A program made the position numbers and the translations under genes. Below are positions 1-55,887 of a stretch of DNA of 55,887 nt, in pieces; within the stretch, counting starts at the first letter, position 1, and each line of letters starts with the position of its first letter. The notes under the pieces are model-generated. The model was not told where the DNA came from and did not search any database. It worked only from the letters and a program-made list of their open reading frames with translations. Source of the stretch: Cellulomonas hominis (GTDB lineage: Bacteria; Actinomycetota; Actinomycetes; Actinomycetales; Cellulomonadaceae); assembly GCF_005239125.1 (NCBI RefSeq), contig NZ_SZYE01000006.1:1-55887 (forward strand), read 5' to 3'.

Positions 1-394
1 GCGGCGGCGGGCCTCGGCGGACCCGCGGCCGCGCGACCGCCCACGCCAGGTCCGGCACCGACCCGCCCGCCCAGCACCGCACCTCGTAGCGGAACAGCCG
101 CGACCGTCCCAGCGCCCGCGCACCGACCGGGCCGGTCGCCACCACCCCGCGGTCGCCGGGCGGCTGGCCCCAGACGGGCGTCACCTCGACGACGACCTGC
201 GGGCCGCCCGACGGCCGCACCAGCAGCGCGGCGTGCACCAGCGCCCGGCGCGGCCGGCGGTCCCGGAGCGCCGCCAGCGACTCGTAGACCCGGCCGCTCG
301 CGCGCACCACGCGGGGGCCACCGGCGCCGAGCGGGATCCAGCACACCTCGACGCCGGCAGCCGGACCGGGGTCGGGAGCGCGGTCGGTGCCCAT
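1..394 (-). CDS. Hypothetical protein, 3' end outside window
   Basis: The reading frame starts at an ATG at 394 and stays open to the window edge (131 codons), so the C-terminus is missing. The start is MGTDRAPDPGPAAG, followed by a WIPLGAGG segment, a conserved-looking RVYESLAALRDRRPRRAL stretch, VEVTPVWG, and near the edge LFRYEVRCW. It has no membrane segment or catalytic motif that I recognise. The mix of short conserved-looking blocks suggests a small soluble actinobacterial protein. It is transcribed divergently from the siderophore-interacting gene. The function is unknown. Confidence 0.6.
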   Translation of the reverse strand, partial: MGTDRAPDPGPAAGVEVCWIPLGAGGPRVVRASGRVYESLAALRDRRPRRALVHAALLVRPSGGPQVVVEVTPVWGQPPGDRGVVATGPVGARALGRSRLFRYEVRCWAGGSVPDLAWAVARPRVRRGPPP

Positions 395-500
395 GCCCCC
401 ATCCCGCCATCGCCGCGGGCCCGTCGCCACGGACCGACGTCCCGGGCGCGTGGGTCGACCGCGGGTGGACGGGGGGTTCCCCGCCCCGCGGTCCGGCTGC

Positions 501-533
501 TACGGTCGCGGCCCCGGTAAGGACAGCCTTACC
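501..533 (+). promoter_or_regulatory. Promoter with IdeR/DtxR-like iron box
   Basis: A -10-like TACGGT lies at 501-506. It is followed at 516-533 by the perfect palindrome GGTAAGGACAGCCTTACC. The layout (GTAAGG, 4 nt, CCTTAC) resembles the actinobacterial iron-box consensus recognised by IdeR/DtxR. It sits at the expected transcription start of a siderophore-utilisation gene, so iron-dependent repression is the natural inference. Confidence 0.6.
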
Positions 534-556
534 AACCTCGACGTCCAGGAGTGCCC

Positions 557-1402
557 GTGGTCCGCAGCAGCAACCTCACCGGCCGGCGCAAGCCCGACGT
601 CACCGAGCTGCTGACCCTGCACGTCCTGCGGACCGAGCGCGTGTCCACCGGGTTCGTCCGGGTCACGCTGGGCGGGGGAGACGCCGCGCGGTTCCGGCCC
701 ATGGGCTACGACCAGTGGTTCCGCCTGTTCATCCCGGTCGCCGACGACGCGGTGCTGTCCCGGCTGCCGAACAGGCTCGACACCCTCGCCTACCTGAAGT
801 ACCTCGCGATCGCCCGCACCGAGCGGCCCGTCCTGCGCAACTACACGGTCCGCGCGTACCGGGCCACCGGCCCGGAGGGGCCCGAGCTCGACGTCGACTT
901 CGTCCTGCACGGCACGCCCGAGGACGGCACCAGCGGCCCCGCCGCGACCTGGGCGCAGACCTGCGCGCGCGGCGACGCCGTCGCGATCCTGGACGAGGGC
1001 ATCACCTTCCCCGCCGCGACCGCCCGCGACCGGGTGCTGCTCGCCGCGGACGAGACCGGGCTGCCCGCCGTCGCCGGCATCCTCGGCTCCCTCGGTGCCG
1101 ACGCGCGCGGGGTCGCGGTGATCGAGGTGCCGCACGCCGACGACGTGCAGGACCTCGCCGGCCCCGCGGGCGTGCAGGTGCGCTGGGTGGTGCGCGACGA
1201 CCCGCACAGCGTCCCGGGGCCCGCGGCGCTCACGGTGGTCGAGGCGCTGCCCCTGCCGGAGGAGCCCGTCACCGCGTGGGTCGTGGGGGAGCAGTCGCTC
1301 GTCGCCGGGGCCCGCCGGCACTGGGTCGCCGCGGGCGTGCCGAAGCAGGACGTGACGTTCTGCGGGTACTGGCGGGCGGCGCGGGTGCGGGCGGCGGCGT
1401 GA
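557..1402 (+). CDS. Siderophore-interacting protein (ferric-siderophore reductase family)
   Basis: Flavoprotein of the siderophore-interacting (SIP/ViuB) family, about 281 residues, close to the usual family length. Members use FAD and NAD(P)H to reduce and release iron from siderophores in the cytosol. The N-terminal half is the FAD-binding barrel, with the characteristic RNYTVRAY motif and a following DFVLHG; the C-terminal half is the NAD(P)H-binding domain, with LLAADETGLPA, WVVGEQS and the FCGYWR ending. GTG at 557 is preferred over GTG at 551 because AGGAG lies 5 nt upstream of it. The iron-box-like palindrome at 516-533 suggests induction under iron starvation. No siderophore synthesis or transport genes are in the window. 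Confidence 0.93.
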   Translation: MVRSSNLTGRRKPDVTELLTLHVLRTERVSTGFVRVTLGGGDAARFRPMGYDQWFRLFIPVADDAVLSRLPNRLDTLAYLKYLAIARTERPVLRNYTVRAYRATGPEGPELDVDFVLHGTPEDGTSGPAATWAQTCARGDAVAILDEGITFPAATARDRVLLAADETGLPAVAGILGSLGADARGVAVIEVPHADDVQDLAGPAGVQVRWVVRDDPHSVPGPAALTVVEALPLPEEPVTAWVVGEQSLVAGARRHWVAAGVPKQDVTFCGYWRAARVRAAA

Positions 1403-1476
1403 TCCCCGGGGCGTGAGTCGCGAGGCGTGCACCTCGGTGTGAGCCGGACGCTTCGGCGCGCACGGGACCGGAGCCA

Positions 1477-1555
1477 GGACGCTCAGGCTCGGGCCCGGAC
1501 GCTCAGGCTCGGGCCGGGACGCTCGATCCCGAGCCGGACGCTCAGGCGCCCGGCT
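1477..1555. repeat. Short 20-nt tandem repeat between convergent genes
   Basis: Four imperfect units beginning GGACGCTC start at 1477, 1497, 1517 and 1536 (spacing 20, 20, 19 nt); the first two share GGACGCTCAGGCTCGGGCC. The array lies between the SIP and SRAP genes and runs into the SRAP 3' end, where it encodes the EPEPG tail. It may act as a shared terminator region or be simple slippage expansion. Confidence 0.6.
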
Positions 1556-2261
1556 CGGGCTCGGGCGCCACCGGCTCGACGAGCTCCGGCCCGTCGTTCG
1601 CCACGTTGCCCACGGCCCGCCCGACCTCGCGCGGGACCAGGTGCGGCTCCGGGACGTTCACGAGCATCGCCCCGACCTCGTCCGCGGCGGTGATGCCCGG
1701 GTCCAGCCACTCGTCCCACAGGTGGCCGGGGAGCAGCACCGGGCAGCGGTCGTGGATGTGACCGAGGCTGTCGGTCGCGGGGCGGGTGATGATCGTGACC
1801 GTCCACAGCCACCGCGTCGGGTCGTCGTCGGCCTTGCTGTGGTCGCGCCACAGCTCGTACAGCCCGGCCGCGGCCAGCGGCTCGGCACCGTGCAGGAAGT
1901 ACGGCGTCTTGGGGCCGCGCTCGTTCGCCTGCCACTCGTAGTAGCCGTCCATCGGCACCAGGGCGCGCCGCTTCGCCGCCGCCTTCCGGAACGCCGGCTT
2001 GTCCAGCACCGTCTCGGAGCGGGCGTTGATCATCCGGGACCCGATCGACACGTCCTTGGCCCACGACGGCACGAGGCCCCAGCGGGCCTGCCGGAGCTGG
2101 CGCTGCGGGCCGTCGTCCTCGACGCGCTCGAGCACGACGGGCACGTCCTGAGTCGGGGCGACGTTCCAGGACGGGCCCGGGTGCTCACCGAGGATCCGGT
2201 CGATCGCGAGGTCGCGCTCGAGCTGGTCGGCGGCGCGGGTCTGCGCGTAGCGGCCACACAT
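1542..2261 (-). CDS. yedK: SOS response-associated peptidase (SRAP / YedK-HMCES family)
   Basis: 239-residue SRAP-domain protein. The family forms a covalent thiazolidine link to abasic sites in single-stranded DNA and so shields them. The start MCGRYAQT places the catalytic Cys at position 2 after Met removal. WNVAPTQ carries the active-site Asn, RALVPMDGYYEW supplies the conserved Glu, and HDRCPVLL the conserved His. These are the full set of expected residues, so the protein should be active. The C-terminal tail (EPEPGA) is encoded by the tandem repeat. A CACACT hexamer 7 nt before the ATG suggests leaderless transcription. Confidence 0.93.
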   Translation of the reverse strand: MCGRYAQTRAADQLERDLAIDRILGEHPGPSWNVAPTQDVPVVLERVEDDGPQRQLRQARWGLVPSWAKDVSIGSRMINARSETVLDKPAFRKAAAKRRALVPMDGYYEWQANERGPKTPYFLHGAEPLAAAGLYELWRDHSKADDDPTRWLWTVTIITRPATDSLGHIHDRCPVLLPGHLWDEWLDPGITAADEVGAMLVNVPEPHLVPREVGRAVGNVANDGPELVEPVAPEPEPGA

Positions 2262-2431
2262 GGAGCCCAGTGTGCCGCGCACCACCGACATCGACGACGC
2301 GGAGGCGTCGGCCGCGGGTCGGGAGTGCGGGCCCGGGCACGAGAGCGCGGCGGGCTCGGGCATCGGCCGTGGCGTGGGCGGGCTCAGGTGCCCGGCGCCG
2401 GCGGGGTGTGCAGCGGAGGCGGGGCGCCGGA

Positions 2432-4257
2432 CTAGAACGGGGGTGGTGCGTCGTGGGGGTCGGCGGTGGCGTCGTGGCTGTGCCCCGTGCCGGGTCGGGT
2501 GAGGTAGCGGTGGCCGGTGGGGGTGATCCACTCGAAGAGGCCGGGTTGGATCTGGCGCAGGCGGAAGCCGCCGTCGGTCTTGAGGCGGTGGTGGCGGTGG
2601 CACAGGGGTCCGAGGTTGTCGGCGTCGGTTCTGCCGAGGGGTGTGTCGGGGTCGGTGCCGGGTCGGGGGTGGAACTCCTTGGTGTGGTCGAGGTCGCAGG
2701 CGCGGGCCGGGACGGTGCACCCCGGTGCGGCGCAGGTGGCGTCGCGGGTGCGGACGAGCTCGGCCAGTGCGGAGGGTGGTCGGTAGCGTTCGCGGCCCAC
2801 GTCCAGGACGCGGTCGGTGAGCGGGTCGGTGACGACCCGCTGCCAGACGCCGCCGGTGGCGAGTGCCCTGGCCCGGGTCGCGTCGAGGGGGCCGTGCCCG
2901 TCGAGGTGGGCGGGTTGGTCGTCCAGGCCGAGCAGGGTGGACGCAGCGATGGTGATGCGGACCTCGGCGCCCGGGCGGCCGGAGCAGCGGGTGCAGCCAC
3001 GCCGCGCGGTGGGCGCGGCGGCGACGGTCGGCGGGTCGGGCGCGGTGGCGACGGTGCTGGTCTCGTTCCCGGTCGCGGTCCCGACCTCGGTGCTGGCGTC
3101 GGTCTCGGCTTCGGCGTCGGTGGCGGTGCGCCCGGCGGTGCGGGCGGCGGAGCAGGGTGGTCCTGGCCGGGTGCGGGGTGCGCGGCGGTGTCGCCGAGCG
3201 GGGTGAGGGTGGCGATCGGGATCGGCTCGACCGGGGGTGCGAGCACCGGCCCGTCCCGGTCGGAGAACCACGTCCCGTTCCACGCGCGTCTCGGCTGCGG
3301 TGGCTGCGGTGGGCCCGGGGTCAGCTGGACCTCGAACGCCGGCCCGTCGGATGCGGGCACGTCACCGACGACGAGGTCCCGGAGCCCGTCGGCGCGCAGC
3401 TGGTCCAGGGTGCGGGGGTCACCCAGGGCCTTCGCGGTCTTCGCGGCGTGGGTCAGCACCCCGTCGACGCGGATCGCGTCCTCGGCGTCCAGGACCAGCC
3501 ACATGGACGCCATCCCGTCCGGTTGCGGCCGCGGGTGGGAGACCCTCCTGGTGCGCCGGGCGCGGTCGTGGCGGCCGGCGGCGCCCTCGGGGTCGAGCAA
3601 CCGGATCTCCCGCTCGACCCGCTGTCGTAGCTGGGCGACCGAGCACTGGTCGGCGTCGGGCAGCACCGCGTCCTCCACCGCGTGCGCGACCTGGAAGGGC
3701 AGGTCCGCCAGCGTCGCGGCGAGGACCTGGGCTCTGGCGGCGTCGATGTGCCCGGCCTGCAGCGCCTCGTGGGTCTGCCCGAGCAGGCTGTCCAGGACGA
3801 CCGCCCGGTGCACGGTCTTCGTCGCGGTGACCCGGGGCCACCCGAGCCGCATCGCGAGCTCGTCGCCGGCGACGCACGCCTGCGTCGGCGGCGCCCCGGC
3901 GAGCGGTGACCAGTCCGGGCGCATCTCGTCCCGCGAGGCGAGGACTGCGATGGCGTCGAGCATGGCGGCGTGCTGGTGGCTCTCCATGCGCGCCCGCGCC
4001 GCGACCACCTCCACCAGGACCGCCGAGGGCAGCACGTCCAGGTCCAGGCCCCGCAACCACGCGTCCAGCTCGGGCCCGGGCGGGCAGGACCGGATCGCCT
4101 CGACCTGACGCTGCTCACCCGTCCTCGGCGACCCACCGGCCGCCACCACGGGGTCCGGACCGAGGTCCGTCAGGCACGCCCCGTCGGGCCCGTAGACCGG
4201 CAGCACCACGGCGGCGACCACGTCGCCGCCCGGGTGTTCCTGCAGGTCAAGTGCCAT
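2432..4257 (-). pseudogene. DUF222/HNH endonuclease gene, split by a -1 frameshift
   Basis: Actinobacterial DUF222 protein with a C-terminal HNH nuclease domain, but the two halves lie in different frames. The first frame starts at ATG 4257 and holds the helical DUF222 region to about 3200. The HNH part (CAAPGCTVPARACDLDHT and LCHRHHRLKTDGGF) lies in the frame ending at 2432. The switch must fall in the low-complexity Pro/Ala/Thr linker around 3120-3200 and corresponds to one missing base. It could be a genuine inactivation, a sequencing error, or recoding. This family occurs in many copies in actinobacteria and often decays. A TAGCGT hexamer 6 nt before the ATG suggests leaderless transcription. 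Confidence 0.75.
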
Positions 4258-4318
4258 GGGACAACGCTACCGGCGACCACCGACACGCCCCCGGGTGGCC
4301 CCGTCGTAGGCTGCCCCC

Positions 4319-5368
4319 GTGCGAGCGACCCTGATCCACGGCCCCCGTGACGTCCGCCTCGAGCAGGTCCCGGACCCGACCATCCAGCGCCCGACCGACG
4401 CCCTCGTGCGCGTCGTCGCGTCCTGCGTGTGCGGCTCCGACCTGTGGCCCTACCGCGGCGTCCGGCCGACGAAGGAGCCGCGCCGGATCGGGCACGAGTT
4501 CGTCGGCGTGGTCGAGGAGGTCGGGTCGGACGTCCGGACGCTGCGCCCGGGCCAGTTCGTCGTCGCGCCGTTCACCGTGTCCGACGGCACCTGCGTGCAC
4601 TGCCGCAACGGCGTGCACACGTCCTGCGTGCACGGCAGCGGGTGGGGCGGCGACGACGCCGAGGGCGTGTTCACCGACGCCGGTCAGGGAGAGTTCGTCC
4701 GTGTCCCGCTCGCCGACGGCACGCTCGTCGTGATGCCCGGGACCCCGGACGCCGACCTCCTGCCGCACGTCCTCGCGCTGACCGACGTCATGGGCACCGG
4801 GCACCACGCGGCGCTGTCGGCGGGCGTCGGCCCGGGGTCGACGGTCGCGGTGGTCGGCGACGGGGCGGTCGGCCTGTGCGCGGTCATCGCGGCGAAGCGG
4901 CTCGGCGCGGAGCGCGTCGTCGCGATGTCCCGGCACGCGACCCGGCAGGCGCTGGCGCGCGAGTTCGGCGCCACCGACGTCGTGGCGGAGCGCGGCGACG
5001 AGGGCGCCGCGGCGGTGCGTGACCTGCTCGGCGGGGTCGGCCCCGACCAGGTGCTGGAGTGCGTCGGCACGAAGGAGTCGATGCAGCAGGCGCTCGACAC
5101 CGCGCGCCCGGGCGGCCAGGTCGGCTTCGTCGGCGTCCCCGCCGGCGGGCCGGAGCTGCCGGTGCAGCAGATGTTCGGCACGAACGTCGGGGTCCGCGGC
5201 GGCGTCGCCCCGGTGCGCGCGTACATCGAGGAGCTCGCCGCGGAGGTGTGGGCGGGCGCGATCCTGCCGGGCAAGGTGTTCGACCTGGTGCTGCCGCTGG
5301 ACGAGGTCGCCGAGGCGTACGCCGCGATGGACGAGCGCCGCGCGATCAAGTCGATGCTGCTGCCCTGA
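4319..5368 (+). CDS. Zinc-dependent alcohol dehydrogenase-family protein
   Basis: 349-residue medium-chain dehydrogenase/reductase. The N-terminal catalytic domain has SCVCGSDLWPY (catalytic zinc Cys), GHEFVGVVEEVG (zinc His-Glu) and the cysteine group CVHCRNGVHTSC of the structural-zinc lobe; the last cysteine positions look incomplete, so the structural zinc site may be altered. The nucleotide-binding domain carries VVGDGAVGLCAV (Rossmann GxGxxG). The preferred substrate cannot be read from sequence. TAGGCT at 4307-4312 ends 6 nt before the GTG start, a strong leaderless arrangement. Confidence 0.9.
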   Translation: MRATLIHGPRDVRLEQVPDPTIQRPTDALVRVVASCVCGSDLWPYRGVRPTKEPRRIGHEFVGVVEEVGSDVRTLRPGQFVVAPFTVSDGTCVHCRNGVHTSCVHGSGWGGDDAEGVFTDAGQGEFVRVPLADGTLVVMPGTPDADLLPHVLALTDVMGTGHHAALSAGVGPGSTVAVVGDGAVGLCAVIAAKRLGAERVVAMSRHATRQALAREFGATDVVAERGDEGAAAVRDLLGGVGPDQVLECVGTKESMQQALDTARPGGQVGFVGVPAGGPELPVQQMFGTNVGVRGGVAPVRAYIEELAAEVWAGAILPGKVFDLVLPLDEVAEAYAAMDERRAIKSMLLP

Positions 5369-5446
5369 CGCCGTCACGGTCCTCGAGGAACGGGGCGCGC
5401 GGCGCGGGGCGGCGGCGAGGTGACCGGCCCGGGTAGGTTCGACGGC

Positions 5447-6670
5447 GTGAGCCAGACCGCCCTGCCGTCCGCCACCCTCGCCGACGTCGTCGGCCTGCTG
5501 GAGCGCCGCTACCCGCCGCGCACCGCCGAGTCCTGGGACCGTGTCGGTCTGGTGACCGGCGACCCCGCCCAGCCGGTCCGCCGGGTGCTGTTCGCCGTCG
5601 ACCCGCTGGCCGCCGTCGTCGACGAGGCCCTGGACTGGAGTGCCGACCTGGTGGTCGTGCACCACCCGCTGCTGCTGCGCGGCGTGCACTCGGTGGCGGC
5701 GACCACCGCCAAGGGCGCGCTGCTGCACCGGCTGGTCCGCGCCGGGGTCGCCCTGTACACGGCGCACACCAACGCGGACGCGGCCGCGGGCGGCGTGGCG
5801 GACGAGCTGGCCCGCCTGGTCGGCCTGCGGGACCTGCGCCCGCTCGTCCCCGCCCCGGCCGAGCCGCTGGACAAGCACGTCGTGTTCGTCCCCGCCGGCG
5901 ACGCCGAGCGGCTGGTCGACGCCCTGGCCGCCGCCGGCGCCGGCGCGATCGGGGAGTACAGCCGGTGCGCCTGGACGTCGACCGGCGAGGGCACGTTCAC
6001 CCCGTCCGAGGCGGCCTCCCCGGCGATCGGCCGCGCGGGAGAGGCGGCCCGGGTCGTCGAGGCGCGGGTCGAGATGGTCGCGCCGCGCCGGCTGCGGGCC
6101 GCGGTGGTCGCCGCGATGCGCGCGGCGCACCCGTACGAGGAGCCGGCGTTCGACGTCCTGGAGCTGGCGACCTGGGACGGCCCGACCGGCACCGGCCGCG
6201 TGGGCCACCTGACCGAGCCGCTGACGCTGCACGCCTTCGCCGAGCGGGTCGCGTCCGTCCTGCCCGCCACCGCGCAGGGCATCCGGTACGCGGGCCCGCG
6301 GGAGGCGACGGTGCGGACCGTCGCCGTCGTCGGCGGGTCGGGGGACTCGCTGTTCGACGACGTCCGGTCCGCCGGCGTCGACGCCTACCTGACCGCCGAC
6401 CTGCGGCACCACCCCGCCTCGGAGCTGCGGGAGCGCGCGGAGTTCGAGGCCCGCGGCGCCGCCGCCAGCCCGCCCTACCTGGTCGACGCCGCCCACTTCG
6501 CCTCCGAGTGGCCCTGGCTGCGTGGCGCGGAGCGGGACCTGCGCGCCGACCTGGCCGCGCGCGGCACTACGGTGGAGACCCGCGTGAGCACCCTGCGCAC
6601 CGACCCGTGGACCGGCCGCGTCCCGGCGCCCTCCAGCACCACCGCACCGTCGGAAGGACACCACCCGTGA
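5447..6670 (+). CDS. Nif3-like (DUF34) dinuclear metal centre protein
   Basis: About 407 residues, the longer Nif3 form in which the metal-binding domain is interrupted by a PII-like insert. Metal-binding motifs are visible at both ends: VVHHPLLLRGV and YTAHTNAD in the first half, and DAYLTADLRHHPASE and LVDAAHFASEWP in the second. Family members are hexameric cytosolic metalloproteins, with GTP cyclohydrolase-like or metal-handling roles proposed. GTG 5447 is preferred because TAGGTT at 5434-5439 ends 7 nt before it (leaderless); an upstream GTG at 5420 lies before that hexamer. The stop overlaps the next start by GTGA, so the following zinc-ribbon-like gene is translationally coupled. Confidence 0.92.
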   Translation: MSQTALPSATLADVVGLLERRYPPRTAESWDRVGLVTGDPAQPVRRVLFAVDPLAAVVDEALDWSADLVVVHHPLLLRGVHSVAATTAKGALLHRLVRAGVALYTAHTNADAAAGGVADELARLVGLRDLRPLVPAPAEPLDKHVVFVPAGDAERLVDALAAAGAGAIGEYSRCAWTSTGEGTFTPSEAASPAIGRAGEAARVVEARVEMVAPRRLRAAVVAAMRAAHPYEEPAFDVLELATWDGPTGTGRVGHLTEPLTLHAFAERVASVLPATAQGIRYAGPREATVRTVAVVGGSGDSLFDDVRSAGVDAYLTADLRHHPASELRERAEFEARGAAASPPYLVDAAHFASEWPWLRGAERDLRADLAARGTTVETRVSTLRTDPWTGRVPAPSSTTAPSEGHHP

Positions 6671-7407
6671 CCAAGGCCTCCCCGCAGGACCAGAAGCGGC
6701 TGCTCGACCTCCAGGGGCTCGACACCAAGCTCGACCAGCTGGCGCACAAGCGCACCGCGCTGCCGCAGCACAAGCGCATCGCCGAGCTCGACGCGCAGCT
6801 GGCGGACCTGGACACCGCGATCGCCGCGTCGCGCACCGCCGTCGGCGACATCCAGCGCGAGGTCAGCAAGGCGGAGTCCGACGTGCAGCAGGTCCGGGAC
6901 CGCGCCGCGCGCGACCAGACCCGCCTCGACTCCGGGCAGGGCTCGGCGAAGGACCTGCAGGCGCTGCAGAGCGAGCTGGTGTCGCTGGCCCGCCGGCAGG
7001 GCGACCTCGAGGAGGTCGAGATCGAGGCGATGGAGCGGCTGGAGGCGCACGAGGGCACGCTCCGCGAGCTCACGACCGCGCACGCCGCGCTGCTGAACGA
7101 CCGGGCCGCCGTCGTCGCCGAGCGGGACGCCGAGCTGGCCGTCATCGAGAAGCAGGCCGCCGAGGTGCGGACCCAGCGCGACGCGATGGCCGCCCCGCTG
7201 GAGGACCGGCTGATCCAGCTCTACGACCGGCTGCGCGGGCGGCTCGGCGGCGTGGCCGTCGCCGCGCTGCGCCACGGGCGCTCCGAGGGCAGCGGCCTGC
7301 CGGTGCCGGCCACGGAGCTCGCCAAGATCAAGGCGACGCCCGAGGACGAGGTCGTCTACTGCGAGGACTCCGGGCGGATCCTGGTGCGCGGCGAGGACGC
7401 GTACTGA
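6667..7407 (+). CDS. Coiled-coil protein of the C4 zinc-ribbon (CdsZ-like) family, zinc site mostly lost
   Basis: 246-residue protein beginning at GTG 6667. Residues about 10-180 form a long heptad-rich coiled coil. The C-terminus corresponds to the C4-type zinc-ribbon domain found in this family next to Nif3. Relatives carry two Cys-x-x-Cys pairs. Here the first pair reads RSEGSGL and the second CEDSGRIL, so only one of four expected cysteines remains; the other three positions are Ser. Zinc binding is therefore unlikely while the coiled coil and the GRILVR tail are kept. The GTGA overlap upstream and the TGATG overlap downstream make a tight three-gene operon. Confidence 0.88.
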   Translation: MTKASPQDQKRLLDLQGLDTKLDQLAHKRTALPQHKRIAELDAQLADLDTAIAASRTAVGDIQREVSKAESDVQQVRDRAARDQTRLDSGQGSAKDLQALQSELVSLARRQGDLEEVEIEAMERLEAHEGTLRELTTAHAALLNDRAAVVAERDAELAVIEKQAAEVRTQRDAMAAPLEDRLIQLYDRLRGRLGGVAVAALRHGRSEGSGLPVPATELAKIKATPEDEVVYCEDSGRILVRGEDAY

Positions 7408-8171
7408 TGGCCGCCGACGGCCCCGAGGGCACCGCGCAGCCGCCGGCGCCCGCGTCGTCGGGGTCGCCCGCGCGCCGCGGCCGCCCGTCCGGCGCCGCGG
7501 TCCGGTTCGACGACGCCCAGCCGGTCACGGTGATCCTGGTCCGGCACGGCGAGACCGAGATGACCGTCTCCCGCGGCTACTCGGGGTCCTCGGAGCCCGG
7601 ACCGTCGCTCACCGAGCGCGGCCGGGCCCAGGCCGCCGCCGCGGGCGAGCTGGTCCGACGGGTCGGCGACGACCTGTGGGGCGACGTCCCGTACCCGACC
7701 GAGCTCATCGCGTCCCCGATGGTCCGCACCCAGGAGACGGCCGCGATCATTGGCGCCCGCCTGGGCCTGACCCCGCGCGTGGACCCCGCGTTCCAGGAGG
7801 CCGACTTCGGCGCGTGGCAGGGGCTCACCGCCGAGGAGATCGAGCAGCGCTGGCCCGGCCAGCTCGAGCCGTGGCACACCCGCGCCGACCTCCGACCCGA
7901 GGCCGGCGAGTCGATCGCCGACGTGGGGGAGCGGATCGGCGCCGGGCTCGACGCCCTGCTCGCCGCGGGCACCGACCGGACCGTGGTGGTCGTGTCGCAC
8001 GCCGTGGCGATCCGGGCCGCGCTCGGGCGGACCATGGGCGCGCAGCCCGGGTCCTGGAGCCAGCTGCGGGTCGCGCCGGCCTCGGTGAGCATCATCCGGC
8101 TGTTCGCGGACAAGCGGGACGAGGTCGCGGTCGCCGGGGCGCCGAGCGAGGGCTGGCCGGCGCGCGGCTGA
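7407..8171 (+). CDS. Histidine phosphatase family protein
   Basis: 254-residue phosphohistidine-dependent phosphatase. The nucleophile motif LVRHGETEM is near residue 47, SPMVRTQETA supplies the second Arg, the acid Glu lies around FQEADFGAWQG, and VVVSHAVAIR supplies the second His. The first about 35 residues are Ala/Pro/Ser rich and probably disordered. In many actinobacteria this domain is fused to RNase HI in the same gene neighbourhood; here it stands alone. Related enzymes include alpha-ribazole phosphatase (CobC) and phosphoglycerate mutase-like enzymes, so the substrate is open. The start overlaps the previous stop (TGATG). Confidence 0.9.
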   Translation: MAADGPEGTAQPPAPASSGSPARRGRPSGAAVRFDDAQPVTVILVRHGETEMTVSRGYSGSSEPGPSLTERGRAQAAAAGELVRRVGDDLWGDVPYPTELIASPMVRTQETAAIIGARLGLTPRVDPAFQEADFGAWQGLTAEEIEQRWPGQLEPWHTRADLRPEAGESIADVGERIGAGLDALLAAGTDRTVVVVSHAVAIRAALGRTMGAQPGSWSQLRVAPASVSIIRLFADKRDEVAVAGAPSEGWPARG

Positions 8172-8179
8172 CGCCGGTC

Positions 8180-10114
8180 CTAGACCGGCGGGTCCGTGCG
8201 GCGCCGGAGCCGCCAGGGGCGCGCGGCCGGGAGCAGACCCGGCACGCCGCCCATGGACCACCGCTGCTGCCGCCCGGGCAGGCCGCGGGCCGCCGACAGG
8301 CCGACGAGCACGCCCAGCGCGATCGCCACCATCGTGCCGCCGGTGGTGACGAGCGTGGACACCCCGTTGCTGTCGCCGTCGAGCAGGCTGGTCACGCCGG
8401 CCAGGCCGAGCGCTCCCGGCACCAGCATCCAGAACGCGGGCAGGAACGACGCGAGCGGCGACGGGCCGGAGGGGAACCGGGACACCGCCAGCGCGACCGG
8501 TGTCATCACGAGCGCGCCGACGAACGCCGACAGCGCCCCGCCGAGCAGCGCCCCGCCGAGCACCTGCGCCCCGTAGGCGACGGCCAGCACGAGGACCACC
8601 CAGCCGATCGTCTGCGGCCGTCCGCACCGGTACACCACCGTCCCGACGCCGAACGCGACCACGCCGAGCCACGGCGCCACCGGGCCGAGCCCGCTGCCGC
8701 CGGCCGCGAGGTCGACGCCGGGGACCCCGACGAGCGCCGCGGCGGCGACGATGCCGCCCGCCAGCAGCACGAGCTGCATCGCCCCCGCCGCGATCCGGCC
8801 GGCCCCGGAGAGCATCTGCCCGGTCGCGAGCTCGATGACGCCGGTCGTGAGCAGGCCGCCCGGCAGGAACAGCACCAGCGGCGCGACCAGCGACGGCAGC
8901 ACGCCGAGGTCCGGCACCACCCGGGCCGCGAGCAGGACGGCCGCCGCGACGACGAACGCCGACGCGACCGTCACCAGCACCTCGGCACCGCTCGGCATCC
9001 GGCCCGACACCAGCTGCACCGCACCGACGCCCAGGCCGAGCCCGCCCGCCACCAGCAGGTCGGCCCACGAGCCGCCGAGCAGGGCGGCGAGGCCCACCGA
9101 CAGCAGCAGGTACCCACCCAGCCGCGCGAGCATGCCGAACGGCGGCGGTGCGGCCCGCAGCAGGGTGATCCGCGCGGCCATGCCGGCGACGTCCGCGTCC
9201 GGCGCGACCGCGTCGCGGAGCACGTCGGTCACCTCGTCGACCTGGTGCAGCATGAGCTGGCGGCGGCCCGTGGACACCACCGCGGTCGCGACGCCGTCCC
9301 CGTCGGGGACGGACACGAGCAGCGCGGTCGGGAGCACGACGGTCTGGGTGCCGGGCACGCCGTGCGCGGCCGCGAGCTCGTCGAGGGTGTCGGCGACGGA
9401 GGACACCGTGTGCCCGGCGTCGACCATCGCCTCGCCCGCCACGACCATGAGGCGCAGCACGTCGGCGGGGGTCGGCGGGGCCGGCAGCTCGGCCGTGTCG
9501 CCGTCGACGGCGGGCAGGGCGGCGGTGGCCGCACCGGACTCGGTCCCGGCGGTCCCCGCCTCTCCCGCGAGCCGCGCCCGGCGGGCCGAGATCGCGACGA
9601 CGGCCACCGCCCCGGCGACGACGACGGCCAGCGCGGCGATCAGCTCCGTCCAGGGGATCGCCGAGGTGGTGACGGCGGGCGGGCGGCTGAACGCCCGCGT
9701 GCCCGTGCCCGCGCCGGTGCCCGTCTCCGTCGGGGTCGGCGTCGGTCCGGGGGTGACGGCCGGCTCGGGCTCGCTCGTCGGGCTCGGGCTGGGGACCGGC
9801 TGCGGCTCGGCCGTCGGCGCCGGCGCGGGGACCTGCTGGGTCGGCGTCGGTGTCGGCACGGGTGCGGTGGTGGGCTCGGGCTGCGCCACCGACGGGGACG
9901 GCGAGGGCGCGGGGACGGCACCGGTGCCGGTGCCGGCGTCCTGGTCCTCGTCGGTCGTCGTGCCCGGCACGGCGGACCCGCCGCGCTGCGTGGACGAGCC
10001 GCCGTCCGACACGGACGCGCCCGCCGGCCCGCCCGCCACGGCGACGACCCCGACCAGGGCGAGGGCGAGCACCAGCAGCAGCGCCGCGACCCGCGCGGTG
10101 CTCGTTCGTCGCAT
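8180..10114 (-). CDS. Threonine/serine exporter family (ThrE-like) membrane protein
   Basis: 644 residues. The N-terminus has a signal-anchor (residues about 8-30), then about 100 residues of Pro/Ser/Thr/Glu-rich low complexity predicted outside the membrane, and a second membrane segment (ELIAALAVVVAGAVAVVAI). A soluble domain follows, with the VAGEAMVDAGHTV and ALLVSVPDGDG motifs of the ThrE/YjjP family, then about ten hydrophobic helices forming the two-part exporter. The family exports Thr or Ser. The long linker is unusual in length and composition. An RBS (GGGGGACGG) precedes the ATG. It converges with the phosphatase gene 8 nt away. Confidence 0.9.
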   Translation of the reverse strand: MRRTSTARVAALLLVLALALVGVVAVAGGPAGASVSDGGSSTQRGGSAVPGTTTDEDQDAGTGTGAVPAPSPSPSVAQPEPTTAPVPTPTPTQQVPAPAPTAEPQPVPSPSPTSEPEPAVTPGPTPTPTETGTGAGTGTRAFSRPPAVTTSAIPWTELIAALAVVVAGAVAVVAISARRARLAGEAGTAGTESGAATAALPAVDGDTAELPAPPTPADVLRLMVVAGEAMVDAGHTVSSVADTLDELAAAHGVPGTQTVVLPTALLVSVPDGDGVATAVVSTGRRQLMLHQVDEVTDVLRDAVAPDADVAGMAARITLLRAAPPPFGMLARLGGYLLLSVGLAALLGGSWADLLVAGGLGLGVGAVQLVSGRMPSGAEVLVTVASAFVVAAAVLLAARVVPDLGVLPSLVAPLVLFLPGGLLTTGVIELATGQMLSGAGRIAAGAMQLVLLAGGIVAAAALVGVPGVDLAAGGSGLGPVAPWLGVVAFGVGTVVYRCGRPQTIGWVVLVLAVAYGAQVLGGALLGGALSAFVGALVMTPVALAVSRFPSGPSPLASFLPAFWMLVPGALGLAGVTSLLDGDSNGVSTLVTTGGTMVAIALGVLVGLSAARGLPGRQQRWSMGGVPGLLPAARPWRLRRRTDPPV

Positions 10115-10269
10115 GCTGCCGCCGTCCCCCTGCCGGTCGGTCGCCGCGGGCGGTCACCCGGGCCCGCCCCACGCTAGCGGGACGGGTCGCCCACGGCGTG
10201 CCCCGGCGGTGACCGGCCGGTGGGTGCCGGGTGAAGGGCCGGTGCAGGGTGCGCCCGGTCCCCGTCCCG

Positions 10270-11055
10270 CTACGCGACGACGAGCGACAGCGTCGCGGCG
10301 CGGCCGTCCGGCGCGTCGAGCTCGACCGCGAGCAGCTCCGTGCCGACCAGCTCCTGCGCCGCGCGGGCCAGCCGCTCCGGCGTCCCCGGCGCCGCGCCGC
10401 GCCGGGTGACGAGGTGCCGGGTGAGCACGCCGCGGGTGTGCTTGGCGTGGTGGGACACCACCGACCGCCTGCCGTCGACCTCGCGCAGCACCCGCACCTG
10501 CACCCACGACCCGTGGGCCGCGCGCGGCGGCTTCCACGCGGCGAGGTAGGTGGCCGACCGGCAGTCGACGACCAGCTCGCCGGCGGCGGCCCGGGGGTCC
10601 AGCTCAGCGCGCAGCGGCTCGCGCCACGCCGCCGCGAGCGGGCCGACCCCCGGGAGATCGACGCCCATCGACAGCCGGTAGGCCGGGATCCGGTCCTCCG
10701 GCGCGACCAGGCCCCACAGCCCGGACACGACGCGCACGCTCTCCGCCGCCCGGCGGCGCTGAGCCGTCGTCAGCCGGTCCAGGCCCGCCGCCCCGTACAG
10801 CACGCCGGTGTACACGGAGCGGGCCTCCGCCGCGGGGGCGTGGCGCAGGTCGACGTTCCGCGCCACCTCGTCGGCGATGCCCGCGCCCACGCCCAGCACC
10901 TCGACGGCGTCCGGGCGCGCGCTCGCCGCCACCAGGGCGTCCAGCACCCGCTCGCGCGTCGGCGTCAGGGACGGGGCGGACAGGGCGGCCAGGTCGAGGG
11001 CGGCGCCGCGGACCGGCGCGGTCTTGCCCTCGGACGGGGGGAGGAGGATCAGCAC
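10270..11055 (-). CDS. yaaA: Peroxide stress protein YaaA (DUF328/UPF0246)
   Basis: 261 residues of the YaaA family, implicated in limiting free iron and oxidative DNA damage; a helix-hairpin-helix-like DNA-binding fold is known for E. coli YaaA. The family signature LILLPPSEGKT is at the N-terminus, with LYGAAGLD, VVSGLWGLVAPEDRIPAYRL and VVSHHAKHTRG further on. GTG 11055 is the start: TACAGT at 11063-11068 (minus strand) ends 7 nt upstream, another leaderless layout. Confidence 0.92.
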   Translation of the reverse strand: MLILLPPSEGKTAPVRGAALDLAALSAPSLTPTRERVLDALVAASARPDAVEVLGVGAGIADEVARNVDLRHAPAAEARSVYTGVLYGAAGLDRLTTAQRRRAAESVRVVSGLWGLVAPEDRIPAYRLSMGVDLPGVGPLAAAWREPLRAELDPRAAAGELVVDCRSATYLAAWKPPRAAHGSWVQVRVLREVDGRRSVVSHHAKHTRGVLTRHLVTRRGAAPGTPERLARAAQELVGTELLAVELDAPDGRAATLSLVVA

Positions 11056-11180
11056 GCGCTGAACTGTAGGCCGCACGGAGCGGTCGGCCGGGTCGGGTCG
11101 GGCGTGCGGTTCGCCACGCGGGCGGGTGACGCCGGCACCGACCTCCCGCACCGGGCCGCCGGAGGTGCGAGCATCGCGAC

Positions 11181-12104
11181 GTGCTGACGCGGGGGATGGA
11201 CGGGGCGACGCGGTTCTGGGTCCGCGCGACGGGCCGGCGGGTGGAGCTGCCCGTGACGCCGTGGCTGCAGGGGCCGGTCGGGGACCTCGACCGCGTCGGT
11301 GACGCCTGGCTCCCGGCCGAGGCCGACCGGCTCGGCGCCGAGGTGGCCGGGCCCCGCGGCGCGGACGACGCCGGCCCCCGTGGCCTGCTCGGGTCGGTGG
11401 CCGACCTGGACCGACCGGGCTTCGCCGCCGACGCGCTCGCCGGACCGGTCCGCCGGTTCTACGAGCGCACGTCGACCTGGCGGCTCGACGCGTGGGTCGG
11501 CTGGGCGCCGTGGGCGTGGCCCTTCGGCTGGGCGGTCGCCGCGCTGTTCGCCCGCCGCCTCGACCGGCTCGCGCTGCCCATGCGCTCCCTCGACCTCGCG
11601 CACGGCATGTCGAGCGCGGTGACGCCGCTGGTCCGGGACGGCGCCCAGGTCGGCGCCCTGTGGCTGCGCCGGCTCCGGGCGACCGGGCGGATCGTGTTCA
11701 GCGGCCTCTACGGCGTCGTGCGGCTCCCGGCCTCCGGCGAGCCCGCCGTGCGCGTCACGTTCCCGCTGCCCCGCGGGCGGCTCGTGGTCCTGCTCCGGCC
11801 GACCGCCACCGCCCGGGGCGGGCTCGTGCTCACCTCCGGGGCCGGCGCGTGGGGCGAGCCCGGCGCGTACCTGGTGGTCGACGGGCCGGGCGGCTGCTGG
11901 GCGCGGCGCGTCCCCGTGCACGAGCGGTTCCACGTGTTCGTGGACGACGAGGGGGTGCTCCGCACCGACCACGACCTGCGGCTCGGCGCGCTGCCCGTGC
12001 TGCGGCTGCACTACCGGCTGACCGAGTCGCCGGGCGCGGGACCGGCCGCCCGCGCGGGTGAGGTGCCGGCCGCCCGGCCGGGCGAGGCAGCAGCCGGGGC
12101 GTAG
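11181..12104 (+). CDS. Hypothetical protein
   Basis: 307-residue protein that I do not recognise. It opens with DGATRFWVRATGRRV, has a Trp-rich stretch (VGWAPWAWPFGWAVAALF, residues about 104-121), then a mostly beta-type C-terminal half rich in charged and Gly residues with paired VLLRP/LVLTSGAG strands. The Trp-rich stretch could associate with the membrane, but there is no clear transmembrane helix. It reads toward rnpB, whose promoter begins just inside its 3' end. Confidence 0.65.
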   Translation: MLTRGMDGATRFWVRATGRRVELPVTPWLQGPVGDLDRVGDAWLPAEADRLGAEVAGPRGADDAGPRGLLGSVADLDRPGFAADALAGPVRRFYERTSTWRLDAWVGWAPWAWPFGWAVAALFARRLDRLALPMRSLDLAHGMSSAVTPLVRDGAQVGALWLRRLRATGRIVFSGLYGVVRLPASGEPAVRVTFPLPRGRLVVLLRPTATARGGLVLTSGAGAWGEPGAYLVVDGPGGCWARRVPVHERFHVFVDDEGVLRTDHDLRLGALPVLRLHYRLTESPGAGPAARAGEVPAARPGEAAAGA

Positions 12105-12110
12105 TAGGCT
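12105..12110 (+). promoter_or_regulatory. -10 element of rnpB
   Basis: TAGGCT lies 7 nt before the first rnpB base (about 12,118), the same hexamer and spacing as the leaderless protein-coding promoters in this window. It overlaps the stop codon region of the upstream gene. Confidence 0.6.
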
Positions 12111-12117
12111 GACCGGC

Positions 12118-12510
12118 GCGGATGAGCTGGCCAGGCGGCCGCGTCGAGCCCTCGGGCTCGCCGAGGAACGTCCGGGCTCCACAGGGCAGGGTGGTGGGTA
12201 ACGCCCACCCGGGGTGACCCGCGGGACAGTGCCACAGAAAGCAGACCGCCACCGCACGGCCCTCGGGCCGGACGGTGGTAAGGGTGAAACGGTGGTGTAA
12301 GAGACCACCAGCGTGCCGGGTGACCGGCACGGCTCGGTAAACCCCACCCGGAGCAAGGCCAGACAGGGAGCGTTCGAGGGCTGCCCGCCCGAGCTCCCGG
12401 GTAGGCCGCTGGAGGCGCACGGCAACGTGCGTCGTAGATGGATGGTCGCCACCCGCGCGGGGGTAACCGCGCGCGGGGACAGAACCCGGCGTACCGGCCA
12501 GCTCATCCGC
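12118..12510 (+). ncRNA. rnpB: RNase P RNA, bacterial type A; 3' end lies in attL
   Basis: Catalytic RNA of RNase P. Recognised by the 5' GATGAGCTGGCCAGGCGGCC, the GAGGAACGTCCGGGCTCC block (CR-I), CAGGGTGGTGGGTAACGCCC, the conserved ACAGTGCCACAGAAA-type block, the GGTAAGGGTGAAACGGTG element, and the 3' CCGGCCAGCTCATCCGC that pairs with the 5' end. The last 28 nt are the phage attachment core, so the integration keeps the gene intact. Its own terminator has been moved to 50,188-50,210. The first phage bases include an 8-bp hairpin (arms GACCTGCG and CGCAGGTC, 12,525-12,551) that may now serve as the 3' boundary. Confidence 0.97.
12483..12510. other. attL core
   Basis: 28-bp core identical to 50,150-50,177, starting AACCCGGCG and ending CTCATCCGC. 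It is the 3' end of rnpB. Identity stops abruptly on both sides (preceding g versus c, following a versus g). Confidence 0.95.
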
Positions 12511-12522
12511 ACTTTCCGGCCC

Positions 12523-12642
12523 CTGACCTGCGAAAACGTACGTCGCAGGTCGGGCCGCGCGGTCGATCGGGGCTCGCGACTCCGGTCCGCTGACCTGCGC
12601 TTATGTCTGCTTGTTCAGATCGGCAGCCCCCGAGCAGCCCCC
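12523..12642. repeat. Candidate integrase arm-type repeats next to attL
   Basis: CTGACCTGCG occurs at 12,523-12,532 and 12,590-12,599, with an inverted GACCTGCG copy at 12,544-12,551. AGCCCCCGAGCAGCCCCC at 12,625-12,642 is repeated exactly at 50,094-50,111 beside attR. Short repeats flanking both att cores are the usual layout of arm-binding sites for a tyrosine integrase. This is inference from position. Confidence 0.4.
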
Positions 12643-12646
12643 AGGG

Positions 12647-12955
12647 TCAGCGGCGTCGCACGTCGTTCGCGGGGAGCCACACGGCTCCGGTCATGACCCG
12701 CAGGTCGACGATCCGGACGCGCACGACCGCGTGGCCGCGCCTGGGGCGCCACCACTCCAACGCGAGCGTGTCGATCTCCTCGGTGCCGGTGGCCCACCGC
12801 AGGGTCGCGACGACCGGGATCGGGCGCTCGACGTCGTGGTGGACGCCGGGCGGGACGGGGCGGGCGTTGAGGAGCTGCACCGCCGACGCGATGCGCGCCA
12901 TGCCGCCGGGCACGAGCGGGGGGAGGTTCAGGGCCTCGTGACGGCGCTCGCCCAC
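12647..12955 (-). CDS. Small prophage protein homologous to the host gene at 50,933-51,211
   Basis: 102 residues from GTG 12955, overlapping the upstream gene by 28 nt. I do not recognise the family. The central and C-terminal parts match the protein encoded at 50,933-51,211: 21 consecutive identical residues beginning LLNARPVPPG and ending ERPIPV, and a shared DLRVMTGAVWLPA. Host and phage copies lie at equivalent distances from attR and attL. It is the second gene of a pair that starts under a LexA-type box, so a role after DNA damage is possible. An internal ATG at 12901 would give 84 residues. Confidence 0.7.
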   Translation of the reverse strand: MGERRHEALNLPPLVPGGMARIASAVQLLNARPVPPGVHHDVERPIPVVATLRWATGTEEIDTLALEWWRPRRGHAVVRVRIVDLRVMTGAVWLPANDVRRR

Positions 12956-13179
12956 ACCCAGACCCAGCCCTCGCGCCCGTGCGGGTCTTCGTAGTGCACG
13001 TGGACGGCGCGGGCGGTCCAGGCGACCGCTTCGCCGTCGACCTGGACGTCCCGTCCGCGGCCGTCGACGATCCATGCCTGGACGCGGGGCGGCTCCTCGG
13101 GCCGCGTCACGCGCGCGTCGGCGAGCACTTTCTGCGGCACCTGCCGCGCCATGTCCCGCATCGGGACTCGATCCACCAC
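12928..13179 (-). CDS. Small prophage protein under LexA-box control
   Basis: 83 residues, first gene of a two-gene operon at the attL end. Visible pattern: VPQKVLADARVTRPEEPPRV, then VQAWIVDGRGRDVQVDGE and a Trp-rich end (HYEDPHGREGWVWVWASAV) suggesting a small beta-barrel-like domain. Family not recognised. GTG 13179 is chosen because GATACT at 13,186-13,191 (minus strand) ends 6 nt upstream; ATG 13161 is an alternative. The perfect 16-bp SOS-type palindrome overlaps this -10 element. Confidence 0.7.
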   Translation of the reverse strand: MVDRVPMRDMARQVPQKVLADARVTRPEEPPRVQAWIVDGRGRDVQVDGEAVAWTARAVHVHYEDPHGREGWVWVWASAVTRP

Positions 13180-13185
13180 CTACCC

Positions 13186-13205
13186 AGTATCGAACACGTG
13201 TTCGA
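13186..13205 (-). promoter_or_regulatory. LexA (SOS) box overlapping a -10 element
   Basis: TCGAACACGTGTTCGA at 13,190-13,205 is a perfect palindrome and matches the actinobacterial LexA consensus TCGAAC-N4-GTTCGA in every defined position. It abuts and overlaps by 2 nt the GATACT hexamer of the gene starting at 13,179, so LexA bound here would block transcription until DNA damage. Confidence 0.8.
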
Positions 13206-13307
13206 ACCGCGATGAATCGTGAGGTCGGGGCGTGCCGGTGGCGCGGACTGCTCGATCGTCGAGCGGCGGACCACCCTCCAAGCCCGCCGCTCGACGGCGC
13301 AAGCGCG

Positions 13308-13559
13308 CTACTCAAAAGTAGCGTGCGCCCGCGAGCCCCTTAGGCAAAGGGGAACGCCGTCGTCGTCGACGGCGATCGGGGGGACGCCGGCCGCGGCGAG
13401 AGCATCGACTGCATGCAGGGCGGCGTGCACGTCGAGCGGCTCGCGGTCCGTCTCCCGGAGCGCGCCGCCGGAGATGCCGGTGGTGATGAGCGCGAGCACG
13501 GCGCGGGTGGCGGAGTCCATGCGGTCGATTCGGTCGGGGGAGATCGTGATCGTGTCCAT
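13308..13559 (-). CDS. Hypothetical small prophage protein
   Basis: 83 residues starting MDTITISPDRIDRMD. The middle (ALHAVDALAAAGVPPIAVDDDGVPL) looks like an alpha/beta fragment. No motif is recognised. It lies beyond the late-operon terminator at 13,681-13,715, so it is probably transcribed separately or by read-through. About 120 bp upstream of it hold no gene. Confidence 0.55.
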   Translation of the reverse strand: MDTITISPDRIDRMDSATRAVLALITTGISGGALRETDREPLDVHAALHAVDALAAAGVPPIAVDDDGVPLCLRGSRAHATFE

Positions 13560-13680
13560 GCCTTCGATGCTGGCGGGGACCGCGGGCGCGCGACAGGTGC
13601 CGCGACCGATCTGTGGACAACCCCGTCGGGCCGGGGAGTCGAACTCGCCGCGCGCGACACGCCCCGCACGGCATGACGAA

Positions 13681-13715
13681 GCGCCCCGCCCCTCCGGCGA
13701 GGAGGAGCGGGGCGC
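13681..13715 (-). terminator. Terminator closing the late operon
   Basis: GCGCCCCGCCCCTCC pairs with GGAGGAGCGGGGCGC (one bulge) around a short loop, immediately downstream of the holin-like gene. No T-tract, as is common in high-G+C genomes. Confidence 0.65.
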
Positions 13716-13731
13716 GTCCGCGGGTCGGCGG

Positions 13732-14157
13732 TTACGTGCGGTCGTCGGGGATCGTCGGCGGGATGACCTCCACGGTGCCGTCGTTGTCGATCTCGATCGT
13801 CTCGTAGTCGTGCTCGCCCTCGTCGTCGACGTCGCAGTCCGGGGGGTCCGGCTCGACGTGGGCGTAGGTGGGCTCGGCGGCCGATCCGAGGGCGAGCCGG
13901 GTGAGCCACGCGGGCACGTGCGGCTCGACCAGCCGCCACAGCACGTACCAGACGCCGATCACGGCGGCGGTCGCGACCGCCGCGGCGGCGTCCGTGTTCA
14001 GCCAGGCGTCGAGCGCGTCGCCGAGCTCGCCGGGTACGCGCGGTCCGGCCCAGGTCAGGACCTGGGCGACGAGCGCGCCCCAGATCACCGGGACGAGGGT
14101 GCGCAGGTAGGACGCGCCGTGGTCGCCGAGGGTGGTGGTGCGGCGGGTGGTGCTCAT
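13732..14157 (-). CDS. Probable holin
   Basis: 141 residues. Two hydrophobic segments, YLRTLVPVIWGALVAQVL (about residues 17-34) and AVATAAVIGVWYVLWRLV (about 60-77), followed by a long acidic tail (PDPPDCDVDDEGEHDYE). Size, two membrane spans and position directly after the amidase fit a holin that lets the endolysin reach the wall. A good RBS (CGGAGGACACG) precedes ATG 14157. It is the last gene of the late operon. An alternative is a holin-like accessory lysis protein. Confidence 0.65.
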   Translation of the reverse strand: MSTTRRTTTLGDHGASYLRTLVPVIWGALVAQVLTWAGPRVPGELGDALDAWLNTDAAAAVATAAVIGVWYVLWRLVEPHVPAWLTRLALGSAAEPTYAHVEPDPPDCDVDDEGEHDYETIEIDNDGTVEVIPPTIPDDRT

Positions 14158-14171
14158 CGTGTCCTCCGGGA

Positions 14172-15155
14172 TCAGTGCGTGCGGTACGGGGGGATGGCGG
14201 CGCGGGCCTCGGCGATGCGGGCGTCGCGGTACTCCTTCGGCTGGGCGAGGAAGTGCTGGCCCTCGGCCGACTTCCACAGCTCGTTGGCCACGGCGAGCAC
14301 GTCGTTCGCGACCTGCCCGGAGGCGACGGCCGTCACCCAGGTCTGCTTGCCGGCGGGGTCGGGCTGGCGGCCGAGCCCGTCCTGGTAGGCGCGGGTCACG
14401 GTCCAGCCGATCGCCTCGGGGGACTGGGAGATGGCGTGCCGCTGCTGGGCGAGCGCCTCGGCGACGGTCGCGCCGTCGATCACGCGGTTGGCCATCTGGA
14501 CCACGCGCGAGTCGACGTCGGCGGCCGACGGGTGCCGGCGCATGTGGGTCCAGAACAGGGCGATGATGTAGGCGGCGTTCATGATGCTCGGGTCCTCCTC
14601 AGGGGGCAGCTCGGGCTCCGGCTCGGGTGCGACGGCCGCGCCACCGCCGCCGCCGATCTGGCCGGAGTTGATGGCGGGGATCAGGGCGTAGGCGTGCCGG
14701 CCGGGGCACGCGGTGGCGGACAGGTCGCGGTGTCCGCCGGTGAGGGTGGGCGAGGTCCACCACCCGGCCCGCACGCCGTGGTGCAGCAGCTCGACCAGGG
14801 CCGCGACCTGGGCGTCCGACGGGGCGCGCGTGTCGAAGTTCCCGGCCAGGCAGATGCCGGCGCCCGCGGTGTTGTGGTTGCCGGTGTGTGACCCGACGCG
14901 GGTCACGCCGGTGCCCTCGAAGCGCCGGCCGGCCTCGGTGATCACGAACGTGTAGCTGATGCCGCCGCCGAACCGCGCCTGGCCGGTGTCCTCCAGGGCG
15001 CGGACGACGGCCACGTCCTGCGCGAACGTCGCGCCGACACCCGGCGAGGCGCCAGCCGAGTGGTGCAGCCACCGCGACAGGCGGCCGACCGACCGGACGC
15101 CGAACCCCGCGCGGTGCCGGGCACCCCACTCGGCCCGGGTGTAGATGCGGGTCAC
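14172..15155 (-). CDS. Endolysin: N-acetylmuramoyl-L-alanine amidase (PGRP/Amidase_2)
   Basis: 327 residues from GTG 15155. The N-terminal zinc amidase domain (about 1-160) shows the metal ligands and catalytic residues: WLHHSAG, the Tyr in ISYTFVI, and the H and C of GGHRDLSATACPG. An acidic Pro/Glu linker (PEPEPELPPEEDP) leads to a helical C-terminal domain with DGLGRQPDPAGKQTWV, resembling the DUF4214 pattern and likely to bind the cell wall. It cleaves the amide between MurNAc and the stem peptide at lysis. The GTGA overlap couples it to the small gene upstream. Confidence 0.92.
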   Translation of the reverse strand: MTRIYTRAEWGARHRAGFGVRSVGRLSRWLHHSAGASPGVGATFAQDVAVVRALEDTGQARFGGGISYTFVITEAGRRFEGTGVTRVGSHTGNHNTAGAGICLAGNFDTRAPSDAQVAALVELLHHGVRAGWWTSPTLTGGHRDLSATACPGRHAYALIPAINSGQIGGGGGAAVAPEPEPELPPEEDPSIMNAAYIIALFWTHMRRHPSAADVDSRVVQMANRVIDGATVAEALAQQRHAISQSPEAIGWTVTRAYQDGLGRQPDPAGKQTWVTAVASGQVANDVLAVANELWKSAEGQHFLAQPKEYRDARIAEARAAIPPYRTH

Positions 15156-15316
15156 GACGACTGCCCGGAGCCGTCGTCCGCAGCGTCGTCATCCGGGGAC
15201 GGGGCGGGCGGGGCGGTGTCGAGGGTGTCGGGGTCGATGGTGACGTCGTCGTCGAGCCGGACGACTGCCGCCTCACCGAACTCGGGGTGGACGACGTGGG
15301 TGGGGCGCTGCGGCAT
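15152..15316 (-). CDS. Small acidic phage protein (54 aa)
   Basis: Starts MPQRPTHVVHPEFGEA, then runs of Asp and Pro (LDDDVTIDPD, SPDDDAADDG) and ends GQSS. ATG 15316 has an RBS (GAGGCACC) and the stop overlaps the amidase start by GTGA. Short acidic proteins of this kind sit between tail and lysis genes in actinophages; function unknown. Confidence 0.65.
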   Translation of the reverse strand: MPQRPTHVVHPEFGEAAVVRLDDDVTIDPDTLDTAPPAPSPDDDAADDGSGQSS

Positions 15317-15334
15317 GGGGTGCCTCCTCGTGGG

Positions 15335-15802
15335 TCAGATGTCGGTGGCGATGTCGCGGTGGGGGCGCGGGCGGGGGCCCTGGGCGCCTGCGGCGTGCCA
15401 GGCGATGAGCGCGCGGATGTGGTCGATCGCGCGCCAGTACCGGCCGCGCCAGGCGGTGCGCTCGGCGCGCAGCCGCTCGGACTCGGCCCGCAGCCGGGCG
15501 ATCTGCTCGTCCTGCCGGGCGATCTGCTCGCCCTGGCGGGCGATCTCCGAGCGCAGTGGCTGCAGCAGGTGCTCGGTCTGCACCCGGATGGCCTGCGCGA
15601 GGGCGTCGCTGGCGCTCTGGTGCCCGGCGAGGGTCGAGTCCGTGAGGAGCTGCTCGGCCCGTGCCCGGGCGAGGTCCGCCTCGGCGCGGTTGCGACGCCG
15701 CTGCACCGCGGCGCCAATCACGACGCCGAGCAGGCCCCCACCGGTGCCGGTCAGCAGGGACGCGATCGCGTCGGTCAGGGCGTCAGCGCTCGAGCCGTCC
15801 AT
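15335..15802 (-). CDS. Membrane-anchored coiled-coil phage protein
   Basis: 155 residues from ATG 15802. One hydrophobic segment (LTGTGGGLLGVVIGAAV, about residues 17-33) is followed by basic residues and a long heptad-rich coiled coil (RQGEQIARQDEQIARLRAE). The position between tail fibre and endolysin and the single-span coiled-coil design suggest a lysis accessory (spanin-like or holin-associated) protein; this is inference. A minimal ATG at 15849 in another frame just upstream would encode only 15 residues. Confidence 0.65.
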   Translation of the reverse strand: MDGSSADALTDAIASLLTGTGGGLLGVVIGAAVQRRRNRAEADLARARAEQLLTDSTLAGHQSASDALAQAIRVQTEHLLQPLRSEIARQGEQIARQDEQIARLRAESERLRAERTAWRGRYWRAIDHIRALIAWHAAGAQGPRPRPHRDIATDI

Positions 15803-15905
15803 CAGCGCGCCGGGGTCGGGATCGGGTGCATGGGTGGTCCTCCGGGCATGACGAAGTCCCACGGACCGGGCGGCTCGCGGGGCTGGGGGGGCGGAGCGGA
15901 TGCGG

Positions 15906-17420
15906 TCAGACGATGTAGAACCCGGCGATGTCCCAGGTCCCGGCGGGCACGGCACCCCACGCCGAGCTGGAGTTGCCCATGAGGCGGATGGCGACCGTCT
16001 CGGCGTTCGTCGGGACGTCGCCGCCGGTGCGCTCCAACATCCCGGCCGTGGGGAAGTTCGGGCCACCGACGGTGTCCATCGCGACGCTGACCACGATCCC
16101 CACCGGAGTGGCGCCCAGGCCGTGGTGCCACCAGGAGCGGCCGGCCGCGGTCGTGGCGATGGTGTGCGCGAACGGCACGAGCCGGCGCGCGCCGATCGAC
16201 AGGCCCCCACTGACCGCCAGCCACTGCACGTTCAGGCCCTGGCAGTTCACGCCCTCGGCGATGACGGCTGCGCGCGCACGTAGGGTGCCGGTCGGTGCGG
16301 CCACGTCGCCGGCGGCAACGCTCAGGTCGCCCAGCAGGACGTCGAGGTTGCCGAGCACCGAGTTCTCGTTGCCCCACAACTCGACGCCGCTCGCGAGCGG
16401 TGAGCCGACGCCCTGCCCGCGTGCCCGGACACCGATCTCGCGCGACCCCTGGTGGGCGGCGGTCTCCGGGGCGACCAGGTCGACGTAGGACGCCTCGTCG
16501 CCCGCGCCCACGCGCAGGACGCCCGGGCTGATCTGGTCCGCGCGCCCGGTGTGGAACACCACCTGGTCGCCCGTGGCGGCGCCGAGCTCGATGCGCCGAC
16601 CCTCGGCCGCGGTGCGGATCAGGGCGCCGGTGATCACCTTGCCGTCCAGGGCGGTCGCGGAGATCTGCTCGCCGTGAATCGTGGCCGCCGCGATGATCGA
16701 CCCGGACGCCTCGACCGGCACCCAGGTCTCGCCGTCCCAGACCCACTGCTCGACGACCACGATGCCGTGCACCCGCCACCACACGTCGCCGGGGGTCTGC
16801 CCGTCGCGGTCCGGCGCTGAGTCGGATCGCGTGGTCGAGGTCTTGGTCGCCAGCGCGGCCTCGACCTCGGCGGTGTCGACCAGCGAGGCCACCTCGACGA
16901 CCGTCTCGTCGGACAGCGCCGAGACCTTCCCGGACGCCGACCGCGATGCCAGCCGCGCGTGGTACGTGCCGGCCTCGCGGCGGATGACGACCTCGGCGCC
17001 CTGCGGGGTCTCGATCGTCGCAACTAGGAACCTGGGCAGCGGGTCGCTGATCGAGTCGGTCGAGACGTAGACCTCGACCCGCGAGAAGTCCATCGGGGTC
17101 AGGGCGCCGTTGAGCCACCCGCCGTCCCACCCGATCCGGGCCAGGCCTGGGCCGCCCTGGACCACCGGGACGGTCGGGGTTGGCGGGACCGGCCCGGCCA
17201 GGACCGCGGAGCCGAACGTGCCGTCGTGCTGCTCGCCGGTGCGGGTCGTGAGCTGGCCGTCCACGGTGAACCCGTCGAGCGACCCGCCCTCCATCGACGA
17301 GTGCCCCGTGCCAGGGGTGGAGGCGAGTGCGGTGACCTGCCGCTGCAGCCCGGCGATCTGCCGGGCGAGCCGCCGGATCGCCGGGGACTCGCGGGGGTCC
17401 TGCGGTGCTGCCACGCTCAC
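15906..17420 (-). CDS. Tail fibre / minor tail protein
   Basis: 504 residues from GTG 17420 (GTGA overlap with the previous gene). The N-terminus has a short coiled coil (IRRLARQIAGLQRQVTALA), then a beta-rich domain resembling fibronectin type III (RVEVYVSTD, YHARLASRSASGKVSALSDE). The middle has the GSIIAAATIHGEQISA and LDGKVITGALIRTA patterns typical of phage tail-tip and host-specificity proteins, and the C-terminus is a compact beta domain (SWWHHGLGATPVGIVVSV, WDIAGFYIV). It probably contributes to receptor binding. Confidence 0.75.
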   Translation of the reverse strand: MSVAAPQDPRESPAIRRLARQIAGLQRQVTALASTPGTGHSSMEGGSLDGFTVDGQLTTRTGEQHDGTFGSAVLAGPVPPTPTVPVVQGGPGLARIGWDGGWLNGALTPMDFSRVEVYVSTDSISDPLPRFLVATIETPQGAEVVIRREAGTYHARLASRSASGKVSALSDETVVEVASLVDTAEVEAALATKTSTTRSDSAPDRDGQTPGDVWWRVHGIVVVEQWVWDGETWVPVEASGSIIAAATIHGEQISATALDGKVITGALIRTAAEGRRIELGAATGDQVVFHTGRADQISPGVLRVGAGDEASYVDLVAPETAAHQGSREIGVRARGQGVGSPLASGVELWGNENSVLGNLDVLLGDLSVAAGDVAAPTGTLRARAAVIAEGVNCQGLNVQWLAVSGGLSIGARRLVPFAHTIATTAAGRSWWHHGLGATPVGIVVSVAMDTVGGPNFPTAGMLERTGGDVPTNAETVAIRLMGNSSSAWGAVPAGTWDIAGFYIV

Positions 17421-18502
17421 ACCTCCACGACGCTCAGGACCGCACGGTCGGACTCCGGGGAGGTGTCGACCTCGGTGATCCGGACCCACCGGTCGACTGG
17501 CTCGCCGGCGACGTCCCCGGCGACGAGCACCTGGTCCCCGGGGGTCAGCGCGGCGATCGGGGCGTGCGGGTGGTCGATCACGGTGACCTGCTCCAGCAGC
17601 GGGGCGCCGTCGCGCCACGCCAGGTCCGTCCGGGCCGCGGTCGACAGGTCCGCGGTCGTGCGCGCGGAGGAGTCGGTGTGGACCAGCACGCGCCGCACCC
17701 CGACCGTCGGGCGCGTTAGGTGCGCCCGGACGCGGGTGCGGCCCGTCCCGGCGCCGAGGGCCAGCACCTCGCTGGCGTACAGGTCGTCGTCGCCGGCGAG
17801 CGCCGGGGTGACGATGACGTTCTCGCCGATGACCAGGCGCAGGTCCGGGCGGCGGGTGCCGATGGTCGGCCACCCGAGCTGCAGCCGGTGCGTCAGCCCC
17901 GTGCGCGCGGAGTTCCAGGCGGCGTGCTCGAGGTAGTCGAACGGCGTCTCGACCGCCAACTTGGCGATGACGGCGCCGAGGTCGGTCGTGGACCACCACT
18001 CCAGACGGAACGGCCCCGCCTCGAACGACACGTCCTCGCCAGCGGAGGTCGTGAACTCCACCTGCTCGGCCTCGGTGCCGACCCGCACCGGGCTGGTCGT
18101 CGGGTCGACTGCGACGCGTAGGTTCCCGCCGGGCTGGGACTGCAGGTGCGCCCAGATCATCCGCACGACGTCCAGCGGGTCGACCTGCACGAGCGCTTGG
18201 TCTGGGCCGAGCCACGGCATCCCGCCGGGGTAGCCCGCGATCCCCATGACGTTGACGACCGTCCGCTCGCCGGACACGCCGCCGGCCGAGGTCAGCAGAC
18301 CCCCGCCGGCGATCTGCCCGGCGGGGTTCTCCGCCCACACCGAGCACTCCCACGGCCGCAGCCACGCCGGAGCGTCCCCCACCACGGTTCCGGTCAGCCG
18401 GCCCGGGCCGGACAGCACCCGCGACAGCCGCACCCCGGACAGCTCGACCTCGCCGAGGTACGCCCCGGCCGGCTCGGCGAAGCACACGTAGCGCCAGGGC
18501 AT
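17417..18502 (-). CDS. Minor tail protein (siphovirus Gp37-like)
   Basis: 361 residues from ATG 18502, sharing TGATG with the preceding gene's stop. Features are MPWRYVCFAEPAGAYLGEVEL at the start, DPLDVVRMIWAHLQSQPGGNL and the Trp-rich FRLEWWSTTDLGAVI. This ordering, straight after the distal tail protein region, fits the ReqiPepy6 Gp37-like tail proteins of actinophages. It is likely part of the baseplate or tail tip. Family assignment is by pattern and position only. Confidence 0.7.
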   Translation of the reverse strand: MPWRYVCFAEPAGAYLGEVELSGVRLSRVLSGPGRLTGTVVGDAPAWLRPWECSVWAENPAGQIAGGGLLTSAGGVSGERTVVNVMGIAGYPGGMPWLGPDQALVQVDPLDVVRMIWAHLQSQPGGNLRVAVDPTTSPVRVGTEAEQVEFTTSAGEDVSFEAGPFRLEWWSTTDLGAVIAKLAVETPFDYLEHAAWNSARTGLTHRLQLGWPTIGTRRPDLRLVIGENVIVTPALAGDDDLYASEVLALGAGTGRTRVRAHLTRPTVGVRRVLVHTDSSARTTADLSTAARTDLAWRDGAPLLEQVTVIDHPHAPIAALTPGDQVLVAGDVAGEPVDRWVRITEVDTSPESDRAVLSVVEV

Positions 18503-19440
18503 CAGACGGCCTGCTCGGTGAACTCCACGTCGAAGATCACCGACGTGTACCCCTGGCGCGCGCGCAGCGCCCCGGTCCCGGTCTGCCGGACCGCGCGCAG
18601 CTTGAGCGTGCGAGTCGTGCCCGCCATGCCCGCGGCCAGCCGAATCGGCCCACCCGCGGCGATCAGCGCCTCGACGACCCCGACACCCTCGGCGCCGTAC
18701 TGCACATCCGCGGGCGACGGCGCCCCGTCGAGGACCGCACGGATCACCCCGGACGACGCCGCGGTGACCGCGCTCGCGCCGGCGACCGTCACCACGATGC
18801 TGTAGTGCGTCGCCCACTCCGGGATCCGGATGGTCGGCTGGACCGAGGACGGCCAGTCCACGAACGTCGTGGACACGAGGTCCTGCTGGAGGGTGACCTG
18901 GTTGCCGCGCAGCGAGCGGGCCGAGCGCGGCCGCGCCAGAGCGCGCAGGTCGGTGACCATCCCCGCGGTGATGGTCGCGGTCGACGCGGGAACCGTGACC
19001 CCGGCCAACGGCTCGACCGGGAAGGCCAGGGCCTCGCAGTACGCGCGCGCCGCCTCCGGCGAGGCGATCGCGGACGGCGGGACGGCCTGGATCACCTCGA
19101 ACGCAGCCCCCGGGGTCGCGCCCTCCTCGAACTCCGGGTCGCGGACCCTCGCCACGACCATGTCCGTGCGGGACCCGGACGAACCGGTCGACGCGATCGC
19201 GACCTCCCGCTGCACCCGCTCGTGGATCGCGTAGGACTGCAGGGAGCCCTGCGGGTACCGGTTCGCGATCGCCGCGGCCCCCGGCATCACCCGCACCCGA
19301 TCACCGGGCACCGCCAGCGGCTCCACCTTCAGCCCTCCGGGCTCGATCACCCCGGCGGCACCACCGATCGCCACGTGCGCTACAGCCCGAGCCGTCGCTG
19401 CCGGGACGTCCACGCCGTCGATCGCCCACACGTCCGGCAT
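18502..19440 (-). CDS. Minor tail protein
   Basis: 312 residues from ATG 19440 with a strong RBS (GGAGGGAGACGG). Starts MPDVWAIDGVDVPAATARAV, with RVRVMPGAAAIANRYPQG and a C-terminal beta domain (YTSVIFDVEFTEQAV). The first half resembles tail proteins that display a flexible surface domain. No enzymatic motif seen. It is followed by the Gp37-like gene with a TGATG overlap. Confidence 0.65.
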   Translation of the reverse strand: MPDVWAIDGVDVPAATARAVAHVAIGGAAGVIEPGGLKVEPLAVPGDRVRVMPGAAAIANRYPQGSLQSYAIHERVQREVAIASTGSSGSRTDMVVARVRDPEFEEGATPGAAFEVIQAVPPSAIASPEAARAYCEALAFPVEPLAGVTVPASTATITAGMVTDLRALARPRSARSLRGNQVTLQQDLVSTTFVDWPSSVQPTIRIPEWATHYSIVVTVAGASAVTAASSGVIRAVLDGAPSPADVQYGAEGVGVVEALIAAGGPIRLAAGMAGTTRTLKLRAVRQTGTGALRARQGYTSVIFDVEFTEQAV

Positions 19441-19465
19441 CAGCCGTCTCCCTCCGTCGGGCCGC

Positions 19466-20320
19466 TCACAGCGACCTCCACGCATCCCGCCACGCCACCT
19501 CGACGCGGCTCGTCCCCGTCAGGTCCGTCCCACCGAAGGTCACTCCGTGCGTCCCCGGCGCCAGCCGCAGGTCCGCCATCCGGGTCGTCGGCGAGAGCAT
19601 CCCCGGCCACGGCGCGCCGTCGCCGCGGGTGATCAGCAGCCGCCGGGCATCGACGACGAGCTGCTGGTCCCACGCCAGGTCACCGAACACCTGCACCACC
19701 ACCCCGCCGATCCGCACCCACGGCCGGGCGACCGGCCCGTGGAACCGGATCGTGACCGGCGTCGGGGCGTCACCGCCCACGACCGCGCCGCGGACCGTCT
19801 GCCCGCCCTCCGATGTCCACCGGAACGGCGGCGCCGTCGGGAACCGCAGCAGCGCCGACGAGGCCGGCACGATCCCGAGGTCGATGCTCGACTCCTCGTC
19901 GTCGTAGTGCAGCGGGTCGGACAGCTGGAACGTCGCCTGCACGTCGGCGAGGCCGGCCTCGCGCTCGTGCGGGGCCGACGCCTCCGCGAACCTCCGGGGG
20001 CGGCCGAACACCCGGCGGGTCCGGCCGCCCGTCGCGTACCGCAGCACCGCCTCGTCGAGCAGGGAGCCACGGGGGCCCTCCCACGCGGTACGCAGCCGGG
20101 CCAGCTCCGCGAGCAGCTCGCCGCCGTCGACGTCGCTCGGCCGCAGCATGAACGTCCACTCCGGGCCGTCCTCCCGGTCGCGCCCGAACACCCGGCCGTC
20201 GCGGGCCTGCAGCACGACGTCCTGCGTCACGAGCGTCCGCGACCCGCGGTCCCACTCCGCGACACCCCAGGGCGCCCCGGCGCCGAACGGCACGCCGTCG
20301 AGCTCGAACCAGTCGGTCAC
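19466..20320 (-). CDS. Distal tail (Dit-like) protein
   Basis: 284 residues from GTG 20320, which overlaps the tape-measure stop by GTGA. The position immediately after the tape measure is diagnostic for Dit. The start WFELDGVPFGAGAPWGV and the later LTGTSRVEVAWRDAWRSL are compatible with the Dit N-terminal ring and galectin-like C-terminal domains. It should form the hexameric ring joining tail tube to tip. Confidence 0.8.
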   Translation of the reverse strand: MTDWFELDGVPFGAGAPWGVAEWDRGSRTLVTQDVVLQARDGRVFGRDREDGPEWTFMLRPSDVDGGELLAELARLRTAWEGPRGSLLDEAVLRYATGGRTRRVFGRPRRFAEASAPHEREAGLADVQATFQLSDPLHYDDEESSIDLGIVPASSALLRFPTAPPFRWTSEGGQTVRGAVVGGDAPTPVTIRFHGPVARPWVRIGGVVVQVFGDLAWDQQLVVDARRLLITRGDGAPWPGMLSPTTRMADLRLAPGTHGVTFGGTDLTGTSRVEVAWRDAWRSL

Positions 20321-23300
20321 CGCGCCACCCCGTACCGGCCGCCGCGCTCCAGGCGCCGCAGCTCCCACACGATGGCGCTGACGACCTCCTCAGCTTGGTC
20401 CACCCGCACCCCCTCGAGGTTGATCACGATGGGCGCAGGCGCGGGCGCCGCGATGGTCGACGGGGAGCTCACCGCCCCGTTCGCGCGTGGCTCAGCGCCC
20501 GCGGGGATCAGCCGGTAGCCGAACTCCCGCGCCGTCTGGTCGAGCAGCGCTGTCGACCGCGCGCGCTTCGCGGGGTGGTGCGGGATGTACGTCTCGCCGC
20601 CGGTCTCGTCCTCCGCCCACACGATCCACGACCCGGCCGCCGCGTACTGCGCCTGCCGGCCACCCACTCCGCCATCGGCCATGGGACGCAGACGGGACGC
20701 AGGTCGAGGCGTGAACGCGCCCTCGGCGCGGGCGATCATGTTCCCGACCCCGGTGTTCACGGTGGTGTTGCCCTGCTGGTCGACGCGGATCACCGCGGTG
20801 TAGACCCGGCCGTTGATGTGGTTGAGCCGCTCCACGACGCGGGTGATCGCGCCGTCCGCCTCCGTCGTCTCCGCCCTGATCGTCGTCGTCACGGTCTGCG
20901 GGATCAGGCCGTACTGCCTGGCGAGCCGTGCAGCCTCGTCGCGCGTGTAGCCCATCGACTCGGCCGTGTCGACGAACGCGTTCCGCTGCTGGACGGTCGT
21001 GTCGTACAGCTCCTGGCCGGAGGCGTTCTGCTTGCGCATCGCCTCGGTGACCTGTGCGTTCCGGGCCGCCAGGTCGAGCAGCGCCCTGTCCGCGGCGATC
21101 GTCGACGCCGCGTTCAGGTCGACGGCGCCGGACTGGTCGCGAGCGACCCGTACACCCTCCGCCGCGGCCCGGTTCGCGGCCTCCTGCGACTCGGTCTGCG
21201 CGATCTGCGCCTCACGGAGCGACATCGCCGCGCCGGCGGCGTCACGCTGCGCACGGATCTGCTCCTGGAGGGCGTCGTTCGCGGCCTGCACCGCCTCCGC
21301 GTTCGACCGCTGCTCGCGAGTGCCCTCGCCGGTGACCTCGTTCATCCGCTCCTGTGCGTCGCGGGCGTCGCCGAGCGCGGTGCGCTGTTGGCCCACCTTC
21401 GTCAGCAGCTCGGTGATCGCCGCCCGGCTAAGCCCCGCGGCCTGTGCGGCGTCCCAGATCGAATCCGACCAGGCCTCGAACTCGGCGTCGGACATCATCA
21501 CAGCGTCCGTCAGCTGCGACACCGAGACGCCCGCGGCGTCGGCGAGGTCGATGAACGACCCGAACTTGGTGGTGAAGCTCTGGAACCAGCCCCAGTCCAG
21601 GCCGTCGCCGGTGACGAACGCGTTCGCGGCGACCTTCCGCGCGGCCTCTTCCGCCTCCGTCCCGAGCAGCTTCACCGACTCGGCGTAGGCCCGGGCGCGG
21701 GCCTTCGCCTCCATCGACTTCACCGCGAACGCCGTGACCGCCGTCGTCAGCGCCGTGATCGCCAGCCCGACCGGGTTCGACATGAACGCCGCGGTCAGGG
21801 CCGTACCAACGCCCTGCACACCCGCACGGGCGGTCACCATCGCGACGTTCATCGCGCTGGTGGAACGCCCCGTCAGCTCGAGGGTCACGCGGGACGCGGC
21901 GAGCGTCTGCGAGAACGCAGCGAACGCGGTCTGCAGCGGGCCGCCGAGGGTCGTCACCAGCCTGTTGATGGGGCCGTGCAGCAGCATGAACGCCGCGACG
22001 CCGGCCAGGACCGGGGTGGGCAGGTTGGCGACGCCGGTCGCCACGTCGGCGATCACGCTCGCCAGGGGGGCGGCGGCCTGGAGCACGGCTACGAGTGCGG
22101 GGGACAGCCCGGAGGCCAGCGCGACGATCAGCGGCGCCGCGGCCTGCAGTAGGTCCCGGCTCGCCGGCACCAGCTCGTCGAGGACGCCCGACGCGGCGTC
22201 CGCGACCGCGGCACCCACGCGGACGAGCACGGGCACGAGCGGCGACAGTGCCGTCAGGAACTCCTGGCCTGCGGACCGCAGGGCGGGGGACGTCGCCACC
22301 AGCGCGGCGACGCCGGCGACCACCGGGTTCAAGCCAATTCCGAGGTTCCTCAGCACGGGCAGGGTGCCGGCCCCGTACGCGAACAGCGCCGCGGCGCCCG
22401 CGCTGATCAGCGGTGTGTACCCGGTGAGGCGGTCGAGCTGGCTGTTCACCTTCGACAGGTCCCACGCGTTGATCGCGCCGCGCGCCCGGTCCAAGACCGG
22501 CGTCACGGCGTCCAGGCCGGGCCCGAACCGGGTAACCATGAGGTCGACGAACGGCTTCGCCTTCGCCTCCGCGGCGCGCAGCGCGTCGGCGAGCTTGTTC
22601 GTCCACTCGACGACGCGGCCGCCGCCGTTCGGGTCGACGAACGGCGCGGCGATCACGGCGCCGATGTCCCGCCATGCGCCCTTGACGCGGTCCGCGGCGC
22701 CGTCCATCTGGAGCTTGATCAGGTCGGTCGCACCACCGAAGCGGGCGGTCATCCCGGCGACGAGCGCGTCGATCGCCTGCCCGGCGTCGAGGCTGCCGGA
22801 GGTGATCGCCTCCCTGATCTGCTCGCCGGTCATGCCCATCTGCGAACCGATCAGCGTGGCGGCGTCCACGCCGCGCACACCGAGCTGGTTCAGCGTGTTC
22901 GCGGTGATCTTGCCGGTCGACTCGACCTGCGCCAGGACCCGCGTGATCTCGCTGATGTCCTCGGCGGACCCACCCGTCGCCGCGACGGCGTTCTGGATCG
23001 CGTCCAGGGTCGGCAGGACCCTCTCCGCCTGCATCCCGAAGCCCAGGAGCTGCTGCTGGGCGGTGATGAACACCTGCTTCGTGAACGGGGAGTTCCTCGC
23101 GAACGCGTCGAGCTTGTCCATCTGGGCGTTCGCGGCCTCGGCCGAACCCAGCAGGGTCGTCAGTGCCGCCCGGCTGGACTGCTGCAGCCGGTTGTAGTCG
23201 GCGCCGACCTTGTACACCGCGGCGCCCATCGCGACCGCACCCGTCGTGAGCCCGACGAACCCCTGCGCCACAGTCCTCGTACCGGCGGCGACGACCTTAC

Positions 23301-23400
23301 CCAGGCCCTCGAACTTCCGGCCCGACTGGTCGACCTGGGAGTCGAACTGCGTGCCGTCCGCACGGATGTAGGCGACGAGCTCGCCGACAGTGAGTGCCAC
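20317..23400 (-). CDS. Tail tape measure protein
   Basis: 1027 residues, the longest phage gene, as expected since its length sets tail length. GTG 23400 has a near-perfect RBS (GGAGGTGAC). The N-terminal tape-measure domain is visible (VAYIRADGTQFDSQVDQSG, then AEAANAQMDKLDAFARNSPF and QLGVRGVDAATLIGSQMG). The centre has several hydrophobic stretches (VVAGVAALVATSPALR, VLAGVAAFMLLHG), and the C-terminal part is coiled coil (QEQIRAQRDAAGAAMSLREAQIAQ). In most siphoviruses the tail chaperone gene directly precedes it; here an opposite-strand gene (23,434-23,781) separates them. Confidence 0.95.
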   Translation of the reverse strand: MALTVGELVAYIRADGTQFDSQVDQSGRKFEGLGKVVAAGTRTVAQGFVGLTTGAVAMGAAVYKVGADYNRLQQSSRAALTTLLGSAEAANAQMDKLDAFARNSPFTKQVFITAQQQLLGFGMQAERVLPTLDAIQNAVAATGGSAEDISEITRVLAQVESTGKITANTLNQLGVRGVDAATLIGSQMGMTGEQIREAITSGSLDAGQAIDALVAGMTARFGGATDLIKLQMDGAADRVKGAWRDIGAVIAAPFVDPNGGGRVVEWTNKLADALRAAEAKAKPFVDLMVTRFGPGLDAVTPVLDRARGAINAWDLSKVNSQLDRLTGYTPLISAGAAALFAYGAGTLPVLRNLGIGLNPVVAGVAALVATSPALRSAGQEFLTALSPLVPVLVRVGAAVADAASGVLDELVPASRDLLQAAAPLIVALASGLSPALVAVLQAAAPLASVIADVATGVANLPTPVLAGVAAFMLLHGPINRLVTTLGGPLQTAFAAFSQTLAASRVTLELTGRSTSAMNVAMVTARAGVQGVGTALTAAFMSNPVGLAITALTTAVTAFAVKSMEAKARARAYAESVKLLGTEAEEAARKVAANAFVTGDGLDWGWFQSFTTKFGSFIDLADAAGVSVSQLTDAVMMSDAEFEAWSDSIWDAAQAAGLSRAAITELLTKVGQQRTALGDARDAQERMNEVTGEGTREQRSNAEAVQAANDALQEQIRAQRDAAGAAMSLREAQIAQTESQEAANRAAAEGVRVARDQSGAVDLNAASTIAADRALLDLAARNAQVTEAMRKQNASGQELYDTTVQQRNAFVDTAESMGYTRDEAARLARQYGLIPQTVTTTIRAETTEADGAITRVVERLNHINGRVYTAVIRVDQQGNTTVNTGVGNMIARAEGAFTPRPASRLRPMADGGVGGRQAQYAAAGSWIVWAEDETGGETYIPHHPAKRARSTALLDQTAREFGYRLIPAGAEPRANGAVSSPSTIAAPAPAPIVINLEGVRVDQAEEVVSAIVWELRRLERGGRYGVAR

Positions 23401-23433
23401 TGGGTGTCACCTCCGTCGTGATTCAATTCGCCC

Positions 23434-23781
23434 ATGAATGCGCGCACGGTCGCCAGCAGTCTTCTAGTACCCGCATTGCTGGGCGGCTGCTCAGGCGCCG
23501 AGGCGGATCCGTATTTCGCTGCGCTCGAAGATGCGGGATGGGTCAACGAAGAGATGTCAGAACGTGAGCGCCGGCAGATGTACGAGGACATGGCTGCCGA
23601 CGTCTGCGCGGAGATGAGAGAATTGATGCTCGCCGGGTTCGACAATGAAGCGGTTGTTTATTCACTTCTTCGCAAGATCGACGGGAACGACCCGATGGGC
23701 GATCGGGCGGCGGGTACCCTCAACGCCCTCCTCGACTACCGCTGCGACGCGGGGCAAGCGAGCGGCCTCAAGGCGGAGTGA
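23434..23781 (+). CDS. Cargo lipoprotein, DUF732-like
   Basis: 115 residues on the strand opposite to its neighbours. The N-terminus MNARTVASSLLVPALLGGC is a lipoprotein signal with lipobox LGGC (lipidated Cys near residue 19). The mature part (YFAALEDAGW, then VCAEMRELMLAGF and LLDYRCDAG with two Cys about 50 apart) resembles the small helical DUF732 fold of actinobacterial exported proteins. It lies between tape measure and tail chaperone and its 3' end overlaps the chaperone frame by 14 nt. Codon use and G+C are clearly lower than in the neighbours. Outer-surface lipoproteins expressed by lysogens are a known route to superinfection exclusion; that role is inference. Confidence 0.75.
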   Translation: MNARTVASSLLVPALLGGCSGAEADPYFAALEDAGWVNEEMSERERRQMYEDMAADVCAEMRELMLAGFDNEAVVYSLLRKIDGNDPMGDRAAGTLNALLDYRCDAGQASGLKAE

Positions 23782-24501
23782 GCGCGCGCCGCAGGCGCGT
23801 GTCCGCGGACAGAAGCGACCAGATGCGGTCGCGCCACCACGGCCACGCCCGCACGAGCCCCGGGTCCTGCAGGTCGTAGCCGGCGTCGGCGAGGTCGGCC
23901 TCGACGAGCGACCAGCGCGCCAGAACATCGGCCCACCCGACCCGCGTGCCCTCGGGCTTCGCTGCGGTGCGGGCCGGCTTCAGCGACGGCGGGGCGCCCC
24001 GGTACCGCGGGTAGATGCCCGTCGCTGGGTCCGGCTCGCCGACGCCGTACGGGGCCCACGCGGCGACGTCGAAGACCCCGAGCCGGCTTCCCCCGAGGCG
24101 TCACCGCCCCCGTGCTGGGCGGCGAGGATCGCGTCGGCGGTCTCCTCGCCGACGGTCCAGTAGTACAGGGCGTACATCCCGAACATGTCGATGTCCGGGG
24201 CGCTCACGCCGTCGGCGACCATCTGGGCGTACACGTCGGCGCCGAGGGACAGCTCGGCGACGTCGGTCTCGCCGAGGGACTCGACGAGCGCCAGCGTCTC
24301 CGCGGGCACATGCGGGGCGCCGGCGCGCCCGCACGTTGGGCACTTCTCCAGCACCGAGGCGTACGTCGCGACGCCCACGGCGTTGATCGCGGCGAGCTTC
24401 AACCCGACGTCCTTCGACGGGGGACTGACGACGTACACGCGATCGCCGCAGGGCAGCTCGAGCGCGGGTGCGAGGAACTGGGTCAGGTCCTTCAGGGCCA
24501 C
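23768..24501 (-). CDS. Tail assembly chaperone with -1 programmed frameshift
   Basis: The short product runs from ATG 24501 (MALKDLTQFLAPALEL) to a stop at 23980 (173 aa), with a tail of repetitive Arg/Ser/Thr. A second, sensible reading begins in the -1 frame after a stop near 24,100 and continues VFDVAAWAPYG, GIYPRYRGAPPS, WADVLARWSLVEADL to a TGA at 23,768-23,770, giving a fused product of about 244 aa. The slip must occur in about 24,070-24,100; GGGGGAA at 24,088-24,094 (minus strand) is the best candidate, with GGGG at 24,077-24,080 as an alternative. Both forms are expected to assist tape-measure folding, as for lambda gpG/gpGT. Confidence 0.85.
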
Positions 24502-24536
24502 GGTGGTTCTCCTTGCGTGCCGGGCAGCCGGGTGGA

Positions 24537-24575
24537 GCGCGCGGGGCCGGACCCGGCTGTGCCGGCCCCGCGCGC
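24537..24575 (-). terminator. Intercistronic hairpin after the major tail protein gene
   Basis: Perfect 14-bp stem (GCGCGCGGGGCCGG with its complement) and 11-nt loop between the major tail protein stop and the tail chaperone start. Probably attenuates expression of downstream tail genes relative to the abundant tube protein. Confidence 0.6.
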
Positions 24576-24585
24576 GGTCGGGAGG

Positions 24586-25140
24586 TCAGTCGCCCTCGGA
24601 GTCCACCTCGGGCTCCGAGGGCCCGGTCGGGTCGTCTTCGGCGGCCGGGTTCGCGATCCGGCGGCGCCGGCCCTGGCCGGTGATGGAGAACGACCATCCG
24701 CCGATGTCGTCGTTCCCGGTGGTCTGGCGGTTCATCTGCACGGTGCCGTCGCCCTCGTACGCCTCGCGGGGGTTCGGCTCGCCGTCGGCCGGGTCGTCGT
24801 ACCAGCGGAACCGGCCGGTGGCCTTGTTGCCGACGGCGTCGGGCCCGGCCAGCTCCAGGAGCCGCTCCACCTCGGGCAGGAAGTCCCCGTCGGGCCGCCG
24901 GTGCTGCTGGACGGTGCCCGCCAGCGTCCAGGACTCCGAGACCTTCTTCTGGTTCGGGGCGCCCTTGTCGCGGTACGTCGCGGCGTCCTTCATCACGGGC
25001 GTGACCTGCGGGTCGATCGCGGACGAGAACCGCAGGTGCTGCCAGATCGGCGGGTCGGTCAGGCTTTCGGCGAGGTCGACGTCGAGCGCGTACTCGTAGG
25101 AGAAGCCCAGCTCGGTGTTCTCGGCGGTGGTCTCGGTCAT
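24586..25140 (-). CDS. Major tail (tube) protein
   Basis: 184 residues from ATG 25140. Beta-rich with SESWTLAGTVQQHRR, GRFRWYDDPADGEPN, DIGGWSFSITGQG and an acidic C-terminal tail. Position between tail terminator and tail chaperone is diagnostic. The ATG overlaps the preceding terminator gene's stop (4 nt). The following hairpin supports high-level, uncoupled expression. Confidence 0.85.
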   Translation of the reverse strand: MTETTAENTELGFSYEYALDVDLAESLTDPPIWQHLRFSSAIDPQVTPVMKDAATYRDKGAPNQKKVSESWTLAGTVQQHRRPDGDFLPEVERLLELAGPDAVGNKATGRFRWYDDPADGEPNPREAYEGDGTVQMNRQTTGNDDIGGWSFSITGQGRRRRIANPAAEDDPTGPSEPEVDSEGD

Positions 25141-25574
25141 GGGGTGCCTCCTCGGCGGGTGACGATGCGGTAGTTGTCGGTGCGCTCGTGGCGGCCGTTG
25201 TTGTCCGGCCCCAGGGGTGCGACGGAGACGCGCGCGCAGCGGGCCACCCGGATGCCGCCGAGCCGGGTGTGGTGGCGGGCGTGCAGCACGGCGAACACCT
25301 CGTCCGCGACCTGGTCGACGGCGTCCGGGCGGCTGGCGGCGCGGAACCGCAGCTGCACCGCGAACGTCCGGCGGACCTGCCGCGGGTCGGGGTCGTCGTC
25401 GACGTCGTACACGGTGACCGAGCACACGACGTCCGGGCTCGCCGGCACGGCCTTGATCGTCAGGGCGTGGTCGCCCGCGGCGTACGAGCCCTGCGGGCGC
25501 CACACGAGGCTGGTCGACGCGTCGAGGTGCTCCACCAGGGCGACCGCGACCGTGGCGACGGTCGGCTCGGTCAC
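25137..25574 (-). CDS. Tail terminator / tail completion protein
   Basis: 145 residues. ATVAVALVEHLDASTSLVW at the N-terminus, then RTFAVQLRFRAAS and VADEVFAVLHARHHTRLGG, a small alpha/beta layout common to tail terminators that cap the tail tube. It overlaps both neighbours by 4 nt. Identification rests mainly on order in the head-tail connector block. Confidence 0.7.
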   Translation of the reverse strand: MTEPTVATVAVALVEHLDASTSLVWRPQGSYAAGDHALTIKAVPASPDVVCSVTVYDVDDDPDPRQVRRTFAVQLRFRAASRPDAVDQVADEVFAVLHARHHTRLGGIRVARCARVSVAPLGPDNNGRHERTDNYRIVTRRGGTP

Positions 25575-25915
25575 CGCAGCTCCTGGCGGACGGCGTCGCC
25601 GATGAGCTGCTCCTGCGCGCGGCGGGTGCCCAGCAGCGGCCGCTCGAGGTACTTCGCGGTGCGCCCACGTGTGTGCCGCAGCGTCATGTCCTCGTGCTGG
25701 CGCACCGCGTACGGGGTGTCGAACGACACCGCGGCGACCGGCCCGGACTCGTCGACGGCGGTCGCGCCGGACCGGGCGAGGGTGCCGTCGTCGATCGGGA
25801 CGACCTGGAGGGACTCCGCCAGGACGTGCTCAGCGGCCAGCCGAAGTCCCCGCGCGGTGCCGCGTCGCACGGCCTCCTTCGCGGTGGCGCCTTCCCAGCG
25901 GATCGTCACGGACAC
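25571..25915 (-). CDS. HK97 gp10-like neck/tail protein
   Basis: 114 residues. VTIRWEGATAKEAVRRG, LAAEHVLAESLQVVPIDDGTLARSG and VSFDTPYAVRQHEDM match the gp10-like family pattern (PxDTGxLrxS and YAxxqHE-type motifs). It bridges the connector and the tail. Confidence 0.85.
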   Translation of the reverse strand: MSVTIRWEGATAKEAVRRGTARGLRLAAEHVLAESLQVVPIDDGTLARSGATAVDESGPVAAVSFDTPYAVRQHEDMTLRHTRGRTAKYLERPLLGTRRAQEQLIGDAVRQELR

Positions 25916-25927
25916 GGTGGCCTCCGG

Positions 25928-26254
25928 TCAGGTCAGGGCGAGCTCGTAGTGCTCGGGCGCGGGCGGGGTGTGGTGGTGCGCGGCGGACAGGACGACCGCG
26001 GTGCGCTCGTCCGGGGCGCCGGGACGGACCGTCACGCGCGACCCCACGGGCACGGGGCCGTCCTCGGGGCGCAGGAACACCCGCGTCGAGGACACGACCT
26101 CCTGGCCGGAGGCGTCGCGCACCAGCGTCGGCCGGTCCTCGACACGGCAGCGACGGACCGTGCGCGGGTCGGCGAACGACGCCCCCCAGCCGCCGTCACC
26201 CGTCTTGTCCTCCACGCGCACCGTGTGCGGAGTCAGCGCCCGCGGCAGGCTCAC
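25928..26254 (-). CDS. Head closure / head-tail connector protein
   Basis: 108 residues from GTG 26254, sharing GTGA with the stop of the previous gene. Contains TVRVEDKTGDGGWGASFADP, EVVSSTRVFLRPEDG and VRPGAPDERTAVVLS. Small beta-barrel-like pattern and position fit an SPP1 gp16-type stopper that retains packaged DNA. Confidence 0.7.
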   Translation of the reverse strand: MSLPRALTPHTVRVEDKTGDGGWGASFADPRTVRRCRVEDRPTLVRDASGQEVVSSTRVFLRPEDGPVPVGSRVTVRPGAPDERTAVVLSAAHHHTPPAPEHYELALT

Positions 26255-26664
26255 CACGGCGACGGCGCCCGGCCGGCGAGCCCCGCTGTCGCAAGGATCG
26301 ACACCGCCTCGGGGGAGTAGCGGGACTGCGCGGCCGACGCCGCGCCCACCGCGGTGCCGGCGCCCGTGCGGGTCAGCGCCGCGGTGCCCAGCGACATCGA
26401 CTGCCACCGCGCCTCGGCGCCGGAGACGTCACCCGTCTCGTCGAACCACAGGGCCTGGGCGCACGTCGCGTCGCGCAGGGCGTCGCTGACCGTGAGGTCG
26501 TTGGGGTAGCCGTCGTCGTCCACGGCGTACCGGGCGGTGAGCGTCAGCTCGTCGACCACCATCGACGCGCGTCGCAGGAGCGCGCGGGCGACCGCCTCGT
26601 CGAGCTCGACGTTCCACGGCTCGCCGGCCAGGTCGGACGGCGCGGCGTACATGCGCTGGGGCAC
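26251..26664 (-). CDS. Head-tail connector (adaptor) protein
   Basis: 137 residues, ATG 26664. Helical: LDEAVARALLRRASMVVDEL, then SDALRDATCAQALWFDETG and YSPEAVSILATAGL, the arrangement seen in gp6/gp15-like adaptors that bind beneath the portal. It overlaps the head-closure gene by 4 nt. Confidence 0.75.
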   Translation of the reverse strand: MPQRMYAAPSDLAGEPWNVELDEAVARALLRRASMVVDELTLTARYAVDDDGYPNDLTVSDALRDATCAQALWFDETGDVSGAEARWQSMSLGTAALTRTGAGTAVGAASAAQSRYSPEAVSILATAGLAGRAPSPW

Positions 26665-26685
26665 GGCCCCTCCGTTCTCGGTCGG

Positions 26686-26719
26686 GTCGGGTGCGGGCGG
26701 GAGAGCGCCCGCACCCGAC
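26686..26719 (-). terminator. Intercistronic hairpin in the connector region
   Basis: Perfect 14-bp stem GTCGGGTGCGGGCG with its complement and a 6-nt loop, between the HeH-domain gene and the adaptor gene. Confidence 0.5.
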
Positions 26720-26723
26720 CTGC

Positions 26724-27074
26724 TCAGGCGCCGCTCGGGTCCTGCGCGCCGGTGCTGCCGGTACCGAGCTCGACGGTGCCCGTCGCGCCGGTCGCGTCGT
26801 TGCCGGCGGCCTCGCGGGCGGCGGCGATGACGGCGAGCTTCTCGTCCTTGCGTTTCGCGCCGGCCAGGTCGACGTCCTCGCGGGCCGCCCAGGCGTCGAT
26901 CTGCGCGTTCGTCCAGGACTCGGCGGGGTCGCCGTCGGGAACCTGCGGCGGCTGCGACTCCGCCTGCGCGGCGCCGGTGCTGGAGACGTACCCGCGGCGC
27001 TCGTAGTAGGCGCGCACGCCGGGGTTGTCGGTGTCCGGGACCTGCTCGCCGGACGGGGACGTGAACGGGGGCAT
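26724..27074 (-). CDS. Small head protein with HeH/LEM-like motif
   Basis: 116 residues. The segment SWTNAQIDAWAAREDVDLAG and following KRKDEKLAVIAAA has the spacing of the HeH (LEM/SAP-like) helix-extended-loop-helix motif found in phage proteins directly downstream of the major capsid gene. The rest is Gly/Thr/Pro rich. Exact role unknown; possibly head decoration or connector recruitment. Confidence 0.65.
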   Translation of the reverse strand: MPPFTSPSGEQVPDTDNPGVRAYYERRGYVSSTGAAQAESQPPQVPDGDPAESWTNAQIDAWAAREDVDLAGAKRKDEKLAVIAAAREAAGNDATGATGTVELGTGSTGAQDPSGA

Positions 27075-27107
27075 GGTGTGGCTCCTCGGTGTTCGGGGGC
27101 GACGGGC

Positions 27108-27135
27108 GGCTGGCCGGGCGAGCGCCCGGCCAGCC
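27108..27135 (-). terminator. Hairpin directly after the major capsid gene
   Basis: Perfect 12-bp stem GGCTGGCCGGGC with its complement and a GAGC loop, starting 5 nt past the capsid stop codon. Confidence 0.6.
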
Positions 27136-27139
27136 GGGA

Positions 27140-28129
27140 TCAGCCCAGGACCTTGACGTTGCGCAGGACGCCCGCGCCGCGGGTCGACTTCAGGACGCCG
27201 GCGACCGGGCCCATCTCCATCTCGCCCTTCTTCACCGCGCCGGGCGCGGTGTAGTCGGGGCGGAACGTCTGCAGGAGCGGGCCGAGCACGCTGACGCCGT
27301 GCAGGGCGCGCAGCCCGAACTGCACGGCGTAGATGTCGGTGAGCCCGGTGACGCTCTCACCGCCGACGGTGCGGGTCTCGGTCGGGATGATCGTGCCCGT
27401 GCCCGCGGTGTTGTCGCCGAGGTCGACGATCACCGCGGTGCCGAACCGCTCGACCTCCCGGCCGAGGGCGTCCTCCGAGCGGGTGTAGTACCCGGCGCGC
27501 CGGCCGAGCGACCGGACGCGCGCCGCGCCCTTGTCGTTCGTGAGGATCGCGTCGGCGCCCCCGTTGATCGCGTGCACGAGCTGGTCGAGCAGGTCGATCG
27601 CGTCGTTCGAGGCACTGCGGTCGTCGCCGAGCGCCTCGCTCGTCCAGTCGGCGACGGTGTCCGCACCGATCTCGGTGATCGTGCCGGCCAGCGACTTGTC
27701 GAGACCGTCGAAGCCCTTGGTGTCGACGGCGGTGTCGCCGTTGATCAGCTCGTCCTGGAACCGCGTGCGGACGGAGATGCTGAGCTGCTCGAACTGGAAC
27801 GCCTCCTCGTTCGTCGCCGCCTGGCCGAGACGGGCCAGCGCGCGGTCGACGTTGAAGGAGCCACCGAGGGGCTTCAGGTCCACGGTGTACCGCTTGCGGA
27901 CCGCCTGGCCGGGGTCGTACTCGCGGTTGAACTCGCGGAAGGCGGCTGGGGCGGGCGTGACGAGCCGCGTGTACCCGTAGGTCAGCGTCGAACCGCCGCC
28001 CGAGGGGTTCACGCAGTCGTCGAAGGGGATCTGGTCCAGCAGCCAGGAGCGGCGGCGCAGATCGTCGATGACGGCGAAGTCGACGTCGTCCTGGGTGTTG
28101 ACCTGGGCGTCGGCGAGGGAGATGACCAT
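27140..28129 (-). CDS. Major capsid protein
   Basis: 329 residues from ATG 28129, with RBS AGGAGGCACC. Features typical of an HK97-fold capsid subunit: RRRSWLLDQIPFDDCV near the N-terminus, LTYGYTRLVTPAPAAFREFN, FEQLSISVRTRFQDELING, IDLLDQLVHAINGGADAILTN and YAVQFGLRALHGVSVLGP. Lies between scaffold and connector genes. The hairpin just after it would let it be expressed above the downstream genes. Confidence 0.9.
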   Translation of the reverse strand: MVISLADAQVNTQDDVDFAVIDDLRRRSWLLDQIPFDDCVNPSGGGSTLTYGYTRLVTPAPAAFREFNREYDPGQAVRKRYTVDLKPLGGSFNVDRALARLGQAATNEEAFQFEQLSISVRTRFQDELINGDTAVDTKGFDGLDKSLAGTITEIGADTVADWTSEALGDDRSASNDAIDLLDQLVHAINGGADAILTNDKGAARVRSLGRRAGYYTRSEDALGREVERFGTAVIVDLGDNTAGTGTIIPTETRTVGGESVTGLTDIYAVQFGLRALHGVSVLGPLLQTFRPDYTAPGAVKKGEMEMGPVAGVLKSTRGAGVLRNVKVLG

Positions 28130-28145
28130 GGGTGCCTCCTTGGGC

Positions 28146-28892
28146 TCAGTGCGACTGGCGCTCGATGGCGTCGTGGATGCTGGTGGGTCGTCCGGTGCGC
28201 TCACCGGTGCCGCCGGTCAGGTCCCGGCCGGAGCGGGGCGCCGCGACACGTGCGCGGAGCGTCTGGTTCCCGGTCACCGCGGCCTTCGCGGCGTCCGCGA
28301 CCTTCGTGGCGAAGTCCTCGGCGCCCGGGTCCAGCGCGGCGACCTTCGCCAGGAACGCGCGGGAGTCCGTCAGGGCAGCCGGGTCGCCGCCGTGCTGGCC
28401 GGCGGTCTCGTACACGGCGAGCCGGACGGCGAGGTCGCTGATGCGGGTGTCTTTCGCGGCGCTGCCGTCGCGGACGGTCTGCAGCTCGGTGGTGAGCTGC
28501 TCGACGCTCGGCGAGCCGCCGTCGTCGGTGATGAGGCCGATGGCCCGGCCGATCTCCTGGGTGAGGGTGCTGCGGGCCTCGTCGGCGGCCTGCTGGGCGG
28601 CGGCCGTGCGAGCGGGCTCGTCGCCCTGCCGCAAGGAGGCTACGAGAGCGCGCAGCTCGGCGGGGTCGTCCGGCAGTCCGTCCCCGGGCGCGGGCTGCTG
28701 CTCACGGCCGGTCGCGCCCGGGGAGGCTGCTGGGCCGGCGTCCGGCGTGCCGGTGCGGGCACCGGAGTCGCTGCCGGCGTCCGTCGAGCCGGCGGTGCCG
28801 GAGGAGCCGGCGTCGCCGTCGATGAACCGCAGCCGGGACAGACGCATCGGCATCCCGGGGGTGCGGGCGGGCCAGTGGACGGTCGTGCGCAT
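28146..28892 (-). CDS. Capsid scaffolding protein
   Basis: 248 residues. The N-terminal third is Gly/Ser/Thr/Asp rich; the rest is helical with coiled-coil character (RTAAAQQAADEARSTLTQEIG, LTTELQTVRDGSAAKDTRI). The charge pattern and position immediately upstream of the major capsid gene are standard for scaffolds. No protease motif is visible, so it is probably expelled or degraded by another protein. Confidence 0.75.
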   Translation of the reverse strand: MRTTVHWPARTPGMPMRLSRLRFIDGDAGSSGTAGSTDAGSDSGARTGTPDAGPAASPGATGREQQPAPGDGLPDDPAELRALVASLRQGDEPARTAAAQQAADEARSTLTQEIGRAIGLITDDGGSPSVEQLTTELQTVRDGSAAKDTRISDLAVRLAVYETAGQHGGDPAALTDSRAFLAKVAALDPGAEDFATKVADAAKAAVTGNQTLRARVAAPRSGRDLTGGTGERTGRPTSIHDAIERQSH

Positions 28893-28988
28893 GACGGTCC
28901 CTCCTGTGGGTCTAGTGAGGTGTCGGACCGCACGCGTACCGTGCGGCGCACACGCCGGTAAGGCGCCGGCGTGCGAGGGGGTGTAGGG

Positions 28989-29561
28989 ATGGACGCCGCG
29001 GCGTGGATCTCGGTTGTGGGCGCTGCTGTCGCGTTGGGCGTAGGCATCGCGAGTTGGTTCCAGCTGTCAGCCATGAAGGAGCAGACCGAGCTCCAGCGGC
29101 AGGTGCAGCGGGACGCCGCGACTCCGTACGTGTGGGTCGACTTCCGCACAGACCAGGCCCATGCATGGCTCGTGCAACTAGTCGTCAAGAACGAGGGCCC
29201 CACGGTCGCTGAGAAGGTCCGAGTCCAGATCGACCCGCCGGTGAACCGGGTGGGTAGCCGCGCGCGTGCGTCGTCCGAGTTCGGCGACCTCTCGGAGCTC
29301 GCCGCTCTGAGCTCGGGCATCACCTCCATGCCGCCGGGCCGGGAGATGCGGTGGACGATCGGGTCTTCACCTGACGTGCTGAAGGAGAAGGCGCTCGGCA
29401 AGCATCACGTCACGGTCACCTTCGAGGGGCCGTTCGGGCCCGTCGGACCCCTCGAGTACGACCTTGACTTCGCTGACTTCCCGGGGTCGGCTGTGCAGCC
29501 ACCGGGCTCGCTCAACCAGATTGCCGAATCCATCGACAAACTGACGAAGAGGATGTCTTAG
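28989..29561 (+). CDS. Cargo membrane protein with beta-sandwich-like domain
   Basis: 190 residues on the strand opposite to the head genes. ATG 28989 has an RBS-like GAGGGGGTG. An N-terminal transmembrane helix (WISVVGAAVALGVGIASWF, about residues 5-23) is followed by a basic coiled segment and an extracytoplasmic or cytosolic beta-type domain (WLVQLVVKNEGPTVAEKVRV, HVTVTFEGPFGPVG). The C-terminus NQIAESIDKL is helical. The tail overlaps the stop of the minor capsid gene. Architecture is shared with the cargo gene at 35,351. Family not recognised; superinfection-exclusion or defence role is inference. Confidence 0.7.
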   Translation: MDAAAWISVVGAAVALGVGIASWFQLSAMKEQTELQRQVQRDAATPYVWVDFRTDQAHAWLVQLVVKNEGPTVAEKVRVQIDPPVNRVGSRARASSEFGDLSELAALSSGITSMPPGREMRWTIGSSPDVLKEKALGKHHVTVTFEGPFGPVGPLEYDLDFADFPGSAVQPPGSLNQIAESIDKLTKRMS

Positions 29562-30625
29562 CGGGCTCGGCCGATCTGCTCCCGGCGCGGCGCCCGCCGC
29601 AGGTCCGGATGCGCGGCCAGGTGATCGCGCAGCCGCCCCTGCCACTGGCGGACCTTCGCCCGTGCGGCGCGCCCCGCCTCCGGGGTCAGCGCGAGCTGCT
29701 CGCGGCGCTTCCACTCCCGCACGCCGCGCTCGAGCCGCCGCTGCTCCTGGCCCGCGGCATACCCCGCCGGGTCGGGGCGTTCGACGTTCGGCGTCGTGAT
29801 GCCAGGGAAGTACGCCCCGACCGAGCACCGGCAGTTCGGGCCGAACAGGTGCCCGTCCGCGGTCGCCTCCCGCCAGGAGGTCACCTCGACCAGGCGCCCG
29901 TCGACCAGCACGCTGGTGGTGGCGCCGCTGATCGACAGCACCTTCCCGGCCTGCTCGTCGCACGACGCGCAGGCCCGCGGGCCGGGGATCGGGTACACGA
30001 GGTCGTGCCCCTGCTCGGTGAGCCCGTCGAGGTGACCGAGTACCGCGGCGCGGCCAGCGCCGGTCCGGGTTGCCATCTCGACGTACGACTCCAGCGTCCA
30101 CCGGCGGCCGGCCGCATCCCGGAACCCGGTGATCCCGCGGGCGAGGAGGTCGTCGAGCGCCGCCTGCGCGGCCTGGACCCGGGTGCTGGCGCCGAGCAGG
30201 ACCGGCGCGGTGGCGCGGGCCACGACCTCCCGGTAGGCGTCCGCGGTCGCCCGGAGCACGGTGGGGCGCGCGCCGATGACCTTCGTGAGCACGTCTTCGG
30301 CCAGTCGCCGCACCGCCGCCGGAACGAAGGCGGGCACCGCGGCCCCGGGCACGTCGGCGGCCGCCTCGCTGCGCCCCAGCCCGTACGCCTGGTCGATGAC
30401 GTCCGCGACGGCGGCCGCCAGGTCGTCGTCGAGTGCGCCGAGGTCACCGGCGACCGCTTCGCGCAGCGCCTGCAGCTCGGCGAGCTTGTTGACCGCCCAC
30501 GTCGGCGCGTCGATGCCGGCGGCAAGCCGGTCGCGGATGCGCTGCAGGATGACGAGCTCGGCGGCGGCGACCAGCTGCGTCACCTGGGCGGCGAGCCGGG
30601 CCCCATGATCAGGGCTGGTCGGCAC
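29558..30625 (-). CDS. Minor capsid protein (phage minor capsid 2 / MuF-like)
   Basis: 355 residues, ATG 30625, directly after the portal gene. The N-terminal half is helical; the C-terminal half carries CASCDEQAGKVLS and the conserved GHLFGPNCRCSVGAYFPG motif of minor capsid protein 2 / SPP1 gp7-type proteins. These proteins associate with the portal and are injected or help ejection. Its 3' end is convergent with, and overlaps, the cargo gene. Confidence 0.85.
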   Translation of the reverse strand: MPTSPDHGARLAAQVTQLVAAAELVILQRIRDRLAAGIDAPTWAVNKLAELQALREAVAGDLGALDDDLAAAVADVIDQAYGLGRSEAAADVPGAAVPAFVPAAVRRLAEDVLTKVIGARPTVLRATADAYREVVARATAPVLLGASTRVQAAQAALDDLLARGITGFRDAAGRRWTLESYVEMATRTGAGRAAVLGHLDGLTEQGHDLVYPIPGPRACASCDEQAGKVLSISGATTSVLVDGRLVEVTSWREATADGHLFGPNCRCSVGAYFPGITTPNVERPDPAGYAAGQEQRRLERGVREWKRREQLALTPEAGRAARAKVRQWQGRLRDHLAAHPDLRRAPRREQIGRAR

Positions 30626-30631
30626 CGCTGG

Positions 30632-32173
30632 TCACTCCTCGACGTCGGGGCGCAGCGTCGCCGGGTCGGCGATCGCGTACTCGCGCATGATCTTGTCGAC
30701 CTCGGTGTTCACGGTGTCCCCGTCCCAGTCCGGGTGGACCAGGCGGACCCGGGTCTCGACGGACGCGGCCTCCGCGGTGCGCAGGGCCTGCGCGGTCTGC
30801 GCCAGCTCGAGGGTGTCCTCCTGAACCTTCGGCGGGAACCGCGCCTCCGGCAGGTCGCCGCCGGACCCGGGGCCGCGGAACACCGCGGCGTCGACGTCGA
30901 GCAGCACGGCGGACAGTCGGCCCAGTTCGGAGGCCCAGTACCTGGCCTTCTTGTCGCGGGTCCGCTCGGACAGCTTCTCGCGGGCCTTGACCTCGGTCGC
31001 CGTCGTCGACACCGCGGTGGCGTCGTCGCCGAACGTCTGCGGGCTGTACTTCGCGCCGCGCAGGATCGCGCGCAGGAGCTCGTCGGCGGTCGCCTTGTGC
31101 TCCTCGTGGCGGATCGCGAACTGCTCCGCCTGCGCCACGCGGCCGTCCTTCATCGACCCGATGCCGGGGACCTGCGTGAACACCTCCTGGTCGACGTCGA
31201 AGGCGGCGCCGGCGCCGGGGCCGAGGGAGGTCATCGCGCCCTGGTCGACCAGGAGTCGGGCCTTCGCCAGGCGGATGTCCCGCATCCACGAGCTGTACGT
31301 CTCGTCGAGCGCGTCGAACAGCGGTTCCAGGCCGTCGAAGTCCGACCGGCCGAGCGGGGCGAGCTCCGCCTCGTGGCGCCAACGCCGCGACGGGCGGATG
31401 TTCGGCACGTACCCCGCAGTCAGGCCGGGCGAGCCGGTCTCGATCGCGGAATCGGCGTCGACCAGCGGCACCAGCCACTGCGTCTTGGTGTGCTCCGCCA
31501 ACGGGATCACGTGCCCGATGCTGGACTCGGTGCCCTGGTACAGGGCGTGCTGGATGCGGCCGTGCTCGTGGTGCTCGACGTGCCGGAACACGGTCTGCCC
31601 GTCCTTGCCGACGATCGTCCAGAACACGACGGAGTCGAGCTGCCCCCACCGCCACGTCGGGATCGCGCCGTCGGCGTGCACCGCGGTCAGCAGCGGAAGG
31701 TCGGGACCGTCGTCGGTGGCGTCCCACACGATCCGCAGGTAGGTGCCGCCGAGGGCGGTCCCGAGCTCGGCGGCCTCCAGCAGCGCGGTGTGCGTCTCGG
31801 CGCTGTTCGCGATCTCCTCCAGCCGCTCCTGCCGGGGCGTGCGACCGGCCTTGCGGCGACCGCCCGGCATGACGATCCGCGGGGGCTCGGAGAACAGCAG
31901 GTCGGCGCTGGTGGTGGCGAGGTCGGAGGGCACCGGCACGTGCAGGCGGGTGCGCGGCTCGCCGTCGGGGACCGGTCGGCCCCAGAAGAACCTGGCCGCG
32001 GCGCCGACCACGCCACCGCGCAGCTGCGAGGGGCGGTTCGCCGGCCGGCCGCGGTACGTGCGCGCCAGCGCGGCGGTGTCCCCGACGTACCAGGCGTCCC
32101 ACGCGCGCATCGCGTCGAACGCGACGTCGAACGGCTCCGGCGGCCACTTCGTGCCGGGCTGGGGCAGCGGCAT
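30632..32173 (-). CDS. Portal protein (SPP1 Gp6-like)
   Basis: 513 residues from ATG 32173 (GTG three bases upstream is possible), with GAGAGGGG as RBS. Motifs include WYVGD near residue 29, TYLRIVWD, GAIPTWRWGQLDSVVFWTIV, the long helix YSSWMRDIRLAKARLLVDQG and SPQTFGDDATAVSTTATEVKARE, all in the order seen in Gp6-like portals. It forms the dodecameric ring through which DNA is packaged and ejected. Confidence 0.92.
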   Translation of the reverse strand: MPLPQPGTKWPPEPFDVAFDAMRAWDAWYVGDTAALARTYRGRPANRPSQLRGGVVGAAARFFWGRPVPDGEPRTRLHVPVPSDLATTSADLLFSEPPRIVMPGGRRKAGRTPRQERLEEIANSAETHTALLEAAELGTALGGTYLRIVWDATDDGPDLPLLTAVHADGAIPTWRWGQLDSVVFWTIVGKDGQTVFRHVEHHEHGRIQHALYQGTESSIGHVIPLAEHTKTQWLVPLVDADSAIETGSPGLTAGYVPNIRPSRRWRHEAELAPLGRSDFDGLEPLFDALDETYSSWMRDIRLAKARLLVDQGAMTSLGPGAGAAFDVDQEVFTQVPGIGSMKDGRVAQAEQFAIRHEEHKATADELLRAILRGAKYSPQTFGDDATAVSTTATEVKAREKLSERTRDKKARYWASELGRLSAVLLDVDAAVFRGPGSGGDLPEARFPPKVQEDTLELAQTAQALRTAEAASVETRVRLVHPDWDGDTVNTEVDKIMREYAIADPATLRPDVEE

Positions 32174-32188
32174 CACGACCCCTCTCGG

Positions 32189-33466
32189 TCAGGCGGCAGC
32201 GCGCAGGTCGAGGACGGGGCGCCACAGGCGTTCGGTCGTGGCGACCGCGTACCGGGCGCCGTCCAGGGAGTGGTCGGCGACCTTGAGCGGGCGGTCCTCG
32301 CCCTTCTCGGTGGCCTTCGGGTCCCAGGAGTACCCGGGGGCCTCGGCGATGAACCCGCGGCAGCGGTCGGTGACGACGAGCTGGTCGCGCCCGAGCAGCG
32401 ACGCCACGGTGCGGATGCCGTAGGCGACGTCGTTCTCGGCCGGCACGAGCCCGGCCAGGCCGTCGGACTGCAGCTGCACCCGGAAGGATGCCGCGGACGG
32501 GTCGAGGGCCACCCAGCGGGGCCGGGCGGCGGTCGGGTACGGGGTGTGCGGCTGGTCGAGCCAGGACCGCAGGCGGGTCGAGAGCTGGGCGTCGGTGAGC
32601 CGGTGGTGCTCGGTCGCGGAGTCGTACCGGAACTCATCAACCAGCACGAGCCGCGACGTCGGGCGCCCGGCCGGGTCGACCTCGTCGGTCACGCCGAGCA
32701 GGAGCGCCGCGGTTGCGTTCGTGGTGCCGTAGTCGACACCGACGGCGATCAGGTCGGCGAGCGGCGGCAGGTCCTCCCACGCGGTGACGTGCCGGCCCGG
32801 GTCCCACATGTCGTAGATCGCGCCCTCCGCGGCGACCCACTCGCCGAGGACGTTGCGGCGGTAGTACAGCCCGGTGTTCTCGCGCCGGATCGCGGCCTTC
32901 CGCTCTTCGGACAGCACCGGGTTGTCGTCGAGGACGAACTTCCATGTGCGCCAGTCGGGGAGCTCGTGCAGCCGGTCGAGGAACCGGCGCTTGAGCCAGT
33001 GCGCGGGGTTGTCCGGGTTCGTGGTGCCGAACAGCCGGGCGCCCTGCCACAGGCGGTTGAGCAGCTGCGTGAAGAAGTCCTCGCGCAGCAGGGTGACCTC
33101 GTCGACGTATGCCCCGGCGCAGGTCAGTCCGCGCAGCACGTTCTCGGAGCGGGTGTCGGAGGAGCCGAGCACCCACACGGTGCGCCCGAGGATCGTCGCG
33201 GTCGGCGCGCCGGCGGTGTACTGCACCTGGTGGGCGATCGGGCCGAACAGCGCGGGGTCGGTGAGCGGGGCGAAGACGTTCCGGGCGGCGGAGTCGCGGG
33301 TGCGGCTGACGACGACGAGCTCGCCGCGGACTGTCGACGTCGCCACGTAGAGCAGCCAGCGCAGCAGCGACGCGATGGTCTTCCCGGACCGAACCGAGCC
33401 CTCCCACACGTTGATGCGCGCAGTGGACTCGCGGCAGGACAGCACCTGCTTCGGGGACAGCGGCAT
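32189..33466 (-). CDS. terL: Terminase large subunit
   Basis: 425 residues from ATG 33466. ATPase domain: Walker A-like WEGSVRSGKTIASL (about residue 20-33) and Walker B region CAGAYVDEVTLL; FGTTNPDNP is the coupling motif. The nuclease domain has AVGVDYGTTNATA and WVALDPSAASF as acidic metal-binding segments and VADHSLDGARYAV at the end. Motor and nuclease for packaging. The open frame extends upstream into the small subunit gene, but that part has no start and is in the wrong frame. Confidence 0.95.
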   Translation of the reverse strand: MPLSPKQVLSCRESTARINVWEGSVRSGKTIASLLRWLLYVATSTVRGELVVVSRTRDSAARNVFAPLTDPALFGPIAHQVQYTAGAPTATILGRTVWVLGSSDTRSENVLRGLTCAGAYVDEVTLLREDFFTQLLNRLWQGARLFGTTNPDNPAHWLKRRFLDRLHELPDWRTWKFVLDDNPVLSEERKAAIRRENTGLYYRRNVLGEWVAAEGAIYDMWDPGRHVTAWEDLPPLADLIAVGVDYGTTNATAALLLGVTDEVDPAGRPTSRLVLVDEFRYDSATEHHRLTDAQLSTRLRSWLDQPHTPYPTAARPRWVALDPSAASFRVQLQSDGLAGLVPAENDVAYGIRTVASLLGRDQLVVTDRCRGFIAEAPGYSWDPKATEKGEDRPLKVADHSLDGARYAVATTERLWRPVLDLRAAA

Positions 33467-33483
33467 CGACGCCAGCGCGCCGG

Positions 33484-33981
33484 TTACGACGCGGGCGTCC
33501 CGTCGTCGATGCCGAGCGCGCGCCCGAGCTGGGCGAGCAGGGACGTCGCGTCGTCGGTGTCCGCAGCGATGTCGAGCTGCTCGAGCCGGCCGTAGGCGTT
33601 GATGGCCGCGGACGTGGCCTGCACGAGCTTGAGCTGGTCGACGTGCGGCGGCTGCGGCAGCTCGCGGGAGTTGAAGGTGTTGTCCTTGCCGCCGAACGAG
33701 AACACCTTCGTCGGCTTCCACAGCTGCTCGCGGAGCCGGGCGGCGTCGTCGAGCAGGTCCAGCTTGAGCTGCGCGCGGCGTGCCTCGGCGTCGAGCTTCT
33801 TCGCCTTCGTCGCGTCCTTGGTCTGCGCGCGGTCCCAGCCGAGGCCGAGCCGTGCGGCGTGCCGGGAGATCGTGCCCTTGCCGCGGCCCATCTCGGTGGC
33901 GGTGTCGCCGAGGGTGCGACCGGCGGCGTGCAGCTCGCGCAGCCGGGTGTCTTCGTCGGTGGTCCAGGGACGGGCGGCCAT
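33484..33981 (-). CDS. terS: Terminase small subunit
   Basis: 165 residues, ATG 33981. N-terminal helix-turn-helix (WTTDEDTRLRELHAAGRTL, then EMGRGKGTISRHAARLG) for recognising the packaging site, followed by a charged coiled segment (KKLDAEARRAQLKLDLLDDA) for oligomerisation. First gene of the structural block, about 380 nt downstream of the candidate late promoter at 34,369-34,397. The packaging site commonly lies in or near this gene. Confidence 0.85.
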   Translation of the reverse strand: MAARPWTTDEDTRLRELHAAGRTLGDTATEMGRGKGTISRHAARLGLGWDRAQTKDATKAKKLDAEARRAQLKLDLLDDAARLREQLWKPTKVFSFGGKDNTFNSRELPQPPHVDQLKLVQATSAAINAYGRLEQLDIAADTDDATSLLAQLGRALGIDDGTPAS

Positions 33982-34088
33982 GTGCGGTCACCTGCCTCGC
34001 GGAATCGGCCTCGGGGCCACGTCGGGCGGAGTACGTTTCGAGCACTCGCGGCCGCACCCGAGGCCGCTCAACGGGGAGGCGACAGACG

Positions 34089-34283
34089 ATGGCGCAGCGC
34101 GTGCTCTACGAACGACCGGACGGCAGGTGGGGCTGGCGGCTGAAGGCCGACAACGGCCAGGTCATCGCCACTGATGGAACCCAGGGATACGAGAACGAGC
34201 AGGACGCTCGTTCGATGGCTGACCGGATCATCGGCGGCGAGTTCGCGTACGCCGACAAGAAGATCAGCCGCCAGCCGAACTAG
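34089..34283 (+). CDS. Small DUF1508 (YegP-like) protein, cargo gene
   Basis: 64 residues, RBS GGGAGG 10 nt before ATG. One DUF1508 repeat: RVLYERPDGRWGWRLKADNG followed by QVIATDGTQGYENEQDA. These small alpha/beta domains are common in bacteria and of unknown function. The gene lies between the late promoter and terS on the opposite strand and has its own terminator hairpin. Its own promoter is not obvious. Confidence 0.8.
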   Translation: MAQRVLYERPDGRWGWRLKADNGQVIATDGTQGYENEQDARSMADRIIGGEFAYADKKISRQPN

Positions 34284-34303
34284 GGGTTGTTCCAGGAAGA
34301 CGC

Positions 34304-34343
34304 GCGAGCCCCGGGGCGATATCGCACCGCTGCCGGGGCTCGC
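34304..34343. terminator. Bidirectional hairpin between late promoter and cargo gene
   Basis: 11-bp perfect stem GCGAGCCCCGG with its complement. It terminates the plus-strand DUF1508 gene. On the minus strand it starts only about 20 nt after the predicted late start, so it could also act as an attenuator of late transcription. Confidence 0.6.
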
Positions 34344-34368
34344 TGCCACCTGTCTCGACTCTGGCAGA

Positions 34369-34397
34369 ACGCTATGGTGCAAATCGCCGTCCGTCAA
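34369..34397 (-). promoter_or_regulatory. Candidate late promoter (TTGACG - 17 nt - TAGCGT)
   Basis: On the minus strand the -35-like TTGACG (34,392-34,397) is separated by exactly 17 nt from the -10-like TAGCGT (34,369-34,374). It reads into terminase and all structural genes and is the best sigma-70-type promoter on the late side. A regular repeat array lies just upstream. Confidence 0.65.
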
Positions 34398-34407
34398 GCG
34401 CTGGTCA

Positions 34408-34457
34408 AAGTAGAGCTAAGTAGACACAAGTAGACGCAAGTGGCATCAAGTCGCGAC
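34408..34457 (-). repeat. Five phased 10-bp repeats upstream of the late promoter
   Basis: Units AAGTAGAGCT, AAGTAGACAC, AAGTAGACGC, AAGTGGCATC and AAGTCGCGAC (plus strand) follow each other without gaps, so the ACTT core of the minus strand recurs once per helical turn from about -46 to -95 relative to the predicted start. This is a typical activator platform. It overlaps the last codons of the HTH protein gene, an obvious candidate for the activator. Confidence 0.6.
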
Positions 34458-35294
34458 GAGGCGACGACCCCGCCCACGCCGCGCCGCCGCGGCGTGGACT
34501 AGGTCCAGAACGTCGCCCACCCTGTAAGTCTCCGCCGTCCGGCCGTCCGTCAGCACGGCCCGCCCGCGGCGCACCAGCCGCCCCTGACGAACCCATGACC
34601 GCAGCGTGTTCTCGCTGAGCCGCAGCCCGAGCCCGTCCACTGCGCGCGCGATCTCGGCCGCCGGCAGCAGCACGTCCTCGGCGCGCTCCAGCAGCCAGGA
34701 CCGCCGCTCCGCCAGCGGCCAAGCCGTGCCGCACGACCGGCACTCCACCACCGCGGACCCCGGCGCCGCGAGCAGGTCCGTGCCGCACTCGACGGCGAGC
34801 CCGCCCTCGCCGGGCACCACCGCGGTGCACGGGCCGGCGTACAGCCGCCGTGCCGGGGAGTCGATCGCGCGGCGCGCGTTGCGCAGCGCCGCGGTGAGCT
34901 CGTCCACGGCGGCCGCACCGTCCGGGTGTCGGGCGAGCCAGTCGACCGCACCGCCACGCCACCGCACCAGGTAGTCCTCGACCTCAGCCCACGTCGCCGG
35001 CGGCCGGTGCGCGCGCACCGCGGTCACCCAGTCCAGCCACGCGAGCAGCGTGTCGAGAAGGACCCACCGGGCGTCGGCCGGCTCGAGCGCGAACGGCAGC
35101 GGGGTCGTCGTGCTGGCGCCGGCGGTGCGAGAGCCCCAGCGCGCCTGTCGGGTGCGGGCGACGTCGAGGTCGCCGAACAGGCCGGGCAGGTCGGTGAGCA
35201 GGCCGCGCAGGGTGCTGGTGCAGCGGGGGCACACGCAGCGGTCGTCGGTGATGTTGGGAGCGCCGTCAGGGTGGGGGAGCGGGCATGTGATCAT
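34446..35294 (-). CDS. Zinc-finger and helix-turn-helix protein, candidate late regulator
   Basis: 282 residues, ATG 35294. N-terminal Cys pair CVCPRC and a second group VECRSCGTAWPLAE suggest zinc ribbons. The C-terminal LSENTLRSWVRQGRLVRRG plus YRVGDVLDLV is a MerR-like winged helix motif that should bind DNA. The protein is the last gene of the early minus-strand block; its 3' end overlaps the repeat array in front of the late promoter. Similar proteins sit just before terminase in actinophages. A role as late activator is inference. Confidence 0.75.
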   Translation of the reverse strand: MITCPLPHPDGAPNITDDRCVCPRCTSTLRGLLTDLPGLFGDLDVARTRQARWGSRTAGASTTTPLPFALEPADARWVLLDTLLAWLDWVTAVRAHRPPATWAEVEDYLVRWRGGAVDWLARHPDGAAAVDELTAALRNARRAIDSPARRLYAGPCTAVVPGEGGLAVECGTDLLAAPGSAVVECRSCGTAWPLAERRSWLLERAEDVLLPAAEIARAVDGLGLRLSENTLRSWVRQGRLVRRGRAVLTDGRTAETYRVGDVLDLVHAAAARRGRGRRLVAT

Positions 35295-35350
35295 GAAGTT
35301 CCTCCGGTCGGGCCTAGCGCCCGGACTCGAGACCAGCCAGGCTCGGCGTC

Positions 35351-35845
35351 ATGAGTAGCGGGCTTTCTTTCTGGGGCGAGATCGTTCCGAACTGGATCGG
35401 CGCCGTGGGCGGTGCGGCCGGTACCGTTATCGCGGGTGTCGCCTTCGTGCAAGGTCGACGCAACAAGGCGGGAATTCGGAACATCGCCAACGCGTCCCGA
35501 AATCCTCCGACCGCGAGCGGTGTAGCCTCCCCGATTAGCGGGGGGAGTCGATGGAGCCCTGAACGCGGGGGTGTCCGGTGGGAACTCGTCAACCCTGCCG
35601 GCGAGCGATTCAAGCTCGTCAACACAGGGAATCAGACCGCGCACGTGCTACTTTTTGGTCTCGGTGAAGGCGCTCAACTTGAGCTCCATACGACGATTCC
35701 GGGCGACGTGGCTCCGGGTGACGCCATCGAGTTTGACTGGGTCAAGTCGTGGACCGAGCCGACCGCGGTGTCGTACAGCGTGCAGTGGACTGACGACGCG
35801 AACCCCGGCTATGAGCAGTGGGAGACGCTGGGGATCTCGCGCTAG
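35351..35845 (+). CDS. Cargo membrane protein with beta-sandwich-like domain
   Basis: 164 residues, opposite strand to its neighbours. An N-terminal helix (WIGAVGGAAGTVIAGVAFV, about residues 15-33) is followed by RRNKAG (inside), then a beta-rich domain (VRWELVNPAGERFKLVNTGN, SYSVQWTDDANPG). CAGGCT ends 7 nt before ATG 35351, the leaderless spacing. It resembles the 28,989 gene in layout (anchor plus Ig-like domain) though not obviously in sequence. Lower G+C than neighbours. Family not recognised. Confidence 0.7.
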   Translation: MSSGLSFWGEIVPNWIGAVGGAAGTVIAGVAFVQGRRNKAGIRNIANASRNPPTASGVASPISGGSRWSPERGGVRWELVNPAGERFKLVNTGNQTAHVLLFGLGEGAQLELHTTIPGDVAPGDAIEFDWVKSWTEPTAVSYSVQWTDDANPGYEQWETLGISR

Positions 35846-36082
35846 TCGAGTCACCGCCGGTGCCACCCGATCCCCGCCAAGGCGAGCAGAACGAGCAGAA
35901 TCCCGCCCCGCGCCGATGGCGGCCGCGGCGTCGGCCCACGAGCGCACCGCAGGCTGGTGATGCCGTGGGCGACGCACGAAGTCCTCGCAGGACGGGTGCG
36001 CCCGCTCCGGCTCGGCGCCGAGTCCGTTCCGCTGGTGTAGCAGTTCCGCGGCGCGTCGGTCCCCGACGCTACGGTCCCGCTC

Positions 36083-36442
36083 ATGAGACTGAGTCCGAAC
36101 GCATGCGGCGTGATCGCCACCCTGATCCCCGTGTACATGCTGGTTCTGTACGTCGGCCGTGAGCGCCTGATCGAGGACCCGCTGCGCCGCGCTCAGCAGA
36201 TCGAGCCCACCCGGGCGTTCAGACGAGAGCTCGCTCGAATGCACGCGGTCATGCGCCTGACGTCCACCTACTCCGTCGTGGTGCTTACGGCAGCTGAGGT
36301 CCTGGCCGTTCTCGGACTGGTCAACGACGCGGGCGTGTCCGGCTGGCGCGGGACGTTCGCCGTTTTCGCAGTCGTCTCTGCCGTGGTGATCTTCGGTAGT
36401 GCGACCCTGGGCCCGATCTGGATCGAGCGCTACGTCCCGTAG
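36083..36442 (+). CDS. Cargo membrane protein, three hydrophobic segments
   Basis: 119 residues. Segments VIATLIPVYMLVLYV (about 10-24), YSVVVLTAAEVLAVLGLV (about 63-80) and GTFAVFAVVSAVVIFGSATL (about 90-109), with a basic loop between the first two. The leaderless promoter TACGGT (36,070-36,075) ends 7 nt before the ATG. Family not recognised. The 237 nt between this gene and the previous cargo gene hold no convincing gene; a Cys-containing minus-strand fragment there may be the remnant of a phage gene. Confidence 0.65.
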   Translation: MRLSPNACGVIATLIPVYMLVLYVGRERLIEDPLRRAQQIEPTRAFRRELARMHAVMRLTSTYSVVVLTAAEVLAVLGLVNDAGVSGWRGTFAVFAVVSAVVIFGSATLGPIWIERYVP

Positions 36443-36498
36443 GCGCCCGTCCACGGCCGTCAGAGACCGCTGACCTCGCGGATCGTCACGAGTCACAG

Positions 36499-36999
36499 TC
36501 ACGCCACCTCCTGCACGCGAACGCCGCCGGGAACGTTCGGCGACCCGCTCGCCTCGCCCGCGTCGAGTGGGTCGCCGTAGCCGGCACCGCGCAGGAGCTG
36601 CAGGGCGTCGGCGAGCTGCATGCGGATGACGAGTTGGTCGTGCAGAGGGGCGACGGCGAGGTCGGGCAGCGACCCGAGCCGCCACCATGCCCACCAGCGG
36701 TTTGCGTTGGCGGGCCCGACGCCGGCGCGCTGGGTGACGAGGAACGCGACGGCGGCGCCGGCGTGGAGTCGTTCCCGCTCGGTCTCAGCGAGCCAGGAGG
36801 CGATCATGCCGTCGGAGGCGTCCTTCGCGGCGGCGCCGCCCTTCACCTCGACGATGACGCCGGGGGCGAGGCCGATGTCGCCGCGGTCGTGGGCGCCGGT
36901 GAGGGTGAGCCGGTCGGCCCCGGGGAAGCCGCGGGTGCGGGCGGCGCGGACGACGGCGGTCTCGGCGCGGGTGCCGATGTCCTTGGGGCGATTGGCCAT
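36499..36999 (-). CDS. Holliday-junction-resolvase-like nuclease (PD-(D/E)XK)
   Basis: 166 residues. The N-terminus IGTRAETAVVRAARTRGFPGA followed by HDRGDIGLAPGVIVEVKGG gives the E, D and E-V-K metal-binding triad of archaeal Hjc-type and phage resolvases. The rest is helical. It would cut branched intermediates before packaging. An RBS (AGAGGACC) precedes ATG 36999. Confidence 0.85.
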   Translation of the reverse strand: MANRPKDIGTRAETAVVRAARTRGFPGADRLTLTGAHDRGDIGLAPGVIVEVKGGAAAKDASDGMIASWLAETERERLHAGAAVAFLVTQRAGVGPANANRWWAWWRLGSLPDLAVAPLHDQLVIRMQLADALQLLRGAGYGDPLDAGEASGSPNVPGGVRVQEVA

Positions 37000-37015
37000 G
37001 TCGGGGTCCTCTCGG

Positions 37016-37438
37016 TCAGTACGGCGGGACGTCGCCCGGCTGGACGGCGCCGTAGCGGGGCTCGGGCAGGGGGTCGAGGGTCAGGGGCGGCCGGTCGCAG
37101 TCGTGCGCGGCGAGGACGACGACGTGGTCGGCGGGCGGGAAGTCGCGGGCCTGGACGAAGCCGGGGATGTGCCGGGACGTGAGCTTGAGGCGGCCGGCGT
37201 CGATGCCCCAGAGCTGGTAGGTGGGGCGGGCGAGGATCACGCAGGCGGCTTCGAGCTGTGGGGTCAGCCGGTAGGGGTCGGCGATGCAGAGCGTCGCGCA
37301 GACGGGGGCGTCGTACCCGGCGAGGACGAGGCGCCGGCAGCGCGCGCACCAGCGGGGGACGGCCTTGGTGCCGAGCAGTCCGGGGTCTTGTCCGGTGCGC
37401 GTCGCGAGGGCGGCGAGCCAGTACGCCCGGGCGGTCAC
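37016..37438 (-). CDS. Putative zinc-binding phage protein
   Basis: 140 residues from GTG 37438 (GTGA overlap). WCARCRRLVLAG and the later CATLC and AHDCDRP give four or more Cys/His that could bind zinc. The C-terminal part (YQLWGIDAGRLKLTSRH, FVQARDFPPADHVVVLAAHDC) is conserved-looking. Located downstream of the primase in the replication block; role unknown. Confidence 0.65.
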   Translation of the reverse strand: MTARAYWLAALATRTGQDPGLLGTKAVPRWCARCRRLVLAGYDAPVCATLCIADPYRLTPQLEAACVILARPTYQLWGIDAGRLKLTSRHIPGFVQARDFPPADHVVVLAAHDCDRPPLTLDPLPEPRYGAVQPGDVPPY

Positions 37439-37677
37439 GGCGCACCGCCGTGACGGGTGACGCGTTGCGCCGGGTTCGCTCTCCTGCGTGTGTGCGCGCG
37501 CGTATGGGCTGGAACAGAGAGGAAAGCGTCACATGTGTCACACCCGTCACCCACGCCATGCACGCGGGACCCGTCACACGCGTCACTGCCTGCGCAAACG
37601 TGCGGCGTCGCCGTCACGAGAATCGGCGTGACGGGTCGGTGACGGGTCGGCGGATCGTGACGGGTCATGGGGGTCAC
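37435..37677 (-). CDS. Small ORF across the iteron region
   Basis: 80 residues with GTG start overlapping the primase stop (GTGA) and its own stop overlapping the next start (GTGA), so it is perfectly spaced for coupled translation. The sequence is unusual: repeated TRHxP-like motifs created by the GTGACGGGT repeats, and several Cys (DACDGSR, GDGCDTCDAF). It may be a genuine small gene, or an ORF kept open only to preserve coupling across the origin. Confidence 0.45.
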   Translation of the reverse strand: MTPMTRHDPPTRHRPVTPILVTATPHVCAGSDACDGSRVHGVGDGCDTCDAFLSVPAHTRAHTRRRANPAQRVTRHGGAP

Positions 37678-37720
37678 AGCACGCCGTCCTGGGTCCAGCG
37701 GTCGCTGCGCGGTGACGGGT
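37450..37720. repeat. GTGACGGGT iteron cluster, candidate phage replication origin
   Basis: Exact GTGACGGGT at 37,450, 37,628, 37,639, 37,657 and 37,712, inverted ACCCGTCAC at 37,542 and 37,569, plus near matches GTGACGCGT (37,458 and 37,733), GTGTCAC and CGTCAC between them and GTGACGGGC at 37,837. The cluster adjoins the primase-helicase gene, where phage origins are often found. Confidence 0.55.
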
Positions 37721-40187
37721 CCGGCTCGTCGGGTGACGCGTCGAGGAGCCGGATGCCGGCGAGGTACCGGTTGGTGTTGGACCGCTCGGGGATGACGTCG
37801 AATCGGGTGCGCAGCGCCGTCGTCATCGCCTTGACGGTGACGGGCTCCTCACCCTCGACCCGGCACCAGGTCTCGTACGCGGCGCGCAGCACGCCGGACT
37901 TCACCTTCAGGTGCTGGGCGCCGGCCGGGCCGGTCTCGCACTGCTCGGCGACGAACCGGCCGATGCTGTCCTGGTCGGTGGCGTAGGCGTCGGTGGCGGC
38001 GCGCACGGACGCGGGTTCGGTGAGGCCGTCGGCGAAGTAGTCGGCGGCGCCGCGGATCAGCCACGCCAGGATGGCGGGGCCTTCGTCTTCGACGAGGCGG
38101 TCCTCGAGGTCGGCGACGCGCTTCTCGGGCGGGACGGTGTGCTCGAACGGCAGCAGCCGCAGCCGCCGCCAGAACGCGGGGCCGCCGGCGCGGACAGCGG
38201 GTTGGTGGTTGGCGAGCAGCCACAGGGTGTGGGTGGGGGTGAAGGAGAACCAGTCCTGCCGCATGAACCGCCCGGAGATGACGTCGCGGCCGGTGAGCTG
38301 CTTGATCCTGGCCTCGGCGAACCGCTGCCCGTCTTCGAGCTCGGAGGTGGCGACGAGGCGGGCGCCGGCGAGTCGGGCGATCTCGGTGGGGTGGCCCTGC
38401 TGGTGGGTGGCCAGGAGCATCTCGGCGGGCGCGGAGATGCTGTACCCGTCGTCGCCGATGCCGATGAGCCGTTGGACGACGCCGATGAGGGTGGTCTTGC
38501 CGTTGGCGCCGGGGCCGTGGGCGAACGGCAGCACCTGCTCGAGGACCTGCCCGACGAGGGACAGGCCGAGCAGGCGCTGCACGTAGGTGGTGAGGGCGGG
38601 GTCGCCGGCGAAGGTGTCGGCGAGGAACGCGAGCCACCGGGCCGGCACGGCGGCGGGGTTGGGGGCGACGGCGGTGGAGCGGGTGTGCAGGGCGGCGGGG
38701 TCGGGGGTGGTGATGGCGCCGGTGCGGAGGTTGACGACGCCGTCGGGGGTGTTGAGCTCGTAGGGGCGGGCGTCGAGGTCGGCGAGGTGGGTGACGGTGC
38801 GGGGGTCGGTGCGGGCGACGGCGACCATCGCTTCGAGGCCGCGGCGGGACAGGGACTTGGCGCGGTGTGCGCGGGAGTCGCGGTCGGTGGCGCGCAGGTC
38901 GCGGGCGATGGCGCGGGCGAGCTCGTGGACGTGGCCTGCTTCGTCCCAGGTCCAGCGGTGCCCGTTCCAGGTGAGCCACTGGCCGCGCTGGGGGACGTAC
39001 CGGATGGTGGCGGCGTGCTGGTCGACGAGCCGGAGGGCGTTGCCGTCGTCGGTCTCGGTGTACGTGGTGGGCGGGGTCGTCGTCGCTGCGGGGGTGGGCG
39101 TCTTCGGCGTGCTGGTGTCGGTCGTCGTCGAGGTCGGCGTGTGCGTGCTGGTGGGCGTCTTGGTCGTGGGGGGCGAGGTCGGTGGGATGAGCCCGGCGAG
39201 GTCGTCGACCTGTTCGACGGGGCGGGCTTCTTCGGCGCGGCGGCCGTACCCGTCGGCGTAGAGCGCGCGGGCGGCGGCGGACAGGTCTCCGGCGTGCTCG
39301 AGGACGGCGTAGGCCCCGAGCTTCGTGTACGGCATCTCCTGGGTGAAGTCCGTGGAGGAGGTGAACACGAACAGCCGGTCGCGGTCGTCGGCGTGCCCGG
39401 TGGTGGCGGAGAACCCGTGGGTCTTGCCGGGGCGTGTCCAGTACCGGGTGCGCCCGCGCTGGGTGGCGAGGGTCCAGCCGTGGGGGGTGAGGATGTCGGC
39501 CCAGTCGGTGCGGTTCTCGTAGTCGTCGCCGGGGGTGATGCCGGCGGCGGGGTCGTGCGGGGCGGCCGGCCAGGTGGCGCCTGGCGGCGTCGCGGGCTCG
39601 GGCTGCTCGTCGACGGTGCGTAGCAGCGCGTGGAACGCGTTCCGCTGCTCGGCGGTCAGCACGGGGGCGGTGGCGGGGCCGCCGACGAGCCGCTGCCACG
39701 GGCGCCCGGAGGCGTGGTGGCGGGACGGGGCGACGACGACCTGGCCGCCCTCGCCGCGGGTCTCGGCGAGCACGAGCTTGTCGGCGCCGCGCGCGAGCTT
39801 GAGGTTGCCGGGGACGTCCATGCCGTCGACGCGGTAGTGGAAGTGGAACCCGCCGCTGGGGGACATCTCCACCCAGCCGGTCGTGACGAGCGTCCAGAGA
39901 TCGCCGAGGCCGGTGTCGTCGGCGAGGGCCTTCAGCTCGGGCAGGCGCGCCGCGGCGCGGCCCTCGATCTCGGTGAGCTCGGCGCCGCCGGACACGGAGC
40001 CCTGGACGACGCCGAGGTCGTGCGGGTCGTCCTCGCCGAACCAGGCGACGAGGTCGGCGTCGGTGGCGCGCTGGCGGGTGTGGTACTTCCACGACGGCAG
40101 GGCGGGCGCCTTGGACCCGTCGGTGCGGATCGGGATGATCGAGTAGCCGTGAGCGAGCAGGTCGCGGGCGGCGGCCAGGATGCTCAC
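37674..40187 (-). CDS. Prim-pol / D5-type primase-helicase
   Basis: 837 residues from GTG 40187. The N-terminal primase-polymerase domain (about 1-190) shows GYSIIPIRTDGSKAP, the acidic AELTEIEG, FHFHYRV and GGQVVVAPS. A Thr/Pro-rich linker follows around residues 340-385. The C-terminal superfamily 3 helicase has the D5 N-terminal region (LNTPDGVVNLRTG), Walker A GPGANGKTTL, Walker B-like LVATSELEDG, motif C HTLWLLANHQP and the Arg-finger region FWRRLRLLPFEH. It primes and unwinds the phage genome, presumably at the adjacent iterons. The plus-strand cargo gene at 40,217 has its promoter directly at this gene's start. Confidence 0.93.
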   Translation of the reverse strand: MSILAAARDLLAHGYSIIPIRTDGSKAPALPSWKYHTRQRATDADLVAWFGEDDPHDLGVVQGSVSGGAELTEIEGRAAARLPELKALADDTGLGDLWTLVTTGWVEMSPSGGFHFHYRVDGMDVPGNLKLARGADKLVLAETRGEGGQVVVAPSRHHASGRPWQRLVGGPATAPVLTAEQRNAFHALLRTVDEQPEPATPPGATWPAAPHDPAAGITPGDDYENRTDWADILTPHGWTLATQRGRTRYWTRPGKTHGFSATTGHADDRDRLFVFTSSTDFTQEMPYTKLGAYAVLEHAGDLSAAARALYADGYGRRAEEARPVEQVDDLAGLIPPTSPPTTKTPTSTHTPTSTTTDTSTPKTPTPAATTTPPTTYTETDDGNALRLVDQHAATIRYVPQRGQWLTWNGHRWTWDEAGHVHELARAIARDLRATDRDSRAHRAKSLSRRGLEAMVAVARTDPRTVTHLADLDARPYELNTPDGVVNLRTGAITTPDPAALHTRSTAVAPNPAAVPARWLAFLADTFAGDPALTTYVQRLLGLSLVGQVLEQVLPFAHGPGANGKTTLIGVVQRLIGIGDDGYSISAPAEMLLATHQQGHPTEIARLAGARLVATSELEDGQRFAEARIKQLTGRDVISGRFMRQDWFSFTPTHTLWLLANHQPAVRAGGPAFWRRLRLLPFEHTVPPEKRVADLEDRLVEDEGPAILAWLIRGAADYFADGLTEPASVRAATDAYATDQDSIGRFVAEQCETGPAGAQHLKVKSGVLRAAYETWCRVEGEEPVTVKAMTTALRTRFDVIPERSNTNRYLAGIRLLDASPDEPDPSPRSDRWTQDGVL

Positions 40188-40216
40188 GCTGTGGCTCCCA
40201 GGGCTACGGTGCGGAC

Positions 40217-40918
40217 ATGGACAGCGAAGAAAAGGGGCGAAGAGCGCTGTCTCAGGCGAAGGTGGCCGGGGCGGCGGGGCTCGTGGTTCTTGGTGATTCG
40301 GTGCTCGCCGCGCATGGGGTTCCTCCGATCACGGCACCTGTGCTCGCAGCCGGGAGTGGAGTCGTCTGGGCGGTCCGAGCGACGTTCCAACGTGGGGTGG
40401 ACGAGGTCGGCCGTGTGCTCGAATTGGCGTCCGGCGTCCCGCTTGAGGAAGCGATGCGGCGCGTGGCTGCGGACGGGGACACCTCGGCTGGCCTGTTCGC
40501 GGCCCTGAACAGCCTCCTCGACCGTCCCGGCGAGGAACGGGCAAGGCTGCTCGGTGCGATCCTGGGCGAGACCGTCAGTGACGAGGGCGTGAACGAGCAG
40601 GACGGCCTGCGGGTGTTGCTCGACCTCGCGCTTGGGCTCCAGGTCGGCCACCTGCGCGTCCTTCAGCTCGCCGAGAGCCTGCGCGGCGACGTGCCCCTGA
40701 GCGAGGCGTGGGTCAGCGCCCACCAGCTCAACGCCAACCTGCCAGGCTTCGAGCGCGTCCTGGGCGGCCTGATCGCGGCGTGTGTCGCCAACGGCACGCT
40801 CGTTCAGCGGCAGGCCGACGGCATGACCTACGGGCCCAGCGGGATGGACGAGTGGGCGGTGACGGAGCTGGGGGTCACGATCGTGGGGTTCCTGACGCGC
40901 TACGCGCCGTCCGCCTGA
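40217..40918 (+). CDS. Cargo protein with N-terminal membrane hairpin
   Basis: 233 residues. A hydrophobic region (AAGLVVLGDSVLAAHGVPPI and PVLAAGSGVVWAVRATF, about residues 18-56) likely forms one or two membrane helices; the remainder is helical and cytosolic-looking (EAMRRVAADGDTS, VLLDLALGLQVGHLRVLQ), ending in a winged-helix-like segment (AVTELGVTIVGFLTRYAPSA). TACGGT (40,205-40,210) ends 6 nt before ATG, a leaderless promoter that overlaps the primase start on the other strand. The opposite strand of the gene stays open as an extension of the next minus-strand gene, which misleads gene finders. Family not recognised. Confidence 0.75.
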   Translation: MDSEEKGRRALSQAKVAGAAGLVVLGDSVLAAHGVPPITAPVLAAGSGVVWAVRATFQRGVDEVGRVLELASGVPLEEAMRRVAADGDTSAGLFAALNSLLDRPGEERARLLGAILGETVSDEGVNEQDGLRVLLDLALGLQVGHLRVLQLAESLRGDVPLSEAWVSAHQLNANLPGFERVLGGLIAACVANGTLVQRQADGMTYGPSGMDEWAVTELGVTIVGFLTRYAPSA

Positions 40919-41037
40919 GCCGGTGAGGGTGCAGAGCCGCATCGGACCTTCTCGTGTCGTGGGTGGTGCTGGTACCTGGGTCCCCGCGGCCCGGCTCGGA
41001 CGGGCGGCGCGCCTGACGCGGCGCGGGGTGCTGCGGT

Positions 41038-41761
41038 TCAGGCCGCAGCGGGGGCGCCCCGAAGGACGGCGGATGACGCTGGCGTCAAGGCCGGTGGCGT
41101 CGGCGATGGTGGCGTCGTCGATGCCGAGGGAGATGAGCTGGCGGGCCTTCTCGCCCGCCTCGGCCGCCGGGGCCGGGGCGGGCGCCGCCGCGGCGGCCGC
41201 GAGGGTCGACTGCTGGACCGGCACCGGGGCCGGGGCGGCCTGCACCGGCTGGGTCACCGCCTGCGGCGTCGGGGCGGGCGTGGTGACGGCGGCCGGGGCC
41301 GGGTCGGGCGTCATCAGGGCTGCGTTGCCGCCCGGGACGTAGGTGGCCTGCCAGTACTTCCGGGACCGCTTGTCCTCCGGGTCCTCCCGGTGGGTGAACG
41401 TCAGCGTCAGGGTGCCGCCGACTTCCAGGCCCGGGGCCCCCGCGGCGCGCACGGCGTCACGGATCGTGCCCTTGAGGTACCGCCCTTCGACGAAGAGCCG
41501 GCGGGTGCCGTCGTCGTCCTCGATGGACGGGTCGCGCAGGTCGGTGGCGACGTCGACGTACAGCGCCATGATCGGGTCACCCGAGGGGTACGTCTTCGGG
41601 GTGCCGCTTCCCGGGTTGTTCTTGTCGTAGTCGCGCTCCTGGTACGCCTGTGGCGGGGCGACGATCCGGCCGACGAGCATGTCGCCGGGGTTCGGGAACT
41701 TCGCGGCGGGCACGCCGGCGCCGCCCATCAGGATCGCGTTGGCGTCGGGGGTCTGGGTCAT
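41038..41761 (-). CDS. ssDNA-binding-like phage protein, C-terminal frameshift
   Basis: Starts at ATG 41761 (MTQTPDANAILMGGAG). Residues about 20-150 look like an OB-fold (VGRIVAPPQAYQERDYD, FVEGRYLKGTIRDAVRA, LEVGGTLTLTFTH), followed by an Ala/Pro/Thr linker and a short HTH-like end (GIDDATIADATGLDASVI). In frame the ORF continues to 40,184 through the antisense of the cargo gene, giving 525 aa. In the adjacent frame the natural-looking ending AVLRGAPAAA stops at 41,038. A one-base insertion near 41,062-41,072 would explain this. Its place between a RecB-like nuclease and the primase fits replication or recombination. Confidence 0.6.
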
Positions 41762-41788
41762 AGTGGTCGTCTCCTGCGTCGTGCCGCT

Positions 41789-42652
41789 TCAGGCGGCCAT
41801 GGACCCGGCGCCGGCGGCGTCGGGGGTCGGGGGGATCAGCCCGGCGAGGTCGGTGCCGGGGGCGTGGTGCCCGGGCGCCGGGTGGGCCGGGACCGGCGCG
41901 TCGGGGAACCGGGCGCAGTCCCAGCAGTCCGGGTCCCGCGGCAGGCCGCCGATCCACGCTGTGACGGCGTCGGGCCCGAGGGCGGCCAGGGCGGCGAGGT
42001 TGGTGGCGATGCGTTCCGCGCGGGCGAGCGCGTCGACGGCGCGCTGCCGGTCGTGCGGCGCCGTCCACCACACGGCGTCGTCGAGGCTGGCGGCGTTGCG
42101 CGGCAGGAAGGCCACGGCGACGTGATCGACACGCACGCCGGCGTCGTTCCACCCCTTCGCGTACAGGTCCGCCTGGGTGCGGTACACCGGGGACGGGCCC
42201 GACTTCGCCTTGCGGAGCGTGCTGGCCCCCACGAGCTTCCAGTCGACGGTCATGCCGACCAGGAGGTCGACGAGGTCGGTGCTGCCCCAGATCTCCCGGC
42301 CGGCGATGTGCCCGACCATGACCCGCGCCTCGGTGAGGTACCGCAGGCCACCGCCGTGCTGGGCGCCCCGGGCGTTCTCGTGGCGGATGAACGCCTCCTC
42401 GACCCAGGCGTGCATCGCGGTGCCGAGGGTCGGCAGCCACGCCACGTCCCGCGACGTCGGCCAGCCCGCGAGCTTCGCGGCGAGGCAGTGCTCGCAGGGG
42501 GTGCCGATCTCGGACGGGCCGATCTCGACCTGCTGGGACCGGGGGTGGTTGACGATGGCGTCCTCGATGACCGCGCGGGCGTCCTTCAGGGCGGCGCGGG
42601 GGTCGCCGCCGGCGAACGGGGCGTACAGCTGCGGCAGATTCTGCGGAGTCAC
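41789..42652 (-). CDS. RecB/Cas4-like exonuclease with Fe-S cysteines
   Basis: 287 residues. The first Cys pair is IGTPCEHCLAAKL near residue 52; GSTDLVDLLVGMTVDWKLVG supplies the Asp and the D-x-K catalytic pair; YRTQADLYAKGW is the QxxxY motif; DPDCWDCARFP near the end gives two more Cys for an iron-sulfur cluster. This four-Cys PD-(D/E)XK design is the AddB/Cas4/RecB-like type used by phages for recombination. It precedes the ssDNA-binding-like gene. Confidence 0.9.
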   Translation of the reverse strand: MTPQNLPQLYAPFAGGDPRAALKDARAVIEDAIVNHPRSQQVEIGPSEIGTPCEHCLAAKLAGWPTSRDVAWLPTLGTAMHAWVEEAFIRHENARGAQHGGGLRYLTEARVMVGHIAGREIWGSTDLVDLLVGMTVDWKLVGASTLRKAKSGPSPVYRTQADLYAKGWNDAGVRVDHVAVAFLPRNAASLDDAVWWTAPHDRQRAVDALARAERIATNLAALAALGPDAVTAWIGGLPRDPDCWDCARFPDAPVPAHPAPGHHAPGTDLAGLIPPTPDAAGAGSMAA

Positions 42653-42679
42653 TGTGCACGCTCCGCTACGGTGCGCGGC

Positions 42680-43258
42680 ATGGACTTCTGGGAGGTGTCC
42701 CTCGGCGGGTGGCTCGGCGCGGTGTTCGGGTCGCTAGCGTCGATCGGGGTCGCGGTGTTCGTGCTGCGCAGGACCCTTCGGCATGAGCGTGAGCAGTCTG
42801 CGGAGCAGCGCGAGGCTGAGCGTCGACTCGGCGTGTGGCAGCACCAGCTTGAGTTGTTCGGAGAAGTGACGGCGAGGGCTATGACGCTGTCCTTGATTCC
42901 TACCGATCGAGATCGACTGATCGCGGTGACAGATGACTTCACCTCCGCGGTGCACCGGTGGCGCATGTACACCGACGACAGCCACGGGAGCTTTCCCCAC
43001 GACGTCGAGATCTTGGCGCTGCATCTGGTCCGAGGCGCGTGGCGCGCGCAGGAGGAGGAGAGAGCCGACGCGCGGCTCACCGCACGCACTCCTCGGGAGA
43101 GGGTGTACGTCGAAGCGCTGAGCGGGTTCGCGGCGGAGCTCACTTCGAGCGGTCGTGTCTGGCACCAAGACTCGGCCAAGCGGTCAGCCGTGGAGGACTG
43201 GGCTAGGCAGGCCGTGGCTGAGGCGCGTGCCTTGTGGCCGCGACGCGTGACTGCTTGA
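42680..43258 (+). CDS. Cargo membrane protein with coiled coil
   Basis: 192 residues. N-terminal transmembrane segment (WLGAVFGSLASIGVAVFVL, about residues 11-29) is followed by a charged coiled coil (RHEREQSAEQREAERRLG) and a helical domain (VTARAMTLSLIPTDRDRLI, FTSAVHRWRMYTDD). TACGGT (42,667-42,672) ends 7 nt before ATG. The stop lies 5 nt from the convergent stop of the next phage gene. The single-span, cytosolic-helical design is common in phage-exclusion proteins; family not recognised. Confidence 0.7.
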   Translation: MDFWEVSLGGWLGAVFGSLASIGVAVFVLRRTLRHEREQSAEQREAERRLGVWQHQLELFGEVTARAMTLSLIPTDRDRLIAVTDDFTSAVHRWRMYTDDSHGSFPHDVEILALHLVRGAWRAQEEERADARLTARTPRERVYVEALSGFAAELTSSGRVWHQDSAKRSAVEDWARQAVAEARALWPRRVTA

Positions 43259-43262
43259 CGGG

Positions 43263-43547
43263 TCACGCTGCACCGCCCGACGCCGGTGTGGTCAGGTCGA
43301 TGGCGACGCCGGCCATGAGGGCGTGCGAGAGCCGGTGCAGTGCGGCGCCGACGGCGTGCGCGGTGTCCGCGATGGGCTGCCCGGCCCCGAGGTTCGTGGC
43401 GACGTCGAACGTGATTCCGGCGGCGCTGACGTTCTCCAGGGTGAGGCGGATGACGGCCGGCTCGCCGTCGAGGTCGGGGAAGGCGGCGATGGGCCCGGTG
43501 AAGACGCTGGCGATGTCGACGGGGGGCTGCGTGGCGGGCATGGTCAC
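43263..43547 (-). CDS. Hypothetical early phage protein
   Basis: 94 residues from GTG 43547, GTGA overlap. Pattern VDIASVFTGPIAAFPDLDGE, VIRLTLENVSAAGITFDV, VGAALHRLSHALMAGV. Small alpha/beta protein without recognised motifs. Confidence 0.6.
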   Translation of the reverse strand: MTMPATQPPVDIASVFTGPIAAFPDLDGEPAVIRLTLENVSAAGITFDVATNLGAGQPIADTAHAVGAALHRLSHALMAGVAIDLTTPASGGAA

Positions 43548-43912
43548 TTCACCTCGACCGTGGGGGTGCCGGCGTCCTGGTACTCGGCCAGGGCGGCGGG
43601 GGACAGGTGGTGCTTGACGGCGGTGGTGTCGAGGACGGGCTTGTACAGCTCGGGGTGCTCGACGACCGGGTACGCGGCGGCGAGCCGGGCGGCGTTGAGG
43701 CGCCGCGCGGGGGCCTTCACCAGCACGTGGTGGGAGCCGACGTCGTGGGTGCCGCGGGGCAGGCGCCGGCGCAGGGTCGCCTTGATTTCGTCGATGCGCT
43801 CGCGGTCGGCCTCGATGGCGGCCTGCCGCTTCACGAGTTCGGCCGCGAGCTGGTCCAGCTCGAGCAGGTCCTCGGGGGTCAGCTCGACGGCGGGGTCGGT
43901 GGTCTCGTCCAT
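43544..43912 (-). CDS. Hypothetical early phage protein with N-terminal coiled coil
   Basis: 122 residues. Acidic helical N-terminus (LTPEDLLELDQLAAELVKRQ and AIEADRERIDEIKATLRRRL) then HDVGSHHVLVKAPARRLN. This resembles the helical half of Gp157-type phage proteins seen beside recombination nucleases, but the match is only by general pattern. Confidence 0.65.
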   Translation of the reverse strand: MDETTDPAVELTPEDLLELDQLAAELVKRQAAIEADRERIDEIKATLRRRLPRGTHDVGSHHVLVKAPARRLNAARLAAAYPVVEHPELYKPVLDTTAVKHHLSPAALAEYQDAGTPTVEVK

Positions 43913-43935
43913 GGTGTGCGTCCTTCGGGGTCAGG

Positions 43936-44175
43936 TCAGGCGGCGTGCGGGGAGCGGTGCAGGTTCATCTGGCGGGGGCTGAGCTCGTGGGCCTTGAGCG
44001 CGGAGACGAGGTCCCCGCGGCCGAGGCGGTACAGGACCCGCTCGAGCGACTTCGGGCTGCCGTAGCCGAGGCGGTGGGCGGCCTGGGTCCAGCACTCGCC
44101 GGTGGCGACGAGCCACTCGGCGTCCTCGACGACGGCCCGGGCCCGCGGCTGCAGCTCCGTGGTGGTGTCAGTCAT
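43936..44175 (-). CDS. Small HTH-like early phage protein
   Basis: 79 residues from ATG 44175, overlapping the previous stop by 8 nt. DAEWLVATGECWTQAAHRLG and SPKSLERVLYRLGRGDL look like a helix-turn-helix. Possibly a regulator; not recognised further. Confidence 0.6.
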   Translation of the reverse strand: MTDTTTELQPRARAVVEDAEWLVATGECWTQAAHRLGYGSPKSLERVLYRLGRGDLVSALKAHELSPRQMNLHRSPHAA

Positions 44176-44620
44176 GGGTGACCTCCAGCTGGCCGAGGCG
44201 GTGCTGGTCGCGGTGGTGCGCGACGGTCTGCTCAATCTCGGCGGGGAACTTCCCGGTGAGCGTCCAAGGGCAGTGCCGGCACTCGGCGAGCACGCCCTCG
44301 GGGGTGCGGCGGATCGGCACCCGGGGCCGGGCGAGCATGGTCCGGGCGGCCCGTTCGGTGGTGGCGCCCGGCAGGTCGAGAACATCGACCTCGCGGTCGC
44401 GGTCCAGGTACGCCCGGGCGTGGTGGTTGCCGGGGCCGAGACGTCCGCGCTCCTCGGGGGTGAGCGGGTCGAGCGCGACGACGGCGCCGACGTTGGGGCG
44501 GATCAGCACGGAGCGAACGCGGCCGCGGTACGGCGCGATCCATGAAGGCCCGTCGGCGCGGCGGTACTCGATGGCCTGGCCCACCAGGAGGTCCCGGACC
44601 TTCACGCGCTTCGTCGCCAT
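44168..44620 (-). CDS. Hypothetical early phage protein with Cys/His motif
   Basis: 150 residues from ATG 44620 (TGATG overlap). N-terminal KVRDLLVGQAIEYRR and VRSVLIRPNVGAVVALDPL suggest a small beta domain; CRHCPWTLTG with HHRDQH downstream resembles a C2H2 zinc site. Role unknown. Confidence 0.65.
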   Translation of the reverse strand: MATKRVKVRDLLVGQAIEYRRADGPSWIAPYRGRVRSVLIRPNVGAVVALDPLTPEERGRLGPGNHHARAYLDRDREVDVLDLPGATTERAARTMLARPRVPIRRTPEGVLAECRHCPWTLTGKFPAEIEQTVAHHRDQHRLGQLEVTHD

Positions 44621-44952
44621 CACCGACCACCGGCCCGGATGGCCTTGGAGCGCACCGCGACGGCGCGCACCCGCGCCGTGGCGTACACCTGGGTGACGTC
44701 CGGGATGCCGCGGTCCGGTTGCAGCTCCAGTGCGTCGAGGACGCGCTCGGCGTCGTTGTCGCGGGGCTGCAGCCACCAGGTGCCGGTCGTCGGGCCCCCG
44801 GACCACACCGACCAGGCCCCGGGCAGGCGCCACAGGGTGACGACGGAGCCGACCCGCGGCTGACCGCCGCGGGGACCCTCCATGAGCGCCTTGTCGGACG
44901 AGTCCAGGGGCCGCAGCAGGTCGCCGTCGCGCTGGCGGGTCGCGCGGCTCAC
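44620..44952 (-). CDS. Hypothetical early phage protein
   Basis: 110 residues. GTG 44952 is chosen for the GTGA overlap; GTG 44958 is possible. VGSVVTLWRLPGAWSVWSGG and GTWWLQPRDNDA are Trp-rich beta segments. No recognised family. Confidence 0.55.
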   Translation of the reverse strand: MSRATRQRDGDLLRPLDSSDKALMEGPRGGQPRVGSVVTLWRLPGAWSVWSGGPTTGTWWLQPRDNDAERVLDALELQPDRGIPDVTQVYATARVRAVAVRSKAIRAGGR

Positions 44953-45203
44953 AGCCACACCGCCGTGAGGGCGACGGCGATGACCGCGGTGACGAACATG
45001 ACGCCGATGAGCGCAAGGGCCTCCACGACGACGCGGTCCGTACGGTGTGCGGCGTCCGCGGCCGCGAGCCGGTCGGCCTGCGCGTCCGGGACGGCCACGG
45101 GCGGGTCGTCGTGCCGGGACTGCTTCAGCGCGCTGCGCACGTGCTGGTCCCAGGCGATCTCGCGCTCGACGGCGCGGTCGTCCTCGTCGGTCCAGTGGTC
45201 CAT
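44949..45203 (-). CDS. Small early membrane protein
   Basis: 84 residues. Acidic N-terminus (DHWTDEDDRAVEREIAWDQH) and one C-terminal transmembrane helix (ALIGVMFVTAVIAVALTAVW), so tail-anchored. Translationally coupled to both neighbours (TGATG and GTGA). Confidence 0.6.
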   Translation of the reverse strand: MDHWTDEDDRAVEREIAWDQHVRSALKQSRHDDPPVAVPDAQADRLAAADAAHRTDRVVVEALALIGVMFVTAVIAVALTAVWL

Positions 45204-45469
45204 CACGCCGGCACCTCAGCGAGCACGCCGCGGTTGCGGAGCGCTCGCAGCAGGGCGACCTGGGAGTCGACGGCGACGGCGAGGGTGAACCTCACGACGT
45301 TCGTAACCGCGAAGCGGTCGTTCGCCGGGTTCGCGAGGTCCTCGAGGAGGTCGAGCGGGTCGCTACCGCCCGTGTTCTGCAGCTGCTCGCCGAGTTCGGC
45401 GACTAGGTCGGCCTTCCACGCCGGGACGTGCGGGTGGTTGGTCGAGGCGGTGGTCGAGGTGGTGCTCAT
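45203..45469 (-). CDS. Hypothetical early phage protein
   Basis: 88 residues from ATG 45469. Ser/Thr-rich start, then WKADLVAELGEQLQN, PLDLLEDLANPANDR and VAVDSQVALLRALRNRGVL; helical. No recognised motif. Confidence 0.55.
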   Translation of the reverse strand: MSTTSTTASTNHPHVPAWKADLVAELGEQLQNTGGSDPLDLLEDLANPANDRFAVTNVVRFTLAVAVDSQVALLRALRNRGVLAEVPA

Positions 45470-45557
45470 GGGTACGCTGCTCCTGTCGTTTCGATCGACG
45501 TAGGCCGGTACTCGTGTCCGCGGGGGCCGGCCTTCGTCGTGTCCGGGTGGGGTCGGG

Positions 45558-45767
45558 TCAGGCGACGCGGCCGCGTCGAACGGCCGCCTCGCGCTTGCGG
45601 ATGAACTCGTCGACCGCGGCCTGCCGGAACCGCCACGGCGAGGTGATCCCGCCGGTGCCGGCCTTGAAGCCACGCAGCTCGCCGCGGCGGGCGAGCCTGC
45701 GGACGGTCTGCTCGTCCTGGCCGAGCTGCTCGGCGACCTCGCGGGGGGTGAGCGGGTGCGTGGGCAT
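45558..45767 (-). CDS. xis: Excisionase-type DNA-binding protein
   Basis: 69 residues. LTPREVAEQLGQDEQTVRRL followed by RRGELRGFKAGTGG and the WRFRQAAVDEFI end is the classic MerR-like excisionase (Xis/AlpA) pattern. ATG shares TGATG with the regulator's stop. Likely the recombination directionality factor for the rnpB integrase, expressed with the lytic genes. Confidence 0.85.
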   Translation of the reverse strand: MPTHPLTPREVAEQLGQDEQTVRRLARRGELRGFKAGTGGITSPWRFRQAAVDEFIRKREAAVRRGRVA

Positions 45768-46075
45768 CACGCCGCCGATCGCATTTCCGTGTGCACCGCA
45801 CTTGACGGTGGAGGCACGGCGGAAACCTGCCGAGCCTCGAACAGCTCCTCCCACGGGACGTCGAGGCGAGCGGCGATGGCGATGGCGAAGTCCTCGCTGA
45901 CCGTTCGCAGCTTGCCCGCTTCGAGTGCGTAGATCGCTGTCTGCGACCGGCGCACGAGATAGGCGAGGTCGCGCTGACTGAAGTGGCGCTGCCTTCGCCA
46001 CCGTCGGATCTGTGCGGGGTCCTTGACGCGCATCCAACAGTCCTTCCTGCGCCTGAAGTGGGTTGGCGAAGCCAT
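45767..46075 (-). CDS. Cro-like XRE-family regulator
   Basis: 102 residues. ATG 46075 has a strong RBS (AGGAGG 7 nt upstream). HTH: IRRWRRQRHFSQRDLAYLVR and SQTAIYALEAGKLRT, then the AIAIAARLDVPWEELFEA end typical of XRE proteins. Divergent from the repressor across a 174-bp switch region, first gene of the lytic minus-strand operon, so a Cro-like role is likely. Confidence 0.85.
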   Translation of the reverse strand: MASPTHFRRRKDCWMRVKDPAQIRRWRRQRHFSQRDLAYLVRRSQTAIYALEAGKLRTVSEDFAIAIAARLDVPWEELFEARQVSAVPPPSSAVHTEMRSAA

Positions 46076-46098
46076 GGTGCCTCCTAGGTCGTCGTGCT

Positions 46099-46212
46099 GA
46101 CAAGTGCCATGCAACTCACAACGCGTCCAGTTGTCAAGGTGACCACCGCCGCGAGCCGCGTATGTACACCCGTGCTGCGCGGCTAGGTTGTCATCGCTTG
46201 CTCAGCGACAAC
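46099..46212. promoter_or_regulatory. Divergent lysis-lysogeny promoters with operator half-sites
   Basis: Leftward: TTGACA (46,132-46,137, minus strand), 17 nt, TTGCAT (46,109-46,114) for the Cro-like gene. Rightward: TAGGTT (46,184-46,189) for the repressor. GTTGTC or its complement occurs at 46,130-46,135, 46,187-46,192 and 46,207-46,212, with GACAAG at 46,099-46,104. They overlap the -35 of one promoter and the -10 of the other. GTTGTC-N14-GACAAC (46,187-46,212) is a perfect outer palindrome. Confidence 0.65.
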
Positions 46213-46249
46213 TCGACCTACAAGAGACCCGGAAGGCAACGTCGAAGCC

Positions 46250-46735
46250 GTGAACGAACCCACATCGCTGCGCGACCTAGCGCAGTCAGCTCTCGACGCG
46301 CGAGCGCTGTCTGCTCGGCGGCTGGCGGCGCAGGCCCAAGAGCGCGGGTTCGAGCTCACGGCGACCACGCTGAGCGCGATCGCCGCCGGGACTTACAAGT
46401 TCCGCCCACGCGCCGAGACGGTCCGCGCGATCGCGTGGCTCGCTGGCGTGCCCGAGTCGACCGCCTTCACCGCCGCCGGCATGCCCGTGCCGGGTCCGCC
46501 GTTCGCCGATGAGCTACCGCCCGGCGTCGACAACCTCTCGCCGAAGGCACGACGCGCCGTCATCGAGATGCTGCGCGTCCTCGTCGATGCCGAGCGCCGC
46601 GACGCCGACGCGCCCGCGCCGGTCGAGCGCCAGGACGACGTCGCGCTCGCCGCCATGGCCGGCACGCCCGAGCACATGCCCGACGACGTCACTGGCGAGG
46701 AGACGCAGGATTCCGGCTCAGACGAGCCGGCGTGA
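46250..46735 (+). CDS. Phage repressor, XRE family
   Basis: 161 residues from GTG 46250 (RBS GGAAGG). HTH: LRDLAQSALDARALSARRLA then GFELTATTLSAIAAGTY and ETVRAIAWLAGVPESTAF. No LexA/CI-type autopeptidase motif in the C-terminal half, which is acidic and Pro-rich. Such repressors are usually inactivated by a separate ImmA-like peptidase, and one is encoded at 48,518. Likely maintains lysogeny by binding the 46,099-46,212 region. Confidence 0.8.
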   Translation: MNEPTSLRDLAQSALDARALSARRLAAQAQERGFELTATTLSAIAAGTYKFRPRAETVRAIAWLAGVPESTAFTAAGMPVPGPPFADELPPGVDNLSPKARRAVIEMLRVLVDAERRDADAPAPVERQDDVALAAMAGTPEHMPDDVTGEETQDSGSDEPA

Positions 46736-46781
46736 AGATGTAGTTCCTTTATTGGTACCGCCACATTGAAAAGGGGGCGAA

Positions 46782-47897
46782 GTGGCCTCGTTCGGCTACC
46801 GCGCATACCGTTTTGAGATCGTACGCAGTCGGACTCAGGAGCCCTTGGATCTTACTGACGAGACGCTCGTCGAGAAGTTTCGCGATGTTCTCAACGTGCT
46901 CGCGAGTTCCGGAACCATCTTCGGCGATCCTGGAAAACGACTTCCTCCGACGTCAGTTGACGGGGAGCGGGTGACTCAGCCGACCCTCACCGTTGCTTCG
47001 CTGATCGAGGTCTCGCCATTGCACCTGCATGCCCTGATCATGCATGGCGAGCAAGGGCTCCACGAAAGCTACGCGGAACCAGGCTCGGAGTCCCGCAATA
47101 TCGCGGCCGGTAGCGCGCAGGCGGCGTACCGAGTGGATTTCCTCCTACCGCGGTCAGGTACGTCCGGGGTGCTCGTCGCCGAAGTGATCTCCAATCGTGA
47201 CGTCACGAAACTGCTCAAGAGTCACTTCGTTCACGCATCGCGGGCAATCCGGGAGAGTGAGAGGAATGCGCACAAGGTGAGGGCGCGCGAATTGCGGAAA
47301 CAGGGTGAGCGCTCGCCTTCGATGCCGGACCTGTTCGCAATCGATCTACAGATCTATCGGCTCGCGGACCCCGAGCAGATTCGCGGCATCCTCATGGGTG
47401 CAAAGAAGACCGAGGCGGTGTTCTCGCAGCACGAGACCTCCGCGGTGGACGGCAGCAAGGTCGTTCGTAAGAGAGAGCTCCGGGTCCTCATCGAGACTCC
47501 GCTTGAGGTCGAGTCGACCGTCGATCGTGTCTCGAACTGGGTCGACCGATTTCGCGAGGGGACGAGTCTGTCGACGGCAGAGGCCGTGCTTGAGATGGAG
47601 CAGGATCTGAACCTCGAGGACCTCGATCTCGACTTCGATGACGTTGGTGTAGTGGTGACCCCCGTGAACGGAAGCCCGAGGCTTTTTGGGCCAGGCTTTC
47701 TCAAGGAGATTTTCACCTACCAGCTGGGCGCGCGTCAGCCGTCGATGCTAGGCTACTATCGCGCTGTCTTGAATAAGGTTGTAATGCTCGCCGGCGTCCA
47801 TCAGATTGAGTTGAGTCTTCGTTCAGCGGAGGAGGTGGCCGAGTGCCTACTCGATTCAGCACCCGAGAACTCCGTCGAGGCGTCAAGAGAGGATTGA
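46782..47897 (+). CDS. Cytosolic protein of a two-gene cassette (candidate defence)
   Basis: 371 residues from GTG 46782 (RBS AAAGGGGGCGAAG). I do not recognise the family. Segments: FGYRAYRFEIVRSRTQEPLD at the start, AAYRVDFLLPRSGTSGVLVAEVIS in two parts, SHFVHASRAIRESERNAHKV, then KRELRVLIETPLEVES and an acidic NLEDLDLDFDDVG. No membrane segment. The DNA is markedly poorer in G+C than neighbours and uses many codons avoided elsewhere, a sign of recent transfer. It overlaps the next gene by 55 nt. The layout (soluble sensor-like protein followed by a multi-span membrane protein, between repressor and integrase) is that of prophage-borne defence cassettes; function is inference. Confidence 0.75.
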   Translation: MASFGYRAYRFEIVRSRTQEPLDLTDETLVEKFRDVLNVLASSGTIFGDPGKRLPPTSVDGERVTQPTLTVASLIEVSPLHLHALIMHGEQGLHESYAEPGSESRNIAAGSAQAAYRVDFLLPRSGTSGVLVAEVISNRDVTKLLKSHFVHASRAIRESERNAHKVRARELRKQGERSPSMPDLFAIDLQIYRLADPEQIRGILMGAKKTEAVFSQHETSAVDGSKVVRKRELRVLIETPLEVESTVDRVSNWVDRFREGTSLSTAEAVLEMEQDLNLEDLDLDFDDVGVVVTPVNGSPRLFGPGFLKEIFTYQLGARQPSMLGYYRAVLNKVVMLAGVHQIELSLRSAEEVAECLLDSAPENSVEASRED

Positions 47898-48448
47898 GTC
47901 GACGTAGGATTTTCGGGGAGGAACCTCCGGACATACTCGCTCGAATCGTGCTACTTGTCGTTCCCTTAGTTGCGGCGGCCGCGGTTGTCTGGCAGCAATT
48001 CGGCCTTGGGAGCACCGGCGCGGTCACGTCAGGCCTGGCGCTGCTTGGTGGGGCCCTCTTGGCAGCTTTTCCGCAGTTGGCTGCTTGGCGGTCTCGACTC
48101 TCGCAGCGGGTCGAATTCAAGGCGACAACCGAGCGGCCCGCTCGCGAGTCTGTCGACGAGGCGGTCGCACACGTTCTGTGGTCCGCGTTGCTAAGCGTGT
48201 TGGGCGCGGTCCTCGCGGCCGCGGTGGAGAATTCAGTCCCGACTGGCGAGCAAATTGAAGCCGCTGGAGTTCCCTACTGGACCTGGATTGCGATGGGGGC
48301 TGCGCTAGTGGCGTTGTCGACGTACCTCGTCCTCACCTTTGTGGTGATCGTAAACCTTCTCTGGAGCGCATATAGGCGCGCGTCCAAAGACGAGGACGAG
48401 GAGGCGGCCGCGCGAGCGGCGAAGCGCTCGAGGGGATCCGCCGCCTGA
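47843..48448 (+). CDS. Membrane protein of the two-gene cassette
   Basis: 201 residues from GTG 47843. A basic N-terminus (RFSTRELRRGVKRGLSRRR) precedes two close hydrophobic segments (IVLLVVPLVAAAAVVW, AVTSGLALLGGALLAAF) and two more (HVLWSALLSVLGAVLAAAV, MGAALVALSTYLVLTFVVIV), then a charged tail (KDEDEEAAARAAKRSR). Four predicted spans. The 55-nt overlap with the upstream gene indicates coupled expression. Could be the membrane effector of the pair. Family not recognised. Confidence 0.75.
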   Translation: MPTRFSTRELRRGVKRGLSRRRIFGEEPPDILARIVLLVVPLVAAAAVVWQQFGLGSTGAVTSGLALLGGALLAAFPQLAAWRSRLSQRVEFKATTERPARESVDEAVAHVLWSALLSVLGAVLAAAVENSVPTGEQIEAAGVPYWTWIAMGAALVALSTYLVLTFVVIVNLLWSAYRRASKDEDEEAAARAAKRSRGSAA

Positions 48449-48517
48449 ACTGCGTGATGCCGGGCTAGCCCGCGTGCACGAGGTTGCGTGTCAGCGCTCT
48501 GTCGTACGGTCCTGGCC

Positions 48518-48934
48518 ATGACCTTCCACCCTTGGCGGTGGCTCAGGGCGAAGCCCGAGATCGAGGTCATCTGGCAGCCGCAGCCCGTGGGTCGCATCGC
48601 AGCGACCGACGGGCACCGGGTGATCCTCATGGACCCGCGCCAGTCTCAGGCCCAGCGCCGCTGCGCCATCACGCACGAACAGATTCACATCGAGCACCGG
48701 CACGTCGGCGGATGCTCACCAACCGAGGAAAGGCAGGTGCGCGCGGCCACCGCGCGGCGGCTCATCGCGCTGGACGAGTTGGTTGCGGCGTACCGCTGGT
48801 CACGCGACCTTCGCGAGATGGCCGACGAGCTGTGGGTGACGCCCGACGTCGTCCGTGAGCGGCTTGCGGGGCTTGCCGCCGAGGAACGCCGCAGGCTCGC
48901 CTCCGTGCACGACGACCTGGAACTCACGTGTTGA
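48518..48934 (+). CDS. ImmA/IrrE-like metallopeptidase
   Basis: 138 residues. The zinc protease motif CAITHEQIHIEHRH contains HExxH; GRIAATDGHRVILMD lies before it and RQVRAATARRLIALDELV after, as in ImmA-type proteins that cleave phage repressors. TACGGT (48,505-48,510) ends 7 nt before ATG 48518, so it is preferred over the upstream GTG at 48488. It would relieve repression during the SOS response or another signal. In most phages it follows the repressor directly; here the two-gene cassette is inserted between them. Confidence 0.85.
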   Translation: MTFHPWRWLRAKPEIEVIWQPQPVGRIAATDGHRVILMDPRQSQAQRRCAITHEQIHIEHRHVGGCSPTEERQVRAATARRLIALDELVAAYRWSRDLREMADELWVTPDVVRERLAGLAAEERRRLASVHDDLELTC

Positions 48935-48976
48935 CGTTGCGCGCCGGGTCGCGCGGGCCGAGAGGGGGAGCCTGAC

Positions 48977-50095
48977 GTGGCTAGCGTGGAGGACCGGTGG
49001 TGGAGCCGGGATGCAGCCGGCCGGCGGGTCCGCACCGAGCGGTACGGCACCGGGCTGCGCTGGCGTGCCACCTGGCACGAGGACGGAGGAGCCCGGCGCC
49101 GTCGGTCGTTCCCGACGAAGGACGCCGCTCAGGCGCACCTGGAGGACGTCGGCGCCAGCCAGCGCGCCGGGACGTACGTCTCGCCGGACCGCGGCGCTAT
49201 CACCGTGGCCGAGATGGCGGAGCGCTGGTACCGCGCGCAGGTGCACCAGCGCGCCAGCTCGCTCGAGGCCGTGCGCCGGCGCCTCGACCGCACGGTCCTG
49301 CCGACGCTGGGCTCCGGGACGCTCGCGGACCTCGACCGCTCGGCGGTGCAGGACGCCGTCACCGAGTGGTCCACGCGGCTGGCGCCCGGGACCGTGCGCA
49401 ACGCCTACGTGTACCTGGCGGGCGTCTGCTCGCTGGCGGTGGAGGAGCGGCGCATCGTGTCCACACCGTGCCGGCGGATCAACCTCCCGCCCGACGCCGA
49501 GAAGCTCATCGACCCGCTCCCGATCGGCAAGGTGCAGGACCTGGTGGACGCGCTGTGGGTGCCATACCGGCCGATGGCCGCCCTGATCGTCGCGTCCGGG
49601 GTCCGGCCCGGGGAGGCCCGCGGCCTGACGGGGGACCGGGTCGTTCCGATCGAGGGCGGGGCGCGCGTGCGGATCGACCGGCAGATGGTGTCCCGGAACT
49701 CCTGCCGACCCGAGTGGGGGCCGTTGAAGACGCCGGCGTCGTACCGGACCCTGTCGATCGGGGCGGTGGCTCTGGAGCAGCTCGGACCACTGGACGACGG
49801 TCTCGTCCTGACGACGGGGCAGGGGCGGGTGATCACCCGCGGCATGGCGTCGAGCGCATGGCGCGCCGCCGCGGCGAAGGTCGGGCTGCCGACTGGTTCC
49901 GGTTGGCACGACCTGCGGCACTTCCACGCCTCGAAGCTCATCGCCGGCGGCTCGTCCCCGCGCGCCGTCGCGTCCCGGCTGGGGCACAAGGATCCGACGG
50001 AGACCCTGCGCACGTACGCGCACCTGTGGCCGGACGACGACGACCGGATGCGCGACGCCACGGACGGGCTGATCGTCCTGCCGGACGCGGCGTAG
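48977..50095 (+). CDS. int: Tyrosine integrase
   Basis: 372 residues from GTG 48977 (RBS GAGGGGGAG). N-terminal arm-binding region (RWRATWHEDGGARRRRSF), SAM-like core-binding domain (ITVAEMAERWYRAQVHQRAS), catalytic domain with Arg in SGVRPGEARGL, HDLRHFHASKLI (HxxR), LGHKDPTETLRTYAHL (Gly-His and nucleophile Tyr). The gene ends 54 nt before attR and is oriented toward it. Target is the 3' end of rnpB. Confidence 0.95.
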   Translation: MASVEDRWWSRDAAGRRVRTERYGTGLRWRATWHEDGGARRRRSFPTKDAAQAHLEDVGASQRAGTYVSPDRGAITVAEMAERWYRAQVHQRASSLEAVRRRLDRTVLPTLGSGTLADLDRSAVQDAVTEWSTRLAPGTVRNAYVYLAGVCSLAVEERRIVSTPCRRINLPPDAEKLIDPLPIGKVQDLVDALWVPYRPMAALIVASGVRPGEARGLTGDRVVPIEGGARVRIDRQMVSRNSCRPEWGPLKTPASYRTLSIGAVALEQLGPLDDGLVLTTGQGRVITRGMASSAWRAAAAKVGLPTGSGWHDLRHFHASKLIAGGSSPRAVASRLGHKDPTETLRTYAHLWPDDDDRMRDATDGLIVLPDAA

Positions 50096-50111
50096 CCCCC
50101 GAGCAGCCCCC
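50094..50111. repeat. 18-bp repeat next to attR
   Basis: Exact copy of 12,625-12,642 (AGCCCCCGAGCAGCCCCC), overlapping the integrase stop codon; candidate integrase arm site. Confidence 0.4.
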
Positions 50112-50149
50112 GGCGCCGCGTTTCTGCAGTTCAAAGGCGTTGCTGCCGC

Positions 50150-50177
50150 AACCCGGCGTACCGGCCAGCTCATCCGC
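50150..50177. other. attR core
   Basis: 28-bp copy of the rnpB 3' end matching 12,483-12,510. Host sequence continues with the original rnpB terminator. Confidence 0.95.
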
Positions 50178-50187
50178 GCACGAGGAC

Positions 50188-50210
50188 GCCCCGGCCACGT
50201 CGGCCGGGGC
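50188..50210 (+). terminator. Displaced native rnpB terminator
   Basis: 9-bp stem GCCCCGGCC with its complement, 5-nt loop, followed by TTCGTCGTCC. It begins 10 nt past the attR core, where the rnpB terminator would be in an uninfected chromosome. Confidence 0.7.
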
Positions 50211-50327
50211 TTCGTCGTCCCCGGGGGGATGGCGCACGTCCGTCCGGGCCCGCCGGGCACGACCTCGGGCGCCGCCGGCCGAGCGCCCCTACCCTGGACG
50301 GGAACAGACCGACGGAGGGGGCCCGTC

Positions 50328-50555
50328 ATGTCCGAGGCACGTTTCAGGATGACCCGGCTCGCGGTCGACGAGGCCGCGGACAGCCGCAGTCTCGCCGAGC
50401 TCGCGGAGCGGCTCACGCGCGACCCGACCGCGCACTACCAGGGCGCGGTGCCGGCGGAGGTGGGCGCGGTGGTGCACGGCGTGCTGACGTGGGGAGCGCG
50501 GCCCGGCTCGCCGCGCGAGCACCACGCGGCGGTCAAGGTCGAGCGCCTGGCCTGA
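50328..50555 (+). CDS. Small hypothetical protein
   Basis: 75 residues. RBS GGAGGGGG lies 9 nt before ATG 50328, with TACCCT (50,290-50,295) as a likely -10. RLAVDEAADSRSLAELAERL and AHYQGAVPAEVGAVVHGVL suggest two helices. Function unknown; first host gene after attR. Confidence 0.65.
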   Translation: MSEARFRMTRLAVDEAADSRSLAELAERLTRDPTAHYQGAVPAEVGAVVHGVLTWGARPGSPREHHAAVKVERLA

Positions 50556-50560
50556 CGGCC

Positions 50561-50884
50561 CTACCCGCAGCCCCCGCGCCGGGGCTGCGCGTCCACGTGC
50601 GCGGTTCCCGCGTCGAGGTCGACCGGCGGGGCGCCGTCACCCGCGTCCTGCCGGTCGTGCCGCCTGCGCTGCTGCTCCTCGGTGGTGTGCGTCCGGCTCG
50701 GCTGGAACACGTCGATCAGCTCGGCGACCATCCCGCTGCCGCCCGCCGCACCCCCGCGGTTCCGAGGACGGCGCGACCGGGTCGGTTCCCGGAGGTCGAG
50801 CAACCCCCACGCCACGAGGCGGTCCAGCAGGACGAGGAGCCCGACGACCACGACCAGTGCGATCACCCACCCGGCGACGTCCAC
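50561..50884 (-). CDS. DUF6191-like membrane protein
   Basis: 107 residues from GTG 50884 (GACACT hexamer 7 nt upstream). Transmembrane helix GWVIALVVVVGLLVLLDRLV near the N-terminus. C-terminal ELIDVFQPSRTHTTEEQQRR and GDGAPPVDLDAGTAHV match the DUF6191 pattern of actinobacterial proteins. Role unknown. Confidence 0.7.
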   Translation of the reverse strand: MDVAGWVIALVVVVGLLVLLDRLVAWGLLDLREPTRSRRPRNRGGAAGGSGMVAELIDVFQPSRTHTTEEQQRRRHDRQDAGDGAPPVDLDAGTAHVDAQPRRGGCG

Positions 50885-50932
50885 GCCGTCCAGTGTCCCG
50901 CGCCCCGTCAACCCCTGGCCCCGCGACGGCCC

Positions 50933-51211
50933 CTACCCGCAGCCCCGGCGCCGGACGTCGGCGGCGGGCAGCCAGACGGCGCCCGTCATGACCCGCAGGT
51001 CCGCCACCCGCACCCGGACCAGGGCGGCGGTCCACTCGACGGCCACGGTGTCGAGCGGCTCCGGTCCGGTCTCCCAGCGCAGGGTGGCCGTGACCGGGAT
51101 CGGGCGCTCGACGTCGTGGTGCACGCCGGGCGGGACCGGCCGCGCGTTCAGCAGCGGGACGGCCGCGCGCAGCCGGGACAGGCCGCCCGGGACCGTCTGC
51201 GCGAGGTTCAC
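50933..51211 (-). CDS. Host homologue of the prophage gene at 12,647-12,955
   Basis: 92 residues from GTG 51211. Contains the same LLNARPVPPGVHHDVERPIP block and DLRVMTGAVWLPAADVRRR end as the phage protein, with differing middle sections (TAALVRVRVA versus RPRRGHAVVRVRI). DNA identity includes a 30-nt exact stretch. No LexA box is present upstream of this copy. Family not recognised. The homology does not extend beyond the gene, so it is not an att-mediated tandem duplication. Confidence 0.65.
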   Translation of the reverse strand: MNLAQTVPGGLSRLRAAVPLLNARPVPPGVHHDVERPIPVTATLRWETGPEPLDTVAVEWTAALVRVRVADLRVMTGAVWLPAADVRRRGCG

Positions 51212-51300
51212 GACGGCAGTGTGCGCCGCCGGCCTCGCGGTCGCGCGGTCGGCGGCGGGTGATGTCACCCACGGCCGGGCCGGGCGCGAGAATGGCCCGC

Positions 51301-51933
51301 GTGCAGCACGACGTGACCGTCCGCCCGATGACCGCCGCGCACGCCGCGGGGGTGCTGGCCGTGTTCGCCGAGGGGATCGCGACCGGCCACGCGACGTTCG
51401 AGAGCTCGGCGCCGGACTGGGCCGCGTTCGACGCCTCCCACCTGCCGGACCACCGGTTCGTGGCGCTCGGCGGCGCCGAACCTGCAGACGATGCGGGGTT
51501 CCGCGCCCGGGAACCCCGCATCGTCCGCAATCTCGGCGGGGTCGAAGCGCGGGGAGGTGCGGCGGGCGCGGGCGCGGGCACGGGCGTGGCGGGCGCGGGT
51601 CGCGGGGCGGTGGTGCTCGGGTGGGTCGCCGCGTCGCCGGTGTCGCGACGGGCGGTGTACGCCGGGGTGGTCGAGGCGTCGCTGTACGTCGCCGGCGCCG
51701 CGCGGGGCCGGGGGGTCGGGCGGGCGCTGATGGCGGCGCTGCTGGACTCCGCCGCCGCGGGCGGGGTGTGGACGGTGCAGTCGTCGGTGTTCCCGGAGAA
51801 CGCCGGCAGCCTGGCCCTGCACGCCGCCGCGGGGTTCCGGGTGGTCGGCACGCGGGAGCGGATCGCCCGCATGACGTACGGCCCGCTCGCGGGCGAGTGG
51901 CGGGACGTGGTGCTGCTGGAGCGCCGCCTCTGA
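51301..51933 (+). CDS. GNAT acetyltransferase (phosphinothricin acetyltransferase-like)
   Basis: 210 residues. GTG 51301 (GAGAAT 7 nt upstream) is preferred; ATG 51292 is in frame. GNAT motifs: VRPMTAAHAAGVLAVFAEG with HATFESSAPDW, ASLYVAGAARGRGVGRALM (acetyl-CoA binding), VFPENAGSLALHAAAGFRVVG, RMTYGPLAGEWRDVVLLER at the end. Relatives have about 170 residues; about 40 extra residues sit between VALGGAEP and VVLGWVAASPV, encoded partly by a perfect 16-bp inverted repeat. The insert lies in a surface loop and keeps the frame, so activity may persist. Substrate unknown; relatives act on phosphinothricin or methionine sulfone-like compounds. Confidence 0.9.
   Translation: MQHDVTVRPMTAAHAAGVLAVFAEGIATGHATFESSAPDWAAFDASHLPDHRFVALGGAEPADDAGFRAREPRIVRNLGGVEARGGAAGAGAGTGVAGAGRGAVVLGWVAASPVSRRAVYAGVVEASLYVAGAARGRGVGRALMAALLDSAAAGGVWTVQSSVFPENAGSLALHAAAGFRVVGTRERIARMTYGPLAGEWRDVVLLERRL
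51483..51529. repeat. Palindromic element inside the acetyltransferase gene
   Basis: Arms GACGATGCGGGGTTCC (51,487-51,502) and its exact complement (51,510-51,525), 7-nt loop; with one mismatch the stem extends to 51,483-51,529. It encodes ADDAGFRAREPRIVR in the acetyltransferase. Only one copy is seen in this window. Confidence 0.85.
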
Positions 51934-52050
51934 CACGGCGCGACGACCGAGGCCACGGACCTAGGTCCTGGTCAGCAGCCCGTGGAGGCCCCACCCTGGG
52001 ATGCGGGGGCTGGGGACGACGGCCCCCGAGCACGAGCCAGGGGGGCCCGG

Positions 52051-52371
52051 ATGACTCGGCGACGCCTGCCCCGGATCGCCGCGCTGAGCGGCCCGGAGGC
52101 CGCCTACGCGCAGCACGTCGAGGTGCACTCGCCGGTGTCGGCGGGCCCGGCCGCGCTCACCTGGACGCTGACGCTCGTCGCCGCCGACGGCAGCCCGCTG
52201 GCGGAGAGCCGGACGACGTCGCCCGACTTCCCGGTCCCGCTCGCCGACATCGCCCAGGTGCACCTGGACGTCGTGGGGCTGGTGCAGACGGGGGAGTGGG
52301 AGCCCGTCGCGACGGTCGACGGCGGCGCCCGGTTCCGCGCCGCCGTGCACGCGACGCCCCCGCCCGACTAG
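52051..52371 (+). CDS. Hypothetical protein
   Basis: 106 residues from ATG 52051 (RBS AGGGGGGCCC). ALSGPEAAYAQHVEVHSPVS, WTLTLVAADGSPLAESRTT and IAQVHLDVVGLVQTG suggest a small beta-sandwich. No known family. Upstream is the palindrome GGACCTAGGTCC (51,957-51,968). Confidence 0.55.
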   Translation: MTRRRLPRIAALSGPEAAYAQHVEVHSPVSAGPAALTWTLTLVAADGSPLAESRTTSPDFPVPLADIAQVHLDVVGLVQTGEWEPVATVDGGARFRAAVHATPPPD

Positions 52372-52422
52372 CCCCGGCCGGAGCGGCCCCCACCGGACGA
52401 GCCCCCGCCCCCGGACGGCACG

Positions 52423-52454
52423 ACGCCCCGCCCCGGGTGCCCGGGACGGGGCGT
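52423..52454. terminator. Convergent terminator hairpin
   Basis: ACGCCCCG-CC-CCGGG pairs with CCCGG-GA-CGGGGCGT. It lies between the hypothetical gene and csbD, serving both. Confidence 0.7.
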
Positions 52455-52469
52455 GGTCGGCGCGGAGGC

Positions 52470-52643
52470 TCAGTGCTTGAACGCGTCCTTGACCTTCTCG
52501 CCGGCGCCCTTGATGTCCGCCTTCGACTGGTCGGCGCGACCCTCGGCCTCGAGGCTCTCGTCGTCCGAGGCGCGCCCGGTGGTCTCCTTGACCTTGCCCG
52601 CGGCCTTCTCGGCAGCGTTCGAGATCTTGTCGTCGAGTCCCAT
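52470..52643 (-). CDS. CsbD-family stress protein
   Basis: 57 residues: MGLDDKISNAAEKAAGKVKE, then DESLEAEGRADQSKADIKG and KVKDAFKH, the full CsbD pattern of short charged helices. RBS AGGAGG. CsbD proteins are general stress-induced, with unknown mechanism. Confidence 0.92.
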   Translation of the reverse strand: MGLDDKISNAAEKAAGKVKETTGRASDDESLEAEGRADQSKADIKGAGEKVKDAFKH

Positions 52644-52744
52644 ACGTCCTCCTTCTCGGACCGGTACGTCGTGCTCACGACGCTATGCCCGCTCGCGCGG
52701 GTCCGCATCCGGAGGGACCGGGCCGGGCGGGGCGAACGCCCAGG

Positions 52745-53161
52745 TCAGGCGGACGCGTCCTCCGCGGGGTCCGCGGCCAGCAGGGCGGCGAGCTCCGACG
52801 GGGTCGACCGGAGCAGGCAGAACTCGTTGCCCTCGGGGTCCGCGAGGACGTGCCAGGTGGCGTCCGGACCCTGCCCGACGTCGACCCGCACCGCCCCGAG
52901 CCGGAGCAGCCGCTCGAGCTCGGTGGCCTGGTCGGAGCCGTCGGGCGGCCGCACGTCGACGTGCAGCCGGTTCTTCACGCGCTTGGCGTCCGGCACCCGG
53001 AGGAACAGCCACGGGGTGGCGACGACGCCGGGCGGCGGCTCGAGGTCCACCTCGTCCTCGTCCTCCTCGACGACGCGCCAGCCGAGGACGTCGGCCCACC
53101 ACCGGGCGAGCGACGAGGGGTCGTGCGAGTCGACGCACAGCTGCGCCACGGCGAGTCCCAT
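52745..53161 (-). CDS. Glyoxalase/bleomycin-resistance (VOC) family protein
   Basis: 138 residues, VOC fold: VAQLCVDSHDPSSLARWWAD and LGWRVVEEDEDEVDLEP in the first module, KNRLHVDVRP and WHVLADPEGNEFCLL in the second. The metal ligands of glyoxalase I are not clearly present, so it may be a non-glyoxalase VOC protein. TACCGT ends 6 nt before ATG (leaderless). Confidence 0.88.
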   Translation of the reverse strand: MGLAVAQLCVDSHDPSSLARWWADVLGWRVVEEDEDEVDLEPPPGVVATPWLFLRVPDAKRVKNRLHVDVRPPDGSDQATELERLLRLGAVRVDVGQGPDATWHVLADPEGNEFCLLRSTPSELAALLAADPAEDASA

Positions 53162-53255
53162 GGCGCGACGGTAGGGCGCTGCGGCGCGACGCACCAGCCC
53201 CCCGGGGGGTGCGGACCGGGCCCGGCGGCGGCTGACCGCGCGCCGGGCCCGGCCG

Positions 53256-54053
53256 TCAGTCGCCCTTGACGCCCGCGACCGGCGTGCCGGCCCGGGCCGC
53301 CAGCGCCGCGGCGCCGACGATGCCCGCGGCGTTCCGCAGCTGCGCGGGCACGATCGGCGCGCGCAGGTGCAGCAGCGGGAGGAACTTCTCGTGGTGCTTG
53401 GAGACGCCGCCGCCGACGACGATGAGGTCCGGCCAGAACAGGTCCTCGATGACACCGAAGTACCGCTGCAGCCGCTCGGCCCACTGCGGGAAGTCGAGGT
53501 CGTCGCGCTCCCGGGCGGAGTCGGCGGCGCGGGACTCGGCGTCGTGGCCGTCGATCTCGAGGTGGCCGAGCTCGAGGTTCGGCACGAGGACCCCGTCGGC
53601 GACGATGGCGGTGCCGATGCCGGTGCCGAGCGTGCAGATGAACGTGACGCCCGAGGTGGACCGCGCGGCGCCGTACAGCGTCTCGGCGTACCCGGCGGCG
53701 TCGGCGTCGTTGACCGCGAGGACCGGCCGGCCCAGCGCGTCGCCGAGCACGTGCTCGATGTTGGTGCCGATCCAGGACCCGTCGACGTTCGCGGCGGAGC
53801 GCGCCACGCCGTGCTGGACGACCGCGGGGAACGTCACGCCGATCGCGGCGTCCTCGGGCAGGTCGAACCGCCCGACCAGCTCGACCACCGTCTCCGCGAC
53901 CGCGGACGGGGTGGCGGGCTGCGGGGTGGGGATGCGGACGCGCTCGGCCGCGAACTCGCCCGTGGCGAGGTCGACGGGCGCACCCTTGATGCCGGACCCG
54001 CCGATGTCGATGCCGAACGCCGTCGTCGCGTTCTTGCCGTGGTGGTTGTTCAT
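53256..54053 (-). CDS. ppgK: Polyphosphate glucokinase (ROK family)
   Basis: 265 residues. Phosphate-binding [43 protein letters not shown] (catalytic Asp), [12 protein letters not shown] and [10 protein letters not shown] motifs match actinobacterial PpgK, which phosphorylates glucose with polyphosphate or ATP. Some family members carry CxCGxxGC zinc sites; PpgK lacks them, as here. The ATG overlaps the map stop (ATGA), so the two genes are cotranscribed, a common actinobacterial pairing. Confidence 0.93.
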
Positions 54054-54922
54054 GGGAGTGTGAGGATCTCCGCTCCGGTGTCGGTGACCAGCAGGGTGTG
54101 CTCGAACTGCGCGCTGCGGCGCAGGTCCGCGGTGACCACGGTCCACCCGTCGTCCCACGTCGTCCAGTCGGCGGTGCCCAGGTTGAGCATCGGCTCGATC
54201 GTGAACACCATCCCGGGCTCGATGACCCGGTCGTACAGCGGCGCCGCGTCGTAGTGCGGGATGACCAGCCCGGTGTGGAACGCCTCGCCGACGCCGTGGC
54301 CGGTGTAGTCGCGCACCACGCCGTAGCCGAACCGCGCGGCGTACTTCTCGATGACCCGGCCGATGACGTTGACCTCGCGGCCGGGCCTGACGGCCTTGAT
54401 CGCGCGGGCCAGCGCCTCCTGCGTGCGCTCGACCAGCAGCCGCGACTCCTCGTCGACGTCCCCGACCAGGAAGGTCGCGTTGTTGTCGCCGTGCACGCCG
54501 TCGACGTAGGCGGTGATGTCGAGGTTCACGATGTCGCCGTCCTGGAGGACGGTCGAGTCGGGGATGCCGTGGCAGACGACCTCGTTGACCGAGGTGCACA
54601 CGGACTTCGGGAAGCCGCGGTAGCCGAGGGTCGAGGGGTACGCGTGGTGGTCGACGAGGAACTCGTGGCCGATGCGGTCGAGCTCGTCGGTGGTGACGCC
54701 GGGGGCGACGTGCCGGCCGACCTCCTGCAGCGCCTGGGCCGCGATCCGCGCGGCCACCCGGATGCGCTCGACGACCTCGGGGGCCACCACGTCGCTGCCG
54801 GTGTACGGGGTCGGCGCGGGCCGGTCGACGTACTCGGGGCGGGGGATCGAGGCGGGGACCGGTCGCCGGGGGCTCACGGTGCCCGGGACGAGCGCCGGCC
54901 TCGGCGCGTGCACGGACGTCAT
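54050..54922 (-). CDS. map: Methionine aminopeptidase, type Ib
   Basis: 290 residues. Removes the initiator Met from new proteins; two metal ions. Ligands visible in [20 protein letters not shown] (two Asp), [12 protein letters not shown] (His) and [10 protein letters not shown] (Glu), with [13 protein letters not shown] at the end (Glu). The extra N-terminal about 40 residues ([15 protein letters not shown]) with a PxxP-like segment mark the actinobacterial long form. TAGACT (54,930-54,935, minus strand) ends 7 nt before ATG: leaderless. Confidence 0.95.
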
Positions 54923-54989
54923 GCCTGGCAGTCTACGAAGGAGGGGCCCGGACCGGAGAGCCGGAGGGCCCAGGACGAGGGAGGGTGCC

Positions 54990-55163
54990 GTGGCCGACGA
55001 GTTCTACTACAACACCGAGACCGGGCAGGTCGAGCAGGGCAAGCAGTCGACCTGGTCGCACCTCATGGGCCCGTACCCGACGCGCGAGGCGGCGCAGCAC
55101 GCGCTGGACAAGGCCCGTGCCCGCACCGAGGCGTGGGACGAGGAGGACCGCCGGGACCGCTGA
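54990..55163 (+). CDS. Small SPOR-like conserved protein
   Basis: 57 residues from GTG 54990 (RBS GAGGGAGGG). [20 protein letters not shown] then [20 protein letters not shown], a pattern found in small actinobacterial proteins resembling one SPOR repeat. Located divergently from map. Function unknown. Confidence 0.75.
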
Positions 55164-55203
55164 GCCCCGCGCCGCGCCTCCCGGGCCCCGCGTCCGACCC
55201 CGG

Positions 55204-55887
55204 TCAGCCGGCCGGGGTCTCGCCGCGCAGCCGGGCGGCCACCTCGGCGACCGTCTCGGGCGAGCCCACGATCTCGAAGTGCATCTCGTCCCGCCGGCCG
55301 TCGAAGTCGCCGCCCCAGGCGACTGCGGGTGCGACCTCGGCGAGGATCGAGCGGATCGCCGCGACCTGGTCGTCCGTGTACGTGTCCCGGGCGCCCAGCG
55401 GGTGCTCGGTGGCGTTCAGGTCGATCGACGTGCCCGAGGCGTGGTTCGACAGCCCGTCGCCGGCCTCGTCCTCCTCGCCGCGGACGGTGCGGTAGCCCCA
55501 GCCCCAGGAGCTGTCGACGTCCACCGGCTCGACCTCGGCGTCGAACCGCGCTGCCACGTGCTCCAGGAGGTACCGGACGTCGCCCCCGCGGAGCCGCCCG
55601 GTCACCCACGGCGACACCTCCAGCAGCGGGTCGGCGCCGTCGTCGAACGCGGGCCAGCAGTTCTGCGACGTCGTGGCGTCCGGGACGCACGAGTCCGGGA
55701 CCTCGGCGACGACGGGGGGCGGCACGGCCGCGTCCGCCGGGCCGCCGAGCAGCCGGACCACCGCGACGACGAGGACCACCACCAGGGTGACGGCGAGGGC
55801 GGCGGCGGTGCCGAGGACGACGACGCCGCGGCGGGTCAGGCGCAGGCGCGGCTGCCGGGCGGGCTGGCGCCGCGGCCCGCGCGGGGC
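55204..55887 (-). CDS. M15-family (VanY-type) D-alanyl-D-alanine carboxypeptidase, N-terminus outside window
   Basis: At least 227 residues; the 5' end lies beyond the window. The visible N-terminus has basic residues (PRLRLTRRG) then a transmembrane helix (VVVLGTAAALAVTLVVVLVV), so the enzyme is anchored with its domain outside. Metal-binding residues: LSNHASGTSIDLNA (His and Asp) and RDEMHFEI (Glu and His), as in VanY/M15 peptidases. It trims peptidoglycan stem peptides. GACCCCGG hairpins at the 3' end probably terminate it. Confidence 0.85.
   Translation of the reverse strand, partial: APRGPRRQPARQPRLRLTRRGVVVLGTAAALAVTLVVVLVVAVVRLLGGPADAAVPPPVVAEVPDSCVPDATTSQNCWPAFDDGADPLLEVSPWVTGRLRGGDVRYLLEHVAARFDAEVEPVDVDSSWGWGYRTVRGEEDEAGDGLSNHASGTSIDLNATEHPLGARDTYTDDQVAAIRSILAEVAPAVAWGGDFDGRRDEMHFEIVGSPETVAEVAARLRGETPAG

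Follow-up and report, generated by a model that had tools for sequence, protein, structure and literature searches.

Seven opposite-strand genes in a Cellulomonas hominis prophage as probable morons read in the lysogen

Why does a prophage whose lytic genes run along one strand carry seven single genes on the other? The window (the whole stretch of DNA analysed, 55,887 nt of contig NZ_SZYE01000006.1 from Cellulomonas hominis) contains a prophage bounded by an exact 28-bp direct repeat, with copies at 12483..12510 and 50150..50177. Its backbone lies on the minus strand, and seven plus-strand single genes, named here by their start positions, occupy six gaps in it. All seven are present at the starts given by the original prediction, each between called minus-strand genes; the junctions used number six rather than seven because 35351 and 36083 occupy one junction. 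Among backbone genes, the names tape measure, tail chaperone, head morphogenesis, portal, resolvase, primase and exonuclease come from PHROGs; the labels scaffold, major capsid, small and large terminase and ssb, and the g-numbers, are presumptive and are not PHROGs names. The features are as follows.

12483..12510, no strand: putative attL, left copy of the exact 28-bp direct repeat
23434..23781, plus: putative moron for a lipoprotein of 115 aa (lipobox LGGC), with the tail chaperone and tape measure genes on either side
28928..28988, plus: putative promoter-leader ahead of 28989, conserved in relatives, with a dyad, a leader containing a hairpin and a ribosome site rich in G
28989..29561, plus: putative moron, 190 aa, N-terminal membrane helix, charged linker and C-terminal region, family A1, between a MuF-like gene and the scaffold-position gene
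34089..34283, plus: putative DUF1508 moron, 64 aa, soluble, between genes 34446-35294 and 33484-33981, strong hairpin downstream
35351..35845, plus: putative moron, 164 aa, N-terminal membrane helix and C-terminal region, homologue in viral contig L020
36070..36075, plus: TACGGT, candidate leaderless −10 of 36083 (motif and spacing)
36083..36442, plus: putative multi-pass membrane moron, 119 aa, read from the sequence
40205..40210, plus: TACGGT, candidate leaderless −10 of 40217 (motif and spacing)
40217..40918, plus: putative moron, 233 aa, borderline hydrophobic N-terminus, homologue in genome G065
42667..42672, plus: TACGGT, candidate leaderless −10 of 42680 (motif and spacing)
42680..43258, plus: putative moron, 192 aa, N-terminal membrane helix and C-terminal region, homologues in L021, G043 and G049
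48505..48510, plus: TACGGT of the 48518 peptidase gene (motif and spacing)
48518..48934, plus: metallopeptidase resembling ImmA/IrrE, in the immunity region (PHROG 87; Pfam M78 slightly under cut-off)
50150..50177, no strand: putative attR, right copy of the repeat, adjoining the integrase gene 48986-50095

The reading frames and their predicted products

The base composition of the seven genes is unlike that of the backbone, as is typical of morons (GC 0.621-0.702 versus 0.700-0.767 in 39 called backbone genes). Codon support is weak for 23434, 35351 and 42680, whose scores are negative across much of the ORF; homologues back 35351 and 42680 despite these scores, and 23434 is without such backing. 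High-GC artefact ORFs are ruled out for 28989, 35351, 40217 and 42680 by the existence of protein relatives. For the remaining genes, 34089 has a Pfam domain, and 23434 and 36083 are seen only in the window's own genome, with no relative in 147 other genomes.

The relatives differ in kind from gene to gene. The gene at 35351 has a homologue (34%) in L020, where it occupies the corresponding junction, plus one weak genome match, and 42680 has homologues at the same junction in L021 and in a different type of prophage in G043 and G049; the frames of these two genes are maintained at 32-56% identity. In two prophages the 42680 homologues have SRA-HNH genes upstream of them on the integrase strand; in G043 a single membrane gene comes between. 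The 45% homologue of 40217 in G065 lies outside any recognised prophage, in a chromosomal stretch where no defence gene was recognised by eye, and here too TACGGT stands 6 nt before the start.

Six of the seven products had been predicted to be membrane or lipid-anchored, the location expected for superinfection exclusion; by hydropathy and lipobox only, this is clear for 5/7 (four with membrane segments and one lipoprotein), and the sixth, 40217, is borderline (best 19-residue hydropathy 1.56). As also predicted, none of these six belongs to a named family. Flank charges fit an N-out/C-in topology for 35351, for 42680 and for the majority of the listed related proteins, and show no clear bias for 28989 and 36083. 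An own terminator, a further moron trait, is above background at 1/7: the downstream hairpin of 34089 is unusually strong, with a rank of 0.007 in a random set of 150 as against 0.17-0.99 for the other six genes, and a scan for T-run terminators found 5 versus 3.3 expected.

Variable junctions in related prophages

We compared gap sizes in 16 syntenic relatives (G037c52, G089, L006, L007, L010, L014, L020-L026 and L028-L030), leaving out L005 (same contig as G037c52) and L011 (same coordinates and matches as L006) as duplicates, and L008, L009, L012, L013, L027 and L031-L034 for their few backbone genes. Gaps of at least 300 nt occur in 35/49 cases at the six occupied junctions vs 14/108 at fifteen others (Fisher p = 7e-13). 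Membrane proteins and lipoproteins make up 10/32 of opposite-strand accessory ORFs vs 4/63 of same-strand ones (p = 0.004), and 7/25 vs 4/63 with the window left out (p = 0.01); these gap and accessory p-values are indicative only, because gap lengths take in genes of either strand and related elements are not independent. The counts take ORFs of at least 60 aa with a codon score of at least 5 (at least −8 in the window) and drop gaps outside −300 to 5000 nt; gaps of relatives, including Amycolatopsis-type ones, were scanned for ORFs where longer than 120 nt. Some accessory membrane genes in L021, L023, L025 and L026 lie on the lytic strand. Scans of viral contigs with genes 27140-28129 and 24586-25140 and with A5 found no relatives.

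The contents of relatives differ at one and the same junction, and none of the seven plus-strand genes is fixed among the syntenic relatives examined. The variable presence that the original prediction expected is thus borne out, the occupied junctions being the variable ones, and the moron reading is well supported. Four Amycolatopsis-type relatives have the same opposite-strand genes as one another, so cargo can also be fixed. No opposite-strand gene (0) lies from terminase to tape measure in four phage isolates whose portal is related; two or more of these carry an integrase.

Candidate promoters of the plus-strand genes

A TACGGT hexamer 6-7 nt upstream of the ATG, as first noticed, is exact at 36083, 40217, 42680 and 48518, the last being next to the integrase within the immunity region and not counted among the insertions. 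These 4 occurrences, the only ones of TACGGT-N6/7-ATG in the prophage, use 4/5 of its TACGGT copies, none is on the minus strand, and a Markov model gives an expectation of 0.053 (maximum 1 across 300 runs). The broader TANNNT at 6-7 nt precedes 0/39 backbone genes and is absent from 23434 and 35351; the only candidate −10 of 34089 is 51 nt upstream. Among 207 first-in-operon genes of the host, TANNNT occurs at spacer 6-7 in 26, compared with a mean of 0.54 per position at spacers 16-50, and the commonest hexamer at spacer 6-7 is TACGGT (n = 4). Opposite-strand accessory ORFs, with the same 16 relatives used, have TANNNT at this spacer in 7/36 vs 17 matches across 23 other spacer pairs (with ORFs of codon score at least 0 kept, and the window's 42680 thereby excluded), and family-A1 genes in 8/25, where the other spacer pairs average 0.42 each. 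Judged by motif and spacing, the peak at spacer 6-7 common to host and prophage genes is a leaderless −10 of host type. Mycobacterial promoters are described as having a TANNNT −10, its centre 7-12 nt above the start of transcription, with no −35 motif found (PMC3898074); the −10 is alike, in another genus, and the genes here are prophage accessory genes.

The 28989 slot has a signal of a different kind. A dyad, CCGCAC-GCGTACC-GTGCGG (28928-28946), spans TACCGT (28937-28942), and the promoter-leader at this MuF|scaffold junction is common to the window and five relatives, with different ORFs behind it. This suggests a swappable slot in which the promoter-leader is kept and the ORF exchanged. 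A common phage operator was considered and rejected: the slot dyad over the −10 occurs once in the window, and of six-base dyads none overlaps the TACGGT of 40217, 42680 or 48518, with one adjoining that of 36083. No sigma-70 consensus promoter was found within 23400-43380. An own promoter can therefore be proposed, at the level of sequence, for 36083, 40217, 42680 and 28989; the predicted transcription by host polymerase in the lysogen holds to that extent for the three TACGGT genes and the 28989 slot, fails to extend to 23434 and 35351, and for 34089 comes down to its candidate −10.

Defence, exclusion and competing explanations

The family of 28989 gives a hint of function. One relative lies in a BREX operon and others beside type III R-M, CBASS and AbiTii genes (G084, G116 and G017 among the genomes), these being the best four contexts, chosen by eye out of seven; relatives are also seen beside GmrSD. 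Among unselected neighbours at 14 further A1 loci, PADLOC matches are about 5/61 vs 3/120 random genes (p = 0.12), where 5/61 counts the entries of a PADLOC family list, given without member names, as five distinct proteins. The family also occurs outside recognised phages; in the L155 context some flanking genes are 4-6 kb distant. PADLOC matches none of the seven genes, a PDB profile search with A1 was empty, and a search of 50,697 phage records with 28989, 42680, 40217 and 46782 gave nothing at E 0.01. These neighbourhoods make 28989 a plausible defence or exclusion gene; the predicted layer of such functions is not carried further by the unselected neighbours, which lack significant enrichment, and for the other genes functional evidence is scant or absent.

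The answer that we favour, and hold to be probable, is that the seven genes are morons read by the host polymerase in the lysogen, several of them probably exclusion or defence proteins. Accessory genes would have been added at a few tolerated junctions of the lytic minus-strand array, oriented with the repressor and integrase, as suggested by variable presence at fixed junctions, the leaderless −10 at three genes and the conserved leadered promoter at 28989. In the lysogen, with the lytic operons silent, the host housekeeping polymerase would transcribe them all the time. For four products the prediction is an N-terminal helix set in the cytoplasmic membrane and the bulk of the protein probably on the inner side; for one it is a lipid anchor outside the cell. 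Their most likely job would be to meet a second phage at DNA entry, by superinfection exclusion or defence, and cargo would change while sites and signals stay because different cargos would give different target ranges.

Membrane and lipoprotein products would also suit morons for general lysogenic conversion (envelope, stress or signalling), with a gain in host fitness unrelated to other phages. The lack of PADLOC matches and the G065 stretch around the 40217 homologue agree with this, whereas the defence neighbours of the 28989 family and the SRA-HNH genes near the 42680 homologues argue against it, and we regard it as rather unlikely. A place in the lytic programme, as lysis genes, late regulators or antisense control of structural operons during infection, seems very improbable: antisense RNA could arise from convergent ends, terminator-like hairpins are few and 36083 has a weak holin-profile match (E 0.011), but none of the seven is fixed among the relatives compared, three have putative host-type promoters, the four isolated phages lack opposite-strand genes between terminase and tape measure, and members of the 28989 and 40217 families are also met outside recognised phages. 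Orphan insertions that experience little selection and persist because extra DNA is tolerated at the junctions would fit the occurrence of 23434 and 36083 in 1/148 genomes each (the window's own), the sparse relatives of 35351 and the three weak codon scores. The intact frames of 42680 and 35351 and the promoter spacing maintained across divergent copies make this a poor prospect as well.

Single opposite-strand morons are already known (PMC7067206, PMC10884400). Salmonella ST64B gene STMMW_20121 is antisense to lytic genes and has its own promoter and transcription in lysogeny measured by RNA-seq (PMC7067206); that is one gene, and the window has seven, known from sequence alone. Tab of Pseudomonas prophage JBD26 is an opposite-strand single gene in the late operon, prophage-transcribed from its own promoter and always at one junction (PMC10884400). 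Unlike the window genes, and going by description rather than sequence comparison, Tab has 83 residues, its gene separates the small terminase gene from the large one, its target is the tape measure protein and it has an anti-Tab partner. Defence genes that actinobacteriophages express from the prophage (CarolAnn gp43/gp44, Sbash, Charlie) include several membrane proteins and vary between related phages, and the Charlie protein is described as excluding DNA injection (PMC6426606); CarolAnn 43 and 44 adjoin the repressor and do not lie between structural genes. Near the window's repressor, 46782 and 47843 are an overlapping cytoplasmic-type gene and multi-pass membrane gene (membrane segments judged by eye); as a counterpart of RexAB or of CarolAnn gp44/gp43 they were rejected, no sequence similarity to gp44 or gp43 being found, and a PDB profile search with the 46782 pair was empty. 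The membrane-bound nuclease SNIPE has a single N-terminal membrane helix, the N terminus outside and the remainder cytoplasmic (PMC13190303), a topology resembling the predicted helix-anchored products here; it has DUF4041 and GIY-YIG domains, and in a Pfam scan none of the seven matches either.

A wider and tentative reading is that related prophages have constant slots, promoter and leader conserved and ORF swapped, through which mainly membrane-anchored proteins rotate, and that A1, with a C-terminal domain that current Pfam does not cover, serves as a membrane component common to BREX, type III R-M and CBASS neighbourhoods and to conjugative elements. The prophage slots might then store cassettes for a membrane-based branch of anti-phage defence that is yet to be described. 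Literature searches under other terms turned up nothing that looked like an account of promoter-leaders kept constant ahead of changing ORFs.

The window adds the number of such genes in one prophage, a putative leaderless −10 abutting three starts and a slot with a constant promoter-leader and a changing ORF. These features suggest a rule for lysogen-expressed genes of high-GC actinobacterial prophages, TANNNT 6-7 nt before the start on the strand opposite the lytic genes, and yield a concrete set of uncharacterised proteins, predicted to be membrane-anchored, with one family seen beside known defence systems.

Layout of the prophage and its opposing genes

The prophage spans ~37.7 kb between two exact copies of a 28-bp direct repeat, with its structural and replication genes (the backbone) on the minus strand. 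The seven plus-strand ORFs of the original prediction, named here by their starts (23434, 28989, 34089, 35351, 36083, 40217 and 42680), exist as claimed and occupy six gaps among the backbone genes. Their GC content is 0.621-0.702, compared with 0.700-0.767 in 39 called backbone genes; gene starts were picked with a home-made codon scorer. The remaining features are as follows.

12483-12510 and 50150-50177, 28-bp direct repeat, exact match
46250, plus strand, repressor
46782-47897, plus strand, immunity region, first gene of an overlapping pair (371 aa)
47843-48448, plus strand, immunity region, second gene of the pair (201 aa, multi-pass membrane protein)
48518, plus strand, ImmA/IrrE-like peptidase
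48986, plus strand, integrase
34303-34344, very stable hairpin separating convergent genes 34089 and 34446, likely a two-way terminator
40184-41761, minus strand, open frame from the ssb-like gene across opposite-strand gene 40217, with codon-bias support mostly before ~41000
40980-41058, plus strand, directly after 40217, ARAGORN tRNA call with an undetermined four-base anticodon, probably a chance hairpin
12647-12955 and 50933-51211, a prophage end bearing a DNA copy (74-77% identical) of a host gene situated just outside the opposite end; the same host gene lies near prophage G049, whose integrase is 62% identical

Variable occupancy of the junctions in related elements

Syntenic elements were obtained by portal and primase searches, and the window proteins were searched against 26 loci, 16 non-redundant ones being used for counts. 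At the six occupied junctions, 35 of 49 gaps in the relatives reach at least 300 nt, versus 14/108 at fifteen others (Fisher p = 7e-13), a count that takes inserts on either strand and in which related elements are not independent; judged by their names, the metagenomic loci L020 and L021 share one sample series and L026 belongs to a neighbouring one, so such relatives may not be independent.

The contents of these junctions vary from relative to relative. At g46–exonuclease (5 relatives), L021 carries an opposite-strand 55% homologue of 42680, the L020 gap is 2 nt, and L024 and L026 hold lytic-strand genes. At ssb–primase (11 relatives), L020, L021 and L026 each encode a different opposite-strand membrane-anchored protein, preceded 6-7 nt before the start by TACGGT, TAGCCT and TACCCT, respectively, and the other relatives have lytic-strand ORFs. 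A 34% homologue of 35351 is present in L020 at resolvase–g38 (8 relatives), and G037, a genome of the same genus and the sole relative with the tail chaperone–tape measure junction, holds an unrelated opposite-strand membrane protein there. The alternative that the same genes are fixed in all relatives does not describe the seven; 23434, 28989, 34089, 36083 and 40217 are absent from all 26 loci (tblastn, 1e-4). Cargo does look fixed within one Amycolatopsis-type group (L006, L007, L010, L014), which has the same small opposite-strand genes in common at terL–portal and MuF–scaffold.

Among isolated phages, the four examined of 91 portal-matched records (SV1, Jace, Raleigh and TinyDot) have no opposite-strand gene from terminase to tape measure, and there is likewise none in the replication region of Peas, a phage related through its primase. 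As SV1 and Jace have an integrase, this absence is not simply a matter of lytic versus temperate lifestyle.

Promoter signals ahead of the inserted genes

TACGGT followed after 6 or 7 nt by ATG occurs four times in the prophage, always on the plus strand and at the genes where the original prediction had placed it (36083, 40217, 42680 and 48518), against an expectation of 0.053 when the prophage is modelled as a first-order Markov chain (maximum 1 in 300 runs). The prophage contains no further TANNNT-N6/7-ATG, and TANNNT at this spacing precedes the start of 0/39 called minus-strand genes. In a host sample of twenty 20-kb stretches taken from two genomes of the genus, TANNNT stands 6 or 7 nt before the start of 26/207 first-in-operon genes (mean background 0.54 per position, spacers 16-50) and 6 nt before that of 10/113 other genes; TACGGT is the commonest hexamer in the first-in-operon set (4 cases). 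In Mycobacterium tuberculosis, 73% of primary transcription starts have a TANNNT −10 element whose centre lies 7-12 nt upstream, with no −35 motif (PMC3898074). Because of the host spacer peak and this mycobacterial element, TACGGT looks like the host vegetative −10. With a host-type −10 at this spacing the mRNAs should start at the start codon, and we infer that they would be produced in the lysogen.

At MuF–scaffold, a promoter-leader of ~70 nt is common to the window, G037, L020, L021, L024 and L026 (31/83 alignment columns invariant). Its −10 (TACCGT, TACTGT or TACGGT) lies inside an inverted repeat and is followed by a GC hairpin in most members and then by a purine-rich ribosome site. 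Downstream stand six ORFs of 65-190 aa, whose best pairwise match is E = 0.001 over 36 residues (G037 vs L021), every other pair giving E 0.048 or weaker; the L020 ORF, missing from the gap list, came to light only when the sequence below the promoter was read. The cargos of the five members other than the window are, where listed, non-membrane by hydropathy. The displayed stretches of L022, whose gap has no listed ORF, and L025, whose 111-nt gap had no ORF scan, contain no such promoter; L023 and G089 gave no scaffold match and fall outside the comparison. A perfect dyad, CCGCAC-N7-GTGCGG (28928-28946), covers the −10 of the 28989 slot, shows paired arm changes in some relatives and is possibly an operator. 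In our view, this constant regulation with exchanged cargo is the most unusual element found.

Predicted membrane products and a possible role in defence

The original prediction of membrane or lipid anchoring for six of the seven products holds for 28989, 35351 and 42680 (single N-terminal helix), 36083 (multi-pass) and 23434 (lipoprotein by lipobox), with membrane calls based on hydropathy; 40217 is borderline and 34089 is a soluble DUF1508 protein. Helix-flanking charges suggest an N-out/C-in orientation for 35351 (−1/+4), 42680 (−2/+2) and most related proteins listed, and give no such signal for 28989 (−1/−1). The six non-DUF1508 products were rightly described as lacking a recognizable family, with at most weak chance-level matches in Pfam, NCBIfam and PADLOC. 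In PHROGs, 28989 hits profiles of unknown function (E 2.2e-6 and 5.1e-4), and matches of 23434, 35351, 36083, 40217 and 42680 are weak. Accessory ORFs on the opposite strand encode membrane proteins or lipoproteins in 10/32 cases versus 4/63 on the same strand (p = 0.004), or 7/25 versus 4/63 without the window's own genes (p = 0.01); 10/32 is an undercount because the caller shortened 35351 and 42680.

At E 0.001 or better, the 28989 family (22-39% identity to the window protein) has members in 27/221 genomes from the bacterial family, a count that includes the window's own; they lie in prophage-like regions, on chromosomes and beside relaxase genes (TrwC in L145, MobA/VirD2 type in L154). 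TANNNT at 6-7 nt precedes 8/25 of its genes (mean 0.42 at other spacer pairs), a recurrence of the leaderless promoter across the family. Four contexts, picked out by eye from seven before being confirmed, form a selected set: a BrxC-PglX-PglZ operon in which the family member separates PglX from an AlbA-type gene (G084), a position immediately downstream of type III mod and res (G116), one ~1 kb past a SLATT_4 plus SMODS CBASS pair (G017) and one two genes from AbiTii (G118). At 14 further loci, about 5 of 61 neighbours taken without selection matched PADLOC, compared with 3/120 random genes (E 1e-30 or better, p = 0.12), leaving the link to defence suggestive, not established.

Homologues of 42680 (39-41%) occur on the integrase strand in two prophages of another type, G043 and G049, which were judged prophages by their layout and a matching integrase; viral contig L088 also contains the G043 copy. 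Upstream on the same strand lies a SAD_SRA plus HNH_2 gene, separated from the homologue in G043 by one membrane gene. Such genes occur in four prophage-like loci, on the strand opposite to most neighbours:

L048, 13389-14252
L051, 4683-5450
L147, 8294-9181
L156, 10970-11893

A 45% homologue of 40217 in G065, among chromosomal genes with no recognised phage genes, has TACGGT 6 nt ahead of its GTG start. The 46782/47843 pair is laid out like RexAB and CarolAnn gp44/gp43, with no sequence similarity to the latter, and G043, an unrelated prophage, has a homologous pair (29% and 32%) between repressor and integrase.

Precedents include Tab, inside a late operon on the opposite strand with its own promoter (PMC10884400), CarolAnn and Charlie (PMC6426606), SNIPE, which sits N-out/C-in in the membrane and acts where DNA enters (PMC13190303), and an antisense-oriented Salmonella gene transcribed in the lysogen (PMC7067206). 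At the level of sequence, our comparisons establish the position and variability of the inserted genes, a host-type promoter signal and predicted membrane anchoring. It is very probable that the seven are morons, accessory genes between backbone genes, read in the lysogen; that several of them serve mainly in exclusion or defence stands at even chances, and the two together are somewhat favoured. Host-type promoters would keep the morons constitutively transcribed in the lysogen, and their anchored products, probably located at the inner face of the membrane, may act on incoming phage.
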